Of a stretch of DNA of 64,000 bases, positions 1-64,000 are shown one piece after another. Below the pieces are notes generated by a model. That model made no database searches. It saw only the letters and a program-made list of their open reading frames with translations, and was not told the DNA's origin. Positions within the stretch are counted from its first letter, which is position 1; each line of letters begins with the position of its first letter. The stretch comes from Caenorhabditis elegans. Lineage: Eukaryota; Nematoda; Chromadorea; Rhabditida; Rhabditidae. A program made the position numbers and the translations under genes. Where the stretch lies: assembly GCF_000002985.6 (NCBI RefSeq), contig NC_003280.10:3592501-3656500 (forward strand), written 5' to 3'.

Positions 1-24
1 TACTACTGATTAAAGATATCATAC

Positions 25-989
25 CTGAACCGAAACAATCTTCAAAAACATCCTCTGCAGCTTTTTTGCTGACTCTGAAACCGTTGCGCTTCCGACACAC
101 GTTAGATGGTATATAGTATGGAATAGAAAGAAAAACGTCTGAACACCAATACACACAAATCCGCTAATAGTTGATATGAGCGGGATAACTTCTCCACTTT
201 TCAATAGGACATATGTTTTGGAATCGAAAAATTCAATAGTGGGACAAGGGATTTTCTGAGACGAAATATATTTACTGGTGGATGGCGACCAATCAACGGC
301 GGTAGCCACGCCTGTTGCTTGTCACTGATTGGTGGGCATATGAAATAGGCGACCAATCAGCGCAAGTATCCACGCCTATTGCTCCTCGCTGAATGGTCAG
401 CAAATGTACCTTAAACGCAAACTTCCTCAACTCCACCTGATCCGAGTTATGTATATAGAATGAAACCATCACAGTAAATGAAAATAAATAGTTTGCAGCA
501 TAATATAATATTCGAGTTTCTTTCCTTTTTATCTTAAACTTCACCGTTGAAATTTGACTCTGCCGGTTTTCATACAACATGATAAAGCTCACACCAAGCA
601 CTGAAAATTTTTAAGCTGTATAATTGTTTCCCTAGACACCTACTCAGAACAGAAACCTGACCCCAATAGGCCTGCCATTTGACTCCGACACCCAGCCTTC
701 CTAGAACTCCAAGTGTTGTTCCAGAAGCGGTCGGGAAAAATATATATGGAGCCGAGTATACGGTGAACATTAAATCAAGGTTTGTGCTCGAAGCATGAGA
801 TATTAAAAGTGGCATTTTCATGGGTTCCATTCTACTCGGAGTCTTTTTTAATATTATATAAAATGTTAGAATTGATAGAGGGACTGTGAATATTGCTGTG
901 ACATGATATGCATTGCGCAGGTAATCCGAAGAGTCAAAGTAGGTGTAGTTTTCTCGGCATGTAGAATTGATAAGGTCCGGCCAAGTCAT
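25..989 (-). CDS. Serpentine receptor class H (Srh), 3' part outside window
   Basis: Seven-transmembrane chemoreceptor of the nematode Srh class. Three minus-strand exons can be placed: 989-644, 600-410 and 255-25 (346, 191 and 231 nt; phases agree; introns GT..AG). The ATG at 989 opens MTWPDLINSTC, a short outside N-terminus with two N-glycosylation sequons (NST, NYT). Exon 1 holds TM1 and the class-typical loop TPSRMEPMKMPLL, then STNLDLMF and PYIFFP. Exon 2 has YENRQSQ after TM3. Exon 3 has IPCPTIEFF and FFLFHTIYHL. The last visible exon ends FLKIVSVQ at a good donor (CAG/GTATGAT), so TM6-7 and the KPYR tail lie left of the window. Family knowledge predicts a sensory-neuron chemoreceptor in the ciliary membrane. 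A broken sister copy lies just upstream at 1323-2675. The class call is firm; the ligand is unknown. Confidence 0.88.
284..398. repeat. Imperfect ~55-bp direct duplication in srh intron 2
   Basis: Units at 284-333 and 348-398 both start GGCGACCAATCA and share a CCACGCCT.TTGCT core, ending CTGATTGGT or CTGAATGGTC. The intron of the sister copy keeps one decayed unit (2154-2190). A related stretch lies in an intron of the gene at 34698 (35186-35240), so this is a dispersed unit rather than srh-specific sequence. Confidence 0.6.
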
Positions 990-1322
990 TGTATATTTGA
1001 ATGATCTGAAAACTAGAAAAAGATAGAGAAAAAAACAACATTAATACAAACTTCAGCTCAACTTATTTGAACTAAAAATAAGGTTTATTTCAAGTTTTGC
1101 AGAAATTCTTCTCTTTTGTGTACTTTGAAACATTTTCAGCTGTCGCCGACAAATGCCATAGTGCAAACATCAAGAACTCCCAATCTTTGAGATAACTGGG
1201 GAACAATTTTCCATTGATTTTACAAAACTCGAAGTGTTCCTTTCTACATCAAACGTCCAATTAACTAGAAAAAATCATCCCATAACCATTTATTGGTTCA
1301 AAAATAATTGATAAATTTTAAA
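990..1322. other. Intergenic spacer between srh copies
   Basis: AT-rich spacer between the end of the broken srh copy and the start of the window-edge srh gene. It probably carries the promoter of the latter. No ORF, repeat or clear core promoter motif was seen. Confidence 0.5.
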
Positions 1323-2675
1323 TCATAAAGAAACAACTGGTATTATTGCCACTATTCTTTCTTCCGCCGGCTTTCCGATTGATTTGCTCATAATAAAATC
1401 CCTATAAGGTTTATAGATGAAAAGTGTGCAGCAGTTGTTCAGCAATCCATGATTAGCCATAACTAGCATCACGTTGTTGTTAGCAGCTAAAAACACTATC
1501 GTTGAAATTCACCTGATAGGGGTTTATATTGAAAGGCCTTGTTCTAGATTCAATTATAAGGTATGACTCAAGAAAATATCACATTTTTCAAGTCAAAACC
1601 GTTGAAACTTCCAAGCATTAGAAAGAGGGTAGAAACATTAGAAAAAAAGTTACCTTGATTATAATAGTTCATCTTACCCGCATACAAAGAGAATAAGACT
1701 GGGAACACAATTGCTATCAAGGGAATTGAGATCTGAAACTACCTTGCTTTAGATTTCTGGTTAAACATATTTTAGAAGGTCCTATGTGCACATTATAAAC
1801 TGGACTACTGTGAAAATGTAGGGCTACTGGGAATTTGTACTTTAAAAACTAGTTAACACAGTGACCTACTAATTACAACAACTGATCCTACCTGCAACGA
1901 GACATTCTTCAAAAACTTCCTCTGCATTTTTCTTGTTGTCTCTGAAATTGATGTGCTCCCTACCATTGTTAGATGGTATACAGTGTGAAATAAAAAGAAA
2001 AACATCTCAGCAAGAATACCCCCAAATCCGATAATATTTGAAAATAACGGGAGGATTTCGTCTGGTTCCAATAGGACATATGTTTTGGAGTCAAAAAATT
2101 CGATCGTGGGACACGGGATTTGTTGAATTGAAAATATGTGGTAATAATGAAAAAGTGACCAATCGGAAGCCTATTGCTCACCACTAAATATACCTTTAAC
2201 ACGGTTTTCCTCAACTCCATCTGATCCGTGTTATTTATATAGAATGGAAGCAATATAACAAACGAAAATAAACATTTAAACGCAAAATATAGTATACGAG
2301 TTTGTTTTCTCTCAATTTTAAGTTTCACCGTTGAAATTTGACTCTGCCGGTTTTCATACAAGATGATGAAGCTCACACCGAGCACTGAAAATTTAACGAT
2401 GCATAACGTTTGTTCCCTATAGCCTATGTGCACCTACTCATCACAGAATACTGACCCCAATAGGCCTGCCATTTGACTCCGACACCCAGCCATCCTAGAA
2501 CTCCAAGTGGTGTCCCAGATGTGCTTGGGAAAAATATATAGGGGGCTGAGTATAGGGTAAACATTAAATCAAGATTTGTGCTCCAAAAATGAAATATTAA
2601 AAGTGGCACTTTCATGGTTTTCATTTTACTTGAAGTCTTTTTCAAAATGATATAAAATGTTAGAATTGGCGAGTG
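1323..2675 (-). pseudogene. Decayed srh paralog: 5' truncated, splice acceptor lost
   Basis: Sister of the srh gene at 25-989. Coding blocks in order: 2675-2438 (SSKMKTMKVPLL, PYIFFP), 2384-2194 (YENRQSQ), 2122-1892 (IPCPTIEFF, FFLFHTVYHL), 1732-1654 (IPLIAIVFP, NYYNQ) and 1486-1323 (NHGLLNN, YKPYRDF, stop TGA). Exons 4-5 show the class-typical C-terminus that is off-window in the neighbour. Two lesions are visible. Homology stops near 2676, in the middle of TM1, with unrelated purine-rich sequence beyond, so the start codon is gone. The acceptor before IPCP reads CAA where the sister has CAG (G to A at 2123); no other AG lies in the last 60 nt of the intron, and retaining the intron shifts frame. 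Exons 2 and 3 have exactly the sister's lengths (191, 231 nt). Pseudogene status is inferred from these lesions. Confidence 0.82.
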
Positions 2676-3004
2676 GCCGGGAAGGGAGAAGAACAGGCGT
2701 TCTTCTCATTTATGTGACCGATTGGGTTATGGCTTGGAGAAGAAGCAGTGTGGAAGAAAAGAAGAAGAAAAAGAAGATGAAAAGAATTGAATAGTGTAGA
2801 TGGATAGGACGAAAAAGAAGAGAGATATTTTGATTCCTGTAGAGTAAAACTAAAAAAGGCTGCTTCGCCAATTTTTCTTTAAAAAAACCACATTATCCTA
2901 ATTTTTCAAATTGGAAATTTCAGCAAACCGGTGTTCGGTTATCCAAATATTACGAAAAAATTCTAGAAGTAAAAAAAAGTTTCCAATAAATATCTAACTT
3001 TCAG
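2676..3004. other. Purine-rich spacer, no gene seen
   Basis: Begins with GAAGAAGAAA-type purine-rich sequence exactly where srh homology stops, then AT-rich sequence leading into a TTTCAG acceptor for the RING fragment. No complete coding exon could be supported. Confidence 0.4.
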
Positions 3005-3339
3005 ATTGTGAAGACGAAGAAAGTCGTGTCATATTCACAATTTGGCATCTATGGAGTCAGCAGCATGACACGAGGAGAAAACCCCATTCAGAGTGTCCAG
3101 TTTGCTTGGAACGTTTCAATGAAAACCGGAAAATTCCAATGGTTACAATATGCGGACACATAATTTGTAGAGATTTTGCGATGAGGAGAAAAATGCTGCG
3201 AATAAAAATAGAGTAAGTTTTGATATCGAATTTATTAAAATTATGAGAAATCTGTTGCAGAACTGATAAACCCAGAAGAATAGCGGCACCTTTGGAACCT
3301 GAAAGCAGCATACGCTATGACATGCATCTTATTATTTAA
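3005..3339 (+). pseudogene. RING-finger gene remnant
   Basis: Two plus-strand exons, 3005-3212 and 3261-3339, join in frame through a GTAAGT..TTGCAG intron. They read CPVCLERFN..RKIPMVTICGHIIC, which is the first half of a C3HC4 RING (Cys-x2-Cys, then Cys-x-His-x2-Cys). The next zinc ligand expected after GHIIC is Phe (RDF), and the final Cys-Pro-x-Cys pair is absent; exon 2 reads TDKPRRIAAPLEP and stops after YDMHLII. No start codon was found upstream of the 3005 acceptor. An AATAAA lies at 3354. Functional RINGs act as E3 ubiquitin ligases. With half the ligands missing this is probably a remnant or a non-zinc descendant. RING identity is moderately sure; gene status is not. Confidence 0.55.
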
Positions 3340-3669
3340 TTTTCAAAGATTTCAATAAATTATTGTATAGTAGAACGTATTTTTGCAGTTTAGGCAGGCG
3401 TGTAGGCACAAGGCAGGCAGATATTTTCGTGTCTAATTGGAAATCTCTGTAAGGAAAATGACACTTTCTTCAAAGCCTGAACAATATCTATAGAACCGTA
3501 AGACAATACTCTTCCATATTTCCCAACTCTGAAGGTGTAATAATTTTCTGTCGAACAATACATTTGCATCTCTAAGAGATTTGAGATTACACCACCCATA
3601 CCCCATCCCCCCCCCCCTCCGTCCGCCTGCTCCGTGAGCTCGCCAGCTGTTCCTATCAGTTGGAGCTAG

Positions 3670-3678
3670 TATAAATAG
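3670..3678 (+). promoter_or_regulatory. TATA-box promoter, copy 1
   Basis: TATAAATAG followed by a stretch resembling that after the second TATA box at 4991 (tagtgtagctcac..attggctct against gactagttacat..attgactcg, then TGTGTG). A donor-like GGTAAGT follows at about 3811 and an acceptor near 4000, but the reading frame beyond is only about 12 codons. Probably the 5' end of a duplicated gene whose coding part has decayed. Confidence 0.4.
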
Positions 3679-4427
3679 CTACTTGCAACTGCTAGTGTAG
3701 CTCACTTTCTATTGGCTCTTTGTGTGAGGGTCTCACTTTGATTTTCCTGATTTTTTATATTTTTTTCACTGCTTACTGAATTTCTGATTGGAAACTTGGA
3801 AATCCTTAAAGGTAAGTATAGATTTTTTTTTCAATTTTCAAGAATTAGTCCTGAGATGTTTTATAATTTACTTTTGCTATAATTTACTCTATAAAAATGA
3901 AATTACACTTCAAAAGATCATATAAGGTTTTTTAGCCCAGGTACCACTTTTTTAAAATAATTTTTTCATTTTTATCATAATTTCCGATTTTTATTTTCAG
4001 GTTATGAATAACATATCCCATGAATTGTCCGCACAGGCCTGTGTAAGATGAAATGTAAACTCGCCGAGATTGAGGAAAAATGAGAAACAGCAACTGAGGA
4101 GAATGTAACGCTAGTATCGTCAGCTGTGGTGGCCACAAACTTCGCCGTCGGTCGAGCAAACGAATAAGTACCGGTTTAATGTTTTCCTGTTTTGTAATGT
4201 TGTTTACTATCAAAAAATATAATGTAGTCTTTTTTTAAACTTTTTATAATTTATCTAAATAATGCAATATCTAATTTTATTTTAATTTTTTGTAATAATA
4301 AATTTCTTTTTTTAATTCTTTAACAATAAATAAAAACCATCATTTTAAAAAAAATTGCGTAAATGGTTGGAGTTTGTGAAGAAATGTATTTTCAAGCCAC
4401 CCTAGACTATTGGCATTCAAAAAATTT
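3679..4427. other. AT-rich stretch downstream of TATA copy 1
   Basis: Possible intron and short 3' exon of a decayed gene, then AT-rich sequence. No supportable coding region. Confidence 0.35.
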
Positions 4428-4790
4428 CAGGCAGGCATAAGCTAGGCAGACTAGGCAAACTTGTATACATAGGATTGACAAAAGCGTAGGCAGTCACAGG
4501 TAGGCATCAAGCAGAAATGTAGTCTAGGAGAAATGACAAAGAAGTTATACATATAAGAATGCAAGCAGGCAAGCAAAAAAAACATTCAAAAAGTATGCAC
4601 TAGGTAGGCACGTAGGCAGGCGTGAGGTAGAAACATAGGCAGACCGGAAATAGACAGGTAGATAGGCACAAGATTGATATATAGGCAGACCTACATGACA
4701 CATGCATGAGGCAGGCAGAGGCGGCTTCTTAAAAAAAGGAGACATGATAGGTAGGCGCCTTCTTACTTATGTGCCTAATTTCTAGGTGCC
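4428..4790. repeat. AGGCAGGC/GTAGGC dispersed repeat cluster
   Basis: Irregular clusters of TAGGCAGGC, GTAGGCAGG and their complements. Similar clusters occur at 3391-3420, 8630-8690, 23230-23525, 23935-23990, 24103-24145 and in an intron at 33820-33905. The ORF-like frames here are by-products of the repeat. Confidence 0.7.
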
Positions 4791-4990
4791 TGCCTATTTT
4801 TTGTGAACTACTCTCACCTAAATCCAATTGAGCAATAGAAGGGCATCTGGCACTGTTATCTAACTTTAGTTGTGGTCTCCAACAGCTGCCGCAACAGGCG
4901 TAAGTTCACCACACGCTGAGCAGCACAATGAGCACTTGGGCAGTATTATGACGGTCATTGGAACTTCGCCCCCTCGCTACACCAGGCAGA

Positions 4991-4999
4991 TATAAATAG
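4991..4999 (+). promoter_or_regulatory. TATA-box promoter, copy 2
   Basis: TATAAATAG in a context paralogous to that at 3670. About 180 bp downstream an ATG (5178) opens a short exon ending in a GTGAGT donor, so this TATA is well placed to drive that transcript. Confidence 0.4.
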
Positions 5000-5177
5000 G
5001 CAGGCAGCAATGTGACTAGTTACATTTTCCATTGACTCGCTGTGTGTGGGTTTTTTCTTCTTTTTTCAACTATTTTTCCAAGGATTTCTAGTATTTTGCT
5101 GCACCAATTAGCTCAAAAGCTCAGCGTGAACTGTCGAGAGTGCCAGTTCCTTTTTTTGCCGGTTTTCACCAAAAGCA

Positions 5178-5227
5178 ATGAGTTGTCCGGTATGCCTCAG
5201 TTGGAAAGAAAGTTTTAATGTACCATG
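5178..5227 (+). other. Short RING-like first exon (MSCPVCLSW..)
   Basis: The ATG at 5178 starts MSCPVCLSWKESFNVPW and meets a donor CATG/GTGAGT at 5228. The Cys-Pro-Val-Cys-Leu start resembles the RING remnant at 3005. The next plausible exon (acceptor TTGCAG near 5278) does not continue a RING, so this may be a truncated duplicate or a chance exon. Low confidence. Confidence 0.25.
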
Positions 5228-5841
5228 GTGAGTTTTAAAATTTTTAGTAGAAAAATAGTCATTGTTTATTTTTTGCAGGTTTCGTAGAATTGTTTCTGAG
5301 ACTCGGACATCTTCCGATACATTATGGATTAAAAAAAATTTAATTTTCAGTTTGTTTTTTACGAAAAATATTTCCTCAATGTTTTTTAATATTTCTTTCT
5401 TAATAAATTCTTTTTAAAAATTTCGCTCCGAGTCCTGGAAACTAGAATTAAAATTGACAACTCATTTTGCTCTTTTTTTTATTTCTCACCCAAACTTGCA
5501 GGGGGCTTCTTATTTTCAGGAAATTCTCTAAAAAATCGGTAAGCTTCTGATATTTCAAAATTTCTCAAATATTTTCAAAACGTTTTTTAAAAGATTCTGA
5601 ACTTTCTAGAACCTCCCAAAAGTTCCTCAAATTTTTCAGGTTAATTTTAGAAATTGGACCGTAATGACCGACTGTGATAAAGTAAAGTTTTTTGAATTTT
5701 CATTACGAAATTCTTTAATTTGAACCCCTTTTGAGCCTATAAAAGTCACCAGGAACATGTTTTTAATCAATTTTTTATTCTAATTTAAGCTAATACATGC
5801 AATAAATAAATTTCTCTAAAACAATAAATTATTATCTTCTA

Positions 5842-6321
5842 CTATGTTGGACCATGCGAAACAGGCTCTTTTTCATTCTCTGCCCCAAGTTCGAGTTTCT
5901 TCCTGATATACTCCTTGTGCTCCATCCTAATCATCAACTTCCGATGCACCATCTCATGCATCTCCTCTGCTTCCTTCGCTTGCTTCTCCATCAATCCTAT
6001 CAGCCCGACAAATGGTGATCTCCGTTGAGCCTGCTTTTCCCGATATAGGCTCAGAGTCAGGAAGCGGTGATTCTCTCTGGCGAACTTCTCAAGCCGTTTC
6101 CAGATGGCAATCTGCTTGGAGAGGTGCTCAAGCTTCATGTTTTCTGGAATCGAGCAGTCACACTTATTCGCAAAGATTACCTCCTCCTCTGTGACTGCCT
6201 CAGATGAGGCCTTCTCCTGACCCACCATTTTCAGCCAAGGTGCCGGGTTGTCCTCATCGGTTGGCTCGGCGGGGGGCTGCTCCAAATATTGATTGGGAAA
6301 GTCGGCAATGCTATGGGTCAT
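5842..6321 (-). CDS. Uncharacterised 159-aa protein
   Basis: Single open exon of 159 codons on the minus strand. I chose the ATG at 6321 because a TTTTCAG acceptor lies 12 nt upstream, a normal arrangement for a trans-spliced or 5'-UTR-spliced Caenorhabditis start. An AATAAA on this strand lies at 5779-5774, about 65 nt past the stop. The protein starts with an acidic Pro-rich segment (residues 1-40), has a CDCS pair near residue 55, then a long charged helical stretch with many Glu, Lys and Met (about 60-150) that could form a short coiled coil. No signal peptide or membrane segment. I do not recognise the family. Codon use, acceptor and poly(A) signal make it a likely real gene. Confidence 0.65.
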   Translation of the reverse strand: MTHSIADFPNQYLEQPPAEPTDEDNPAPWLKMVGQEKASSEAVTEEEVIFANKCDCSIPENMKLEHLSKQIAIWKRLEKFARENHRFLTLSLYREKQAQRRSPFVGLIGLMEKQAKEAEEMHEMVHRKLMIRMEHKEYIRKKLELGAENEKEPVSHGPT

Positions 6322-9159
6322 CTTGGAAATTACCTGAAAATCAAATTTAAAACTTTTTAAATTTCAAATTAAACAAATAATTATTGATTTTTATTTTCAC
6401 AAAAAAAATTGGTAACAAAAATTGCAAAGCTTGAAATTAAAAAAAAAAAGTTGACTAAAAAATAATAAAAAACGCTAAACGCAGCATTCTTCACAGACAT
6501 AGAGAGAAAAAGGTAATTGGTTATTGATCGAAATTTGGGAAAAAGGAGTCAATGCACAGACCATGTAGGAGAATATGAGAAGACAGGTCACAAAAATGGA
6601 TCTTGGGAAGTTACCATACGTGGGGAAAAAATTTGGAAATTGACCGATCATCCAGAAAATATCAAATTTGAATTTATTCTTTGATAAAGACAATCAAAAT
6701 TTTTTTATTTAGAGAAATTTCAGATTAAACATGTGAAAATGCAATTTTCAATTAGCTTTCAATAAACAAAATTTACAGCCAAAAACTGCTGAAAACTCAG
6801 TTTTTAAATAACAAAAATTGGAAATCGACAAAAAAGTTTGTTTTCCAACAGTTTTTGTATTTTCTTTCGTTTAAAGTTTTTGTTTTTGACTTTTATAGAT
6901 TTTTTGTTGTTGAAAATTTGGCAATTTGCAAAAAAAAGTTTGACAGAAAAAAATGTATTTAAAAAACTGTAAAATGTTTATTTAATCATTTTTATGAGAA
7001 TTCGGATTTTACAAATTTTGAGTCCAAAAATATTTATCCGGAAAAAGTTAAAAAAAAAAGATTAACGACTAGGGGATTTTTTAAAAACCAAAAATTGAAA
7101 TAAATGTTTTTTTTTGCAAAACTGAAAGAATTTAAAAAGTTAAGTGCAAACAATTTTATGAAAATTTTGCAAATTTTTTAGAGAAATTAAAAAACTGTTT
7201 TGAGCATTTTCAAACCCATAAAAAATTTAAAAACTAGGTTGTGGAAATTTTTTAAATTTTTAAATTCGATTTTCGTTGTTCTAAACTGCATTTTAAGATG
7301 TGAATTTAATTTAATCTATTTCAAATTTTTTGAGATTAAAAAAAATCGTTGTATTTTTGGCCTTTGTTACAAAATAAGGATAAAATTTTCTTCACAAATT
7401 TTCATAAAAAATAAAATAAAAAGAACTCACAGCATGAATAATCCAATGAAACAAATACCAAGACGAATCAAAAATTTAAAGAGAAAATACAAAAAAGAAA
7501 ACATGAATAACTTTAATCTCTACGACATCCTTAAACATCTGTAAACGCGACATTTTTCCAATCGATCTAAAAATGCGCACTATTTTTATGAGGTGTGCCA
7601 ATAAGAATACTTGGGGTGTTGACCATTTATGGACGAAACCTGACAAGGTCAACTTATATTTTATCTAATTATTTTTCGATCAGTGTACATGAAATTGGTA
7701 ACCTATATAATTTAAATCAATTATCAAATCTTTTCCTAAAAGCCTGAAATTTTCTTTTTTTTCCGAAATTTTTATAATGCATCTTAATTTGTTTTTTTGG
7801 GCGTAAAACTTTGACACAAAATATATAAAATTTTGTTTCAAAAAATTATGTTCAGATCGACTTTTAACCAGTGAAAAATACTTCTCTGCTGCTAAATTGC
7901 TTGCTGGAACCCATGTGCATTTTTTCAAATTAGAACATATCTTCTTCCGTTATATAAATAGTTTTGTAAACTGACTTCTGTAAGTCAAACACCGAGCGAC
8001 ATACCAATTTTATTACAATACTATTTTTTCTCTGCTCGTCTCCCCTTCTCTACGTCAGTAGTTCTTTATGTTATGAAAATCGGACGGGCACATTTTATGG
8101 GAATTGAAAAATCGTTGGTTTAATCAATTTTTGAATCGTCAGTCGATTTTCAATGCCCTCTTCTCAATAAACTATATTTATATTCAAAACTGTATTATTT
8201 CTTTTTTAAATTGTACTAGATGATATGTTGGTGCATTCGAATAGTTTATGTCTCTTTCTCTGTCCACCCTCTGACGTTTACATTGTCTTTATATCACTGT
8301 GTTGCCGACAGCTTCTGTTCCAAAATTATTCGTCCGCACATACTCCGGTGTTCTGGCAATTTTACAGTGTTGGTTTCCGCACGGGCTGACCCATAATTAA
8401 GCTGGCGATCAGCTGCACGCGCGCGCAACAACTTGATTTCTTGTGTTGCCATGTTATGAAAGTTTAAAAATTTTAATCGTATTTGAAGTTCATAAATTTT
8501 CTCTTTTATATATGTTAATTTTTATGAGACATACATTTCTAAGGTAGTGAGAGGAGCCTCACAACATAGGGAATCTAACATTTTCATCTTTTAGAGAAGT
8601 TCTAGCGCCCAAAGGAGCTCTAGAGTCCGCAATAGGCATAGGCCAATAGGCCGCAATAGGCACGCAATAGGTCACTTTTAACGTAGGCAGGTATTTAATG
8701 ACTACCTGTTTAAAAATTATTATCTCTATGTACATTTTATAGACTCTCCTTAGGGTTCAAAATTAAGAAAAATTTAATGTCACTTTTCCTAAAATTTCCA
8801 AATTTTACTGATTTTTATCAATATTCAGAATACTTCTAGATTTTTTTTTGAAATTGCATTTTTTTTCTCCAAATTTTTCCCCTTTTGCACAGAATTTTAC
8901 AAGAAATTTTTTGAATTTTCAAAAACGTCATGAGAGCTATTGCTGCTTACAAAAAAAATTAGTTAAAAAATTTCGGAACAAAATTTTTTTAGAAAGTTGC
9001 TAACTTGACCGTCTTCTGTCAAAAAAAAACCACATTTGTATGTCACTTATATATTATTACACTGAAGTTGTGTTGATTTTGATGAACCATGCGCATGTTT
9101 GCCCTATACCTCAAACATAACATTATGCAGTAACCAGTAAGTCACCTCGACCCCAATTA
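6322..9159. other. Long AT-rich intergenic region
   Basis: Mostly A/T homopolymer-rich sequence. The open frames at 7200-7544 and 7680-7928 have Lys/Phe/Ile/Asn-biased composition and no splice or start context. 8220-8460 is more GC-rich (contains GCGCGCGC) but shows no ORF. An AGGC-type repeat patch lies at 8630-8690. No gene could be supported. Confidence 0.5.
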
Positions 9160-9186
9160 TCAGGTTGTCCCATAAGTTTTTGTACT
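9160..9186 (+). repeat. Mariner left terminal inverted repeat
   Basis: 27 bp, perfect complement of 10375-10401. Transposase binding and cleavage site by family knowledge. Confidence 0.93.
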
Positions 9187-9232
9187 ATTTTTTTTTTGAA
9201 AAAAATTTATTTCTCTCAAGCGACAAGTAGTA

Positions 9233-10252
9233 CTATTCACACAAGTATTCACCATTAGTGTCCACCACTTGTTGCCATTTACTAGGTAACATCATGATGC
9301 CACGGGAGAAGAAATCCGGCGAACGCGATGAGAAGAAAGTGGAGAGTTCAGTTTTGAGATGCTCTTCGTCGTCGAATTGCTTGTCGCGCATGTAGTCACT
9401 GAGAGACAAGAACAAATGGTAGTCGGTTGGTGCAAGATCTGGAGAATATGGTGGATGCGGTAAAACAGTCCAACCAAGATCTTGCAGCTTTTGGAAAGTC
9501 TTCTTGGCGACATGAGGCCTAGCATTATCGTGAAGAAAATATAGTTTTTCATATTTTCCGTTGGTCTTTTCTGCAACTCGGTCCAATTGGGCACAATAGT
9601 AATCAGCAGTGATAGTTTTATTAGTTGGCAACAATTCCCAGTGCACGGGTCCTTGAACACCCCACCAGACACAGATCATAATCTTTTTTGGGTGAAGATC
9701 AGGCTTTGGCGTCGGTATTCCTTTCTCACCGATCGGAAGCCATTGACGTTTTCTGGAATGGTTAACATAGAGCACCCACTTCTCATCTCCAGTAACCAGA
9801 TTGTTCAGCCAATCGAACTTTCGACGAAAAGTTAGAAGTTGAGTACAAACGTTGACCCGAGTGAGCTTCTGTGATGCCGAAAGTTCATGAGGCACCCAAG
9901 TTCCAAGTTTTGAAGTAAAACCAAGGCGACCCAAGTGACGTGCAATTGTGCTATGACAACACTCAAGCTTCTCTTCCATTTCACGAAGACTAAGACGAGG
10001 CTCTTCCTCCACCAGCTTCACTAGGTCTTCTTCATTTAACTCTACCGGTCGCCCAGAACGTTCTATTTCTTCGAGACTGAAGTCGCCGTTCTTGAACTTT
10101 TGAAACCAACTCTTTGCTGTATTATAAGAGAGTGCTCCCTCACCCATCGCACCGCATATGTTTCGTTCCGCTTCCATTGCTGAATGACCAAGACGAAATT
10201 CATAAAGAAGAAGCAATCTAACGTCTCGACGTTCAAGTTTGATGATTGTCAT
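9233..10252 (-). CDS. Mariner transposase (D,D34D)
   Basis: DDE/D transposase that cuts and pastes its own element through the flanking 27-bp repeats. The open frame runs from 10315, but the likely start is the second Met at 10252 (MTIIKLERRDVR), giving 339 aa, the usual mariner size. The N-terminal half carries two helix-turn-helix DNA-binding regions; SYNTAKSWFQKFKNGDFSLE and RSGRP mark the first and the linker. The catalytic triad is complete: Asp in VTGDEKW, Asp in LHDNARPH and Asp in YSPDLAPTDYH, with exactly 34 residues between the last two. That spacing defines mariner rather than Tc1 (D,D34E). WVPHEL is also present. There is no internal stop or frameshift. The shadow ORFs on both strands inside it are ignored. 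Confidence 0.95.
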   Translation of the reverse strand: MTIIKLERRDVRLLLLYEFRLGHSAMEAERNICGAMGEGALSYNTAKSWFQKFKNGDFSLEEIERSGRPVELNEEDLVKLVEEEPRLSLREMEEKLECCHSTIARHLGRLGFTSKLGTWVPHELSASQKLTRVNVCTQLLTFRRKFDWLNNLVTGDEKWVLYVNHSRKRQWLPIGEKGIPTPKPDLHPKKIMICVWWGVQGPVHWELLPTNKTITADYYCAQLDRVAEKTNGKYEKLYFLHDNARPHVAKKTFQKLQDLGWTVLPHPPYSPDLAPTDYHLFLSLSDYMRDKQFDDEEHLKTELSTFFSSRSPDFFSRGIMMLPSKWQQVVDTNGEYLCE

Positions 10253-10374
10253 CGTGGCAAAGTAGAAATGGATGAAATGAATCTTTTCTGAAAGGGGACG
10301 ACCCGACCTTGACACGACCTACGATGAAAAAATTTTAAAACTTTCTAGAAGTTTTGGAAAAATATTTGAAAAAA

Positions 10375-10401
10375 AGTACAAAAACTTATGGGACAACCTG
10401 A
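10375..10401 (-). repeat. Mariner right terminal inverted repeat
   Basis: 27 bp, perfect complement of the left repeat; followed by the TA duplication. Confidence 0.93.
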
Positions 10402-10595
10402 TATTTCAGCTCTTTCTTATTTTTCTTCTGTGTGTTTACTGTAATAATATTTTTTGTTTCAATAGGAAACTTGGGAAATTGCTTTCAAAATTTAATATAT
10501 TCCATAATTTTTATATTTATATTTTTTTATTTACCAACCCGCGATTTTTGACTATATTTCCTCTCAAAAAATTAAGTCCCACTGTATTATGAAAA

Positions 10596-10814
10596 TATAA
10601 AAACTGGCACATCAAATTTGACTGCAGCGACGCGCGCGCAAAATATTTGGAGACGGGAGACGAGAAAACGCCAAAATACAGCGCAAAAACTGTTGTTTCT
10701 AGCGTTTTCCCGTTTTTGTCATCTCCCGCGGAACCGCGATTCGAGCCGTTTTTACGACATGTGGAATCGAAAGCGAACGTCGCTGCAGTCAAATTTGATG
10801 TGACAGTTTTTATT
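10596..10814. mobile_element. Short inverted-repeat element (MITE-like)
   Basis: Arms 10596-10633 and 10777-10814 are near-perfect inverted copies (core CATCAAATTTGACTGCAGCG). A weaker inner inverted pair lies inside (GGAGACGAGAAAACGC against GCGTTTTCCCG..CATCTCCC). The total is about 219 bp with no coding capacity. The flanks are AT-rich so a target duplication is unclear. The open frames across it read the palindrome and are not genes. Confidence 0.75.
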
Positions 10815-10886
10815 TTTTAGTAGAATTATTTTTTAGTAGATTGATTATCGATTTTTAGATTGAATAAGTGACTATTTTTCAAAAAT

Positions 10887-13800
10887 ATGTCAAATCAAGA
10901 GCCATACCGCATCCCGAAGAGAACCGCTTCTGGTTAGTTTTTGTTGAAATTTTTCAAAAAAAAAGTTAAACATTTCACACAAGCGATTCAATTTTCAGAT
11001 CCAAACCAGTCAGGAAGTCAGGGAAGCTGTGTGCGACCAAATCAGGAGGGGAACGTAAAAAAGGAGGAGAGCGTCAATTCAGGTAAGAATGGCAAATCGG
11101 CAAATTGCCGGCTGATTTTCCGATTTGCCGATTTGCCAGAATTTTCATTTCCGGCAATTTTCCGATTTGCCGTTTGCCGAACATCAATTTGCCGGACGTT
11201 GTAGAGGGATTTTTTATAAGACAGAAACACTTAAAACTGTGAAAAAAAACTTTGAAATATTTTTCCCTTTTCTTTAGAAATTTTCATAGAAATCTCGCAA
11301 TATTCAAAACATATGTAGGAACATTTATAGGATGCGTACGATTTTTCCGATTAAATTTAAACTCTGAAATTTTCAACAAAAAAGTGAAAAAAAACACAAT
11401 TTTGGCAATTCCTGTTTTTCCGGCAAATTCGGCAAATGTGCAAACCTGATTAGAGTCATTGATTTTTCAGCGCCACGCAGGATGTTCACCCTACCCTCGT
11501 CTTCATCTACCAGCGGAGCCCAAGTTTTCAACCCCATCGGAAAGTGCCAGGTTCAGACGAACAGCTTCAAAATCGACATCACCAAGATGCCCAAACGTCT
11601 TCTCCGTCTCTCCATGGAAACCCGTCTCTGTGGTGGAAAAACTGAGCTAAATTTGAATGATGGGGTTCAAGCAGTGGCTGGGAAGTAAGTTCTAAACCCT
11701 GGTATGATGGCCAATTAAAATCATATACTTTCAGCCTGAACTCACAGGAAGACTTCACAACTCAAGAATGGAGCCAGATCTCAAATTATTTGAGAAAGAA
11801 AAATGCTGAATTTAAAGTCAAAATTTCCCCAAATGGATTCGTCTATACCAACGGACCAAATTCTCTGAGTGATGCCAATCGGCAGGAGTTGCCAAGATTG
11901 GTAGAGATTGCAACTTCAGAAGTTCTCAACACTCCGGAATACCTGCAGTTTGGAAATCAAACCTATGCTGTCAATGAACCCGCTGTCAGCTCACCTGATG
12001 CGCTTTCGGAGATCCGATCTGGTTTTGACAAAAGCGTCAGACTTGTAGATGGGGAAAATGGGTCCACAGAGATTATCATGACCATAGATAACAAGCTTGC
12101 TCCCTTCCATAAGTCCACTTCTGTTCTGAAAATGATTTGTGATAAGTTCGAAGAGATTGTAAACCCGGCTCGGCAACACAGAGGATCCCAAGATCGGCGA
12201 GGTGACCGTGACAGAGGATACCGTGGAGGAAGATCCTATGGACATGACAACAGACGCCGAAGCCGAAGCAGATCGCCGCAGGATCGTGGAGATCGTGGAG
12301 ACCGCGGGAACCACCACCGGGATCACAACGAAGACTGGGATGAGAGAAAAGTCAAGGAGGTCGAGCGCCGACTTTTGGAAGAGCCCCGTGCTCTCGGCAG
12401 CATTGCAGATGCTCTCAAAGGGCTGATTGTTGAGTCGGTGCACTTGTCGAAGGATGTCAACAGAAACGTGATTGTCAAGGGACTCACGGACAGGAATGCT
12501 GAGGAGTGAGTTTTTTAAACAAAAGTTGAGGCAGGGTGTAGGTAGTTCAGGCATCTAGCAATTTCACTTGACTCTCAGATACGCTTGAGGAACGGATATT
12601 CTTTATTCCTTAAAGAATTTCAGAGTCGTATCAAACTGAATGAAGGAAAAAATGATGAGCAGGAGATTTCAGTGGCCGACTACTACCTGAAACAGTACAA
12701 TTACAAACTGAAGTTCCCTTATCTGCCAATGATCGTCTCGAAAAGATTCCGAAGTGAGACGATGTTCCCTGTCGAGCTATTGAAAATTGTGCCAGGACAG
12801 AAAATCTCAATTCAGAAGATCAACCCCAACGTGGTCAGACTTAAGCTAATTAAAAACCTACTTAACTTTTTTTGATTTCAGCAATCCGCCATGACTGGAC
12901 CAAACTCGATTCTCCCTTCGAAGCATGTTCGAATTGTCGCCAGAATTCTTGAAAGCTCACTGAAGATTGCTTCCAATCCTTACCTAAAGACGTTCGGAAT
13001 CAGAATCTCCAAGGATCCAATCAAACTGGAAGCGAAGATCTTGTCACCGGCCCAGCTTTCATTCAACAAGTACTCGATAATGCCGAAGCCCGGAAGTGTC
13101 CAGTTTGAGCCGAGCAGGGAAGATAAGTTCTTCAAGCCGGCCAAAATATATGAGGTCGCGGTGATTGCGTTTCGGGTAGTTAGCATCAATTTGAGGTGAG
13201 TTCGGAATTAGTTATGGTTGGAATTAGGCGCGCTTTTTGTTGAAATACACGTGAAAATCGTTTTGAGTATTGCAATAATTTTACCTTAAAATTGTTCAAA
13301 TAAAAAAAAATAACAAAACTAGTAGTCAAACCAGACAAAATTGCCGTGAAAAAAGCAGAAAATATTATTTCTTTTTCAGCGACTTCTGCATGAAACTCTG
13401 TGATCTATGCAGACGAAGTGGTCTCGAGATCCGTCGGGAGACGAGGGATTGGATCAAAATTGAAAACTTCAATCCAACATCGACCATTGAACTGAAGGAG
13501 CAAATGAAGAGGCTCCAGCAAAGCAATTGCTCCATCATAATTGGAATTACTGAGGAGAAGAAGCCCGAAGTGCACGATGTTCTGAAATACTTCGAAGCGG
13601 CGGTTGGGCTTCAGACGATGCAAATTCACTCCAAGACCGCCGGATTCATTATCAGCGGAAATGGACAGACCGCGGGGAATGTCATCAAGAAGCTCAATCT
13701 GAAGTGTGGAGGTATCAACTACATCGTCGAGGTTCCTCAGTCTTTCAATCGAACTGTCGTCTGCTCCAATAATAGTTTCGTGCAGAAGAAGTTGTTCGAT

Positions 13801-14884
13801 GGTACTCAGTTCATTGGTTTTGAGATGACTCATGGAGCGGCTAGAACATTGTTTGACAAGAGCAACGGAACCTTCGACGGAGAGCCTACGATTGTAGGAT
13901 GTGCCTACTCGCTCCAGAAGGCCACAGATCTTGGAGGATTCAACTGGTTCCAGGAGCAGAATGAGTATAGGCTCAAGTAAGTTTATTTGTTCAAACTAGA
14001 TAGGCAAAATATATTTAATTCCAGAAATCTCGGCACCCACATCCCGAAGTGCCTCCAGTACTACAAGGAATCCTCTGGCTCGCTTCCCGAGAAGATCGTG
14101 ATCTATCGCACCGGAGCCGGCGAGGGAGACTTCGATCGGGTCCAACAGGAGATTACAGAAATCAGAAGCTCATTCGCCGAGGTTCAAGAAGGCTACAAGC
14201 CAAGTCTAGTGGTAATCGTTGCCAACAAGACGTCCCATTTGAGAGTGTTCCCGGTGGAGATTCGAGAAGGTGATACGGCTATGAAGCAGAACGTCAGATC
14301 GGGCACTTGCCTGGATGGGAAAATCACGTCGGCGGGGCGGGAAGAGTTTGTGCTGATTTCTCAGACAGCTTTGATTGTGAGTTACTTTTATAAAGTCCTA
14401 GGCCTTTAAGTTGAAAAAAAAATCAAATTTTCCAGAGCACAGCTAAGCCAACAAAGTACACCATCGCCGCCAATGATCCCAAATGGTCGAAAAATGAGGT
14501 TATGAATCTCACCTATATCCTCTCGTTCGCTCATCAGGTCTGCTACCAACCACCTGCAGTTCCACACATCCTATATGCAGCTGATAATTTGGCAAAGCGG
14601 GGAAGAAATAATTTCATCCAGCACAAGTGAGTCTAGGCTTTTGAACTCTATATCATGAAACATTTCTGAAAAAATCATAAAATCAATGGCCAAAGTATAT
14701 TATCTTTAGCTTAAATATTTTCAGAAAACTCGGAGAGCTGTCCAAAACTATTCAAGCCACTCTTACAAAATACTCCGATTTGAATATTGAAATGGATTCG
14801 AAAGAGCTCAGCGGAGAACTTGTCGAGGACATCACCAAGAGCATGAATGTTATGGCGATTAAGGCCAGGAACTTTTGGGCTTAA
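10887..14884 (+). CDS. WAGO-type Argonaute, ~1002 aa, slicer residues replaced
   Basis: Small-RNA-guided silencing protein (PAZ-MID-PIWI). Ten exons join in frame: 10887-10932, 10999-11082, 11471-11684, 11735-12505, 12551-12830, 12882-13195, 13380-13976, 14025-14376, 14436-14626 and 14725-14884 (3009 nt). AATAAA at 14991. Order: short N-terminus, N-domain (FNPIGKCQVQTNSFKID), an Arg/Gly/Ser-Arg-rich insert (residues ~263-313), PAZ (~VADYYLKQYN..LPMIV), then MID-PIWI from ~540 (IIIGITEEKKPEVHDVLKYFEA, LKCGGINYIVE). At the three catalytic positions it has Glu718 (GFEMTH), Thr798 (IYRTGAGEG) and Asp936 (YAADNLAKRGR) in place of Asp, Asp and His, as in nematode WAGO proteins that bind secondary 22G-RNAs without slicing. 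Intron 2 holds a repeat element. The exon 5 acceptor (12550) was chosen because the one at 12578 leaves an immediate stop. WAGO placement is inferred. Confidence 0.9.
11088..11450. repeat. CGGCAAAT-family element in Argonaute intron 2
   Basis: Blocks of GGCAAATCGGCAAATTGCCG and complements at both ends of a unique middle. The middle (TAGAGGGATTTTTTATAAG, AGGAACATTTATAGGATGCG) reappears in inverse orientation at 26890-27262, with the same order of parts. A partial copy lies in an intron at 25745-25980. Confidence 0.75.
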
Positions 14885-15829
14885 ATTTTTTTAAACTTTG
14901 TTTTATTGTTGTTGCTGTTTTTTAAGCATTAATCTATTATTTAAGAAGTTCAAATCATAAATATCTCCCCCTATTTTTTTTAGTATTTTGAATAAAATCT
15001 TATAGTTTAAGCCAACTTTTTTCCGTTTTATTTTCAGAATTCCAACTTCTAGGATTAGCCGATTCTGATTGGTCAATATTTAAAAACTTGGTTGGCAAGC
15101 TAAGTTTATTGAGCTTATTAAAATTTTAAAACGGATCTGAAAATTTGAAACAAAGTGGGAAAACTGGGATAAAGTTGGGAAAGATCTGTGAGCACCCGGT
15201 TAGGTTTGAATTTCCGGTAGAAAAAAATGAAGACACGTAGAGAAGGACGTTGGGAAGATAAGGGGGAATCTAAAATTGGGCGAGAAAAAAGATAAAAAAG
15301 ATACAAAGAGATCAACTTGAAATGTGAAGGAGAGGGAGAAGCCGATGTGCTCAAGGGTTCTATCAAGAATTCTTATTAATATTTAATGATGGAGACCCTA
15401 GAAAAGCATTTGCTTGACATTAAAAATTGCTTTTATTTAAGTTGAAACAATTGGAAAAATTCTCAAAAAATGTCTGAAAACTGCGAAAATTATAGAGAAA
15501 TTTTTCCAGCGAATTCTGAATTTCAGACAATCTTCGGACTTTATTTCAATTGCTTTAACTAACTCGAATAAAAGTTGTTTCAAGTAAAGTTGAAATAACA
15601 AATGTTGAGAGATCATGTCAGGACCCTACAGGAAAAATACCCGATTTCATGGAATTTTAAAAAAGGGCTGAAAATTCAAAATCAGAGATGTTTAACAGGG
15701 AATGGAATGAAAAGTGAAAGGAATGCTGTAAAATTGGTTCAGGAAAAAATGTGATAATTATAAAAAAATAGCAGCGAGTTGTAAACCTAGCGGTAGTTAC
15801 AAAAAAGAGCCTAAAATTAATCAGGTACT
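14885..15829. other. Convergent intergenic region
   Basis: Between the 3' ends of the Argonaute (plus) and the orphan gene (minus). Holds the Argonaute poly(A) signal at 14991. The minus-strand frame at 15118-15366 is Ser/Phe/Leu-rich without start or splice context and is not called. Confidence 0.5.
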
Positions 15830-17361
15830 CTATACCTCCCCCGGATACTCCGCATCGTCAATTTCCACCTTGACCAAAGTCATAGGACATCTCCGTCCCG
15901 GTTTCTCCACACCATGCATCTTCTCCCAAACCGACCGGTACACGATCAACTTGTCAGTGATCTGACGCTTCTGCACCTCGTACATCTGACTACGCCAGGT
16001 GCTCCATTGCTTCTTGGCGTCCTTCGAGAGTTTGGACCATTTTGGGTCTGAAATTGTATATTTTAATAGATATATTTGGTCTAGAAAATTCCCCTAATAG
16101 GGCTTAAAGGTAGGCGCCAAAACCCTCGACTTCATAAGACCTGCACCGATCTTGTGGAACCCAGAAAGTGTCGGCTGCTCTATACTCGCGTCTGCAAACT
16201 CACAATCCGGTCCATGAGACTTTTTCATTTGGTTCATGTAGAATGAGTCCGATTTCGATTGAATCACGATCTGGGGAATCGAGTGATCCACCGAGAATGG
16301 GTTGAACAGATAATTCCGGAAATCTGAAATCGAAAATTAATTGTGAAGACTTGCAATTGTCTCACCAAAAACATCGTTTTTAAAGATCCCGGTAGCATAT
16401 TTCCCAGTCCAAATTTGGCATGCAACATGGAAAGTCGGATAGTCTTCCGGTCCTGTTGGCGGATTAAATTCTGCGATGATCTCCAAACCGTCAACTTCGA
16501 GCTTTGAAGTTGTGGTGTTCTTGAAATGGTCCTTCAAAAAGTTACCAATTTCTTCGGTGGTCCATGTTTTGTCTAAAAATTACAGAAATTGGGTTTAGAA
16601 TCATTATGGAAAAAGAAACCACTAACTAATTTCAGGTCCCGGCGGGAACTGATGCATCAATGGTCCGGTTGTCAGCGGGGAGAAGTTGAGCTTGACGTCT
16701 GAAACTGCAATGTATCAAGGGATATACCTGATCTCTGAGGGAAGAAAGTTTACAGAGAATCGCAGTCGAGATCGATCCAGGCACAATTTGGAAAAGCCGA
16801 TAGCCTTTGGGGGTTCCGCGAGCCTAGATTGATGTCGGCTGCGCGTTCATCATAAGATTCCTCAGAGCCTGTTCAAGGACCTAACTACAAACTACAAAAT
16901 CTAGACTCACCTGAGCAGGCCGGCAAAAAGAGTCTTCTGGGCTCCGAGCTTGAAAGGCATTCTGATCCGTTTTGGAGATAAGAAACCAGCTGAACAGGTT
17001 CAGAACCTCCTCTGGAAGAAGCTTCCGAACAGCTCTGGAATACATCAGAGTTTTCAAAAAAGCTAGCCTTCTTTGGTTGAGCGACTTCCTCCTGATCATC
17101 CATGATCTCCTGTTTTGTCACTTTGAAGGAACAATTGTTCTCCCGGCGAAATTGTAGTCCTTGAGCTTTAGCGGTTTGCTCCTTCCAATCTTGTGGCTCT
17201 TGAGAACAGTCAAGATCCATACATTCCTCTAGGTTTTGAACACCTTCAACTTGATCACCAAAGTGTGTTGGGGAAGATCGAGGCGTGGCACATGAAGAAT
17301 ACATGTGATCCTTCCAGTTTTTACGGACCTTCTTGATGGAGTTTTGCTCTTGGTTGAGCAT
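15830..17361 (-). CDS. Orphan protein, 376 aa, with LFNP/W..LS two-exon module
   Basis: Five exons on the minus strand join in frame with phase-1 introns only: 17361-16911, 16698-16627, 16572-16366, 16323-16141 and 16047-15830 (1131 nt). The ATG at 17361 sits 1 nt after a TTTTCAG acceptor, so trans-splicing is likely. Residues 1-150 are polar and low in structure. The C-terminal two exons hold DFRNYLFNPF..IPQIV followed by PKWSKLSKDAKKQWSTW..MYEVQK, matching in order, spacing and intron phase a module found again in the genes at 49000, 58756 and 60697. No signal peptide or TM. The second half resembles a charged helical DNA- or protein-binding helix (HMG-box-like at best). I do not recognise the family; function unknown. 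The donor at 16140 (G/GTCTTA) is weak but needed for frame. Confidence 0.7.
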
Positions 17362-18322
17362 TCTGAAAATTTGAACGAATTTATAAAATCTAAAAACCGG
17401 AAACACAAAAAAAATATCCGATAAAAACATGGAAACGAAAAATAAAGAAGGACGCAGAGAACGCAAGAATCATAAAAATAAAAGTGAGCAAGTGCCTGTC
17501 GGGACCCCTTGTCCGCAAACAGAATGTGTCCGCAAACGACTGTCAATATGACGCCCCGAGAAGAATGGTCCTGTCCGCTAGAGCGCACTTTGTGCATGTA
17601 TTTCTCAATGTTTTTCCCTGGAATGTAATATTTTTTCTGCAAATAATTTAATTTCCATTTGACCAACAGGGAATGCGGGAAACTCCGGTTCCCTAGAAAT
17701 TTGACGTCAGAGTGTCGGGTAACCTTTTTTGCGACTTTTTTCTTCTTGTGAAACCCTTCCAAACTGATAATTTCTAACAAAAAGTTAAAACAAAAACATA
17801 GAAAAACGTTCGATTGATTTGAAAATAGTATTTGTTCCTATTGAGAATTCTAAAAAATCCTCTGTTTGTGTCTGAAAGCTGTAGAAAAAGTGCTGTTAAA
17901 TTCTGAAAATGTCGACTTTCAGACAGTGTTTTAGATTTCTTTCAAGCTTCTCAACAAAAAATAAATTTAATTTTCAAATCAGTCAAGCATTTTCCAGTAT
18001 TTCTAAACCGATTTTTAATTGGAATGTTGGATTTTCATACCGAAATTAATGGTTTATCATTTTCACAAAAACGTGAAATTTTTATTTCACTTCAACACAT
18101 TCGTATCCCCAAAACTTGAATTTATGTATTTATTCGCAAACGTGACATTTTTCTTGAAAACACCAATATTTAATATAAAATCATTCCACGTGCCCCTTCC
18201 CCTCCCCATTCTGCCCCAATTTCTTATCAGATTTTAAAATCTTCAACTTTGATCAGTCTTAGTCTTCTCAATCAATTCAATTTATTTCGACAATTTCTTT
18301 TCATTCGAGCTGCGGCGAAATA
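17362..18322. other. Divergent intergenic region
   Basis: Shared upstream region of the minus orphan and the plus WSN gene. 17470-17600 (ttgtccgcaaacag..tgtccgctagagcg) looks like a dispersed repeat patch. A long minus frame (17229-17780) crosses it but has no start or splice support. 18180-18215 is a C-rich tract just before the WSN transcript. Confidence 0.45.
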
Positions 18323-21300
18323 AGTAAGTTCTCCTATTCTCATTTTACAGGGGTTATATTATCGATTTTTCAGTGATAAGAAGTTGCGTTACGATTCTTT
18401 GTACCATAGCACTTGTTGCATATGGTTTTAATGGTTAGTTTATTGCAAATTAAAATACAAAATAGCCATTTTGGTTTCAGATCATCAAAAGTTCCAATCA
18501 AAGTCTGAAAGTCTTCCCGCCAGGTTCAAGAGAGCTGCCCCTGACAGTAAGAATTGATATTCTATATAATTTTATAGAATTAAATCTGAAGCTCAATTCG
18601 TAACTTTCAGAATCCCCAGTAACTGAAGTCATCAGCCGTCACCTCGCTATTGGCCGAGTCCTCAATGCCATCTACCTCCAGATGCAGCTTGATAATGGAA
18701 CAATTACTCAGAAGGATATCCTGGCAGGTATATGGAATCTCAAGAACAGTTCGGTGATCGACAAGTTAGTTGGTTTAACTGACGACGGGATCAAGAGCAA
18801 TATCATTGACCTGGAAAAATCCATAGATGCGGTTTCGGGAGGTATTGGAGCTATCAATGGCGTTGAAAGATTGCTGGATGAAGATGGGATTTGGATGGAA
18901 GTCACTAAAAGCTTGAGACAGAAACTGAAAGATGGACTTGATAAGATAAAGGTTTTGCAATCTCTGGTTGATGAAACGAATAGTAAAACTCTTCAATACT
19001 TCGTAGAAGACTTTGAAGTCACTATTCTAGAAAAGTTGGTATCATTTGAGACAGTCACGTTCAATCAGATGTCAATTAGGGATTTGGTGTATTCAATTGA
19101 AAACTTCATGTTTTTATCAACGACAATATCGCCAGTTTTAAAAACCATATCTCAATCTACCCACTTCAAAATGAATGCTCTATTGGAAGGAATCAATGCG
19201 ACTGCAGAGATCTATGAAAATGCATCAGAAATTGGTATGCTCAATCCGATGTTTCAAAATATCAAAATTCAAGCCCAGAAGTTCCAGTCGTTGTTAGCCA
19301 GTCCGGAAACAATTGAAAAATTACTTTCCCGGTTGGTATTTTTTTTGAAAACTTCAAACAACATCCTTCAACTATACCAATTGCCACTGCGTTCCTTTCT
19401 ACACGAACAGTTTCTCTTGTCGAGAAGGATCTCAAGGATTCATGGGTACGGACTGTTTTGAATAAAGGCATGGATTTAGATGATCTGAAAGCTTATCTTG
19501 TAGACTTTTTGACATCGGCGAATAGTTTAGAGAAAGTGAACAAAGACTCGGTGCCCATGTTCAATTCATCTGTTATCGAAAGTCTAGATTATACCCTCGC
19601 GCTGATCAATAGTCTGAGAGTTATTAAAAAAGTCCCAAAAGATATGTTTCTTACGGATTTTAATTCATGCTTCAAAGTACTTTCTTCAACGTCCATTGTG
19701 GATTACAATGAGACAGAACTTTTCGAAACAAGTGTTGTCGAACTATTCAAGACTCCACCAAAAGTCATGGCTGATCTAGAAACATTGTCGCAGGATGAAG
19801 ATTTTTCTAAAAGCATTTATAAGTTTAAAGACGACTTAAATAATATGAGAACAGAAGCTGAATTCGCAACATGGAAGAGTAGAGGAAGTCTAAAAGCTAT
19901 GAAAGAGTACTTCGAAGGACACAGGAAGCTTTTTAAATCTTTGAAACAAGAAACGTCGTTTATTGAGTCGGTGAATGTTTTGTTGAGAAGTAAACAAAAA
20001 ATCACTGAAATCTCGAGTTGGATGGCTAATGCTAAACTCGGAACCCCTGCTTGTGACTTTCTATTTGAACTAGACGCTTCAATGATCCAGGAAGTCAACC
20101 GAATGTCATCTCGAATCTCCCGTATCAGAACGAAAAATGACTTTGAGAATGTGAAAAGTCTAGTGAATGCAGTTCTAGATTCAACAAAAAGTCTAAAAAC
20201 GATTCCAAATCTTAACGGGAATTCTAGCAATTCTACCAGACGAAGACGGTCGCCAACAAAGAAGTTTAACGGGGATCCGAAGAAGCTTCTGAACTTTGCT
20301 TTTGCAGCTCATTCTTTCTATCAGATTGGGCAAATTAAGAAGTATTCCGCTGATTTGGATTTATTGATCAAGAAAATTCCAAGTGTACCAGATGAAATCA
20401 AAAAGATCAAAAATCCGAAAGTGAAGACTGATTTGGAGATGATTTGGAAGAACTCTGCGTCTTTCGTGAAGTTTCTTATCAATCTGAAAGCGAGCAACAA
20501 GAGAATTCTGAATCTCGTGAAGTCAAAACCTGAGAAGACTCTGGAAGAAGTTGGCCTACAGTACAAACTTTTCTCCAGTGCAGCTTTAACAGGAAAATTT
20601 GAATTGAGAAAACTCAGAGAGTCGATGAAGCTTCTGGATACACCAATGGATGACGTAGAAGATGCTTTGAAGACTCTGGAAGATTCTGCGTCAATGGATT
20701 GGAACCTAGTCTTCAGTAATTTCAAGACAATCCCAACAGACTTGGAGGATATTCAGAAACAATTGCTTGATTTCTTCGAGGGCGAGCACTTGGATGATGA
20801 AGTGGAAGGCTGGAAGCTCGCAGTGTACATTGGAGCAGGAGTCTTGGCTCTGGTATTGATTGGCGTCGGTGCTGCAGTGTTTGCATACTGGTGGATCCTC
20901 ATTCGTGATCCGGACATGAGAAGCATGGTTCCTAAAGAGAAAAGTGAGTAGTTTTTTTTTTCTGCTGTAGTGCAAAACTATGTAATCTTCTGAGAAATGC
21001 GCTGAAAAAATTAAACCTGAGCTTAAGCCTAAGACTAAAAGCCAAGGCTTAAGTCAAAGCCAAAGCTTAAGCCTACGCCTAAGCCTAAGCTTGAGCCTAA
21101 GCCTAATCCTAAGCCTCAGCCTAAGCATAAGCCTTACAATGAGCGGAATGAATGATCTCCGTTCGCAATTAATGAAAAACTATTTTTTCAGTCTACACTG
21201 CACCCGAGGAAGTTGACTACAGTTACATGCAACTACAAGACTCCCGTCTGGAAAGTAATTCTCGTTTTGGAGAAGGATACGGCACAAAGATTTTCGATCT

Positions 21301-22852
21301 TTGCGAACGTAAACAGTGGGAGAAAGTGGAGAAAATGGTGAAAGCGGGAGCTCTGCTCGACGTATGCAATGGTCTGGATGGTAAAACTTGCCTGCATGTT
21401 GCCATCGAAAATCTTCACAAGGAGACCATTGAGCTGATGATTCAATCTGGTGCGGATAAGTACGCTCACGATTATTACGGAAATGATGCGGTGGATTTTG
21501 TGAAAATTTTGAGGAAAGATTCGGATTTATTTGATGATGTTTATCGGGCAGTTAAGGATACTCCGTTTAATACAAGTGAGTTTTTAAAATAATTTCTCTC
21601 TCAAAAACATTTGTTTTCAGGATTAATCCCACCAAACTCGAAAAGATTCTGGAATGTTCTTGTCTTCGATAAGAATGCTCTTACACGTCGTCAAAAGAAG
21701 AAGCTACCGCTGAGAATCAAATATTGTATCACTTGGGGTTACAAGGAGAATATGGACTTGAATTCGTTCTCACACATTGTACTCCCGAAGAAGTACGTGA
21801 CGAATATGAATGATCAGAAAAATCTTCTGGCGATGGACAACAATGATTTGATGACGTTTAAACTTCTTGCATGGTAAGCACCCAGAAACTGAAAGCTTAA
21901 ACTTAAAAGCTTCTAATTTCCAGCATGGCATCGCTTGTTGTTCCATCCTGGCTCACTGCACTCATCGATCCGCAATTTGGAGAAAACGCTATGGACACTG
22001 ATTACAAGTGGTACACGGTGCACACTTGCCACAATGGGAACGTACACATCGACACGGTATTCCATAGCAAGACCAACCAACATAAGATGCGTCCCAAGCT
22101 CCTGGAACAGTGTGGTTTCCATATCCTAGAAACTGAGTTATTGAAGAATCGTGAGTTCTTGTATTTTTTATGTCGATGCGTTTCAATAACTAATACTGCC
22201 AATAGGTAAAGTTCGATATTTCAGGTGAAGGCTGGGAAGAGGTTATCAAGTTGTTTGGCGGCTCCGTTGTGCAAGATATTGAAGCTGACGACGAGAAGAC
22301 TCCGAAGCCATACTGGACGTTGTCTAGCTTCTATAAGAAGAAGAAGTGGGAGCAGAGAAGCTGCATCATTCTCAAGCACTCGGATAGTAAGGTGAGGCTT
22401 AGCGAATTTTTCTTGATTGTATTTACAGATATCAAAAAAAAAAAATTTGAATTCAGATTGAAAAGAAATGGCAGTCTATGCACGCAATGTATACCTTGGT
22501 CGACTTCTCATTCCTTGCCGAATGCATTGTCCGTCACTACATCCTTCCGATTGATAACGCCGTCGTGCCATTGGACAGAATCGCAAGTGATAAGGAAGTT
22601 GTCAGAAAACGCGAGAAGAAGAAAAAAGAGGAGGAGGACCGAATCGCCCGAGCACTGAAGACCGAGCCGACTGAAGAGGAGCCAACTGACCCGGAGGATC
22701 TTATCGTTTATGATCCGAGAAAGCAATACAAGCCCATGAAGGGGAAGAAGAAGGTTCATCCGATGAAGATAAAGAAGAAGGCGCCCAAGAAGAAGAAGGA
22801 AGGGACTCTCACTGAAACCACCAAATCGTCCATGATGACCGATATGCAATGA
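18323..22852 (+). CDS. WSN-domain, single-TM, ankyrin/BRCT-like protein (~1295 aa), one frameshift
   Basis: Exons: 18323 (A only), 18374-18433, 18481-18546, 18611-20943, 21192-21575, 21621-21873, 21924-22150, 22225-22391 and 22457-22852; AATAAA at 22919. The start codon appears split by the first intron (A/TG), giving MIRSCVTILCTIALVAYGF, a signal peptide. The WSN domain follows a dibasic FKR site (RVLNAIYLQMQLDNGTI). A long helical ectodomain of about 700 residues leads to one TM (LAVYIGAGVLALVLIGVGA, ~780-805). The cytoplasmic part has ankyrin-like repeats (DGKTCLHVAIENLHKETIELMIQSGADK), two BRCT-like blocks (ASLVVPSWLTALI; VDFSFLAECIV) and a Lys-rich tail. Inside exon 4 the frame changes at a run of eight T (19339-19346): codons before are in one frame, and from FKQHPSTIPIATAFLS on in another. 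One extra T would restore it. It could be a sequence error, a true lesion, or a skipped intron. WSN identity is firm; BRCT is tentative. Confidence 0.8.
21010..21137. repeat. Interstitial telomere-like repeats (AAGCCT)n in intron
   Basis: Degenerate AAGCCT/TAAGCC units, the complement of the nematode telomere unit TTAGGC, about 20 copies in the intron before the ankyrin exon. Confidence 0.85.
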
Positions 22853-23004
22853 ATGTTTTATCAAGAAAAAGTTCGAACCGATTGTATTGTATTTTATTGT
22901 ATCGGATTGAATGTCGGTAATAAAGTTTTGAACTTAGTCAATAGTTTACAGTCGGTATTCTTCTGAAGCGCTGTTCTCGCCCGAAACACTCCTGCAAAAA
23001 ATGT

Positions 23005-23072
23005 GAGCAAGGTTTAGGTTTAGGCTTAGTCTCAGGCTTAGGCTGAGGCTTAGGCTCAGGCTTATGTTAAGG
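23005..23072. repeat. Interstitial telomere-like repeats (TTAGGC)n
   Basis: TTAGGCTTAGTCTCAGGC-type degenerate units downstream of the WSN gene, in the opposite orientation to the array at 21010. Confidence 0.85.
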
Positions 23073-23229
23073 CTTACATCTGTATTAAGAATGCATTAAA
23101 AATATCAATTCAATTGCACACCGGAATTTTTCTGACATTTTTTCACACGGTTTATATGCAATAACCTTTACTTTGGAGTAGTGTGTGACCTTCAATATAT
23201 TTTGAGGAAAACATTTGCTAGTGGCACCG

Positions 23230-23525
23230 GAATAATGTCTGCCTCATGCCTAGCTGATGCCAGTCTACGTGCCTGCCTACTCAATACCTATTTCGTTCCT
23301 GCCTACCTACCTCCAAGCCTACCTATGTCATGAATGCCCAAATGCCTGCCTGCTTTACAGCAGCCTACCTTGTATCTGCCTACTTTGTGACTGCATCATG
23401 CTTACCTTATGCTTGCCTAGGTGACTGCTTGAATGCATTTTGCATGCCTACATGACTTCCCACATGCCTACCTGTTACCACACGAGTAGGCACAAAATAG
23501 GCGTAGGTCGCCTTTTAGGCAGGCA
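23230..23525. repeat. Tandem-like TGCCTACC/AGGCAGGC cluster
   Basis: Dense irregular copies of TGCCTAC, GCCTGCCTA and, at the right end, the complement TAGGCAGGC; member of the dispersed family described at 4428. Confidence 0.7.
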
Positions 23526-24529
23526 CGAATTTTTCTCGCCTTCTTCACTATTATGAAAATCAGCAGAAATAGACGAGTAATTAAGGGTGAGAAAATTCTC
23601 AAACCATTAATTTTCAAACTACCACCCCGTTGTCCTTTTCCACCCCTCTCTCTCCATATTCCTCATACGCTTTTCAATGTAAACGAGCCTCTCCCCTTTC
23701 CTATCACTCACCCTTATCAGTGTCACCACCTTTTCGAGTTGCTCAGTTTCTCGGCCTACTGATAAAATGGGCTTTATCATTTGCACTTTTTCATTATAAA
23801 TTCTACAATTTAAACGCGAGAAAACATTTTTCTGTGGTTTTAAATTTATATTGATAGTGAGTTTTTAAAATTAAAAAAAAAATTTGAAGTATTTTTTTCA
23901 CTAAAATAAAAAAATTGTCTATGGTAGACAGATAGACCTTTTTGTCTACTTGCCTGCTTGCCTACCTGCCTACCTGCTTGCCTACTGCCTATTTTTTAAA
24001 TGTGGTGTAAATTCCATTGTTCTAAATTTGCACAGTAAAAACTCCCAATATTCCATTTGTAATTCAAATTTTTTTGTTGAATACTTAACTAGAAAGTGGG
24101 CATGAGGCAGGCGTAGGGCGATTTGTAAGGCAGGCAGGTAGAGATTTTCCAATAAGTGCCTTATCCGATTCAAAAATTACACCATTTATGAGCCTACTTA
24201 CATCACATTTCCCCTCTTTTTTTCTCTCATTTCCCATTCTTTTTCTACGAGTCGCCTTGCTCCCCCTCCCTGTGTGAAAAGGTCAACGTCACATTTGAGA
24301 CGCAGGCAGGCAGCCAGAGAATTGGTGGTTGGCTTGAGAATCAGGGAGTGGGGGAAGTACGGTAGGGGGGAGATAGAGGGTAGACGGAAATGGAAGTTAT
24401 TTATATGAACTGTTTTTTTTTTCAAATAAGCTGAAACAAAGTAGATAGTAATTTCAGAAAATTTTTTTGAATTTTCAGAAATTTCAACTAGTCAGCCGCC
24501 TTTTAAAAACTTACCGGTAAATTTTAAGC

Positions 24530-25020
24530 ATTATTGTGGTGAATTTCTGGCAAGCGTTTGCCCAATTTTTAGCAATATTTCGGCAAACTTTTGGTTACAG
24601 ATTTCGACAAAGTTTCGATAAATTTTCGGCAAGCTTCCGACACCTTTCCGACACCTCTCGTCAACATTTTGCCAACCTTTCAACAACCATTCGACATCTT
24701 TTCGGCGAATTTTCGACAAATGTCGACAAGCTATCAAGGAAAGTCGACAAGCTGTCGGCAAGTTTCGTACAACTTTCGTCAAACTTTCTTCATGTAACCA
24801 CTCGTTCCGCTAGTTTCCTCCACAGTTTGGTAAGCTTTTGGTAAATTTTTGGTAACTTTCGATTACATTTCGACAAGCTTTCGGCAAACATTCGACAAAT
24901 TTCAACAAAACTTGGCGACTTTTTGACGAATTTTTCAACAACTCCTAGAACATTTCTCGACAGTTTTTCAGTAACTTTTCACAAGCTTATCGCCAACCTT
25001 TGCCAATTTTTCTATCAGCC
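24530..25020. repeat. Degenerate minisatellite, TTTCGACAA.. units
   Basis: More than 30 imperfect units of roughly 10-14 bp of the form TTTCGRCAA(G/A)C. Open frames on both strands here (Phe/Arg/Gln/Ser-rich) simply read the repeat. Confidence 0.75.
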
Positions 25021-25311
25021 CATCTATGTATCAACCCGTCTTACTTTTTCTAAAAATCTAGCTCAACAAGCCACCGAGCCCATAAACTTTTTACGATGGC
25101 TTTTGACCATTATAAACAGAAAGCTCTGCCTCCTTCCGCTGCATACCATTTTCTTCTGCTTCTCTACCACTCTCTCTGACTATCTGCCTTTCATTTATTC
25201 CGCCGTGATAGTCGGGTGTTGGACGCTATGTAAACATTTCCTGACCGTTTCTTTACCAGCTTTTCGTGTTGTTTTGGAAAATCGTAAGCTTATTAAATAT
25301 CAATTTCCAGC

Positions 25312-26121
25312 ATGGAAACTCACTCTGCACACGAGATTTTGGTCAAATTAGAAGCGGCCTGCGAAGGTGAGCTGCCCCGTTTCACAGAGCCAACCCGCGA
25401 TGCTATTCGGGAGAAGCGTCAGGGTATGTGAAGAATTCTTTAAATTTCAGACAAGTTTTATTTTTTTCATATATGAAAGCCACAGAGAAGGAAGCCATGA
25501 GGCCCAAGGACTCCAAAAAGAGTCAACGAAAAGCTAGACGTCAGTTTCAAAATAATTTTTTGTTGTAAAATCTGTAATTTAGTTTTCAGGCCCGCCAATC
25601 AAGCGCCCAGTCGACATGGAGCTGCTTGCTGTGCTCGCAAAAGCCGAAGAGATAAGCCTTGGAGAGCAAGGAAATTGTATGTTTTTTGCCTGAAATGTTT
25701 ATTCTAATTATCTAAAAATAGTTCAAACTTTGACATGATTCAGCAGTGGGCGGCAAATTTTTTTGTCCACAAATTCGAAAAATCGACAAATTGCCGGTTT
25801 GCCGATTTGCCGGAAATTTTGATCTGCCGAAAAAAATTAAGTTTTAAAACCTCGCACATTCAAATATATATTAGAAAAATGCCAATAATTTTACGGATCA
25901 CCAAAAAATTCAAAATTTTGGGGACTGAAATTTTAAAACTAAAAATTTGCAGTAGTATTCAAATTAGTTTTTTATAAACTAAAAAAAAGTACTATTTTGA
26001 TTCCGAAAATTCGAAATTCATTTCAGCCCCCGCTTGGTCCGCCTACGCCACTACCCAGAAGCCCATCGCTCCCACTGCCAAGGACAAGCCTTCCCAGAAG
26101 GATATGCCTGAGAACAAATAA
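25312..26121 (+). CDS. Uncharacterised 115-aa protein
   Basis: Four short exons too small to stand out as ORFs: 25312-25423, 25486-25539, 25590-25676 and 26027-26121 (348 nt, in frame). The ATG at 25312 lies 1 nt after a TTTCCAG acceptor, typical of a trans-spliced start. The protein begins METHSAHEILVKLEAACEGEL, has a basic middle (KDSKKSQRKARPPIKRP), an acidic helix (MELLAVLAKAEEISLGEQ) and a Pro/Lys tail ending MPENK. AATAAA at 26240. No domain recognised. The exon 2 acceptor is uncertain (CCACAG/AG chosen; GAAAG/CC also keeps frame). Intron 3 contains a partial CGGCAAAT element. Confidence 0.62.
25745..25980. repeat. Partial CGGCAAAT-family copy
   Basis: ATTGCCGGTTTGCCGATTTGCCGG block followed by decayed middle sequence inside intron 3 of the 115-aa gene. 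Confidence 0.6.
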
Positions 26122-29100
26122 TAATTTTTTTTTTCAAATCAAAAATATCAATTTTTCTTGCCTCTTTTCGTCGATTTCATAATATTTTTGTTAAGTAATG
26201 GTCTCGTTTTTGTTTGTTTTTTTGTTGTTAAAAATGATGAATAAATGTACAACTTTTGCTGAAAAAATTCAAAAAATGAAGTTTTAACAGCTTAAACTAA
26301 CATATTTTTAATACGTATTAATGAGGCATCTAGTAATTTTTTTGTGTAATATTGCTCTAATTAAGAATGCCAACTGTCATATTTTCAACAATTTTTTCAT
26401 GCAGATTTTTGGCTTAACTTATCGTAAACCTCTAAAGTAAGTCCGGGGGACCCCACCCGGTTACAAGTTTTCAAAAAAAAAAAGTCCAATGAATTTATCA
26501 TATTCCCACATGACATCCCTTTTTAAATCATATTATTATCAAGGTGACTCAGTTGGGAAACCAAAAATCAATTATGATTCTGCGTTTTACGATCCCAGAA
26601 ATGTAAGAGAACATTCATAGTTTCACATTTTCGGCTGTGACTCTTCTTTTTCGGAGAGGTTTTTCTGAGACCTGCCCAACTTGCAAAGCTAGGATCTTTG
26701 TTATTTTGAGAGATATCAAAAAAAAAAAAATTTAGTGGGTAAATAGTTATATGTTTTGAACCAATATTCTTAAAAATTTCAATTAAACCAGTAAATTTAA
26801 ATTTTTATTTTCAGACTTTCTTACAAAGCTTTTTTATTAGTACTTTTTCCTGCATTTTCCAGAGAACATTTGTAAGTAATTTCTGAAGGTAGGCAGCAAA
26901 CGATAATTCCGGCAAATCGGCAAGCTGCCGGAATTAAAACTTTCCGGCAAACCGGCAAGTATTCGAAAAAACGGAAATTGCTGAAAAGTTTCAAAATTGT
27001 ACAAACATGTACGCATTCCTTGAATGTTCCTACTTTTACTTTGAAAAGTTAGGAAACCTATTTTTTTAAAAAATATCTAGAAAAACGGAAAAAATACAGT
27101 TTTAAGTGTTTCCGACTTATTAAAAAATCCCTCTAAAAAACTTTCGGCAAATCGGCAAATTGACAAATTGCCGGTAATAAGCATTTTCGGCAAATCGGCA
27201 ATTAGGCAAATTGCCAAAAATAAAAATGTTTGGCAAATCAGAAAACCGGCAATTTGCAATCATTTTAAATTTTAGAATCATTTGAAATTTTTTTTACTAC
27301 AAAATTTTTAGTACTAAAATAATTTTTCTCAAACTAGTTTTGAACAAAGTGACTTTGAAATAAAACATCTAACGAGTTGAAAATCAAATCTTCTTCATGA
27401 AAAATCAATATTTCCTGCGTCCTCCCCGTATTATTGAAAGGAAAATAAATTTCCCACGAAATCCCATTGTAGACACCCCCTCTCCCTCCTTTTATATTCA
27501 AATTAACCCGCAAAAAATGTGTCGTTTTTCTTGTTATTTTCAATGTTACAAAAAATCATAGATATATCTATGTATATACATTTTTATTACTTTTTAGCAA
27601 ACATTTTTTGATTAGAGTTGTTTTTTTTTGAATTGCGTGTCAATAACATGAGATTTATGATCTGGAAACTCGAGGAAACTTTTTTCAAAAAAAAAACTTT
27701 CCTTTTCTCAATATTATATTCAGAGGTACCTAATTATGGAAATAGAAATATGATCCTAGTCCAGGAGACAAAACGTTGCGGGGTGTTACCCCTGACAACT
27801 ATAAATAAACGGGCGATGACGTTTTTGAGGGCTTATTTCAACTACAATTTCTTTTTTTTTTTTGAAGAATTTTGATTTATTTTTGCTTAGCTTGGGAGAA
27901 AGCGGGATTTTTTTTTTGTTTTTCTCAGTTGAAAATCCTAAACTTTCCAATTTTTTAAACCTGAAAATTGACCGAAATGTTTTTCCGTAAAATTTTAAAA
28001 TTGAACTGAAAATGCATTTTAATTATAATTTTTTGGTCAATTTAGAAACAACTCTACTTTTAAGGAAAACAGTTAAAAAACTGCGGAAACTTTTTCAAAA
28101 AGTCTTGCTTCTATTTATATTTTAAACGGGCAAAAAAATTTTTTTTTGAGCACTTTTCTTGATCCCAAGTTTGTGTATTCAAAATTTGTGGTTCTGGTTT
28201 TTATGTAAGTAAATTTGTGGACTGAAAAGTACCTTTAAAATTATTTTTTTTAAACGTAAAAAAACTCAATCAAACATGCGCCACAGTGCAACAGACCAAG
28301 TTACTGAAATTTTCTGAAATAAGCTTTAAAAAATGTTTTTTCAAAAGTCTATTTTGTACATAAAAATAGGAAAAAAAATGTTTGGCGGCTCTTATAACTT
28401 TAAAATCTGAAAGTTAAACTCCACATTTTCTCCCAATAATTTTTTATTTCAATTTCTCCAATTTCAAACGTAACAAAAAAAAGAATAATTCTCACAGTTC
28501 CCTCCAGAAAGATTCCTGATTATCAGCGGCGCACATTTGCATTTGCCTCCCCGGGCCACCCGCCACTTTTTGTCCTTTCTGTCCTCCTCCTTTAAGAGGT
28601 GCCGCACAGTTTTTTTGAGAGACGCAGGCGGTGAGAGGGGAAACCGTTTTTGTTCATTTGCACTTTGTTTATGATATTCAGTTAGCTTTTTTTTCCTGAA
28701 CGGGTCCGCAAGATTTACTTTTAACTTTTTTGAGATTTTTGGTGATTTCGGTAACCTGTAACCTATCAAAACTGTGTGGTTTTTGGCTGGTTTGAATTTT
28801 TATATGATTCCAAAATCAAATTCATATTTTTATACTAAATTTTTATGTGCTACCTTTTTGAAGTTTTTGAAATATTTTAGTAGGTTTCCCAGCTGGTCTT
28901 ACGTCCTACAACTCACAATTTCAAACTTTCTTGAAGAATCCCAATTTGCTAACTTTTGGCAGCTCATATCTTGGCGGTCTTAATTTTTATCAAAAAGTTG
29001 TTTTTTACAGTTTTGTTTTAGAAAATTTACACATTTTTTCGAAATTGTCCCAGATATCAGTTCATTTTACGGAGATTTTTCTATGTAAAACTTTAATTTC

Positions 29101-29836
29101 GTTCGAACTGAAAACTTACAAGTTACTTACATTTACCATTAATTTTGCGTAACTAGAAATTTATATAAAAATGGTTAGTTCCTTTGGTATTTTCGTACTG
29201 CAATTTTTCAGAATTTAAGCAAAAACTTATATTTTTCATTAGAAGTTGTACCTCCTCCCAGCTCTTCCCAGCTACTTCCCAGCTTCATCATTTTTCCTTT
29301 TCTAGGTCAAACTTTATTTCAAAATATTCCAGCTCCATTCCATATTGCTCTTTTCTACTTCATTTTCGTTAGAACTCTACTCATACCTTTCCATCAACAA
29401 GCCCCAAAATCATCGGTCTCCCATAGTTACCTACACTTTTGCTGAACCCATGGGATTCCTTTATCATATAAATGTTGTTCCATTATAATTAGTGACTCAA
29501 TATCACATGCTCCCTGCGTCTCTTCCCCAGGACCCTCACCGCCGCGATCGATAAATTAGAGGTGGGGATAGGGAAAGGTGGGGCAAGACGAGGCACGCCA
29601 TATATATTTTCTTTCTTTTGTTTTTTTTTTTGAAATTAAAGAGTCTATCTAAATTCTGAAGCTCCCTCTTAAAATTTGTCCTCTAACTTAGTGTGTAGTT
29701 CTAGGAGAGAATTAGCCTCCCCACTTACTTTGAGAACTCCAGTAGCTGTTTTCTCTGTGATACTTTTCTCTCCTCTCGCAAATCCTTTCTAATATTATAT
29801 TTTCAATTTTCAGACTCCCTCCCTCTCAAATCTAAG
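26122..29836. other. Long intergenic region upstream of the A-B array
   Basis: AT-rich with many T/A homopolymers. Contains one full CGGCAAAT element (26890-27262). 29500-29610 is a GC-richer island (CCGCCGCGATCGATAAATTA) that stands out from the surroundings and could be regulatory. No supportable ORF; frames such as 28464-28769 lack splice or start context. Confidence 0.5.
26890..27262. repeat. CGGCAAAT-family element, full copy
   Basis: Inverse-orientation counterpart of 11088-11450. Terminal blocks of CGGCAAATCGGCAA flank a middle with GTACGCATTCCTTGAATGTT and AAAAATCCCTCTA. About 370 bp, no coding capacity. Confidence 0.75.
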
Positions 29837-31426
29837 ATGAATCAGGACTTTCTCCTCCAGGACTTCTCCCATTTATATGGCCTCAACCCAATGCTCCAAC
29901 CACTTCCGATGGGACTGCCGCCATTCGTTCCGATGGACTTCCCCAACCATGCTTCTTCCACTGCTCCACTGCTCTCCAGCCTGCTCAACGCTCCAGGATC
30001 ACTTTATGGTCCCGAGGGGCTGCTCCAAGGACCACCACCGTTGAGCCAGGACCAACTGAACTCGATTCTTCTCGGAGCGTTTACCAGACATCTTTCGGAT
30101 CCCGCAATGATTCCACTAGCCGATTTGGATCCGATGATCTGTCAAGCACCAAGCATCACCGAGCCCGTATCGAAGCACATAATGAGAACCAGAAGCCTCA
30201 CTCAGGACTCAGTGAAGGTCAAGCTTGAACCTGTAGAAGATGAGATAATCGACGTCGGAGTGAATAATTATCGTGAGTCGATAGACTTAAAGCTTCTGTT
30301 TACAACATTTAACATTTATTAATTTTCAGAACCTCCTCAAACATCTGTTGAGCCAGAGCAACAAGGATCTCCATCAGACTCTGATAGCAAGAAGCTTCCC
30401 GAATCCCCACAAAACAGTGCTCCACCGCCGTTGGAACTCGAGCAGCCAGAGCCAGCTCGAGCCTTGCTCAAGTCTGCCCCAAAAAGCTGTAACATATTTG
30501 AGACCATGGACATTATCTTAAAGTTTGATTATTTTCAGATGAGCAACTTGCAGCTGAGAATTCAGCGATGAAATTGGAGCTCGCATTTCTCAAGAGCGAA
30601 CTTGAACAGAAGGATAACAAAATTCTGGTGGTCGTAGCAGAAAATGTGATTCTCAGAGAGGAGTGGGATGCGAACATTGCTATCAAACAGGACTTGAGAG
30701 TTAAGCTCAAAGACCTTGAGGACAAGTTCGCGCAAAAGTCGAAGGAGCTGTCTGCTTCCAACTCGAACATCGCTCGACTCGAACGGAAAAACGAGAAGCT
30801 CAGTGAGGACATTTAGTTTTTTTTTTCCAAAATTTCACATTTCAACTTTCAGACTGCCGCTCAGCCAGATGCTCCACAAGCTTCAATTCGGACACCTCCA
30901 CGAGCATAACACCGGAGCCACACGGGCATCTGGCTCCTGAGCTGCAGCTCCCATCGGCTTCAGCTCTCAATGGGATGCTCCATGGGACTGGGTTCGCTAG
31001 AGATGGGCAGAGTAAGTCCACCCTGAAAGCTTTGAGCCTAATTTGGATAAACTTTTTATAGTCTCAGCCTATTTTTTTTCAGATTCGCCCAACCACACTC
31101 CCAAGGATTTTGGACACCTCCAGTGTACCTCGGACCTCCGAAAGTTCTTCCCAGAAAAAGTTGAACTCGGTATGTGTCGGCTACTTCATTACTTCATTTG
31201 AATTCAAAATTTCTAGAATGTCAAGTTTTCAGAAGCCCGTGAGAGCCCGAAAAGATCTAGAGGAGGCGGCGGAAGAGGACGCGGAGCCAGCCGAGCCAAA
31301 CGAGGAAGAGCCATCGTTCCCACCTATGATATGATTTTGGAGGCTCACAGCAAGCCCTATGTAAGTTTTGACCTATACTTTTGGCAGCTAGATATGACTA
31401 TTTTTCAGGTCCACCGTAACTACTGA
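29837..31426 (+). CDS. A-type protein: Pro-rich N-terminus, coiled coil, RG-rich tail (416 aa)
   Basis: Seven exons, joined in frame: 29837-30272, 30330-30488, 30539-30802, 30853-31011, 31083-31169, 31233-31360 and 31409-31426 (1251 nt). The start MNQDFLLQDFSHL follows a short leader. AATAAA at 31534. Residues 1-145: Leu/Pro-rich (PMLQPLPMGLPPF, LLQGPPPLSQDQL) ending in an acidic stretch with VKLEPVEDE, which matches the SUMO consensus. Residues ~150-200: Pro/Ser/Glu-rich. Residues ~200-285: heptad-like coiled coil (QLAAENSAMKLELAFLKSELEQKD). The C-terminus has SRGGGGRGRGASRAKRGRA, an RG-rich nucleic-acid-binding-like tail, and ends VHRNY. No signal peptide or TM; nuclear location is plausible. 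Five of six introns are phase 1. I do not recognise the family. Paralogs: 36795 (broken) and the 3' half of 38635. Confidence 0.75.
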
Positions 31427-31697
31427 GCCGGTTCATTCTCTTCTCAACTGATCTCCAATGTGATCTCCCAGCCCCCCGCCATTGCCATATCTGTTTGTCC
31501 CGTTAAAATTGTTTTATAATAAGAACTGCAATCAATAAATGAACTCTGTGTAGACGTTATTTCAAGCTTCAAGTTACTTTTCTTCTACCACTGATTGGTT
31601 TCCCGTCACCATTTTGTTTTCTGTGTGTGTGTGTGGTTGTGCAATTTTTTTTTCGTTTTTTTCTCAAATTTCAGTGAAACTTCTCAAAACTGCCACG
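31427..31697. other. A-B intergenic spacer
   Basis: 271 bp, homologous to the spacer at 38368-38634 (CTGATTGGTTT.CCGTCACCATTTTG, then a TG run and TTTCAGTGAAACTTCTC). Holds a (TG)n tract near 31622 and the acceptor for the B start. Confidence 0.6.
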
Positions 31698-34382
31698 ATG
31701 AGCTCCAACAACTACAACGAAGTTCAAGACGGTAAGAAGCTTTTTATTATTCAGGGTTACTGTAGAGTCGTGCAACTTTACGTACTGTAGTCTTACTTTG
31801 AGATTACTGTAGGGTTACTGTAGGATCACTCTAGGGATACAGTAGGGTCTCTTCAATGTAGTAATACTGTGCTACAACTGTGGAAATACTGTAGTACCTC
31901 TCACGGGTCGAGCCAATATCCTTAAACCCGTAAAATGTCGGTCAAATGTATTAGATCAAAATGAAGCTCGACTTCCAGCACCTGCAGGATCTCAGCACCC
32001 TTTCTGGAAACATAACTAATTTTACAGAGCGCCCGACCACCACCCAGCTCCCATCTCTTGCCTCTGTCGAATTTTGGCATTCTGGAAACCGTGAGGATTG
32101 GATGCATGCTCTATCGGCAGAATGTCAGCGTCTACTTCGTAAGTGTATTTTATAGATTTTCAGAAAAGAATTCACAATGATTTTCAGAGAGATCCGACGA
32201 AACAGCTTCAACCCAACAACATCAGCCAAGAGGATCCTCGGAGCTGCAAGCTTCCACCACACAGCTACTCGGTGAGTTTTTCAAAGATTTTTCCAGCAAA
32301 AAACAACATTTTCAGACTCATCCAGCCAAACTGAAATCTCGATGACGGAGAACAATGCTCTCGAGGCAGAAATTAATGAATTAAAGCAAAAAGTGAGGAT
32401 GCTCACAGACGACGGACAAAACAAGGAAAAGCAGACAAAGGAGTTGGAGGGAGTTCTGAACGTTGCCACGACAAGTGCCATGGAAGCTGCTCAGAAACTC
32501 CAAGTTCATCAGCAGAAGCTCAAACAGGAGCACAAGGAAGCAGTGGAAACCTTGGTAGAAGCTCTAAGAGCCGAGAAAGAGAAACTCGAGAAGATCTTGG
32601 AAGATGCAAGAAAGAAGGACGACGAAATCGAAGAGTTGAAGAAAAAAGTGAACTCTGAAAGTTCCAGAGCCACTTTAGCCGATGAAGCTGTTCAGAAACT
32701 CCAAACTGATAAAGATAAGCTTGAGGAGGAGTACATGAATGATATGCGTGATTTGAAAAAAGCTCTAAAAGACAACCAAGAAGGACTCGAGAAGATCGCC
32801 AAAGATGTCAAGAACAAAGAAGGCGAAATCGAAGAGTTAAAGAAAAGTGTGAGCTCTGAAATAGTCAAAGCCACGGAAGCAGCTCACGCCACTGATCAGC
32901 TCCGAAAAAAACTCCAGAAACAACAGGATGAGCACGAAAAAGTGATTGCGAATATGGAAGAAAATTTCGAAGCAGCAAAACTAGGAGCAGCAGCACAAGA
33001 AGAAGAAGAAATTGAGAAGCTCGCGGGGGACGGAAGGAAAAAGGACGACAAAATCAAGGAATTGGAGAATAATGCTGAGGACTTCAGAGGGTTGAGCAGG
33101 AGCATAAAAAAGAGATTGAAGACTTGAAAGGAGCTCTAGCAGCAGAGAAAAGAATTTCAGAAGCTGACAAAGTGGAATTGAAGAAGCTCACCGAGGAACT
33201 GCAGAGTATGCATCTCAAAAACAAGGAACTGAAGAATAATGTGACCACTGAGAATTCAAGGGCCACAGGAGCCGTTCAAGAGGCTCAGGTGCTCCAAGAA
33301 AAACTGCAACAAGCTTTGAAAGAGCTTGAGGGAAAGAAGAAAGAGCTTTTGGAACAAGAGAATGCTCACAAGCTCCGCATGGATCAGTTTGAAGACGACA
33401 CTAAGAAACGTCACAAAAAAGAAATCAAGGCGCTGGAAGTGGAAGTGAAAAAACGAAACGCCACTATTAAAGAACATCAAGTTGCTGCTCAAGAGAGAAG
33501 AGCGAAACATGATGCGGAAGTCGAAGAGCTCGAACAAAAATTGGCCACCGAAGAGGAGAAGTGCAGACGAATCGTCCAAGATATCAGGGAAAAGCTCGAT
33601 GCCCGTAAGTTTTTTTTTTTTGGATATTCGGCGAAACCAAATTTAGCAATTTTCAGAATTTCCGCCGATCTCCCGATCTCCGAGTACTGAATGCGTATGG
33701 CCAGAAATGATAATTGATGGTATGTTTGCAGTGTTCTAAGAGCACAACCAAGACAAACTTTAGTTCAAAGCGGATCTAACTTTAAAATGACCCCACCCAT
33801 ATCTAGGCTCAATTTCGCCTGCAAGGCGACCTATGCCTGCTGCCTACTGCCAAGGTACTACAAAATGTTGAGTGTGGTAGGCAGGCAAACGGGCAGGCAA
33901 AAACCTACCTACCTATTATAAAAGCCGGTCAAATTTTCAGATGTCTTTTGGCAACAGCCAAGCAGCTCCACATCCCACGTCTATTCTTCGTTTGCCTTTT
34001 CTACTCCACGTTCCAGCTCCCAAAATGCTCCAGTTCAAGAAGGTGAGCCGACGATCGCAAACTGATCCACATAGGAAAATGTGATAAACTTTTTTAGAAG
34101 CCACTTCGCACCAATCCACCTCCTCCGAGCCTGCTTCTTCTGCTCCGAACTCTAATTCTTCTCCAAATTCCTCAGGTATGTCACCCGCAGTCACCAGCTA
34201 CTTGTCCAATATTTCTGAGCCGTTTACTTTTTCAGCTCGAATTACCAGACGTCATGCGCCACCTTCCACCTCCAGAGCATCCAAAAGAATTGCAGCAAAA
34301 AATGCTCAGGAAGAGCCAACAAAGGTAAGTTGATGGTAATCACAGTGAAAGAGATAAACCCCATTTTCAGAAGCCAAAGTGA
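31698..34382 (+). pseudogene. B-type coiled-coil gene with frameshifting deletion
   Basis: Exons: 31698-31731, 32028-32138, 32188-32271, 32316-33604, 33657-33719, 33941-34042, 34098-34175, 34236-34324 and 34371-34382. The start MSSNNYNEVQDG matches its paralog at 38635. Exon 4 encodes about 430 residues of almost unbroken coiled coil rich in Glu, Lys, Leu and Ala. After NNAED (about 33085) the frame shifts: the paralog has ~130 nt here that are absent, so codons run into TGA at 33125. The other frame then continues KGALAAEKR..EKLDAR. Later exons are Ser/Pro-rich with a basic end (RITRRHAPPSTSRASKR). All introns but the last are phase 1. It could be a truncated ~290-aa protein, a pseudogene, or an assembly slip. 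Upstream coding sequence that exon 2 should have (31955-32027) contains a stop, and a different acceptor is used. Confidence 0.65.
31750..31895. repeat. TACTGTAG dispersed repeat in B intron 1
   Basis: Repeated TTACTGTAG/GGTTACTGTAGG units followed by AACCCGTAAAATGTCGGTC; the same pair of motifs lies in the corresponding intron of the paralog (38705-38880, 39145-39190). Confidence 0.75.
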
Positions 34383-34697
34383 CCTGCTACCCAACCTCCG
34401 AACGTTTCTCAGCCTGTTCCAGAGCCCTATCTATCCCCAGATCACAAAAATTTTCATCTAGTCCCGCTTTTTCCTAGTACATCCTCTGTCTCTTACTCTT
34501 GCCATTTTATTTGTCTTGTTTGATACATACTTGTTACATAGAGATTTAATGAATTCAAATTTTACTTGACTTTTTTTTTCAATTTTAAAACTTTTGGTTT
34601 AACTTCCAACTTCTCATTTTCGTACTTCTATCATCTATTCCTGATTTTCAATTTTAAACCTGCATTTTCAGAGTATATTGCTCCAGTTTCCTTAGAG

Positions 34698-36534
34698 ATG
34701 GCTTCAACTTCTACTGCCGCTCAAGGCGAACCTGAAAATGCTCCACCCGTCGATGTAAGCCAACTTTGCTTCAATCTAACGCACTGCGCCACCAGCTACA
34801 AGCACTATGCGTTCCGTAAGTTTCATTAATCAATTTCAATTCTGAAGTAATATATTCTAGAACTCGCTTCAAAGATCGCGCCGAAAAGATATAATGACGC
34901 CTTCTTGGAGCACAGTGAAGAGCACTTGAATGCACTCCGGAAACAAAATCAACAGCAATTATCGACAGAAGAGATCTTTACCTCTTGCAGGAACATATTT
35001 ACCGAGATGGAGTCGTGTCAAGCAGAGTTGCAAGCTCGCTGTAAGTTTCATTGATAGCAGTGCTATTATAGGTTGTAGAACTTGTAGTTTGTAGTCTGTA
35101 GTCTGTGACATCATAAGTTCTTCCTATGTAGTACTGGGCTCCTGTAACAATACAGCAGAAATATCACTTTAGCAGGATCCCGCACCGACCAATCAGCAAT
35201 GCTGGCCATGCCCATCACGCCTTCCTGATTGGCTAGCGCTTCATGTATTTAAAACCACAGAAAACTACCTTCTTTCAGTGAATAATGGTCGCCGAGAAAC
35301 CCCGCCACCAGCTCAACAAGATGTTAACTCTATTATCAAATCATTCCTGACTCAAATGCTCCCGGCGAAACACGGCATACCTACCGACTTGGCACAGGCT
35401 CTCCTGATTCTTTGCAACTTTTTGAATGCCCGCCAGATCTTGCTGCCCAAAAACGTGATTGATGGCTACATGAATCTTGTCAGCCAAGTTCCAAGTGAGT
35501 TCTCTTTCGATTTCTGGGCGAAATTTGAATTTTTCAGTTTCTGATCTTCCATCGAGACCGCAGGAAGCCGTTCAATCGCCAAGTAATGTTTTCTCCGACT
35601 TTATTGCCAACGAGCTGACCTTGAATGCAATGAAGAAAAATGAAGAGTTGCAAAAATTAATCGATTCTCAGAAAAAGGAATCTAGAAGGTTCCAAGATTC
35701 AGCACGCATAAAGAAGATGAAATTGGAAGCTCAAATCGAGGATCTCGAAGAAAAATTGAAATTCGCCGAGCAACACTTTCATGGAGAGCTCCAGGAGACT
35801 TGTTTCTCTGGAGAAACTTGCCTTGAAACTGGAATTCTAGGATACCGAGGAAAGTTCCCAAGTGCTCCATCCGAAGCCGAGAAGATGTTGAAAGAGATGA
35901 GCCGGACTACAAACGACGCGAAGAAGCTCATTCTGATGAACAGTCGAGTTGTGGAAGGGTCAGCGAATTTGATGAAAAAGTGGAAGACTGCCATGAAGAT
36001 TGCTGGAGAAGCTCCGCAGACTTCTTACCAAGAATCTTTTGCTCACAACTTTGAGAATTCTGAGCCTTTGTTTTCAACTCCAATTACAGCTTCAACTACA
36101 GCTGAAGAACCACCACAGGTTAGAATCTAGACAATTTCATTTAAAAAATTAGAGATTCCAACTTTTCCAGGTGTTCAGCTTTCACTCTCGCCAGCAACCG
36201 TCTTCATTAGCGAGCACTGCTTCTGATACTGGTAGGCCGAACTTCCGGCTTTAATTTTCTTCAAATTTAGTGTCAATTTCAGGCAATCTAGATCGCCCAA
36301 GATTTAGTGGCTCGGATCTCACCTTCGAAATCAAGAAGCTCAACGATGAAATTAGCGGACTGCGCCAGGAGAATGAAGAGCTTCGAGCTTCAAACGAGTA
36401 TCTACGGACTGCTCACGGAGTGGATGTACACAATATAAGCCAGCTTCAGCTTCAGATAAAAGCCACTCAAGAATTAAGTGAGTTAATGAAACCTTTTGGC
36501 AGAAGAAAACATGGAATTTTCAGACCAAGCCTAG
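34698..36534 (+). CDS. D-type coiled-coil protein
   Basis: Seven exons in frame: 34698-34815, 34861-35040, 35279-35494, 35538-36118, 36171-36231, 36283-36477 and 36524-36534. The start MASTSTAAQGEPENAPP lies after a TTTTCAG acceptor and an UTR. Middle: helical segment (QLASKIAPKRYNDAF), a Leu-rich block (LAQALLILCNFLNARQILLP), then a coiled coil (MKKNEELQKLIDSQKKE.., KMKLEAQIEDLEEKLKFAEQ) and a second one near the end (EISGLRQENEELRASNEYL). The spliced form ends NQA-stop at 36534; if the last intron is retained it runs to 36575. AATAAA at 36612. It shares the array's plus orientation, phase-1 introns and coiled-coil style with A and B but is not a clear copy of either. Function unknown. Confidence 0.68.
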
Positions 36535-36794
36535 AGAGTCTAGAGAGCTCAATCCTGCAACATATCAAAAGATGAACAAGTTTTACTAGTCTCCCGCAAT
36601 GATTTGAATGTAATAAATTCCTTTATTAATTTTTCAAATGTTTTCTTTTTTATAATCTCCCAATCGGTCATAACAAAGCAAATGTTTAATTGTTCCTCTG
36701 TGATTTTTTTGTAAATCAATTTTCCCTCAAATTTATCAGCTTGCAAAAATAGACACAATTTGTAGACACAGACTCCCTCCCTCTCAAATCTAGG

Positions 36795-38367
36795 ATGAAT
36801 CAGGACTTTCTCCTCCAGGACTTCTCCCATTTAAATGGCCTCAATCCAATGCTCCAACCACTCCCGATGAGACTGCCGCCGTTCGTTCCGATGGACATCC
36901 CCGACCACGCTTCGACTGTTCCGCTAGTCTCCAGCCTGCTCAACGCTCCAGGATCACTTTATGGTCCCGAGGGGCTGCTCCAAGGACCACCACCGTTGAG
37001 CCAGGACCAACTGAACTCGATTCTTCTCGGAGCGTTTACCAGACATCTTTCGGATCCCGCAATGATTCCACTAGCCGATTTGGATCCGATGATCTGTCAA
37101 GCAGCAAGCATCACCAAGCCCGTATCGAAGCACATAATGAGAACCAGAAGCCTCACTCAGGATTCAGTGAAGGTCAAGCTTGAACATGTAGAAGATGAGA
37201 TAATCGACGTCGGAGTAAATGATTATCGTGAGTCTATCCTTGAAGTTTCTGCTGCTTCCAAAATATATTAATTTTTCAGAACCTCCTCAAACATCCGTTG
37301 AGCCCGAGCAACAAGGATCTTTGTCGGACTCTAATAGCAAGAAGCTTCCCGAGTCGCCACAAAACAGTGCTCCACCACCTTTGGAACTCGAGCAGCCAGA
37401 GCCAGCTAGAGCCTTGCTCAAGTCTGCCCCAAAAAGCTGTAAGATATTTGAGATCATGGGCATTATCTTAAAGTTTGATTATTTTCAGATGAGCAGCTTA
37501 CAGCGGAGAATTCAGCAATGAAATTGGAGCTCGCATTTCTCAAGAGAGAACTTGAGCAGAAGGATGACAAAATTCTGGTGGTTGTAGCAGAAAATGTGAT
37601 TCTCAGAGAGGAGTGGGATGCGAACATTGCTATCAAACAGGACTTGAGAGCTAAGCTGAATGATCTTGAGGACAAGTTCGCGCAAAAATCGAAGGAACTG
37701 GCTGCCTCCAACTCGAACATCGCTCGACTTGAACGGAAAAACGAGAAGCTCAGTGAGAACATTTAGTTATTTTTTCGAAATTTCACATTTCAACTTTCAG
37801 ACTGCCGCTCAGCCTGATGCTCCACAAGCTTCAACTCGGACACCTCAACGAGCATCACGCCGGAGCCTCACGGGCAGCTGGCTCATGATCTGCAGCTCCC
37901 AACGGCTTCAGCTCTCAATGGGATGCTCCATGGGACTGGGTTCGCTGGAGATGCGCAGAGTAAGTCCACCCTGAAAGCATTGAGCCTAATTTGGATAAGC
38001 TTTTTATAGTCTCAGCCTTTTTTTTTTCAGAATCACCCAGCCACACTCCCAAAGAATTCGGACACCTCCAGTGTACACCGGATCTCCGAAAGTTCTTCCC
38101 AGAAAAAGTTGAACTCGGTATGTGTTGGCTAATTCATTTGAATTCAAAATTTCTAAACTCTCAAGTTTTCAGAAGCCCGTAAGAGCCCGAAAAGATCTAG
38201 AGGAGGCGGCGGAAGAGGACGCGGAGCCAGCCGAGCCAAACGAGGAAGAGCCATCGTCCCCACCTATGATATGATTTTGGAGGCTCACAGCAAGCTTTAT
38301 GTATGTTTTGACCTATATTTTTTGACAGCTAGAGAAGACTATGTTTCAGATCCACCGTAACTACTGA
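36795..38367 (+). pseudogene. A-type paralog with premature stop
   Basis: Second copy of the A gene, same exon plan: 36795-37227, 37280-37438, 37489-37752, 37801-37959, 38031-38117, 38173-38300 and 38350-38367. Exon lengths 2, 3, 5, 6 and 7 are identical to those of the copy at 29837. In exon 4 the codon after NCRSA is TGA (37815-37817) where the first copy has AGA, cutting off the C-terminal Ser/Thr region and the RG-rich tail. All downstream exons remain open and correctly spliced, so the mutation is recent or the short form (about 290 aa) is used. Exon 1 is one codon shorter than in the first copy. Alternative: a sequencing error at one base. Confidence 0.75.
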
Positions 38368-38634
38368 GCCGGTTCATTCTCTTCTCAACTGATCTCCAAT
38401 GTGATCTCCCAGCCCCCGCCATATCTGTTTTATCCGTTACATTTGTTTTATAATATAAACTGCAATAAATTAATTATTTGTAAAAGTTATTACAAGTTTC
38501 AATTACTTCTCTTCTTTCACTGATTGGTTTTCCGTCACCATTTTGTTTTCTGTGTGTGCGGTTGTAAGCTAGATTCGTTAATTTTTTTAATGGTTTTTTT
38601 TCAAATTTCAGTGAAACTTCTCGAGACTACCACT
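38368..38634. other. Spacer between A copy 2 and the chimeric gene
   Basis: Duplicate of the spacer at 31427-31697, showing that an A+spacer+B unit was duplicated as a block. Confidence 0.6.
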
Positions 38635-41378
38635 ATGAGCTCCAATAACCCCAACGAAGTTCAAGACGGTGAGAAATTTTTTGTTGTATTATTCATGTAT
38701 ATATTCAGGGTTACTGCAGTCATACTGTGGAGATACTGCTGAGTAGATTACTGTAGTTTTGAGCTTCTGTAGAATTATTATTATAGCGTCAATATAAGTC
38801 TAGAGTGGGACTACTGTAGGGTTACTGTAGAGATACTACAGGATTATTGTAGTACAAATTTAGGGTTTAAGTAGGGTCTCTTACCTTCTTAGATAGAATT
38901 TACTTTTTTCAAATTTTACAACCGTGAAAGTTTTCTCATTTAAATGTTCTGTTCTGAAAATTTTAGGAAATGGCGTTGATTTTTTAATTGTAAAGGTTTG
39001 AAATTAGTAAAAAAATTGTTTCCTCAGCTCAACTGTCACCGCTCACTACGAGCTCCACCAACTCTGCCCAAGCTCCAAGTGGTAAGAAGCTTTTGAGTTG
39101 GTTGATTCAGGATTTCTTTCGAAAACGAGATAAACAGCGGCCGACATCTTACGGGCCGATTCAATATATTTGAACCCGTAAAATGTCGGTCACTGCTACC
39201 TATCACTGATTGTGAGAGAAACTAGTGCTGAGAGGAATTTTAATATAAATTTTGATAATTATTTTCAATTGTTGCAGATCAAGAGGAAGCTCGAATTCCA
39301 GTACCTGTAGGATCTCAGCACTCTCCAGTCAATGCCGAGCTCCCATCCCTCGCCTCTGGCGAATTCTGGCATTCTGGTACCCGTGGGAATTTGAGACAAG
39401 CCTCATCGGCAGAGTGCCAGCGTCTGCTTCGTAAGTATATTTTATAGTTTTTTTTTAGAAAATAATTCATACATTTTTTCAGAGAGAACCGACGAAGCAG
39501 CGAAACAAAGTGCAGCAGCACAGGAAGAACAAATTGAGAAGCTCGCGGAGCAAGGAAGGAAAAAGGACGACAAACTCAAGGAATTGGAGAATAATGCTGA
39601 GGCGCTCAAAACTCAGCTCCAGGAGCAAACCAATGATGCCAAAAAAGCAAAGGACGAGCTGCAGAAAAGTCTGAAATCAGCAGCAGCAAGAGCCACAGAA
39701 GCAACTACAGCCGTTGCTGAGCTCCAAGCGAAGCTTCAGACGGTTGAGAAGGAGCATAAGAAAGAGATTGAAGACGCGAAAGAAGCTCTAGCAGCAGAGA
39801 AGCAAAATTCAGAACGTGAAAAAATGGAATTGAAGAAGCTCACCGAGGAACTGCAGAGAATGAATCTTGAAAACAAGGAACTGAAGAATAGAGTGGCCTC
39901 TGAGAATTCAAGGGCCACAGGAGCCGTTCAAGAGGCTCAGGTGCTCCAAGAAAAACTGCAACAAGCTTTGAAAGCGCTTGATGAAAAGACCACAAAACTT
40001 ACAACACAAGAGAATGCTCACAAGCTCCGCATGGATCAGTTTGAAGACGACACTAAGAAACGTCACAAAAAAGAAATCAAGGCGCTGGAAGTGGAAGTGA
40101 AAAAACGAAACGCCACTATTAAAGAACATCAAGTTGCTGCTCAAGAGAGAAGAGCGAAACATGATGCGGAAGTCGAAGAGCTCGAACAAAAATTGGCCAC
40201 CGAAGAGGAGAAGTGCAGACGAATCGTCCAAGATATCAGGGAAAAGCTTGATGCTCGTAAGTTTTTGTTAGATATTCGGCGAAACCAAATTTAGCAATTT
40301 TCAGAACTCCCGATGGGACTACCGCCGTTCGTTCCGATGGACATCCCCGACCACGCTTCCACTGCTCCTCTGGTTTCCAGCCTGCTCAACGCTCCAGGAT
40401 CGCTTTACGGTCTCGAGGGGATGCTCCAAGGACCACCACCGTTAAGCCAGGACCAACTGAACTCGATTCTTCTCGGAGCATTCACCAGACATCTTTCGGA
40501 TCCCGCAATGATTCCACCACTTGAACTGGATCCGATGATCTGTCAAGCACCAAGCATCACAGAGTCCGTATCGAAGCACATCATGAGAACCAGAAGCCTC
40601 ACTCAGGATTCAGTGAAGGTCAAGCTTGAACATGTAGAAGATGAGATAATCGACGTCGGAGTAAATGATTATCGTGAGTCTTTCCTTAAATCTTCTGCTT
40701 CTTACAACATATATTAATTTTTCAGAACCTCCTCAAACATCTGTTGAGCCAGAGCAACAAGGATCTCCATCAGACTCTGATAGCAAGAAGCTTCCCGAAT
40801 CCCCACAAAACAGTGCTCCACCGCCGTTGGAACTCGAGCAGCCAGAGCCAGCTCGAGCCTTGCTCAAGTCTGCCCCAAAAAGCTGTAACATATTTGAGAC
40901 CATGGACATTATCTTAAAGTTTGATTATTTTCAGATGAGCAACTTGCAGCTGAGAATTCAGCGATGAAATTGGAGCTCGCATTTCTCAAGAGCAAACTTG
41001 AACAGAAGGATGACAAAATTCTGGTAGACAAGTTCGCGCAAAAGTCGAAGGTGCTGTCGGCCTCCAACTCGAAAATCGCTCGACTTGAACGGAAAAACGA
41101 GAAGCTCAGTGTATTTTCTTCAGAATTTTACATTTCAATTTTCAGATTGCCGCTCAGCCACATTCTCCACAAGCTTCAACTCGGACACCTCAACGAGCAC
41201 CGCACCCGAGTCTCACGGGCAGCTGGACAATGTGTTGCAGCTTCCAACGGCTTCTGCTCTCAATGGGGTTACCAAGGAAAATCACTTAGCCGAGTCATTG
41301 AAACAAATTCCATTGTTACGACTTCCGAAGAAAGCTCTCTTCAGAAGCTTCCGTCAAATGGCTATTCAAGACTTGTAA
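38635..41378 (+). CDS. Chimeric B-A fusion protein (649 aa)
   Basis: Nine exons in frame, all introns phase 1: 38635-38668, 39028-39081, 39278-39430, 39483-40256, 40305-40673, 40726-40884, 40935-41108 and 41146-41378, with 38635 as start (MSSNNPNEVQDG); sum 1950 nt over the eight listed coding blocks. The N-terminal ~338 residues are B-type: Ser-rich leader, then coiled coil (ENNAEALKTQLQEQ..EKLDA). The next exon switches to A-type at QLPMGLPPFVPMD, lacking only the first ~22 residues of A, and continues through the acidic VKLEHVEDE, the Pro/Glu exon and a shortened coiled coil. That coiled coil has lost 37 codons in frame after DDKILV. The A-type RG tail is absent; the protein ends RSFRQMAIQDL. 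The join lies at the B intron acceptor (TTTTCAG at 40304). Both parents are present in the window. Unknown function. Confidence 0.72.
38705..38880. repeat. TACTGTAG dispersed repeat in intron 1 of the chimeric gene
   Basis: Counterpart of 31750-31895; ATACTGTGG, TTACTGTAG and GGGTTACTGTAG units. Confidence 0.7.
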
Positions 41379-42571
41379 GTTTCGTTTATTCTCATTATCA
41401 GCATCTTCAATTTTTCCTTACTTATATGCGTCGTGACGCCCGAAATTCAATAATGATTGTTTTATTAAGAAGATAAAAAGCCCGGGCCAAAATTCATAAC
41501 TTTTCTCGTTGCACATACATAGATTGATTTGAAATTGTGGGAATTTCTGTTGTTAACCATGATCTTTCGTAGAAACTATTTTCAGGCTTCCGCCCAGTTT
41601 AACTTTTTTAAAGCTTCATACTTTGTTAAATAAGTGAGGTTCAGAATACAATGGAAAAATACATTAAGAGTTAAAAAAAAAGGTTTTTAAAGTTGTCACA
41701 AATTCCAATTTTGCATAAAAAATAAAGAAACAAGTATGTAAACATTTAGATCTAGTTGGACACAGTTAGGTGGCAAAAAACAACAATATCTTCGTGTAGT
41801 TTTGCAGTATTTTGTAAATTATTGTTTGAAGAACTCTTGACGAACGACTATTTTTAGAACCCAATTTTCAAACTTTTATTGAGTTTTTACATTGTATTTC
41901 AAACGAAACAAAATCATCTTTCTGAAAAGAGTAGCTCCTTTAGGGCATTTGGTGTGATTAGATTTTTTTGAAACTACATAAAATGAACTATGATGGTTGA
42001 GAATCTTATCTTTTAATGTGTGAGCAGCGCACTTGATAATCACAGAAGCTATACACCATGCGTGACTTTGAAGCAATAGACAACTGTAATTCTCAAAAGT
42101 ACTAGAAATTTAATTTATTATTAAGAGTACTATTTATATACATTTTTTGCATTATGGGGTTATTCAAGTAATGTAGCAAAATGTATTTAAATACATGTTT
42201 TTATATACTTGAATAAGGTTGTGACGTAATTTTTCTACACTTTTTAATTTTCCGACACTATTTGAATAACCCCATTAGGTTTTGCGCATGTTAATCGCTT
42301 TGAAAATACGTGTTAAATACAAGTATTTATGGTTTTCCATAGGGTTGTACAAATCGGCGTCCGGTCGTCCGATTTTGACACGACCGGACGCACATGCGTC
42401 CGGTTTGGGGTAGGTTTCCACGGCGGCCGACAATTTCCGAGTTTTGCCACTTGCTATACTAATCATAGAATTCTATAGTGAGTGGCGAAACCCAGAAATT
42501 GTCGGCCGCCGTGGAAAGAACACACTTGGAGTTCATAATCATTTTTTTTAACTAGAAATCTTCTTTTCAGG
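41379..42571. other. Intergenic region with hairpin
   Basis: AT-rich sequence after the chimeric gene; contains the GC-rich hairpin listed at 42415-42516. No supportable ORF. Confidence 0.45.
42415..42516. repeat. Inverted repeat (GGCGGCCGACAATTTC hairpin)
   Basis: Arms 42415-42457 and 42473-42516 pair over about 43 nt with few mismatches, loop about 15 nt. Directly left (42357-42402) is a second nested pair, GCGTCCGGTCG against CGACCGGACGC. Looks like a small palindromic element next to the truncated F-box gene. Confidence 0.75.
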
Positions 42572-43350
42572 ATCGAAATATCGACTACTTCAAAGGGTAT
42601 CGCATCAAGCATATCTTCAATGCTGCTACACATTCAAAAAATTGTCATCCGGAGCAATGGCCGTATTGAAATCTGCATCCACAAAGAAAACGATAATCCA
42701 GCGTCGTTCTTTTTCAACAACAGCTGCCCAACAGTTAATGATGGTTATCGACTGCAAACAATACTGGAAGCTATACTGACAATCTTTCATCAATGTTCAA
42801 TTAGTATTGTGAAAATCGATAGGACAAACGATGAATTGGGACATTTGACTCTTCTAAGCGACGGATTTAAAAATATTCCAATAAATACACTGAGGCTTGA
42901 GAACTGTAGCACAGAACATGCTTCACACCTTTTGAGTGTGATAACACACGTCGAGTGTCATTAATTATAAAAAATGGAGATAACAATGTTACGAAATCTC
43001 TCATGTGGCAGAACGTTGATGAAATAGTGTTTGAAGAAGTCGGGAAACTGAACGAAATATTCCTGAGCAATTCGAAGATAATCATCATGAACACTGATTT
43101 GACGGCACAGGAACTTAATGTTGTTTTGCATGGTTGGACAAAAGGCTTGCTTAAAATGGAGAGAGCAACTTTTTTCCTAAAATCACTCAATTGTTCCGAG
43201 TTACTCAGAGGGTTGGACATAACCGCCAGTCAAGTAAATGACACGGATGTGCTCGTGACAGTAAATCGAGAAGCTGATAACAAGAAGGCGAGAATGTATA
43301 TATATGACCAGTTAAGACAGATTGTCGTGAATGTAGTACTTTCCCAATAA
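42572..43350 (+). pseudogene. F-box-associated (FBA-like) gene remnant
   Basis: Follows a TTTTCAG acceptor (42570) but no upstream F-box exon exists; the hairpin element occupies that position. Frame 1 (42572-42963) reads MLLHIQKIVIRSNGR..LRLENCSTEHASHLLSVITHVEC and stops; the homologous continuation lies in another frame from about 42955 (LIIKNG..KLNEIFLSNSKIIIMNTDLTAQELNVVLHGW) to the stop at 43350. ENCSTEHA.. and LTAQELN..LHGW are typical of the C-terminal FBA domain of nematode F-box proteins. Missing 5' end plus frameshift indicate a pseudogene. It is only distantly related to the cluster at 45-56 kb. Confidence 0.65.
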
Positions 43351-43356
43351 TTAATC

Positions 43357-43434
43357 TCGTCCACTGCATCATCTTTGTTTCATGTTTCTATCAATCTCTC
43401 GTCCACTGCATCATCTTTGTTTCATGTTTCTATG
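43357..43434. repeat. Tandem duplication of ~40 bp
   Basis: CTCGTCCACTGCATCATC..TTTCATGTTTCTAT occurs twice in tandem just after the FBA remnant's stop. Confidence 0.8.
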
Positions 43435-43615
43435 TATCAATCTTTCTTGCAATAATTCCAAAAAATGCAAGAAAACTTGCAATAAATCTTGCAAAAATTG
43501 CAATAAATTATTATTATATTTTAATTTTTTGGGTACCACGAATTCTACAAAAAACTCGAATTTCCAGCGTTTTACTTTTGGTAATCTAGAACTGCTTTAT
43601 ATCTACAAACCGTGA

Positions 43616-45394
43616 GCGCAAGAATTTTTTTGACGAGAAACAAGCAATAAGAATACTTATTTAAAATAAACTGAAAAAAATTTAAGAAAATAACAAGAAA
43701 CCAAGAAATTCAAAAGTCACTTTCTTAAACTAGAATCACAAGAAAATTCGTATAAAATTAAACCAGACTATCAAAAATTAACAATTATTGGGTGGGTGGG
43801 TCATATTTATGGGAACTACTTCTCGTCCCTATAAAATATGATAAGATTTTAAAAAAATAGTTTAACAGCTCATGTTTTACTCCCAATCAGATATGAATCG
43901 GAATATAATAAGAATCTCAAAAATTATTTGCTCTTCAGATCTAAAAATTCTCAAAATAATTTTAGGGTACTCCTAACCGGAGAATATTATTTTTAGCATA
44001 ATCAGTCACGTTGTCATTTTCACGATGATATTGGGGTGATAAATAAGTTTTGGCGTTCTTCTCAATTTTGATTTTTTCTTATGTTAGATACTTTTTGTGG
44101 ATATATAAACGTCATTTTGCTTCATATCGTTTTGGGGATATAAGATATTAAAAACGAGCAATTAGTGAAGTGTGTACAATTATTCAGTTATTGTATTTTT
44201 ACATGAAAAATTGAAAAAAAAATGGCTTTATCAAAATTTCGACATAGTGTGCTTCAACTGACTCTAACTCAGTAAAGACAAAAGATGCAACAAAGTCATC
44301 AACTGATGCATTGTAGCGCTTGAAATGTTTGTTAATTTTGTAGTTGATCAATTTTTTATTTCTTTCACGTTTCAAGAGTTAGCGCCGTTCAAAGTTAAAA
44401 AAAGTCATTTTTGCAAGCATTTTCGTCACTTTCAACTGCTATTGCTTTATTAATACGCTATGTATGAGGATGTTATTACAAAAACGTATTCAACTGATGG
44501 TTCATTGTTTCTAGGTGTATTAAGTGTTTGATTTCCCTAAGAAATGACAAAATTCGGAAATTTTTTTTTTCGATTGCCAGGGAATGGAGTTGGAAATAAT
44601 CTTAACGGTGCCCGATGTGGCTGATAGTGATAGGCTTATCATTACTAACTGTCTTCTATATATCCACAAAAAAAATATCCAAGAAAAAATCAAAATTGAA
44701 AAAAAACGACAAAACTTATTTATCACCCTAATAATTAAAAGAAGCTAAATTGGAAAATTGCGAAGTCACACGTTTAACTCAGCATCATAGTCACGAAGCG
44801 AAAAATGTTTTGCTAATGCTAGCATGATGTTTTTCACAACTTTTTAATTTTTCATATAAAAAAATTGTGCCATTATCTTCCCAATGAACTGAGATATACC
44901 TCCGTTTTAAAGCTTCCAGACGTAAAAATTCCAGCGTGCCAAAACGTCGTCAAAATGAGAATGGCCTCTAACTTTACGACGTAGCTATGAGTCCATAGCT
45001 TGATCAATGGTTAAGTTTCTTATGTAACGAATTAGGTTTGCTTTCAAGAAAAGAAAAACATGAAAGAAAAGTCAGTTGTTTCGTTCAAAGTTGGGGTGAG
45101 ATCGTACCAAAAAGAAAGAATTAAAAAAAAAAGGAAAATGCCAAAGAGAGAAGATTCCGAAAGGAGATAATGAAAAATGTGTCCCGCAAGTAACTCCGCC
45201 CGCCCACCGCAACTTTTAACAAGTTTATCGCAATTTCTTTTCGTTCGAATTTGCGGCTAAGTCAGTTTGAAGCAAATTGTGTCTATTAACAATATAAGAA
45301 AAGTTTGTTTTGATTGAAACTTTATTGAGGAAAACTATTTCATAAATTATTGAATCAATATCCAACGAGCATTGAAAGAAGGACATCATTGCAC
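43616..45394. other. Intergenic region with one MITE
   Basis: AT-rich; holds the inverted-repeat element 44034-44728. 45180-45260 is GC-richer (CCGCCCGCCCACCGC). The minus-strand poly(A) signal of the F-box gene lies at 45326-45321. No other gene seen. Confidence 0.5.
44034..44728. mobile_element. Non-autonomous DNA element with ~75-bp terminal inverted repeats
   Basis: Left arm 44034-44107 (GGGTGATAAATAAGTTTTGG.., TCAATTTTGATTTTTTCTT.., TTTTTGTGGATATATA) matches the complement of 44652-44728 with a few indels. Total about 695 bp, no transposase. Target duplication not evident. Confidence 0.8.
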
Positions 45395-46761
45395 TCAATC
45401 AATTTCAATTCTGAAAAAGCGCCCACTGGTTGCACAATAAACAACGGTCGCTTTTGTTCCATCGTGCTTCTCTACTGTGAACTGTTTCATACTTCCATCC
45501 GATCTCGATTCAATGTAATCAATGATACCGTCAAAAATGATAGCTTCGACCAAACGATTTTCATTAGCCTCCGAAAACAGCATAACGATATTTAAAAGAT
45601 ATGGGTTTGAGCCCCTGAGCCAATGCTTCAGAAAGAAATTTAGATCTTTGCTCGAAAATTGTGAATTCTCTAGAAAAAACTGTGAGCAATTTGAAGTTAT
45701 TAGATTGTTAAGAGTCACGTTGCTTCCTCGCACCATTTTCAAATTTCGAATATAGATAGAGGCAGGCATTGACTCTGTGAAAACACCAAGTGTTTCTATC
45801 GAAGGAAACATTTTCATAAAGTGACTTGGAATTTCAAACAATTCACTGTGCAATGTGACAATATTGATTTGTTTTAGAAGTTCATAAACTTCAGCAATAC
45901 TTCTCCCTTGTGCATCTTGTATATTTAACTGCACCTTGCGAGAGAACACATCAATGATATGCTCGATCCATTTTTTCATTGTAAATCCCGGAACATTTAA
46001 CTCTGTAGACTCAATTTTACTTCTTGTGGATTTCTTCATTTCTACTTTCAGTGTCGATTGATGAGGTCCAAAACCAAAATTAACGTCTGGAATTGATCCT
46101 GTTCTCAGCGTCAACGAAGTTGTTTGCATCACGTTTATGTGAACAAGATTCGGGGCTCTTTTCTGCATTGTGATGAGTTGCTTCATATTTTTTGAGAGAA
46201 CTGATAGAGATAATCTGAAAATAAAAATATTGAGATTAGAAAGTTAAAAAGTATTCTAGACGTAACTTCAGACGTAACTTCAGAGCCTGATGAGCTAAAA
46301 ATGTGGTCATTTTTACGGTTTGTTTTCGAAAATTTTATATTTTATCTTCTCTGAAAAAGTAAAGTTTGTACATGTAAAATCAAAGAGTTTACTTCAAACA
46401 ATTCTCAGTTATAGTCATAGATTTTGAGGTTGCTTTTAAAAGGGAAAAATAAGTATTGTATAATATTTCTTCTATTAATATGGCACCCTACAACTCAACT
46501 TTCAAAATGATAGAAAAAGAACTGACAAATAATTTGTTAGTTGGCAATTTTTTAATAGAACAAACGATAACTGAGATATAATATGTCTAAGTTGAACAAT
46601 GGGGTGCAATACTAATATAGGAAATACGGTAACTTATTTTGAAGAACTTCCATTTAAAAATCATGGGGGAAAAGAAAAACTCACTGTTCCACTAAGCGCA
46701 TCTGTGCCAGAGTCTTTCGAAGTGCAGAATCCGGAAGACAAGAAAAAGGGAGAGCAGTCAT
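45395..46761 (-). CDS. F-box/FBA protein, intact (298 aa)
   Basis: Two exons: 46761-46685 and 46214-45395 (897 nt, in frame). The ATG at 46761 starts MTALPFSCLPDSALRKTLAQ; with exon 2 (LSLSVLSKNMKQLITM) this makes a 40-residue F-box, the Skp1-binding motif of SCF ubiquitin ligases. The remaining ~250 residues are the nematode FBA (F-box-associated) substrate-side domain: FEIPSHFMKMFPSIETLGVF, LNNLITSNCSQFF, SSKDLNFFLKHWLRGSNPYL. The C-terminus is CATSGRFFRIEID. Poly(A) signal at 45326 on this strand. Opposite in orientation to its near-identical paralogs at 53334 and 54934, and with the same upstream region, so the whole unit was copied and inverted. Family roles range from degradation adaptors to rapidly evolving pathogen-related genes; the target is unknown. 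Confidence 0.85.
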
Positions 46762-46990
46762 GCCGATTGAGAATTGAGAAAAATGAGACGTCCTCGAGCA
46801 GATCGAGTGGAAGAGAGAAAAGAGTTTCAGACAATAATGGAGCGTGATTGTCTGGAAAAGGTCAATCTATGAGCAGCGAGCAGATGGTTTCTCGAATAAG
46901 ACTGTATGTTCAAAACCACATTCAATCAATAATTTCAGCGCGTTTTCCCCATTTACAGACGCGCAAATTTTGAAAAATATCGATTTGATT
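46762..46990 (-). promoter_or_regulatory. Conserved F-box-cluster upstream region (minus copy)
   Basis: On the minus strand: GCGCGTCTGTAAATGGGG, AATGTGGTTTTG, ATTCGAGAAACCATCTGCTCG, GCTCATAGATTGACCTTTTCC, then TTGTCTGAAACTCTTTTCTC before the ATG. The same series precedes 53334 and 54934. Part of it is repeated in inverse orientation at 47005-47045. Confidence 0.6.
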
Positions 46991-47192
46991 TATTTTTCAG
47001 GTGTGCATACCCTCTTATTCGAAAAACCATCTGCTCGCTTATAGATCATCCTCCCTGGCTCAGTAGGTAACTGCTTGGACCGGGGGTGGTTTGACCCGTT
47101 TTGATGTTTCAATCTACGTTAACTTGTTTGCATTGTAAGAATCGTATTTTTATTTCAAATAACACAGTAAAGTTTTCAAGAAAACAACCAAA

Positions 47193-47797
47193 TTAATTAC
47201 GGTCGCAGTCATGTTCTAGAGCAAACATCGCCAGTGTCGCATCTTTAGTCAAAGTCATATGAACTTTCATGGGCTTGGATTTCACTCCAGTGATTTTCAC
47301 ATTGAACAAAATTCCCTCTTCGTCCGTCCAAAAGTGATCAATGGAGATTTCAACTTGGTTTTCAACGGGGAGTCTCGTGAGTGCTTTGATTATACCCACT
47401 GAAAAATACAAAACAATTTTGATGTGAGAAAATACTTTTATACTGGTTTCATGTGGCTAAAATCTTGTAAACAGCATTTCGATTATATTTGAAATAATTA
47501 GAAAATTAGCGGTTAGAATGCGCCCAGCAAGGGTTTTTTAAAATTAAAGTTAAACTTACAATTGTCCAAAAACTTGTTTCTGCAGCCGGCAAAAATCATT
47601 CCGTTCTTTAGACAGCTACCGATTTCAAATGGATCTCTGGAATCGATGGCTCTTTGCAACTTTGCGAGGTACGCTTTCACGAGCTCTTCAGTCCGATCCG
47701 GTTGATTGGCGTTTTTGAAGAGAATGACTCTTGTCACTATTTGGCAGTGAACTGCAAAAATGAAAAAGAATAGCACAAGACAACTGAATGGCCTCAT
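47193..47797 (-). CDS. Secreted NTF2-like domain protein (147 aa)
   Basis: Two exons, 47797-47560 and 47398-47193 (444 nt; phase-1 intron with GTAAGT..TTTTCAG). It begins MRPFSCLVLFFFIFAVHCQ, a clear signal peptide. The mature part shows the pattern of nematode secreted NTF2-like proteins: an N-terminal helix (EELVKAYLAKLQRAIDSRDPFEIGSCL), IFAGCRNKF, then beta-rich DQVEIS-type segments (ENQVEISIDHFWTDEEGILFNVKITG) and an end at LEHDCDRN. Cys in GSCL, GCR and DNC may pair. Function of this class is unknown. It lies between an intact F-box gene and a F-box fragment. NTF2-like assignment rests on pattern and length (known family), moderate confidence. Confidence 0.68.
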
Positions 47798-47934
47798 CGA
47801 GTGAAATGTGAGGATTTCAGCAATACCGCCGTCTTTTCTAGCAGAGAACCCTAATCGAGTTATCTTTTTTGAAAACTGTTAGATGGGAATGGGAAAATGA
47901 AAATATTTTTTGGTTGGCTAAAACTGACCTTTTC

Positions 47935-48214
47935 CAGACAATCATTCTCCACTATTGTCTGAAACTCTTTTCTAAATCTCTTGCTGAAACATTGGCTCAG
48001 AGGCTCAAACCTATGTCTTCAAAATAGTGTTATGAGTTTTTGGCGATCTGATAAAAATCGTTTTGTCAAAAGTATCATCTGTGATGGTATCATTGATTAC
48101 ATTGCATCGGAAACGAACGGATTCAAACTGAAGAAGCCCGATGGAACGACTGCGACCGTCGTTTATAGTGCAACTAAGGGGAGCTATCTCTCTATCAGTA
48201 TCAGCATTGATTGA
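47935..48214 (+). pseudogene. F-box/FBA fragment: promoter joined to C-terminal end
   Basis: Starts with the cluster's promoter tail (GACCTTTTCCAGACAATCA..TGTCTGAAACTCTTTTCT) and passes directly into the last ~85 codons of the FBA domain (LLKHWLRGSN.., DGIIDYIASE.., ISISID, stop at 48214). The start exon, intron and ~200 codons are deleted. Several substitutions from the intact paralogs. AATAAA at 48282. Confidence 0.75.
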
Positions 48215-48999
48215 TTGCAACGATGTCCTTCTTTGTTACCTGTACCTCAATGCATATAATTTATTTAAAAGTTGTTTCTCAATAAAGTTTTAATGCAATA
48301 CACCGTTTTGGCAAATTGCCAAAATTTTGAAAATTTTAAGAAATGTCGCATGTTTCGTCCATTACAACGTTTTAATACAAAATTAAAACATAACAAATGT
48401 TGAAAAATATTTTTTTCTTGGTCGACTTCCAAAATTATGAGTGGCAAAAACTGAGTAATTGTCACTTTTTGACAGTAAATAAAAAAAATTTCAAAATTTT
48501 TTTGAACAGTTTTATCATGATGTTTGGTCATTTTGGGACCAAAGGAGTAGCTTTTAACAATTTCCCGACGAGCACTACTCCACCTTTAATATTTTTATTT
48601 CTATTCGTTTTTCAATAAGGCTTTCGAATGTTTAAATATTCCTCTATGATTTTTTTGTAAATCAATTCTCCCTCAAATTTAGCAGCTTGCAAAAAATACA
48701 CACATTTTGTCTTATGACCCCATTAAGACCATGATTCACTACCCACATTTTACAGAAAATATGCACAGGCCCTAATCATGACTCACGGCAGGACAGATTG
48801 TCATTTCCAAATCATGGGGGCCTCGCAGCCCACAGGCGCGACGCGTATCTCTCACAGTCTCCCGGAAAGCTTTTAGTGTAGAAACATATGCATCCCTCCC
48901 CTTCATTTTCCTGACGACTGTGTGTCAGTTCTCCTTTCTTTTTCTATGTTTTGCTTGCTTTTGTCTCAGATTTTCCTACCATCTTTATTTCTTTAGGGA
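48215..48999. other. Intergenic region
   Basis: AT-rich, then a GC-richer stretch at 48740-48870 (CAGGCGCGACGCGTATCTC). The latter probably belongs to the promoter of the module gene at 49000. No ORF supported. Confidence 0.4.
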
Positions 49000-51374
49000 A
49001 TGGACCATCCTTTCAGTGGAGATTTTGGCTATCACGACGGAGGTAACTGTCATTTCAGAGATAAAAATCAATACTCACCTAACTATTTCAGATCATTTCC
49101 AGTATCCCAACTTTACCACTGACCAGCAACAAATTTTCCACTTTGGAATGAATATTGAAGCAAGATACGAATCAATGGAATTCCAGATTCAATCAGCAGG
49201 AGGTAAGAGGGGGGTTTCGAATAAGGACGTTTTAAATTGCCGGCTGAAGCCTGCTATCGCCTACTATCGCCTGCTAGCGCCTACTATCGCCTGCTATTGC
49301 CTACTATTGCCTGCTATCGCCTGCTGTCGCCTACTATCGCCTACTATCGCCTGCTATCGCCTGCTAACGCCATTCGACGCCCGTTGACCCCCGCTGACGC
49401 CTTCTGACGCTCGAATGAATTTGTCTTTGAGTTTCAGTTCCCCAACATCCAGATCATCATGCTGATCATCCGCATACCTATGCTCCTCCGGGATGTAACA
49501 AAACCTTCCACACAGCACAAATGCCTCAGCACACTGCTCCTACAGCTCCGCCAGCTCTTCCAACATACTCCACTCATAAAGAGGCCGTTGAACAGTGGAA
49601 GATCTGGCAGGAGGATCATGCTTTTTCAGAGATGTTTAGAAAGTTTGGTTAGCAATTTTAATACCTTTATCACCAATAAACATATCTCATTATTTCTTCA
49701 GATGTGCCAAATCTTCTGTTCAACCCTCTGGGCGAGCAAAGAACTCCCCAAGCAGTTCGATCGGTGCCCAAGGATGGATACAGCTTGTTCCGCTATCGCC
49801 GTATGGTTTTTGGTGCCAAGGATCAGCTCAAACACGGTATGCACTATAGAAATTACAGTAGGAAATAAGAAATATTAAATTTCAGATAAAGCATGGAATA
49901 ATCGATCACTTCCACAAAAAAGTCGATGGAATCAAGCATCTGTAAAGTTGGCACAATATCAGAAGGCTGAAGAAAAAATGGGCTTCATCAAAGTTTTTGG
50001 AACCGAAGAGTTTCAGAACTATTCCAAACGTCGGGGACAGACCCGGAACTCTTTTGGTGAGGCAGTCGGAGCGGTTTAATTTATTTAAAATTAAATTTCA
50101 GGTGTCAATCGGCAGTGGGATTTGTCAATTGAAGGAAAAGTCGTGGTCAGAACTTCGGCATCAGTAGAGCACAGTGGAGCATCTGGTGCTTCAACTTCAA
50201 GCTCCAGCTACAAAACATCAAGCCATGGACAACTGACCGGTGAGTTCTTTATCAGGCTATTGGAGTAACTTCTTTAAAAATTTCAGAGCCAGCTTCTCTC
50301 GAGAGCTACTGGAAAACTCGTTGTCTTCAGCTAGAGCAAGGTAAGTTACATATTATTTCACTGTGCTAGTGTATATATTGAGATTTCAGAAATGGAGAAA
50401 CTGAGCAACAACATCAGCAGTCTCACAGTAGAAAAAGATAAGGAGATCAAGCTCATCGTCAATGGTAGATCATATTGATTTGCGTAGCACCTTGTTAAAT
50501 ATCGATTTTTTCAGAGAACCGGCAGCTGAGAAGCCAACTGAAACAAAAAGACATAGGTAAACTTTAGAAATCGATTTTTTTGATTCTTAAATTTTTAGAA
50601 ATCATTGGAATCAAAAGCTGCGTTAACTTCCTTCAAGATCCCCAAAGAGACGCGAAGTCGATAAAAAAAGGTGAATCTTTGTAAATTTAGATTCTAATAA
50701 TTTTAATGTGGACTTCAGAACTTCCTGTCCAAGTTGATCCGAGCACTCCTAGAGACAATGAGCTCATGGATTGCTCCGGTTCGTGGCTCAGCTTTTCTTA
50801 CTTCACGATCCTAAAATTTTCAGATATTTCCATCCCAATCGCTGCTCCAACCGAGAGCTCAGGCCCCCTTCACTACTTTCCGTCAACGGTCGCCAAGACT
50901 GGAGCCCGCCAGCTCTACAAAATGTGGAAAAATCACCATTCCGAGGAGCTTCTGTGCCTTGAGCAGTTTGGAATAGGCAAGTTGTCAAATCAATTTTAAA
51001 ATATATGTTTTTTTGGTTTCCAGATCTTTCTCGCTGGCTTTTCACAGAGGGTTCTCAGACAACTCCACAAAGAGTTCGCAGAGCCACAAGAGCTCAGGAA
51101 CTCTACAAGTTGGAGAAAACTAGAGGTAAGGCGTAGCAATGTGAAAAAATTTATGGAAACTTACATATTTCAGGGATGTACTGGGAAGATCTTTCAAGAA
51201 ACGAGCGAAAAGCGTGGAGTGAGAAGCTTACCCAACTGCGGAAACTTCAGAAGAGCTTAGAGGCCTTGAAACTTGTTCAGACTCTGACCTGCGAAGAATG
51301 GAAAAAGAAGGGTAACCGTGTGAGGAATAGTTCTAAAAAAGTTGTTCAAATTTTCAGACGATCTTCTCGTCTAG
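49000..51374 (+). CDS. Orphan protein with two LFNP/W..LS modules (506 aa)
   Basis: Fifteen short exons, every intron phase 1: 49000-49042, 49092-49202, 49438-49647, 49702-49836, 49886-50056, 50102-50239, 50287-50340, 50390-50464, 50515-50556, 50599-50670, 50719-50778, 50824-50976, 51024-51125, 51174-51311 and 51358-51374 (1521 nt). The start MDHPFSGDFGYHDG follows TTTAG/GGA. Residues 1-121: His/Gln/Pro-rich. Module 1 (122-223): DVPNLLFNPLGE..TPQAV, then WNNRSLPQKSRWNQ..KLAQYQKAEEKM. Residues ~270-350: short coiled-coil exons. Module 2 (422-501): DLSRWLF..TPQRV, then YWEDLSRNERKAWSEKLTQLRKLQK. The intron after 50976 has a GC donor (AATAG/GCAAGT), required for frame. The second half of each module is HMG-box-like at best. 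No signal peptide or TM. Function unknown; relatives at 15830, 58756 and 60697. Confidence 0.75.
49236..49380. repeat. 10-bp minisatellite, GCCTGCTATC units
   Basis: About 13 tandem units of GCCT(A/G)CTATC with scattered changes, inside intron 2 of the module gene; runs out into GCCCGTTGACCCC. Confidence 0.85.
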
Positions 51375-51715
51375 CTTGACGCCCTTCCAAGTTTATCTTG
51401 TCTCCAGTAACCACATTCCTAATGGTTTTATTTTCGATGTTACCAGTGCTATAATTATTCCCACTTTTTCCAAAATTTATACTCTTTTAATTTCACTTAT
51501 CAAAGTTCAAATTTATCCACCCGATTTCCTTCCCCCATTTTTTTACAGCGCCCTTCCCATTATTACAAAAACCCCTTTTCCCACCTTTGTGTCAAAGTTC
51601 TTTTGTTAACAAAACAATCCAGAAATATAAATAAATATTTTTACTTTTTAAAAAGGAACTTGCTTTTGATTAATCTTTTTGAGAAGTTGCAAAAAAAACT
51701 GCATCAAAGTTGCGT
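51375..51715. other. 3' flank of the module gene
   Basis: T/C-rich 3' UTR-like sequence with AATAAAT at about 51628. Nothing else seen. Confidence 0.4.
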
Positions 51716-53080
51716 TATGCCATGCGCCGAACGACATATTTGGGTCAGTTTTTGAGCAACTTTTCGAAACATTTAGACAAAAGTAAACATATTTTCAGAA
51801 AGTACAGATATTTTTCTATATTTCTGTATAAATTTTCAAGAAAAATTTTTGACACGGATATAAGAAAAAAGCAATTTTGTAAAAGTGCCGAAAAAATATT
51901 TTTTACATTACTTTTACCCACCATATTCCGCAGATGACATATGTTATAAAAATAAAATTAAGTAGCTACTATTGTATGAAGGTTTTTCTATAATTTGTCA
52001 TTTTAAAACGTAATGATATCACTAGTTTCAGAGAAGTTACATGCAGTTTTCTGAGATTATACATTTTTGCTCATAAAAGCCTTCATTTTCAACATTTTCG
52101 CTTCAAATTTTGATTAATGATCGTTTTTTTAGGTCCTCTATTAGATTCCAAAAGAACTTTTCAAAAATGTTGACTCATCTCCAAAATCGTCCTTCGCTCT
52201 CAAAAACGAAAGTGGACCTTTACCTTCCGAAAAATGAGCGAAAAAATGAAATTGTGATTTTTGGGTCGAAAAAAATATTTTCAGAATGCTGAGAACACGC
52301 TAAACACGAATATCATGTTTATTTCGGCCTCCAGATTACCTGAAAATTTCTGACATAGATTTAAAAAAGCGATTTTTTTAAAATCATTTTCTACGTGAAA
52401 GTTCTGTGCAGCTTTTTAGAAACTCAAATTTCAGAGGATGAAAAAAAACTTTCACGTTGAAAATGAAAATAAATATTCATTTTCTTAAATCTATGTCAGA
52501 CATTTTCAGAGCATCTGGATGCCAAAATGAACAGGATATTCGTGTTTAGCGTGTTCTCAGCATTCCGAAAATATTTTTTTTGACCCAAAAATCACAATTT
52601 TATTTTTTCGCCCATTTTTCGGAAGTCAAAGGTCCACTTTCTTTTTTCAGAGCGAAGGACGATTTTGGAGATTAGCCAACATTTTTGAAAATTTCTTTTG
52701 GAATCTGATAAAGGACTTAAAAGTATGACATTTCGTCAAAATTTGAAGAAGAAAATAATGAAAATTGGAGGATTTTATGAGCAAAAATCTATAATTTCAG
52801 AAAACTGCATACAACTTTTTTGAAACTAATGATATAATTTCGTTTTAAGATAATAAACTATATAAAAACATTTATACAACCTTTATTACCCAATTTCGTT
52901 TTCAAATTTGTCGTCATCTTCAGAATATGGTAGCCAACAGATTTGCTCAAAACATTTTTTCGACACTTTCACAATATTCCCTTTTTCACATTGTTATGCC
53001 AAAATGTTCTTTCGGAATTTTGTATAAAACTGTAGATAAATATGTGTACTTTTTGAAAATATCCTTGTCTCTTGAGAATA
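51716..53080. mobile_element. Palindromic (foldback) element 1, ~1.3 kb
   Basis: The left half (about 51776-52405) and right half (about 52440-53071) are inverted copies. Examples: TTGACTCATCTCCAAAATCG on the left answers CGATTTTGGAGATTAGCCAA on the right; AACACGCTAAACACGAATAT answers ATATTCGTGTTTAGCGTGTT. The centre is near 52420. No transposase. A second palindrome of the same family lies at 57345-58605. The outermost sequence (TTTTTGAGCAACTTTTC near 51750) also matches the right end of copy 2. Confidence 0.85.
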
Positions 53081-53104
53081 AGGTATGCAGACCTGAAATA
53101 GAAA

Positions 53105-53333
53105 TCTAATCGATATTTTTCTCTGGAATTTGCGCGTCTGTAAATGGGAAAACGCTCTGAAATTATTGACTGAATGTGGTTTTGGACATACAGTGTTATT
53201 CGAAACACCGTCTGCTCGCTGCTTATATACTGACCTTTTCCAGACAATCACTCTTCACTGTTGTCTGAAACTCTTTTCTCTCTTCCACCCAATCTGCTCG
53301 AGGACGTCTCATTTGCCTTCTTTCTCAATCGAC
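53105..53333 (+). promoter_or_regulatory. Conserved F-box-cluster upstream region
   Basis: GCGCGTCTGTAAATGGG, TGTGGTTTTGGACATACAG, GTCTGCTCGCTGCTTATATA, GACCTTTTCCAGACAATC and TGTCTGAAACTCTTTTC; same order as at 46990-46762 and 54745-54933. GCTTATA may serve as the core promoter. Confidence 0.6.
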
Positions 53334-54453
53334 ATGGCTGCTCTCCATTTTTCTCGTCTCCCGGATTCTGCTCTTCGGAAGTCTCTGAAACATATGAACA
53401 GTGAGCTTTTTTTTAATTTGTTATTTTTCCCTTTCAAAAGCCACACAAAAATCTATAATTATTACTGAGAATTTCAAAATTTTGAAGTGAACTTTTTGAT
53501 TTCAAAGAATATAAAATATAAACTTTTCGAGAGCCAACCAAACAAAATTGCCTCATTTTTAGCTTGTCAGGTTCTGAAGTCACGGCTAGGGTACTCTTTA
53601 ATTGTATAATCTCACTATTTCTATTTTCAGATTATCTCTATCAGTTCTCTCAAAAAATATGAAGAAACTCATCACAGTGCAGAAAAGAGCTCCGAATTGT
53701 GTTCACATAAACTTTTTCGAATCAACTTCGTTGCGGCTGAAAACGAAATCGTTTCCAGCCGTTAATTTTGTCTTTAGCCTTGATCAATCGACTCTGACAG
53801 TAGAAATGAAGAAATCTATTAGAAGTGAAATGGAATCTACCGAGTTAAATGTTCCGGGATTTACAATCAAAAAATGGATCGAGCATATCATTGATGTGTT
53901 CTCTCGAAACAAAGACGTACAACTAAATATAAGAAATGCACAAGGGAGAAATGCTACCGAAATTTTGGAACTTCTGAAACAAATCAATATTGTTACATTG
54001 CACAGTGAATTGTTTGAAATTCCAAATAACTTTATGAAAATGTTTCCTTCGATAGAAACACTTGGTGTTTTTACAGAGTCAATGCCTGCCTCTATCTATA
54101 TTCAAAATTTGAAGTGGGTGCGAGGAAGCAACGTGACTCTTAACAATATATTAATTTCAAATTGTTCACAGTTTTTTACAAAGGATTCACAGTTTTCGAG
54201 CAAAGATTTCAACCTCTTGTTGAAGAATTGGCTCAGGGGCTCAAACCCATATCTTTTAAATATCGTTATGCTGTTCTCGGAAGCCAATGAAAATCGTTTG
54301 GTCGAAACTATCATTTTTGACGGTATAACTGATTGCATTGCATTGGAAGTGCAGGGAATGAAGCAGTTCACAGTAGAGAAGCACGATGGAACAAAAGCGA
54401 CCGTTTTTTATTGTGCAACTAGTGGGCGCTTTTTCAGTATCGAAATTGATTGA
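53334..54453 (+). pseudogene. F-box/FBA paralog with 10-nt deletion in the F-box
   Basis: Exon 1 53334-53400 (67 nt) and exon 2 53631-54453. The two intact paralogs have 77 nt in exon 1; here CATATGAACA replaces CAGATGCGCTTAGTGGAACA, a 10-nt loss. Correct splicing then gives HMNNYLYQFSQKI and a stop, destroying the F-box after ~35 residues. The exon 2 frame itself (KNMKKLITVQK.. to RFFSIEID) is fully open over 274 codons and carries one extra residue p (NKDVQ against KVQ) relative to the paralogs. An alternative is that translation starts inside exon 2, giving an FBA domain without F-box. Confidence 0.78.
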
Positions 54454-54744
54454 GTGCATTGATGTCCTTCTTTATAATATTTGTTGAAATTTTTTGTAAT
54501 TATTAAATAGTTTCCCTCAATAAAGTTTCAATCAAAACGTAATCTTTTCATAAATCACAAACTTTTCCTACATTGTTAAGGGAAACAATTTGTTGCAGAG
54601 TGTCGAGTAAAAATGAGTAGTAGCATAGTATGTTTTTTTTCTCACAGATTATAAAATCTTTCTGGTGCACCCTTACTAGTTAGTTATCAGTTGGTGACAC
54701 TTACTTCAAAGTCCAGTAACTTGTACATAATACCTTTTGTTCTG
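54454..54744. other. Spacer between F-box paralogs
   Basis: 3' UTR with AATAAA at 54520, then spacer containing AGTCCAGTAACTTGTACATA, a stretch that recurs at 56342-56370 after the next paralog. Confidence 0.45.
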
Positions 54745-54933
54745 TAAATGGGAAGAACGCGCTGAAATTATTGATTGAATGTGGTTTTGTACAAACGATC
54801 TTATTTGAAACATCATCTGCTCGCTGCTTATAGATTGACCTTTTCCAGATTAGCACTCTATTGTCTGAAACTCTTTTCTCTCTTCCACTCGATTTGCTCG
54901 AGGACGTCTCATTTGTCTTCTTTCTCAATCGAC
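54745..54933 (+). promoter_or_regulatory. Conserved F-box-cluster upstream region
   Basis: Same motif series as at 53105; GCTTATAGATTGACC ~85 bp upstream of the ATG. Confidence 0.6.
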
Positions 54934-56099
54934 ATGACTGCTCTCCCGTTTTCTCGTCTCCCGGACTCTGCACTTCGAAAGTCACTGGCACAGATGCGCT
55001 TAGTGGAACAGTGAGTTTTCTTTTTTTTTTAATTTTTTGATGTTTTCCCTTTTAAAAGCAACATCAAAATCTATGAGTATAACTGAGAACTTTACAAGTT
55101 TGAAGTAAACTCTTTGATTTTACATGTACAAACTTTACTTTTTCAGAGAAGATAAAATATAAACTTTTCAAAAGCAAACCGAAAAAATGACCACATTTTT
55201 AGCTTATCAGGTTCTGAAGTTACGTCTGAAGTTACGTCTAGAATAATTTTTAACTTTCTAATCTCAATATTTTTATTTTCAGATTATCTCTATCAGTTCT
55301 CTCAAAAAATATGAAGCAACTCATCACAATGCAGAAAAGAGCCCCGAATCTTGTTCACATAAACGTGATGCAAACAACTTCGTTGACGCTGAGAACGAAA
55401 TCAATTCCAGACGTTAATTTTGGTTTTGGCCCTCATCAATCGACAGTGACAGTAGAAATGAAGAAATCCACAAGAAGTAAAATTGAGTCTACAGAGTTAA
55501 ATGTTCCGGGATTTACAGTGAAAAAATGGATCGAGCATATCATTGATGTGTTCTCTCGCAAGGTGCAGTTAAATATACAAGATGCACAAGGGAGAAGTAT
55601 TGCTGAAGTTTATGAACTTGTAAAACAAATCAATATTGTCACATTGCACAGTGAATTGTTTGAAATTCCAAATCACTTTATGAAAATGTTTCCTTCGATA
55701 GAAACACTTGGTGTTTTCACAGAGTCAATGCCTCCCTCTATCTATATTCGAAATTTGAAATTGGTGCGAGGAAGCAACATGACTCTTAACAATCTATTAA
55801 CTTCAAATTGTTCACAGTTTGTTACACAGGATTCGCAGTTTTCGAGCAAAGATCTAAACCTATTGCTGAAGCATTGGCTCAGAGGCTTAACCCCCCGTCT
55901 TCTGAATATCGTTATGCTCTTTTCGGAGGCCAATGAAAATCGTTTGGTCGAAACTATCATTTTTGACGGTATCATTGATTACATTGCATTGAAATTGCAC
56001 GGGTTGAAAGAGTTCAAAGTAGAGAAGCACGATGGAACAAAAGCGACCGTTGCTTATTGTGCAACTAGTGGGACCTTTTTCAGTATCAAAATTGATTGA
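54934..56099 (+). CDS. F-box/FBA protein, intact (297 aa)
   Basis: Exons 54934-55010 and 55283-56099 (894 nt, in frame). The F-box is MTALPFSRLPDSALRKSLAQ..LVEQLSLSVLSKNMKQLI, joined across the intron (GGAACA/GTGAGT..TTTTCAG/A). The FBA domain covers residues ~60-297 with MFPSIETLGVFTESMP, SSKDLNLLLKHWLRG and an end at TFFSIKID. Nearly identical to the minus-strand gene at 45395, including the intron sequence around the acceptor and the GTTACGTCTGAAGTTACGTC duplication inside the intron, so the two share a very recent origin or gene conversion. AATAAA at 56171. Expected to be a Skp1-binding substrate adaptor of an SCF ubiquitin ligase; substrate unknown. Confidence 0.87.
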
Positions 56100-57344
56100 G
56101 TGCAATGCTGTTCTTTTTTTTTATAATGCTTGTTGAAATTTTTTTGTAATTATTAAATAGTTTTCCTCAATAAAGTTTCAATCAAAACATAATCTTTTCA
56201 TAAAACACATATTTTTCTACATTGATGTAGTAAAAATGAATTGACATATTGAACAGTATCATAGCATGTTTTTCTCACAAACTACATATAAAATCTTTTT
56301 AGCGCACCCTTACCAGTTGGTGACACTTACAATGCTACTTCAAAGTCCAGTAACTTGTACATAATACTTTAAAATTAATCTACAGTAACCTTCAGTACCC
56401 TGGAATTTATGAACAGTAACCTACAATACTTTAAAATTGATTTCCAATACCTTTAAAATTGATTTCCAATAAGTTTCCTATTTTTTATTGGTTTTTTTTT
56501 TCAATTCAATGTCCCCTTACTTTCCCTTTACTATCGTGAACCATTATATTTATTATCACTGCCTTTTTTTTGAGCTGCCGAAAGTTTAATTTTACCTTTT
56601 TTGGTCGCATTATGAGCAGCCATAAAAAAGCCCATTTGCACTTTATCACACCTCTCCCAGCACGGTCCCCTTGTTCCTTTTTCACTTTACCTCCTCCTGT
56701 CTATTTGCACATGGTCCATCAATGACGACCTATTATTGATTTATTTTTATATATTCTATTTTTGTTTTGTCTCACAATTTTGTTTTAAAACGTTAGACCT
56801 CTTCCCCCCAACAAGACTAAAAGTGTCTGGGCAGGACAAAAAGGGGGAACATGTGTTTGGCAGCTTCTATCTCGGTTAATTCTTAAGAATTTAAAAAATT
56901 TTCAACAACAAAGTTTTAGAGAAATGAAAATGCAACATTTTGTCAGTTAATAGTTTTTTGATAAAACTAAAAATAGACGAGATATGAGTTGTCAAACTTG
57001 TCAAAATTTTCATCGAATAATGATTGTTCTAAAACTTTGCCGAATCAACTATAATGACAGCAATATTTTTTCTTACTGATTTTTCTGAAATTAAAATAAA
57101 CAAGCCATGACACATAGATATGAGAAAGCCAGAAAACAGGAGGCGTGTTATTCCGCCCCTCAACTATCTGCGAGGCGGGCGAGACAGCGGGAAAGCGGTG
57201 AGAGTGTGCAGAGAAAGGGCGGAATAGTCTTGGCCCGGGCAGTTTATGATCACTGTTTATTGATTCTCACACTTACATGTTATAATGAGCTCATAGTTTT
57301 GATGGCTTCACATAACTAATTTTCTTTTGATTTATGTACAGTGA
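56100..57344. other. Intergenic region
   Basis: 3' flank of the F-box gene, then AT-rich sequence. 56870-57310 is a repeat-like stretch (CGGTTAATTCTTAAG.., GCGAGACAGCGGGAAAGC, GTGCAGAGAAAGG) resembling 62870-63010. The plus frame at 57107-57319 runs over it and is not called. Confidence 0.45.
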
Positions 57345-58605
57345 TGTCTAATTTTGAAAGAATTTGCAAACTTTTTGAAAATAACATTACTTTTAACTTA
57401 AAAATTTGAAAACTTGCTCAAAAACTCTTTCAAAATTTCTGTATATGTCTATAAAAATTCCAAAACGAATAGTTTGACATAACAATGAGAAAAAGGGAAT
57501 ATTGTAAATGTGTTGAAAAAATATGCCTTACATATCTTTTGGCTACCATATTTTGAAGATAACAGATGATATCAAACCAAAACTGAGTAGCTACTATTTT
57601 ATGAAGGTTTCAGCATACTTTACCATCTCAAAACATAATGATATCAATAGTTTCAGAAAAGTTACATGCTATTTTCTAAAATTTTAGATTTTTGTCCATA
57701 AAATTCTTCATTTTCAACTTCTCTTCTTCAAATTTTGATGAAACATCGTACTTTTTAGTCCTCTATAAGTTTTCAAAAAAATTTTTCAAAAATGTTGGCT
57801 AATCTCCAAAATCGTCCTTCGCTCTCAAAAACGAAAGTGGACTTTTGCCTTCCGAAAAATGGGCGAAAAAATGAAATTGTGATTTTTGGGTCGAAAAAAA
57901 TATTTTTAGAAAGCTGAGAACACGTTAAACACGAATATCCTGTTTATTTTGGCATCCAGATTACCTGAAAATGACTGACATAGATTTAAGAAAGCAAATT
58001 TTTTAAAATCATTTTCTACGTGAAAGGCCTTTTTTCCTCCTATCAATTTTCGGATTCTAAAAAGCTGCACAAAACTTTCACGTAAAAAATGATAAAAAGT
58101 ATTCGCTTTTTAAAATCTATGTCAGTCATTTTCAGGTAATCTGGAGGCCGAAATAAACATGATATTCGTGTTTAGCGTGTTCTCAGCATTCTGAAAATAT
58201 TTTTTTCGACCCAAAAATCACAATTTCATTTTTTCGCTCATTTTTCGGAAGGCAAAGGTCCACTTTCGTTTTTGAGAGCGAAGGACGATTTTGGAGATGA
58301 GTCAACATTTTTGAAAATTTCTTTTGGAATCGAATAGAAGACTGAAAAAAACGATCATTAATCAAAATTTGAAGCAAAATTGTTGAAATTGAAGGATTTT
58401 ATGGACAAAAATCAATAATTTCATAAAACTGCGTGTAACTTCCCTGAAAACACTGATATTAATATGTATCAAATTTTTTTTTGAAAACTTATACAGAAGT
58501 ATAGAGAAATACCTGTACTTTTTGAAAATTATTTTACTTTTGTTCAAAATTTTTGAAAAGTTGCTCAAAAACTTACAGGAATATCAATGTGGCATGTGGC
58601 ATTCG
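57345..58605. mobile_element. Palindromic (foldback) element 2, ~1.25 kb
   Basis: Same family as 51716-53080. Halves meet near 58030 (AACACGTTAAACACGAATATCC left against ATATTCGTGTTTAGCGTGTT right). The left arm is longer than the right. No coding capacity. Ends about 150 bp before the start of the module gene at 58756. Confidence 0.82.
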
Positions 58606-58755
58606 GTGAGATAAGAGGGCTTTGAAAACTTTCTCAATGTGCAGCCCAATCTATTTTAATATTATTTACGACTCATTTTTCATACTTTTTTGTGAACTAA
58701 AGCCGTTAATCTAAATCTATTGATTAATTCTTAAACTTTAAGACAAATTAAAATC

Positions 58756-60418
58756 ATGTCAGCCTCCCCAAATTTCATTGCGGATTTCTGTGAAGCTTCC
58801 GAGTTTCCAACAGTTTCTTGGAGTAGAGAAGAAGAAGCTTCCCAGAACGGGTACAGCTTCATGGATCATTACCCAGATCCAGGTAACAAGCCATTCTTTC
58901 CAGTTCCTAAGCAGTGAAAATTTTTTTCAGAAGCCACCTTCCGCTGTGAGGATGAAGAGTGGAATCCTCGGCCAGTTCTGCAAGAGCTCGGCCAGAACTT
59001 TGAAGCTCAAGCGGTGTCGATCGCCGAGCTTATCCCAGCTCCACAAAAGTCCAAGCTTGAAGCTCATTTCAGTAAAATCTTTGTTTATTTTACTCTCTGA
59101 ATATAAGACATTTTTTCCAGGCTGGGCTCAGTTTAGCCAGAAAATTGGAATTAGCCCAGAAGAGGGACTAGTGATGACTGGTGAGTTTTCTTTTTTTTTT
59201 AAATTTATTTAAACTAAAATCTTTATTGTTAAAAAGCTTTTTCTCAGAAAAATTGGCTGCGGTGTCGAAGAGGGATCCAGCCGATGATCCACGCACATCA
59301 CGGATGAAGACGCTGAAAGTTCAACATCATTTAAAGAATGTCAAATTGGAAGAGGTTCATAGACTCCAGCAGGGTAGGTTTTGCTAGAATTTTGTGGTAT
59401 TGGAAAACTATGTTTCTGATTTTTTTCCAGTGAATCAAAAACTCGTCAGGAGGATCGAAGAATGGGAAAGTATAGCTCGGTATCAGGAAAAGATCATTCA
59501 GTGTAAGTCGTAGAACTTCATGCAGCACTGACCAAAATTATCCCCTAACTCCACGTTGTTTTGTTGGCCTCAGGGCCTTACGGCTGCCTGAAACCTGCCG
59601 GTATCCGCCACTCAATCCTGCATTCTGTCGGAAAATCATTAGGAGCGGCCGACACTTTTTGTGTTCCGCGCCGCACTTTACTTTCGGCGTACCGGAAGGT
59701 CGTCGAGGCGGGTGCACTAGCTTTTGGAACAATTGTCTAGAACAAACCTGTGAGATGTCGGCGGCTATATCGGAAAGCTTACCAAGCCAAAACTGTAAAA
59801 GAGCTAGGATTTGAGCATTTTAGCTTCGGCAACCTGTATGTCTATAAACTCCTTTATTTACAGGCACCAACCCCGAGTATTCTATCAATGCCCAATTTCC
59901 CCAACTCTCATCAACTACACCACCAATTTCAACTCAACATCCCGTTCCAAACGTTGTCCTGGGAGAAACACCCGCTCCGAGCAAGTTCGAAGAAAATAAA
60001 GAAGCCCATTCCCAATGGTGCTCGGAACATCAAAATGTGCTCGAAAAACTGAACGAGATCCTAGGTAAGATAACATATCTTTATCCATGATTAGATCCAT
60101 TTTTTCCCCAGACACCTCCAAATGGCTCGTCGATCCAACGGTGTCCATTCTCCCACAAACAGTGCCCAAAGCAACAAATTCAAAAGTGGTATATGTTCGA
60201 AGCGGAGCTGGAAGTAAATTTTACAGAAATGTTTCATTCAATTTGAGTTTTTTGTTTCAGCAGCCAGTGATTGGCACGGGCTAGAAGGTGATGAAAAACT
60301 GGATTGGTACGAACTTCACGGATCATTGCAAAGGCTTCAAAGGCAACAAGAAGCGCTGAAATGGGTCAGGCCGTTGAATGCTCAGGATTTTAGACGGAAA
60401 AATAACAGAACTCATTGA
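58756..60418 (+). CDS. Orphan protein with one LFNP/W..LS-type module (328 aa)
   Basis: Eight exons, all introns phase 1: 58756-58882, 58931-59071, 59121-59180, 59248-59373, 59431-59502, 59864-60064, 60112-60213 and 60261-60418 (987 nt). The start is MSASPNFIADFCEASEF. Residues 1-110 are acidic; ~110-175 basic and helical (TLKVQHHLKNVKLEEVHRLQQ, a short coiled coil); ~176-240 Ser/Thr/Pro-rich. The C-terminal two exons (243-328) are the module: DTSKWLVDPTVSILPQTV, then DWHGLEGDEKLDWYELHGSLQRLQRQQEALK. Intron 5 (361 nt) is much longer than the others and holds a GC-rich insertion (59575-59760). No signal peptide or TM. Function unknown; belongs with 49000 and 60697. Confidence 0.7.
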
Positions 60419-60696
60419 GAAGTAAGGTATATCTGATTACATAGTTTTAAGTAAGAATTATTTTTTTGGTCCCTTTTATTTATTTTCCTGGCGTATTTGC
60501 AATAATGTTTTACAGTTTTACAGTTTCAAAAGTTTCAACGTGTCTTCATAATCAATTTCTAAAAGGTTCCTAAACCCCTTTAAAATTATATATGTCTCCA
60601 TTTGTTCCCACTTTTTGTCGCCCGTCCCCCTGTTTTTATAATTTTATTTATTGAAGTTCTTTGCCAAAAATGTATAATTTATATTTTAACTTTTAG

Positions 60697-61776
60697 CAAC
60701 ACCATCCTCTCATTCAGCTGCTCTTTACCAATACCCAGCTACCCAAAATCCTGAGTTCCCGCCAGGCCCAGCTAATCTTGGAGCAAGTCAGCATGGTCAG
60801 TGCCAGGAGAACGACTGGTGGCTTATGACACAAAGAAATCAATATTTAGAGCATCAAGCTAGACAGAATTTTGGTAAAAAAAGCTATTTACAACTGGAAA
60901 ATATATAATTTTTTTATTTCAGACCAAATCCGCCACCTGGAGCAGGTAACCTGGGAGCTGCAACAAAAAGTGCACTACCTTGAGGAGGAAGCTCGGAGAA
61001 ACACTCAACGTATACATTTTCTATAGAAAAAAATGTACTAAAACGATCAAAATTTCAGCCATCCAGTGCCAATGCTCAAAGATCTCAAACTCCACGCCAA
61101 ATCCCCATCGCCTGATAAAACAGGAGCTCGGTCAGTTTTCTTAATTATTCAATTATTATTTTTTAATTTTTTTCAGTTGAAGACCCAAATGTGCCCTCGT
61201 CGTCTACCCCCGTCGTTTCCCGGGACCCCATCGATGACGAATTCGAGGAGATCATCCCCTTCAACCCTGTGTCTGATATTCCGAACGTGAAGCCTCTGGT
61301 GGTCCCGAGCCCACCAGAGCTCTCTCAAGTTCCAAGCTTCGAGGAGGCTTGTGAAATCTATGAGAGATGGGAGGATAGGGATAAAGTAATTGAAGGCGTT
61401 GGTGAGTTGAAGCTTCCTGGAGCATGTTCTGTAAGAAGTTTTCAGATTTGACGACGTTCCTGTTCAACCCGCAAGGCTCTCGTAAAATGCCCCAGAAAGT
61501 GAGAAATGTCGTCGGATCGTTTACAGTTTTTCAAGACTTTTTCACAAGGGAAACCGGGATCACTGGACGGGCTGTCAGTGAGTATCTGATTCTTGAAGTC
61601 GGTGGCAGTTCAAATGTTTTTCAATTTCAGACGGGTATTGGCGTGGGCTGGCTCCAGATGAGAAGCAGGAATGGGGCAAAAGATCTGCACAACTCCGGAA
61701 GTGGCAAAATTGGCAGATCAAGAATTGCTTGGTTCGGGGATGCAATAAGGACCAGCTGAAGAAATTGGGAAATTAG
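60697..61776 (+). CDS. Orphan module-family gene, 5' end not found
   Basis: Exons 60697-60873, 60923-61009, 61059-61130, 61177-61401, 61446-61577 and 61631-61776, in frame, all introns phase 1. The first exon opens from a TTTTAG acceptor with one missing codon base, so a 5' exon is expected but none is visible in the 278 bp after the gene at 58756. The first in-frame Met is at 60825 (MTQRNQYLEHQ), giving 236 aa if used. Parts: Tyr/Gln/Pro-rich start, a short coiled coil (DQIRHLEQVTWELQQKVHYLEEEA), an acidic exon (DDEFEEIIPFNP.., EEACEIYERWEDRD), then the module DLTTFLFNPQGS..MPQKV followed by YWRGLAPDEKQEWGKRSAQLRKWQ. It may be a partial duplicate or the 3' part of a larger gene. Confidence 0.6.
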
Positions 61777-63197
61777 AATGCGGATTGTTTAATTGATCTG
61801 AAAGAGAAAATTGTTGGAAACTTTAACTTCTTGTAATCTCTGTACAAATCTGGCTTTTTTCATAACTCGTGTTCCAATTTCTCCTTGTCGCGTTTTGCAC
61901 ACTATTAACTCAACAATTAATTGCTCATTCAATACTTTGAGTTTTCGAATTTAAAACTATTTTCATCATTCTCTACTTTTTAAAAGTCATATGCAAATGT
62001 TCCATGTTTCTCAGAATTCCTGCTTTTAAATCTTTTTGCTCCCACTCTACCCGTTCAGTCTTTACAGTTTTTCCCAGTATTACACATATTCCGGTGCTTA
62101 CTTCTAACTCTTCAAAGTTTTTTCTTATTTCTATTTTTTTAATTTTGTACTTAACTTAAGCATATTTAATGAATGTAATAATTGAACAACTTTTTTTCGA
62201 AAAACGCATTTTTCATAGAGCAGGGTGTTTTGCAATGAGTACAATTTCAAATCCATTGTCCGAATGAATACCTCCATAAAAAGTTCACATGCACTTTATC
62301 ACATAATTGTTATTTGCACACAGCCAACCATCCGTTACATCTTTTTATCGCCGCGAGATATATGTTTATAATTTTTGACGCCGATTAGTCAGTTACCGTC
62401 CCTTGAGGGCTCATTAGCTTATCATCTTTCTTGGAAATTCATTGAAAACTCAAGTTTTTATTTTTGAGTTTTTGATTTTTTATAGAATTTTCTAGTTGAT
62501 GTTTTTATGAGAGTTTTGTAATTGCACTTCCAGAGATTGTGATAAAAAATTAGAAAACTCAAAACTGATAACTACCGCCATACATTCGCCAAAGGATAAT
62601 GTCTGAATTAGCTCGTAATGAATAATTACTGAAAGATTCTTCAATGTGAAGTTTAATCATCACAGTGTCCAAAATGTTTGTTTTTTTTGAAATTTATATA
62701 GGAATATCAACTTTAATTTCATTTCAAAATCCAGATAAGTTGCTCTAAAATTGGCTCAAATATTATGCCGATCGGCAGTTTTTAAAACTTTTAATTGGAA
62801 ATAGTTTTTCGAAAAGTACAACAAATTTTAATTAGAAAAAACAGCAAAAGGGGATTTTCTAAATTTTGCCGCGTATCTCTGTTACGGAACACAAAAAGAG
62901 GGAGGCTCGACACCCCTCGGCATGGTGCCAAAACTATATGCTAGTGGAGGGAGTGTGTAAGACGTGAGAGCGCAGAGAAACGAGGGGGACCGTGTTGTGA
63001 GTGATGGTTATCGATTTTCACATTTTACAACTCGTTACTTTTTACGATGACTGTTATTGCTCAGTCTAATAGGGGAGATATATTACTCCGTTTCATGATT
63101 TTTTATAACTTTTTTTCTAAATTCATATATTTAATTTTTTTTTAAATTTTTCTTGTACACAGTTCAGGATTTTTCAGAAATTCTTGCACATTGAAAT
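61777..63197. other. Intergenic region
   Basis: AT-rich; 62340-62410 (CGCCGCGAGATATATG) and 62870-63010 (a repeat-like patch with GTGAGAGCGCAGAGAAACG) are GC-richer. No gene could be supported. Confidence 0.45.
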
Positions 63198-64000
63198 ATG
63201 AACAATTGTTTTTATCACTACCAACCATATGCTCCACAAAATGAGCGAAACCATCAGGACCATCAGGACAAGCATTCTCTGGAAGGTAGGCAATCATGTG
63301 TTATCAGGATGTCCCATTACGGTTGGTTGGATCTACGAAAAATGCAGAAACTTTTTGCCCAAGAAAATATGACGTCAGCACATTCTTAACCATGCAAAAT
63401 CAGTTGAGAACTCTGCGTCTCTTCTCCCGCATTTTTTGTAGATCTACGTAGATCAAGCCGAAATGAGACACTCTGACACCACGTGGGCAATTTAGAGAAT
63501 TTTTAGGTCGTGTACTTTGACACCCAATATTTCGGTGATTTTTTTGAAATATCAAGAAACTTTCAACTACAAAAATGTTGAAAATAATGTGCCATTTTTT
63601 TGTCAGTTTAGAATTTTTGATAAAAATTGACGGTAACCGAGATATCCTATAAAATGATGGACCCTTTTTGACCTACTATTACGCTCTATTTCGGGACTAT
63701 GAGATCATGAGAATGCTTATTTTCTGGAGCGAACATATTGGCAGGCGGCGGCAGCGAGAAAGGTAAAAGACGAAATATTTCCCGCCAGAAAAGTAGGCAT
63801 TCTAATGATCTCATGGTTCCGTATCTCACGTCCGCAGAGAAGGGGCTCTCTTTTCCATGTTTCCTTTTCTATTCTTACTTTGAATTGATTCAAATGAACA
63901 TTTAGAATACATTTCGATTTTTGCTCTTCAAAATCTTAAACTTTACATTTTTCAGCCTCGACTGGTCCTGGAGCCCCTATGTTCCGTTTCCAGCCAATTC
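63198..64000 (+). CDS. 5' end of a gene running off the right edge
   Basis: Exon 1 63198-63285 (MNNCFYHYQPYAPQNERNH..DKHSLE, phase-1 donor GAAG/GTAGGC) and exon 2 from 63956 (acceptor TTTTTCAG; ASTGPGAPMFRFQPI..) to the window end. His/Gln/Tyr/Pro-rich composition and phase-1 junction are like the start of the gene at 49000, so it may be another module-family member; the deciding part is outside. The 670-nt intron holds the hairpin at 63694-63820. Confidence 0.5.
63694..63820. repeat. Inverted repeat (ATGAGATCATGAGAATGC)
   Basis: Arms 63694-63730 and 63785-63820 pair with few mismatches (GAGATCAT.AGAATGCTTATTTTCTGG against CCAGAAAAGTAGGCATTCTAATGATCTC); about 55-nt purine-rich loop. Confidence 0.75.

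What the first reader, a model, noticed from the sequence alone, without database searches (positions are those of the whole stretch)
15830..61776. A previously unrecognised two-exon protein module, five copies in four genes
Exon 1 of the module starts with a phase-1 Asp (Thr/Leu follow) and reads D-x2-x-x-LFNP (or WLxDP/WLF) then, 6-8 residues on, PQ-x-V. Exon 2 has W within its first 4-5 residues, then LS/LA..EK..W and a basic Leu/Gln helix. It is seen at 16323-15830 (minus), 49702-50056, 51024-51311, 60112-60418 and 61446-61776. The intron between the halves is phase 1 in all five. The helix half is faintly HMG-box-like, but I know no named domain that fits the whole.
Basis: partly seen in the sequence, partly recalled or inferred. 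Interest (0 to 1): 0.85.

Follow-up and report, generated by a model that had tools for sequence, protein, structure and literature searches.

The report
Worm family of divergent HMG-like modules
Four neighbouring worm genes carry five copies of a real, fast-diverging protein module that no Pfam model recognises; its second half most resembles part of a shrunken HMG box, a common DNA- or protein-docking domain, so it looks like a new variant of a known kind.

Summary
Five copies lie where stated, with a phase-1 intron in each; profiles found no sixth copy in the window. A profile of any four copies recovers the fifth, spliced, at 28.9-48.0 bits; none of 1000 shuffles of each copy reached its score.

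Two corrections. The preceding exon also seems to belong: adding it raises 5 of 5 leave-one-out scores by 7-17 bits. Phase 1 is not special: all 29 introns of my hand-made models of the four genes are phase 1.

No Pfam-A model reaches its cut-off. Among the five families compared, only the HMG box rises above shuffles: hhalign 23.6, 0 of 300 shuffles, at the helix-2/helix-3 corner. The only three PDB hits of the whole-module profile are HMG proteins, but at E 1-2.7, and other PDB searches gave none. The P-to-W stretch is 8-18 residues shorter than in SOX2, so canonical HMG membership fails. Consensus sequences gave sub-threshold DUF3293 hits instead. Best reading: a degenerate HMG-like basic docking module, comparable to MEG-3's shortened HMG-like motif. 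DNA or partner binding is inferred, not shown.

The parts
16204..16323 (-). copy A, exon 1 of module (D..LFNP...PQ.V)
15833..16047 (-). copy A, exon 2 of module (W..LS..K..W helix), C-terminus of gene A; stop 15832-15830
16366..16572 (-). gene A exon preceding the module; its 3' part is the shared 'exon 0'
15830..17361 (-). gene A model (by hand), 5 exons, 355 aa, 4 of 4 introns phase 1; no heptad-like stretch above shuffles
49521..49647 (+). 'exon 0' of copy B (first coding exon of gene BC model)
49702..49836 (+). copy B, exon 1
49886..50056 (+). copy B, exon 2
50287..50670 (+). linker exons between copies B and C, with a heptad-like stretch (score within the shuffle range)
50824..50976 (+). 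'exon 0' of copy C; followed by a GC donor if the phase-1 junction is right
51024..51125 (+). copy C, exon 1
51174..51311 (+). copy C, exon 2
49521..51374 (+). gene BC model (by hand), 13 exons, 427 aa, 12 of 12 introns phase 1, module - linker - module
59864..60064 (+). 'exon 0' of copy D
60112..60213 (+). copy D, exon 1
60264..60415 (+). copy D, exon 2 (stop 60416-60418); CAGCAG acceptor, alternative start 60261
58861..60418 (+). gene D model (by hand), 8 exons, 292 aa, 7 of 7 introns phase 1; the true start may lie upstream of 58861
61177..61401 (+). 'exon 0' of copy E
61446..61577 (+). copy E, exon 1
61631..61773 (+). copy E, exon 2 (stop 61774-61776)
60592..61776 (+). gene E model (by hand), 7 exons, 292 aa, 6 of 6 introns phase 1; first exon and its donor are a guess

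Best explanation
The module is a strongly diverged, shortened HMG-box-like domain that a nematode gene family has duplicated within and between genes. Shown here: it is a homologous unit, five times in four gene models, probably of three exons, and its exon-2 half shares the register of the HMG-box helix-2/helix-3 corner (W, L at +3, K at +8, aromatic at +11, then a long helix). Inferred: exon 1 supplies an N-terminal strand (PQxV, like P-x-R-V in SOX2) and a helix-1 remnant; the intron falls in the loop before the conserved W; helix 2 is shortened, and in copies C and D probably lost. The modules carry a net positive charge (+3 to +11). In gene BC two modules flank a heptad-like linker; in D and E a heptad-like stretch precedes one module; gene A has none. 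Most likely mechanism: heptad stretches multimerise the proteins and present several basic HMG-like docking surfaces, which bind either DNA/chromatin or a protein partner. I put these two about equally likely.
For: Homology: leave-one-out 28.9-48.0 bits, 0 of 1000 shuffles for each of 5; the preceding exon adds 7-17 bits in 5 of 5. hhalign of the 5-copy profile with 15 HMG boxes: score 23.6, E 6e-4; column shuffles mean 9.1, max 20.5, 0 of 300 reach it. Homeodomain, Myb/SANT, MADF and tropomyosin sets score 7.7-11.9, inside their own shuffle ranges, 60 shuffles each. Random 8-member HMG subsets: 20.1-24.8 in 10 of 10, the alignment reaching back into helix 1 (40-46 columns) in 6 of 10; in a second 10 subsets 19.0-25.4, with 9 of 10 above all 60 shuffles and 1 reached by one shuffle. 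Dropping any one module copy: 20.2-24.6, 5 of 5. All 3 PDB sequences hit by the whole-module profile are HMG proteins: SOX-2, and HMGB1 twice. AlphaFold2 of exon 2 (5 rows, mean pLDDT 88.5): extended GYWRGLA, then a 23-residue helix. Net charges +3 to +11. Precedent: C. [quoted passage not shown]
Against: No Pfam HMG model is hit even at E 10 by single copies, gene-model proteins or consensus sequences. Consensus sequences instead hit DUF3293: typed consensus E 4.8e-4 (21.1 bits, cut-off 25); computed consensuses E 0.0062, 0.17 and 0.019 in 3 of 6; never a single copy. PDB E-values for HMG are 1-2.7 and 1-3.5, not significant singly; copy B alone, a consensus and the exon-2-only profile (SLFN11, E 0.021, best stretch 6.8) hit no HMG protein. 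Exon-1 half alone is not significantly HMG-like: 14 of 150 shuffles reach it. hhalign probability is 28.6%, default alignment 26 columns; several subset scores (20.1-20.5; 19.0-20.2) do not exceed the highest of the 300 full-set shuffles (20.5). P-to-W distance is 23-33 residues against 41 in SOX2. Foldseek: one match per model, E 6.6 and 9.3. In exon 2 the long helix is followed by a loop and a short helix, unlike a plain HMG helix 3 (recalled). Heptad scores lie within their shuffle ranges.
Confidence: 0.52

Rival explanations
1. A genuinely independent nematode domain of three exons. The W..LS..EK..W corner resembles the HMG box by convergence on a helix-cap motif; the LFNP/PQxV part and the preceding W-rich helix pack with it into a fold not related to HMG.
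For: No Pfam hit above cut-off; exon-1 half not HMG-like on its own; P-to-W spacing too short for helices 1 and 2 in C and D; preceding exon shared; no useful Foldseek match; exon-2-only and consensus PDB searches not HMG.
Against: HMG is the only one of five families compared that rises above shuffles, and all three PDB hits of the whole-module profile are HMG proteins.
Confidence: 0.28
2. A descendant of the GCNA/MEG-3 type of shortened HMG-like motif specifically, acting in germ-granule protein docking rather than on DNA.
For: MEG-3/MEG-4 show that Caenorhabditis has shortened HMG-like motifs that dock proteins (PMC8238508, passages; PMC9686995, one passage).
Against: No sequence comparison with MEG-3 or GCNA was made (their sequences were not in hand). 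MEG-3 has a long disordered N-terminus; three of these four gene models have heptad-like stretches instead.
Confidence: 0.1
3. A relative of another known family, for which the only lead is DUF3293 (Pfam PF11697).
For: Sub-threshold hits of consensus sequences: E 4.8e-4 and 0.0062, 0.17, 0.019 in 3 of 6.
Against: Always below the curated cut-off (13.0-21.1 against 25 bits), absent for 5 of 5 single copies and 4 of 4 gene-model proteins, and matched to different stretches in different consensuses; consensus sequences inflate scores. No DUF3293 alignment was in hand for a profile comparison.
Confidence: 0.07
4. Chance resemblance or mis-assembled exons: the five segments are not homologous.
For: Exon 1 of A and D and exon 2 of B are not significant alone; identity is 19-31%.
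Against: 0 of 1000 shuffles reach the spliced leave-one-out score for any of 5 copies; the same splice phase and neighbouring exon recur.
Confidence: 0.02

Closest known systems
HMG box (Pfam PF00505 / PF09011)
   Same: Register of the helix-2/helix-3 corner: W, L at +3 (4 of 5 copies), K/R at +8 (5 of 5), aromatic at +11 (5 of 5, all W), long basic helix. Copy C exon 1 also lines up by eye with the SOX2 N-terminus and helix 1 (PQRVRRATRAQELY / PDRVKRPMNAFMVW).
   Different: Below every Pfam threshold; P-to-W stretch 8-18 residues shorter than in SOX2; extra shared N-terminal exon and LFNP motif; Q in 5 of 5 at +22, where most HMG boxes have an aromatic or His; a short extra helix after the long one.
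MEG-3/MEG-4 HMG-like motif (GCNA-related), Caenorhabditis
   Same: A shortened HMG-like motif (44 aa in MEG-3) in a worm protein, with protein-docking function shown by experiment (PMC8238508, passages).
   Different: Sequence relation not tested; different architecture (long disordered N-terminus).
HMG20/BRAF35 and SMARCE1/BAF57 (recalled, from no call)
   Same: HMG box together with a coiled coil in one chromatin protein.
   Different: Canonical HMG boxes; no evidence of orthology.
DUF3293 (Pfam PF11697)
   Same: Sub-threshold matches of consensus sequences.
   Different: Not matched by any of the five real copies; below cut-off in every case; not compared profile to profile.

Membership tests
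HMG box | Reaches a curated Pfam HMG model | tested here: not met
   no HMG hit at E up to 10 for 5 single copies, 4 gene-model proteins, 2 typed and 6 computed consensus sequences; 15 of 15 recalled control HMG boxes hit
HMG box | Profile similarity above shuffles and above other helical DNA-binding families | tested here: met
   score 23.6, 0 of 300 shuffles; four other sets at background (small recalled sets); in 1 of 10 HMG subsets one of 60 shuffles reached the real score
HMG box | Helix-2/3 corner W-x2-L-x4-K-x2-aromatic | tested here: met
   both W in 5 of 5; L at +3 in 4 of 5 (R in B); K/R at +8 in 5 of 5
HMG box | N-terminal strand and helix 1 (P-x-x-V/P ... A-Y/F-x2-F/W) | tested here: inconclusive
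   exon-1 half alone, 14 of 150 shuffles reach it; alignment extends into helix 1 in 6 of 10 subsets
HMG box | Full length, three helices in about 70-75 residues | tested here: not met
   P-to-W offset A 27, B 33, C 23, D 23, E 32 against 41 in SOX2; little room for both helix 1 and helix 2 in C and D
HMG box | L-shaped fold | tested here: inconclusive
   only an intron-containing read-through of copy C (pLDDT 66.7, pTM 0.35) and exon 2 alone were folded; Foldseek found nothing useful
HMG box | DNA binding or bending | not testable with these tools
   net charge +3 to +11 only
GCNA/MEG-3 HMG-like motif | Sequence match to the published GCNA HMG profile | not tested
   no MEG-3 or GCNA sequence in hand; passages of papers only
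DUF3293 (PF11697) | Reaches the curated Pfam cut-off | tested here: not met
   0 of 5 single copies and 0 of 4 gene-model proteins hit it at E up to 10; consensus hits 13.0-21.1 bits against a cut-off of 25
MADF or Myb/SANT | Profile similarity above shuffles | tested here: not met
   scores 11.9 and 9.6 against shuffle maxima 16.8 and 13.5 (small recalled sets, not verified; the second of the two MADF rows is not a real sequence)

The most novel reading that the evidence does not exclude
A new three-exon, phase-1-bounded nematode domain, not in Pfam, that spreads by exon duplication and makes multivalent coiled-coil scaffolds; either a new fold, or an HMG box that lost helix 2 and absorbed a new N-terminal helix.
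Probability: 0.35. Interest if true: 0.55.

Novelty: new variant of a known kind. Interest (0 to 1): 0.4.

Why it matters
If right, it adds an unannotated, fast-evolving HMG-like family to the worm repertoire, would let these genes be named, and gives a second case beside MEG-3 of a shortened HMG motif in Caenorhabditis. It would test how far the HMG box can be cut down and what it then binds.

Tried and rejected
Whole-genome search was not possible: no genome is held for the window. Rfam gave 0 matches at gathering score. Pfam gave no hit at or above a cut-off for modules, gene-model proteins or consensus sequences; stray weak names (MatP_C, DUF5044, Nrap_D2, Vasculin, DUF7082, DUF72 and others) are rejected as sub-threshold and inconsistent between copies. 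DUF3293 recurs in 4 of 8 consensus queries (1 of 2 typed, 3 of 6 computed) and is kept as a minor rival. PDB: copy B alone gave a glucan-binding protein at E 0.99; a typed consensus gave six hits, best E 0.51, none HMG; the exon-2-only profile gave SLFN11, rejected because its best single stretch is E 6.8 over 19 residues. Foldseek found nothing useful. Six literature searches showed no description of this family in their listings; only the MEG-3 motif was relevant. A SUMO-type motif (psi-K-x-E) was considered: one per gene model, but shuffles give 0.27-0.73 per protein, so it is not evidence. The neighbouring family at 29.7-41.5 kb was checked for hidden modules: the five-copy profiles found none, and reading by eye agreed.
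Full report
Observation. I re-read the five segments and their splice sites. Each copy has an AG acceptor, a phase-1 Asp, D..xxLFNP (or WLFTE in C, WLVDP in D), PQxV, a GT donor in phase 1, and an exon 2 with W as its third complete codon. In the alignment of the five spliced copies 8 columns are invariant, although pairwise identity over the three-exon alignment is only 19-31%.

Is it more than chance? A profile from four copies was used to score the fifth against 1000 shuffles of itself. Real scores were 29.2 (A), 31.4 (B), 48.0 (C), 28.9 (D) and 45.3 (E) bits; the highest shuffles were 8.6-11.9; 0 of 1000 reached the real score in 5 of 5 cases. Separately, on 2105 six-frame ORFs of the window, exon 2 of every left-out copy ranked directly behind the four training copies, though B only with E 0.3, while the best hit in the reversed window was 0.27; exon 1 of A and D was not recovered alone. 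With all five in the profile, no further copy exists in the window: the best other ORF has E 0.53 for exon 1 and 1.8 for exon 2.

Boundaries. The exon before 'exon 1' is also shared (EA..xW..W pattern, ending in the first base of the Asp codon). Alone it beats 1000 of 1000 shuffles in A, B and E but not in C (57 of 1000 reach it) and D (74 of 1000). Added to the module it raises the leave-one-out score in 5 of 5 copies (to 37.7, 48.8, 64.3, 35.5, 52.5). The module is therefore probably three exons.

Gene models (made by hand from splice signals and frame). Gene A: 5 exons, 355 aa, module at the C-terminus. Gene BC: 13 exons, 427 aa, module B - linker with a heptad-like stretch - module C. Gene D: 8 exons, 292 aa, heptad-like stretch then module D; its start may be further upstream. 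Gene E: 7 exons, 292 aa, same order; its first exon is a guess. All 29 introns (4 + 12 + 7 + 6) are phase 1. I picked junctions partly to keep the frame, so this is a property of consistent models rather than an independent measurement, but it means that the phase-1 intron inside the module is not special. Such 1-1 exons can be duplicated in frame, which would explain the spread of the module. The heptad scores (4.6-5.3 in BC, D and E; 3.0 in A) lie within the range of 60 shuffles each, so 'coiled coil' is inferred.

What it is. Pfam has no model for it: no hit at or above a cut-off for five single copies, four gene-model proteins and two typed consensus sequences, or six computed consensus sequences. 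The best sub-threshold name is DUF3293: E 4.8e-4 for one typed consensus (21.1 bits, cut-off 25) and E 0.0062, 0.17 and 0.019 in 3 of 6 computed ones, but for none of the five real copies. The whole-module profile against 177,635 PDB sequences gave exactly three hits with E up to 10, all HMG proteins: SOX-2 E 1, HMGB1 E 1.8 and 2.7 (the same three at 1, 2.3 and 3.5 with a trimmed alignment). The SOX-2 alignment runs from PQxV to the long helix.

Profile-profile comparison with 15 HMG boxes scores 23.6 (E 6e-4, probability 28.6%); column shuffles average 9.1 with a maximum of 20.5, none of 300 reach it, and the reversed profile scores 7.5. The signal sits in exon 2 (0 of 150 shuffles); exon 1 alone is not significant (14 of 150). 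Homeodomain, Myb/SANT, MADF and tropomyosin sets are at background (small recalled sets). The result does not depend on one HMG sequence or one module copy: 20.1-24.8 in 10 of 10 HMG subsets and 20.2-24.6 with any copy removed. A second set of 10 subsets gave 19.0-25.4; 9 of 10 exceeded all of their 60 shuffles and in one a single shuffle reached the real score.

Results against. Copy B alone, a consensus and the exon-2-only profile hit no HMG protein in PDB. Exon 2 folds as an extended W-containing start, a 23-residue helix, a loop and a short helix (mean pLDDT 88.5); the extra short helix is not HMG-like. A read-through of copy C with its intron kept gave a poor model (pLDDT 66.7, pTM 0.35). 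Foldseek gave one match for each model, at E 6.6 and 9.3. The distance from the P of PQxV to the first W of exon 2 is 27, 33, 23, 23 and 32 residues in A to E, against 41 in SOX2 as aligned. So a canonical three-helix HMG box does not fit, least of all in C and D.

Mechanism. Committed reading: a degenerate HMG-like module, positively charged (+3 to +11), presented in several copies by multimerising proteins, docking on DNA/chromatin or on a protein partner. The precedent for the second is MEG-3 of C. [quoted passage not shown] PMC9686995, one passage). Nothing here shows binding.

Setting. The neighbourhood is Caenorhabditis-like: of ten ORFs scanned, five gave informative names, among them an srh chemoreceptor, a Piwi/HRDE-1/NRDE-3-type Argonaute (two ORFs), a mariner-type transposase and an F-box-associated FBA_2 gene. 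The species is not known.

Noticed in passing
29705-31400, 36790-38360, 40295-41500: A second tandem family of three genes (LLQDFSHL...LPPFVPMD... in two, the third starting within this motif; then a Lys/Glu-rich heptad-like exon). In the 36.8 kb copy a late exon reads as an Arg/Gly-rich tail (KSPKRSRGGGGRGRG), and a like stretch follows the 30 kb copy, suggesting nucleic-acid binding. No module of the finding in it; no Pfam hit for 29705-30319.
   Followed up: partly
32276-33687 and 39395-40291: Two long Lys/Glu-rich coiled-coil-like ORF regions interleaved with that family; they share a nearly identical stretch, seen in the antisense ORFs 33259-33642 and 39911-40267. No Pfam hit for 39395-40291.
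   Followed up: partly
9236-10318 minus: Uninterrupted mariner-type transposase ORF of 361 codons (Transposase_1, HTH_48).
   Followed up: partly
11661-14406: Argonaute-like ORFs: HRDE-1/NRDE-3 N-terminal match (below its cut-off) at 11661-12506 and a Piwi-domain match at 13279-13977.
   Followed up: partly
59503-59863: The 361-base intron of gene D may hold an inserted repeat; 26 of the 29 introns in these gene models are 42-67 bases, the exceptions being 156, 212 and 361.
   Followed up: no
50977: The intron before copy C exon 1 appears to use a GC donor (GC-AG intron).
   Followed up: no
60261-60264: Tandem CAGCAG acceptor at copy D exon 2, allowing one residue more or less.
   Followed up: no
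about 49150-49400: Minisatellite-like stretch just upstream of gene BC (repeated Y-R-L-L-S/A-P-T/A-I-A in one reading frame).
   Followed up: no
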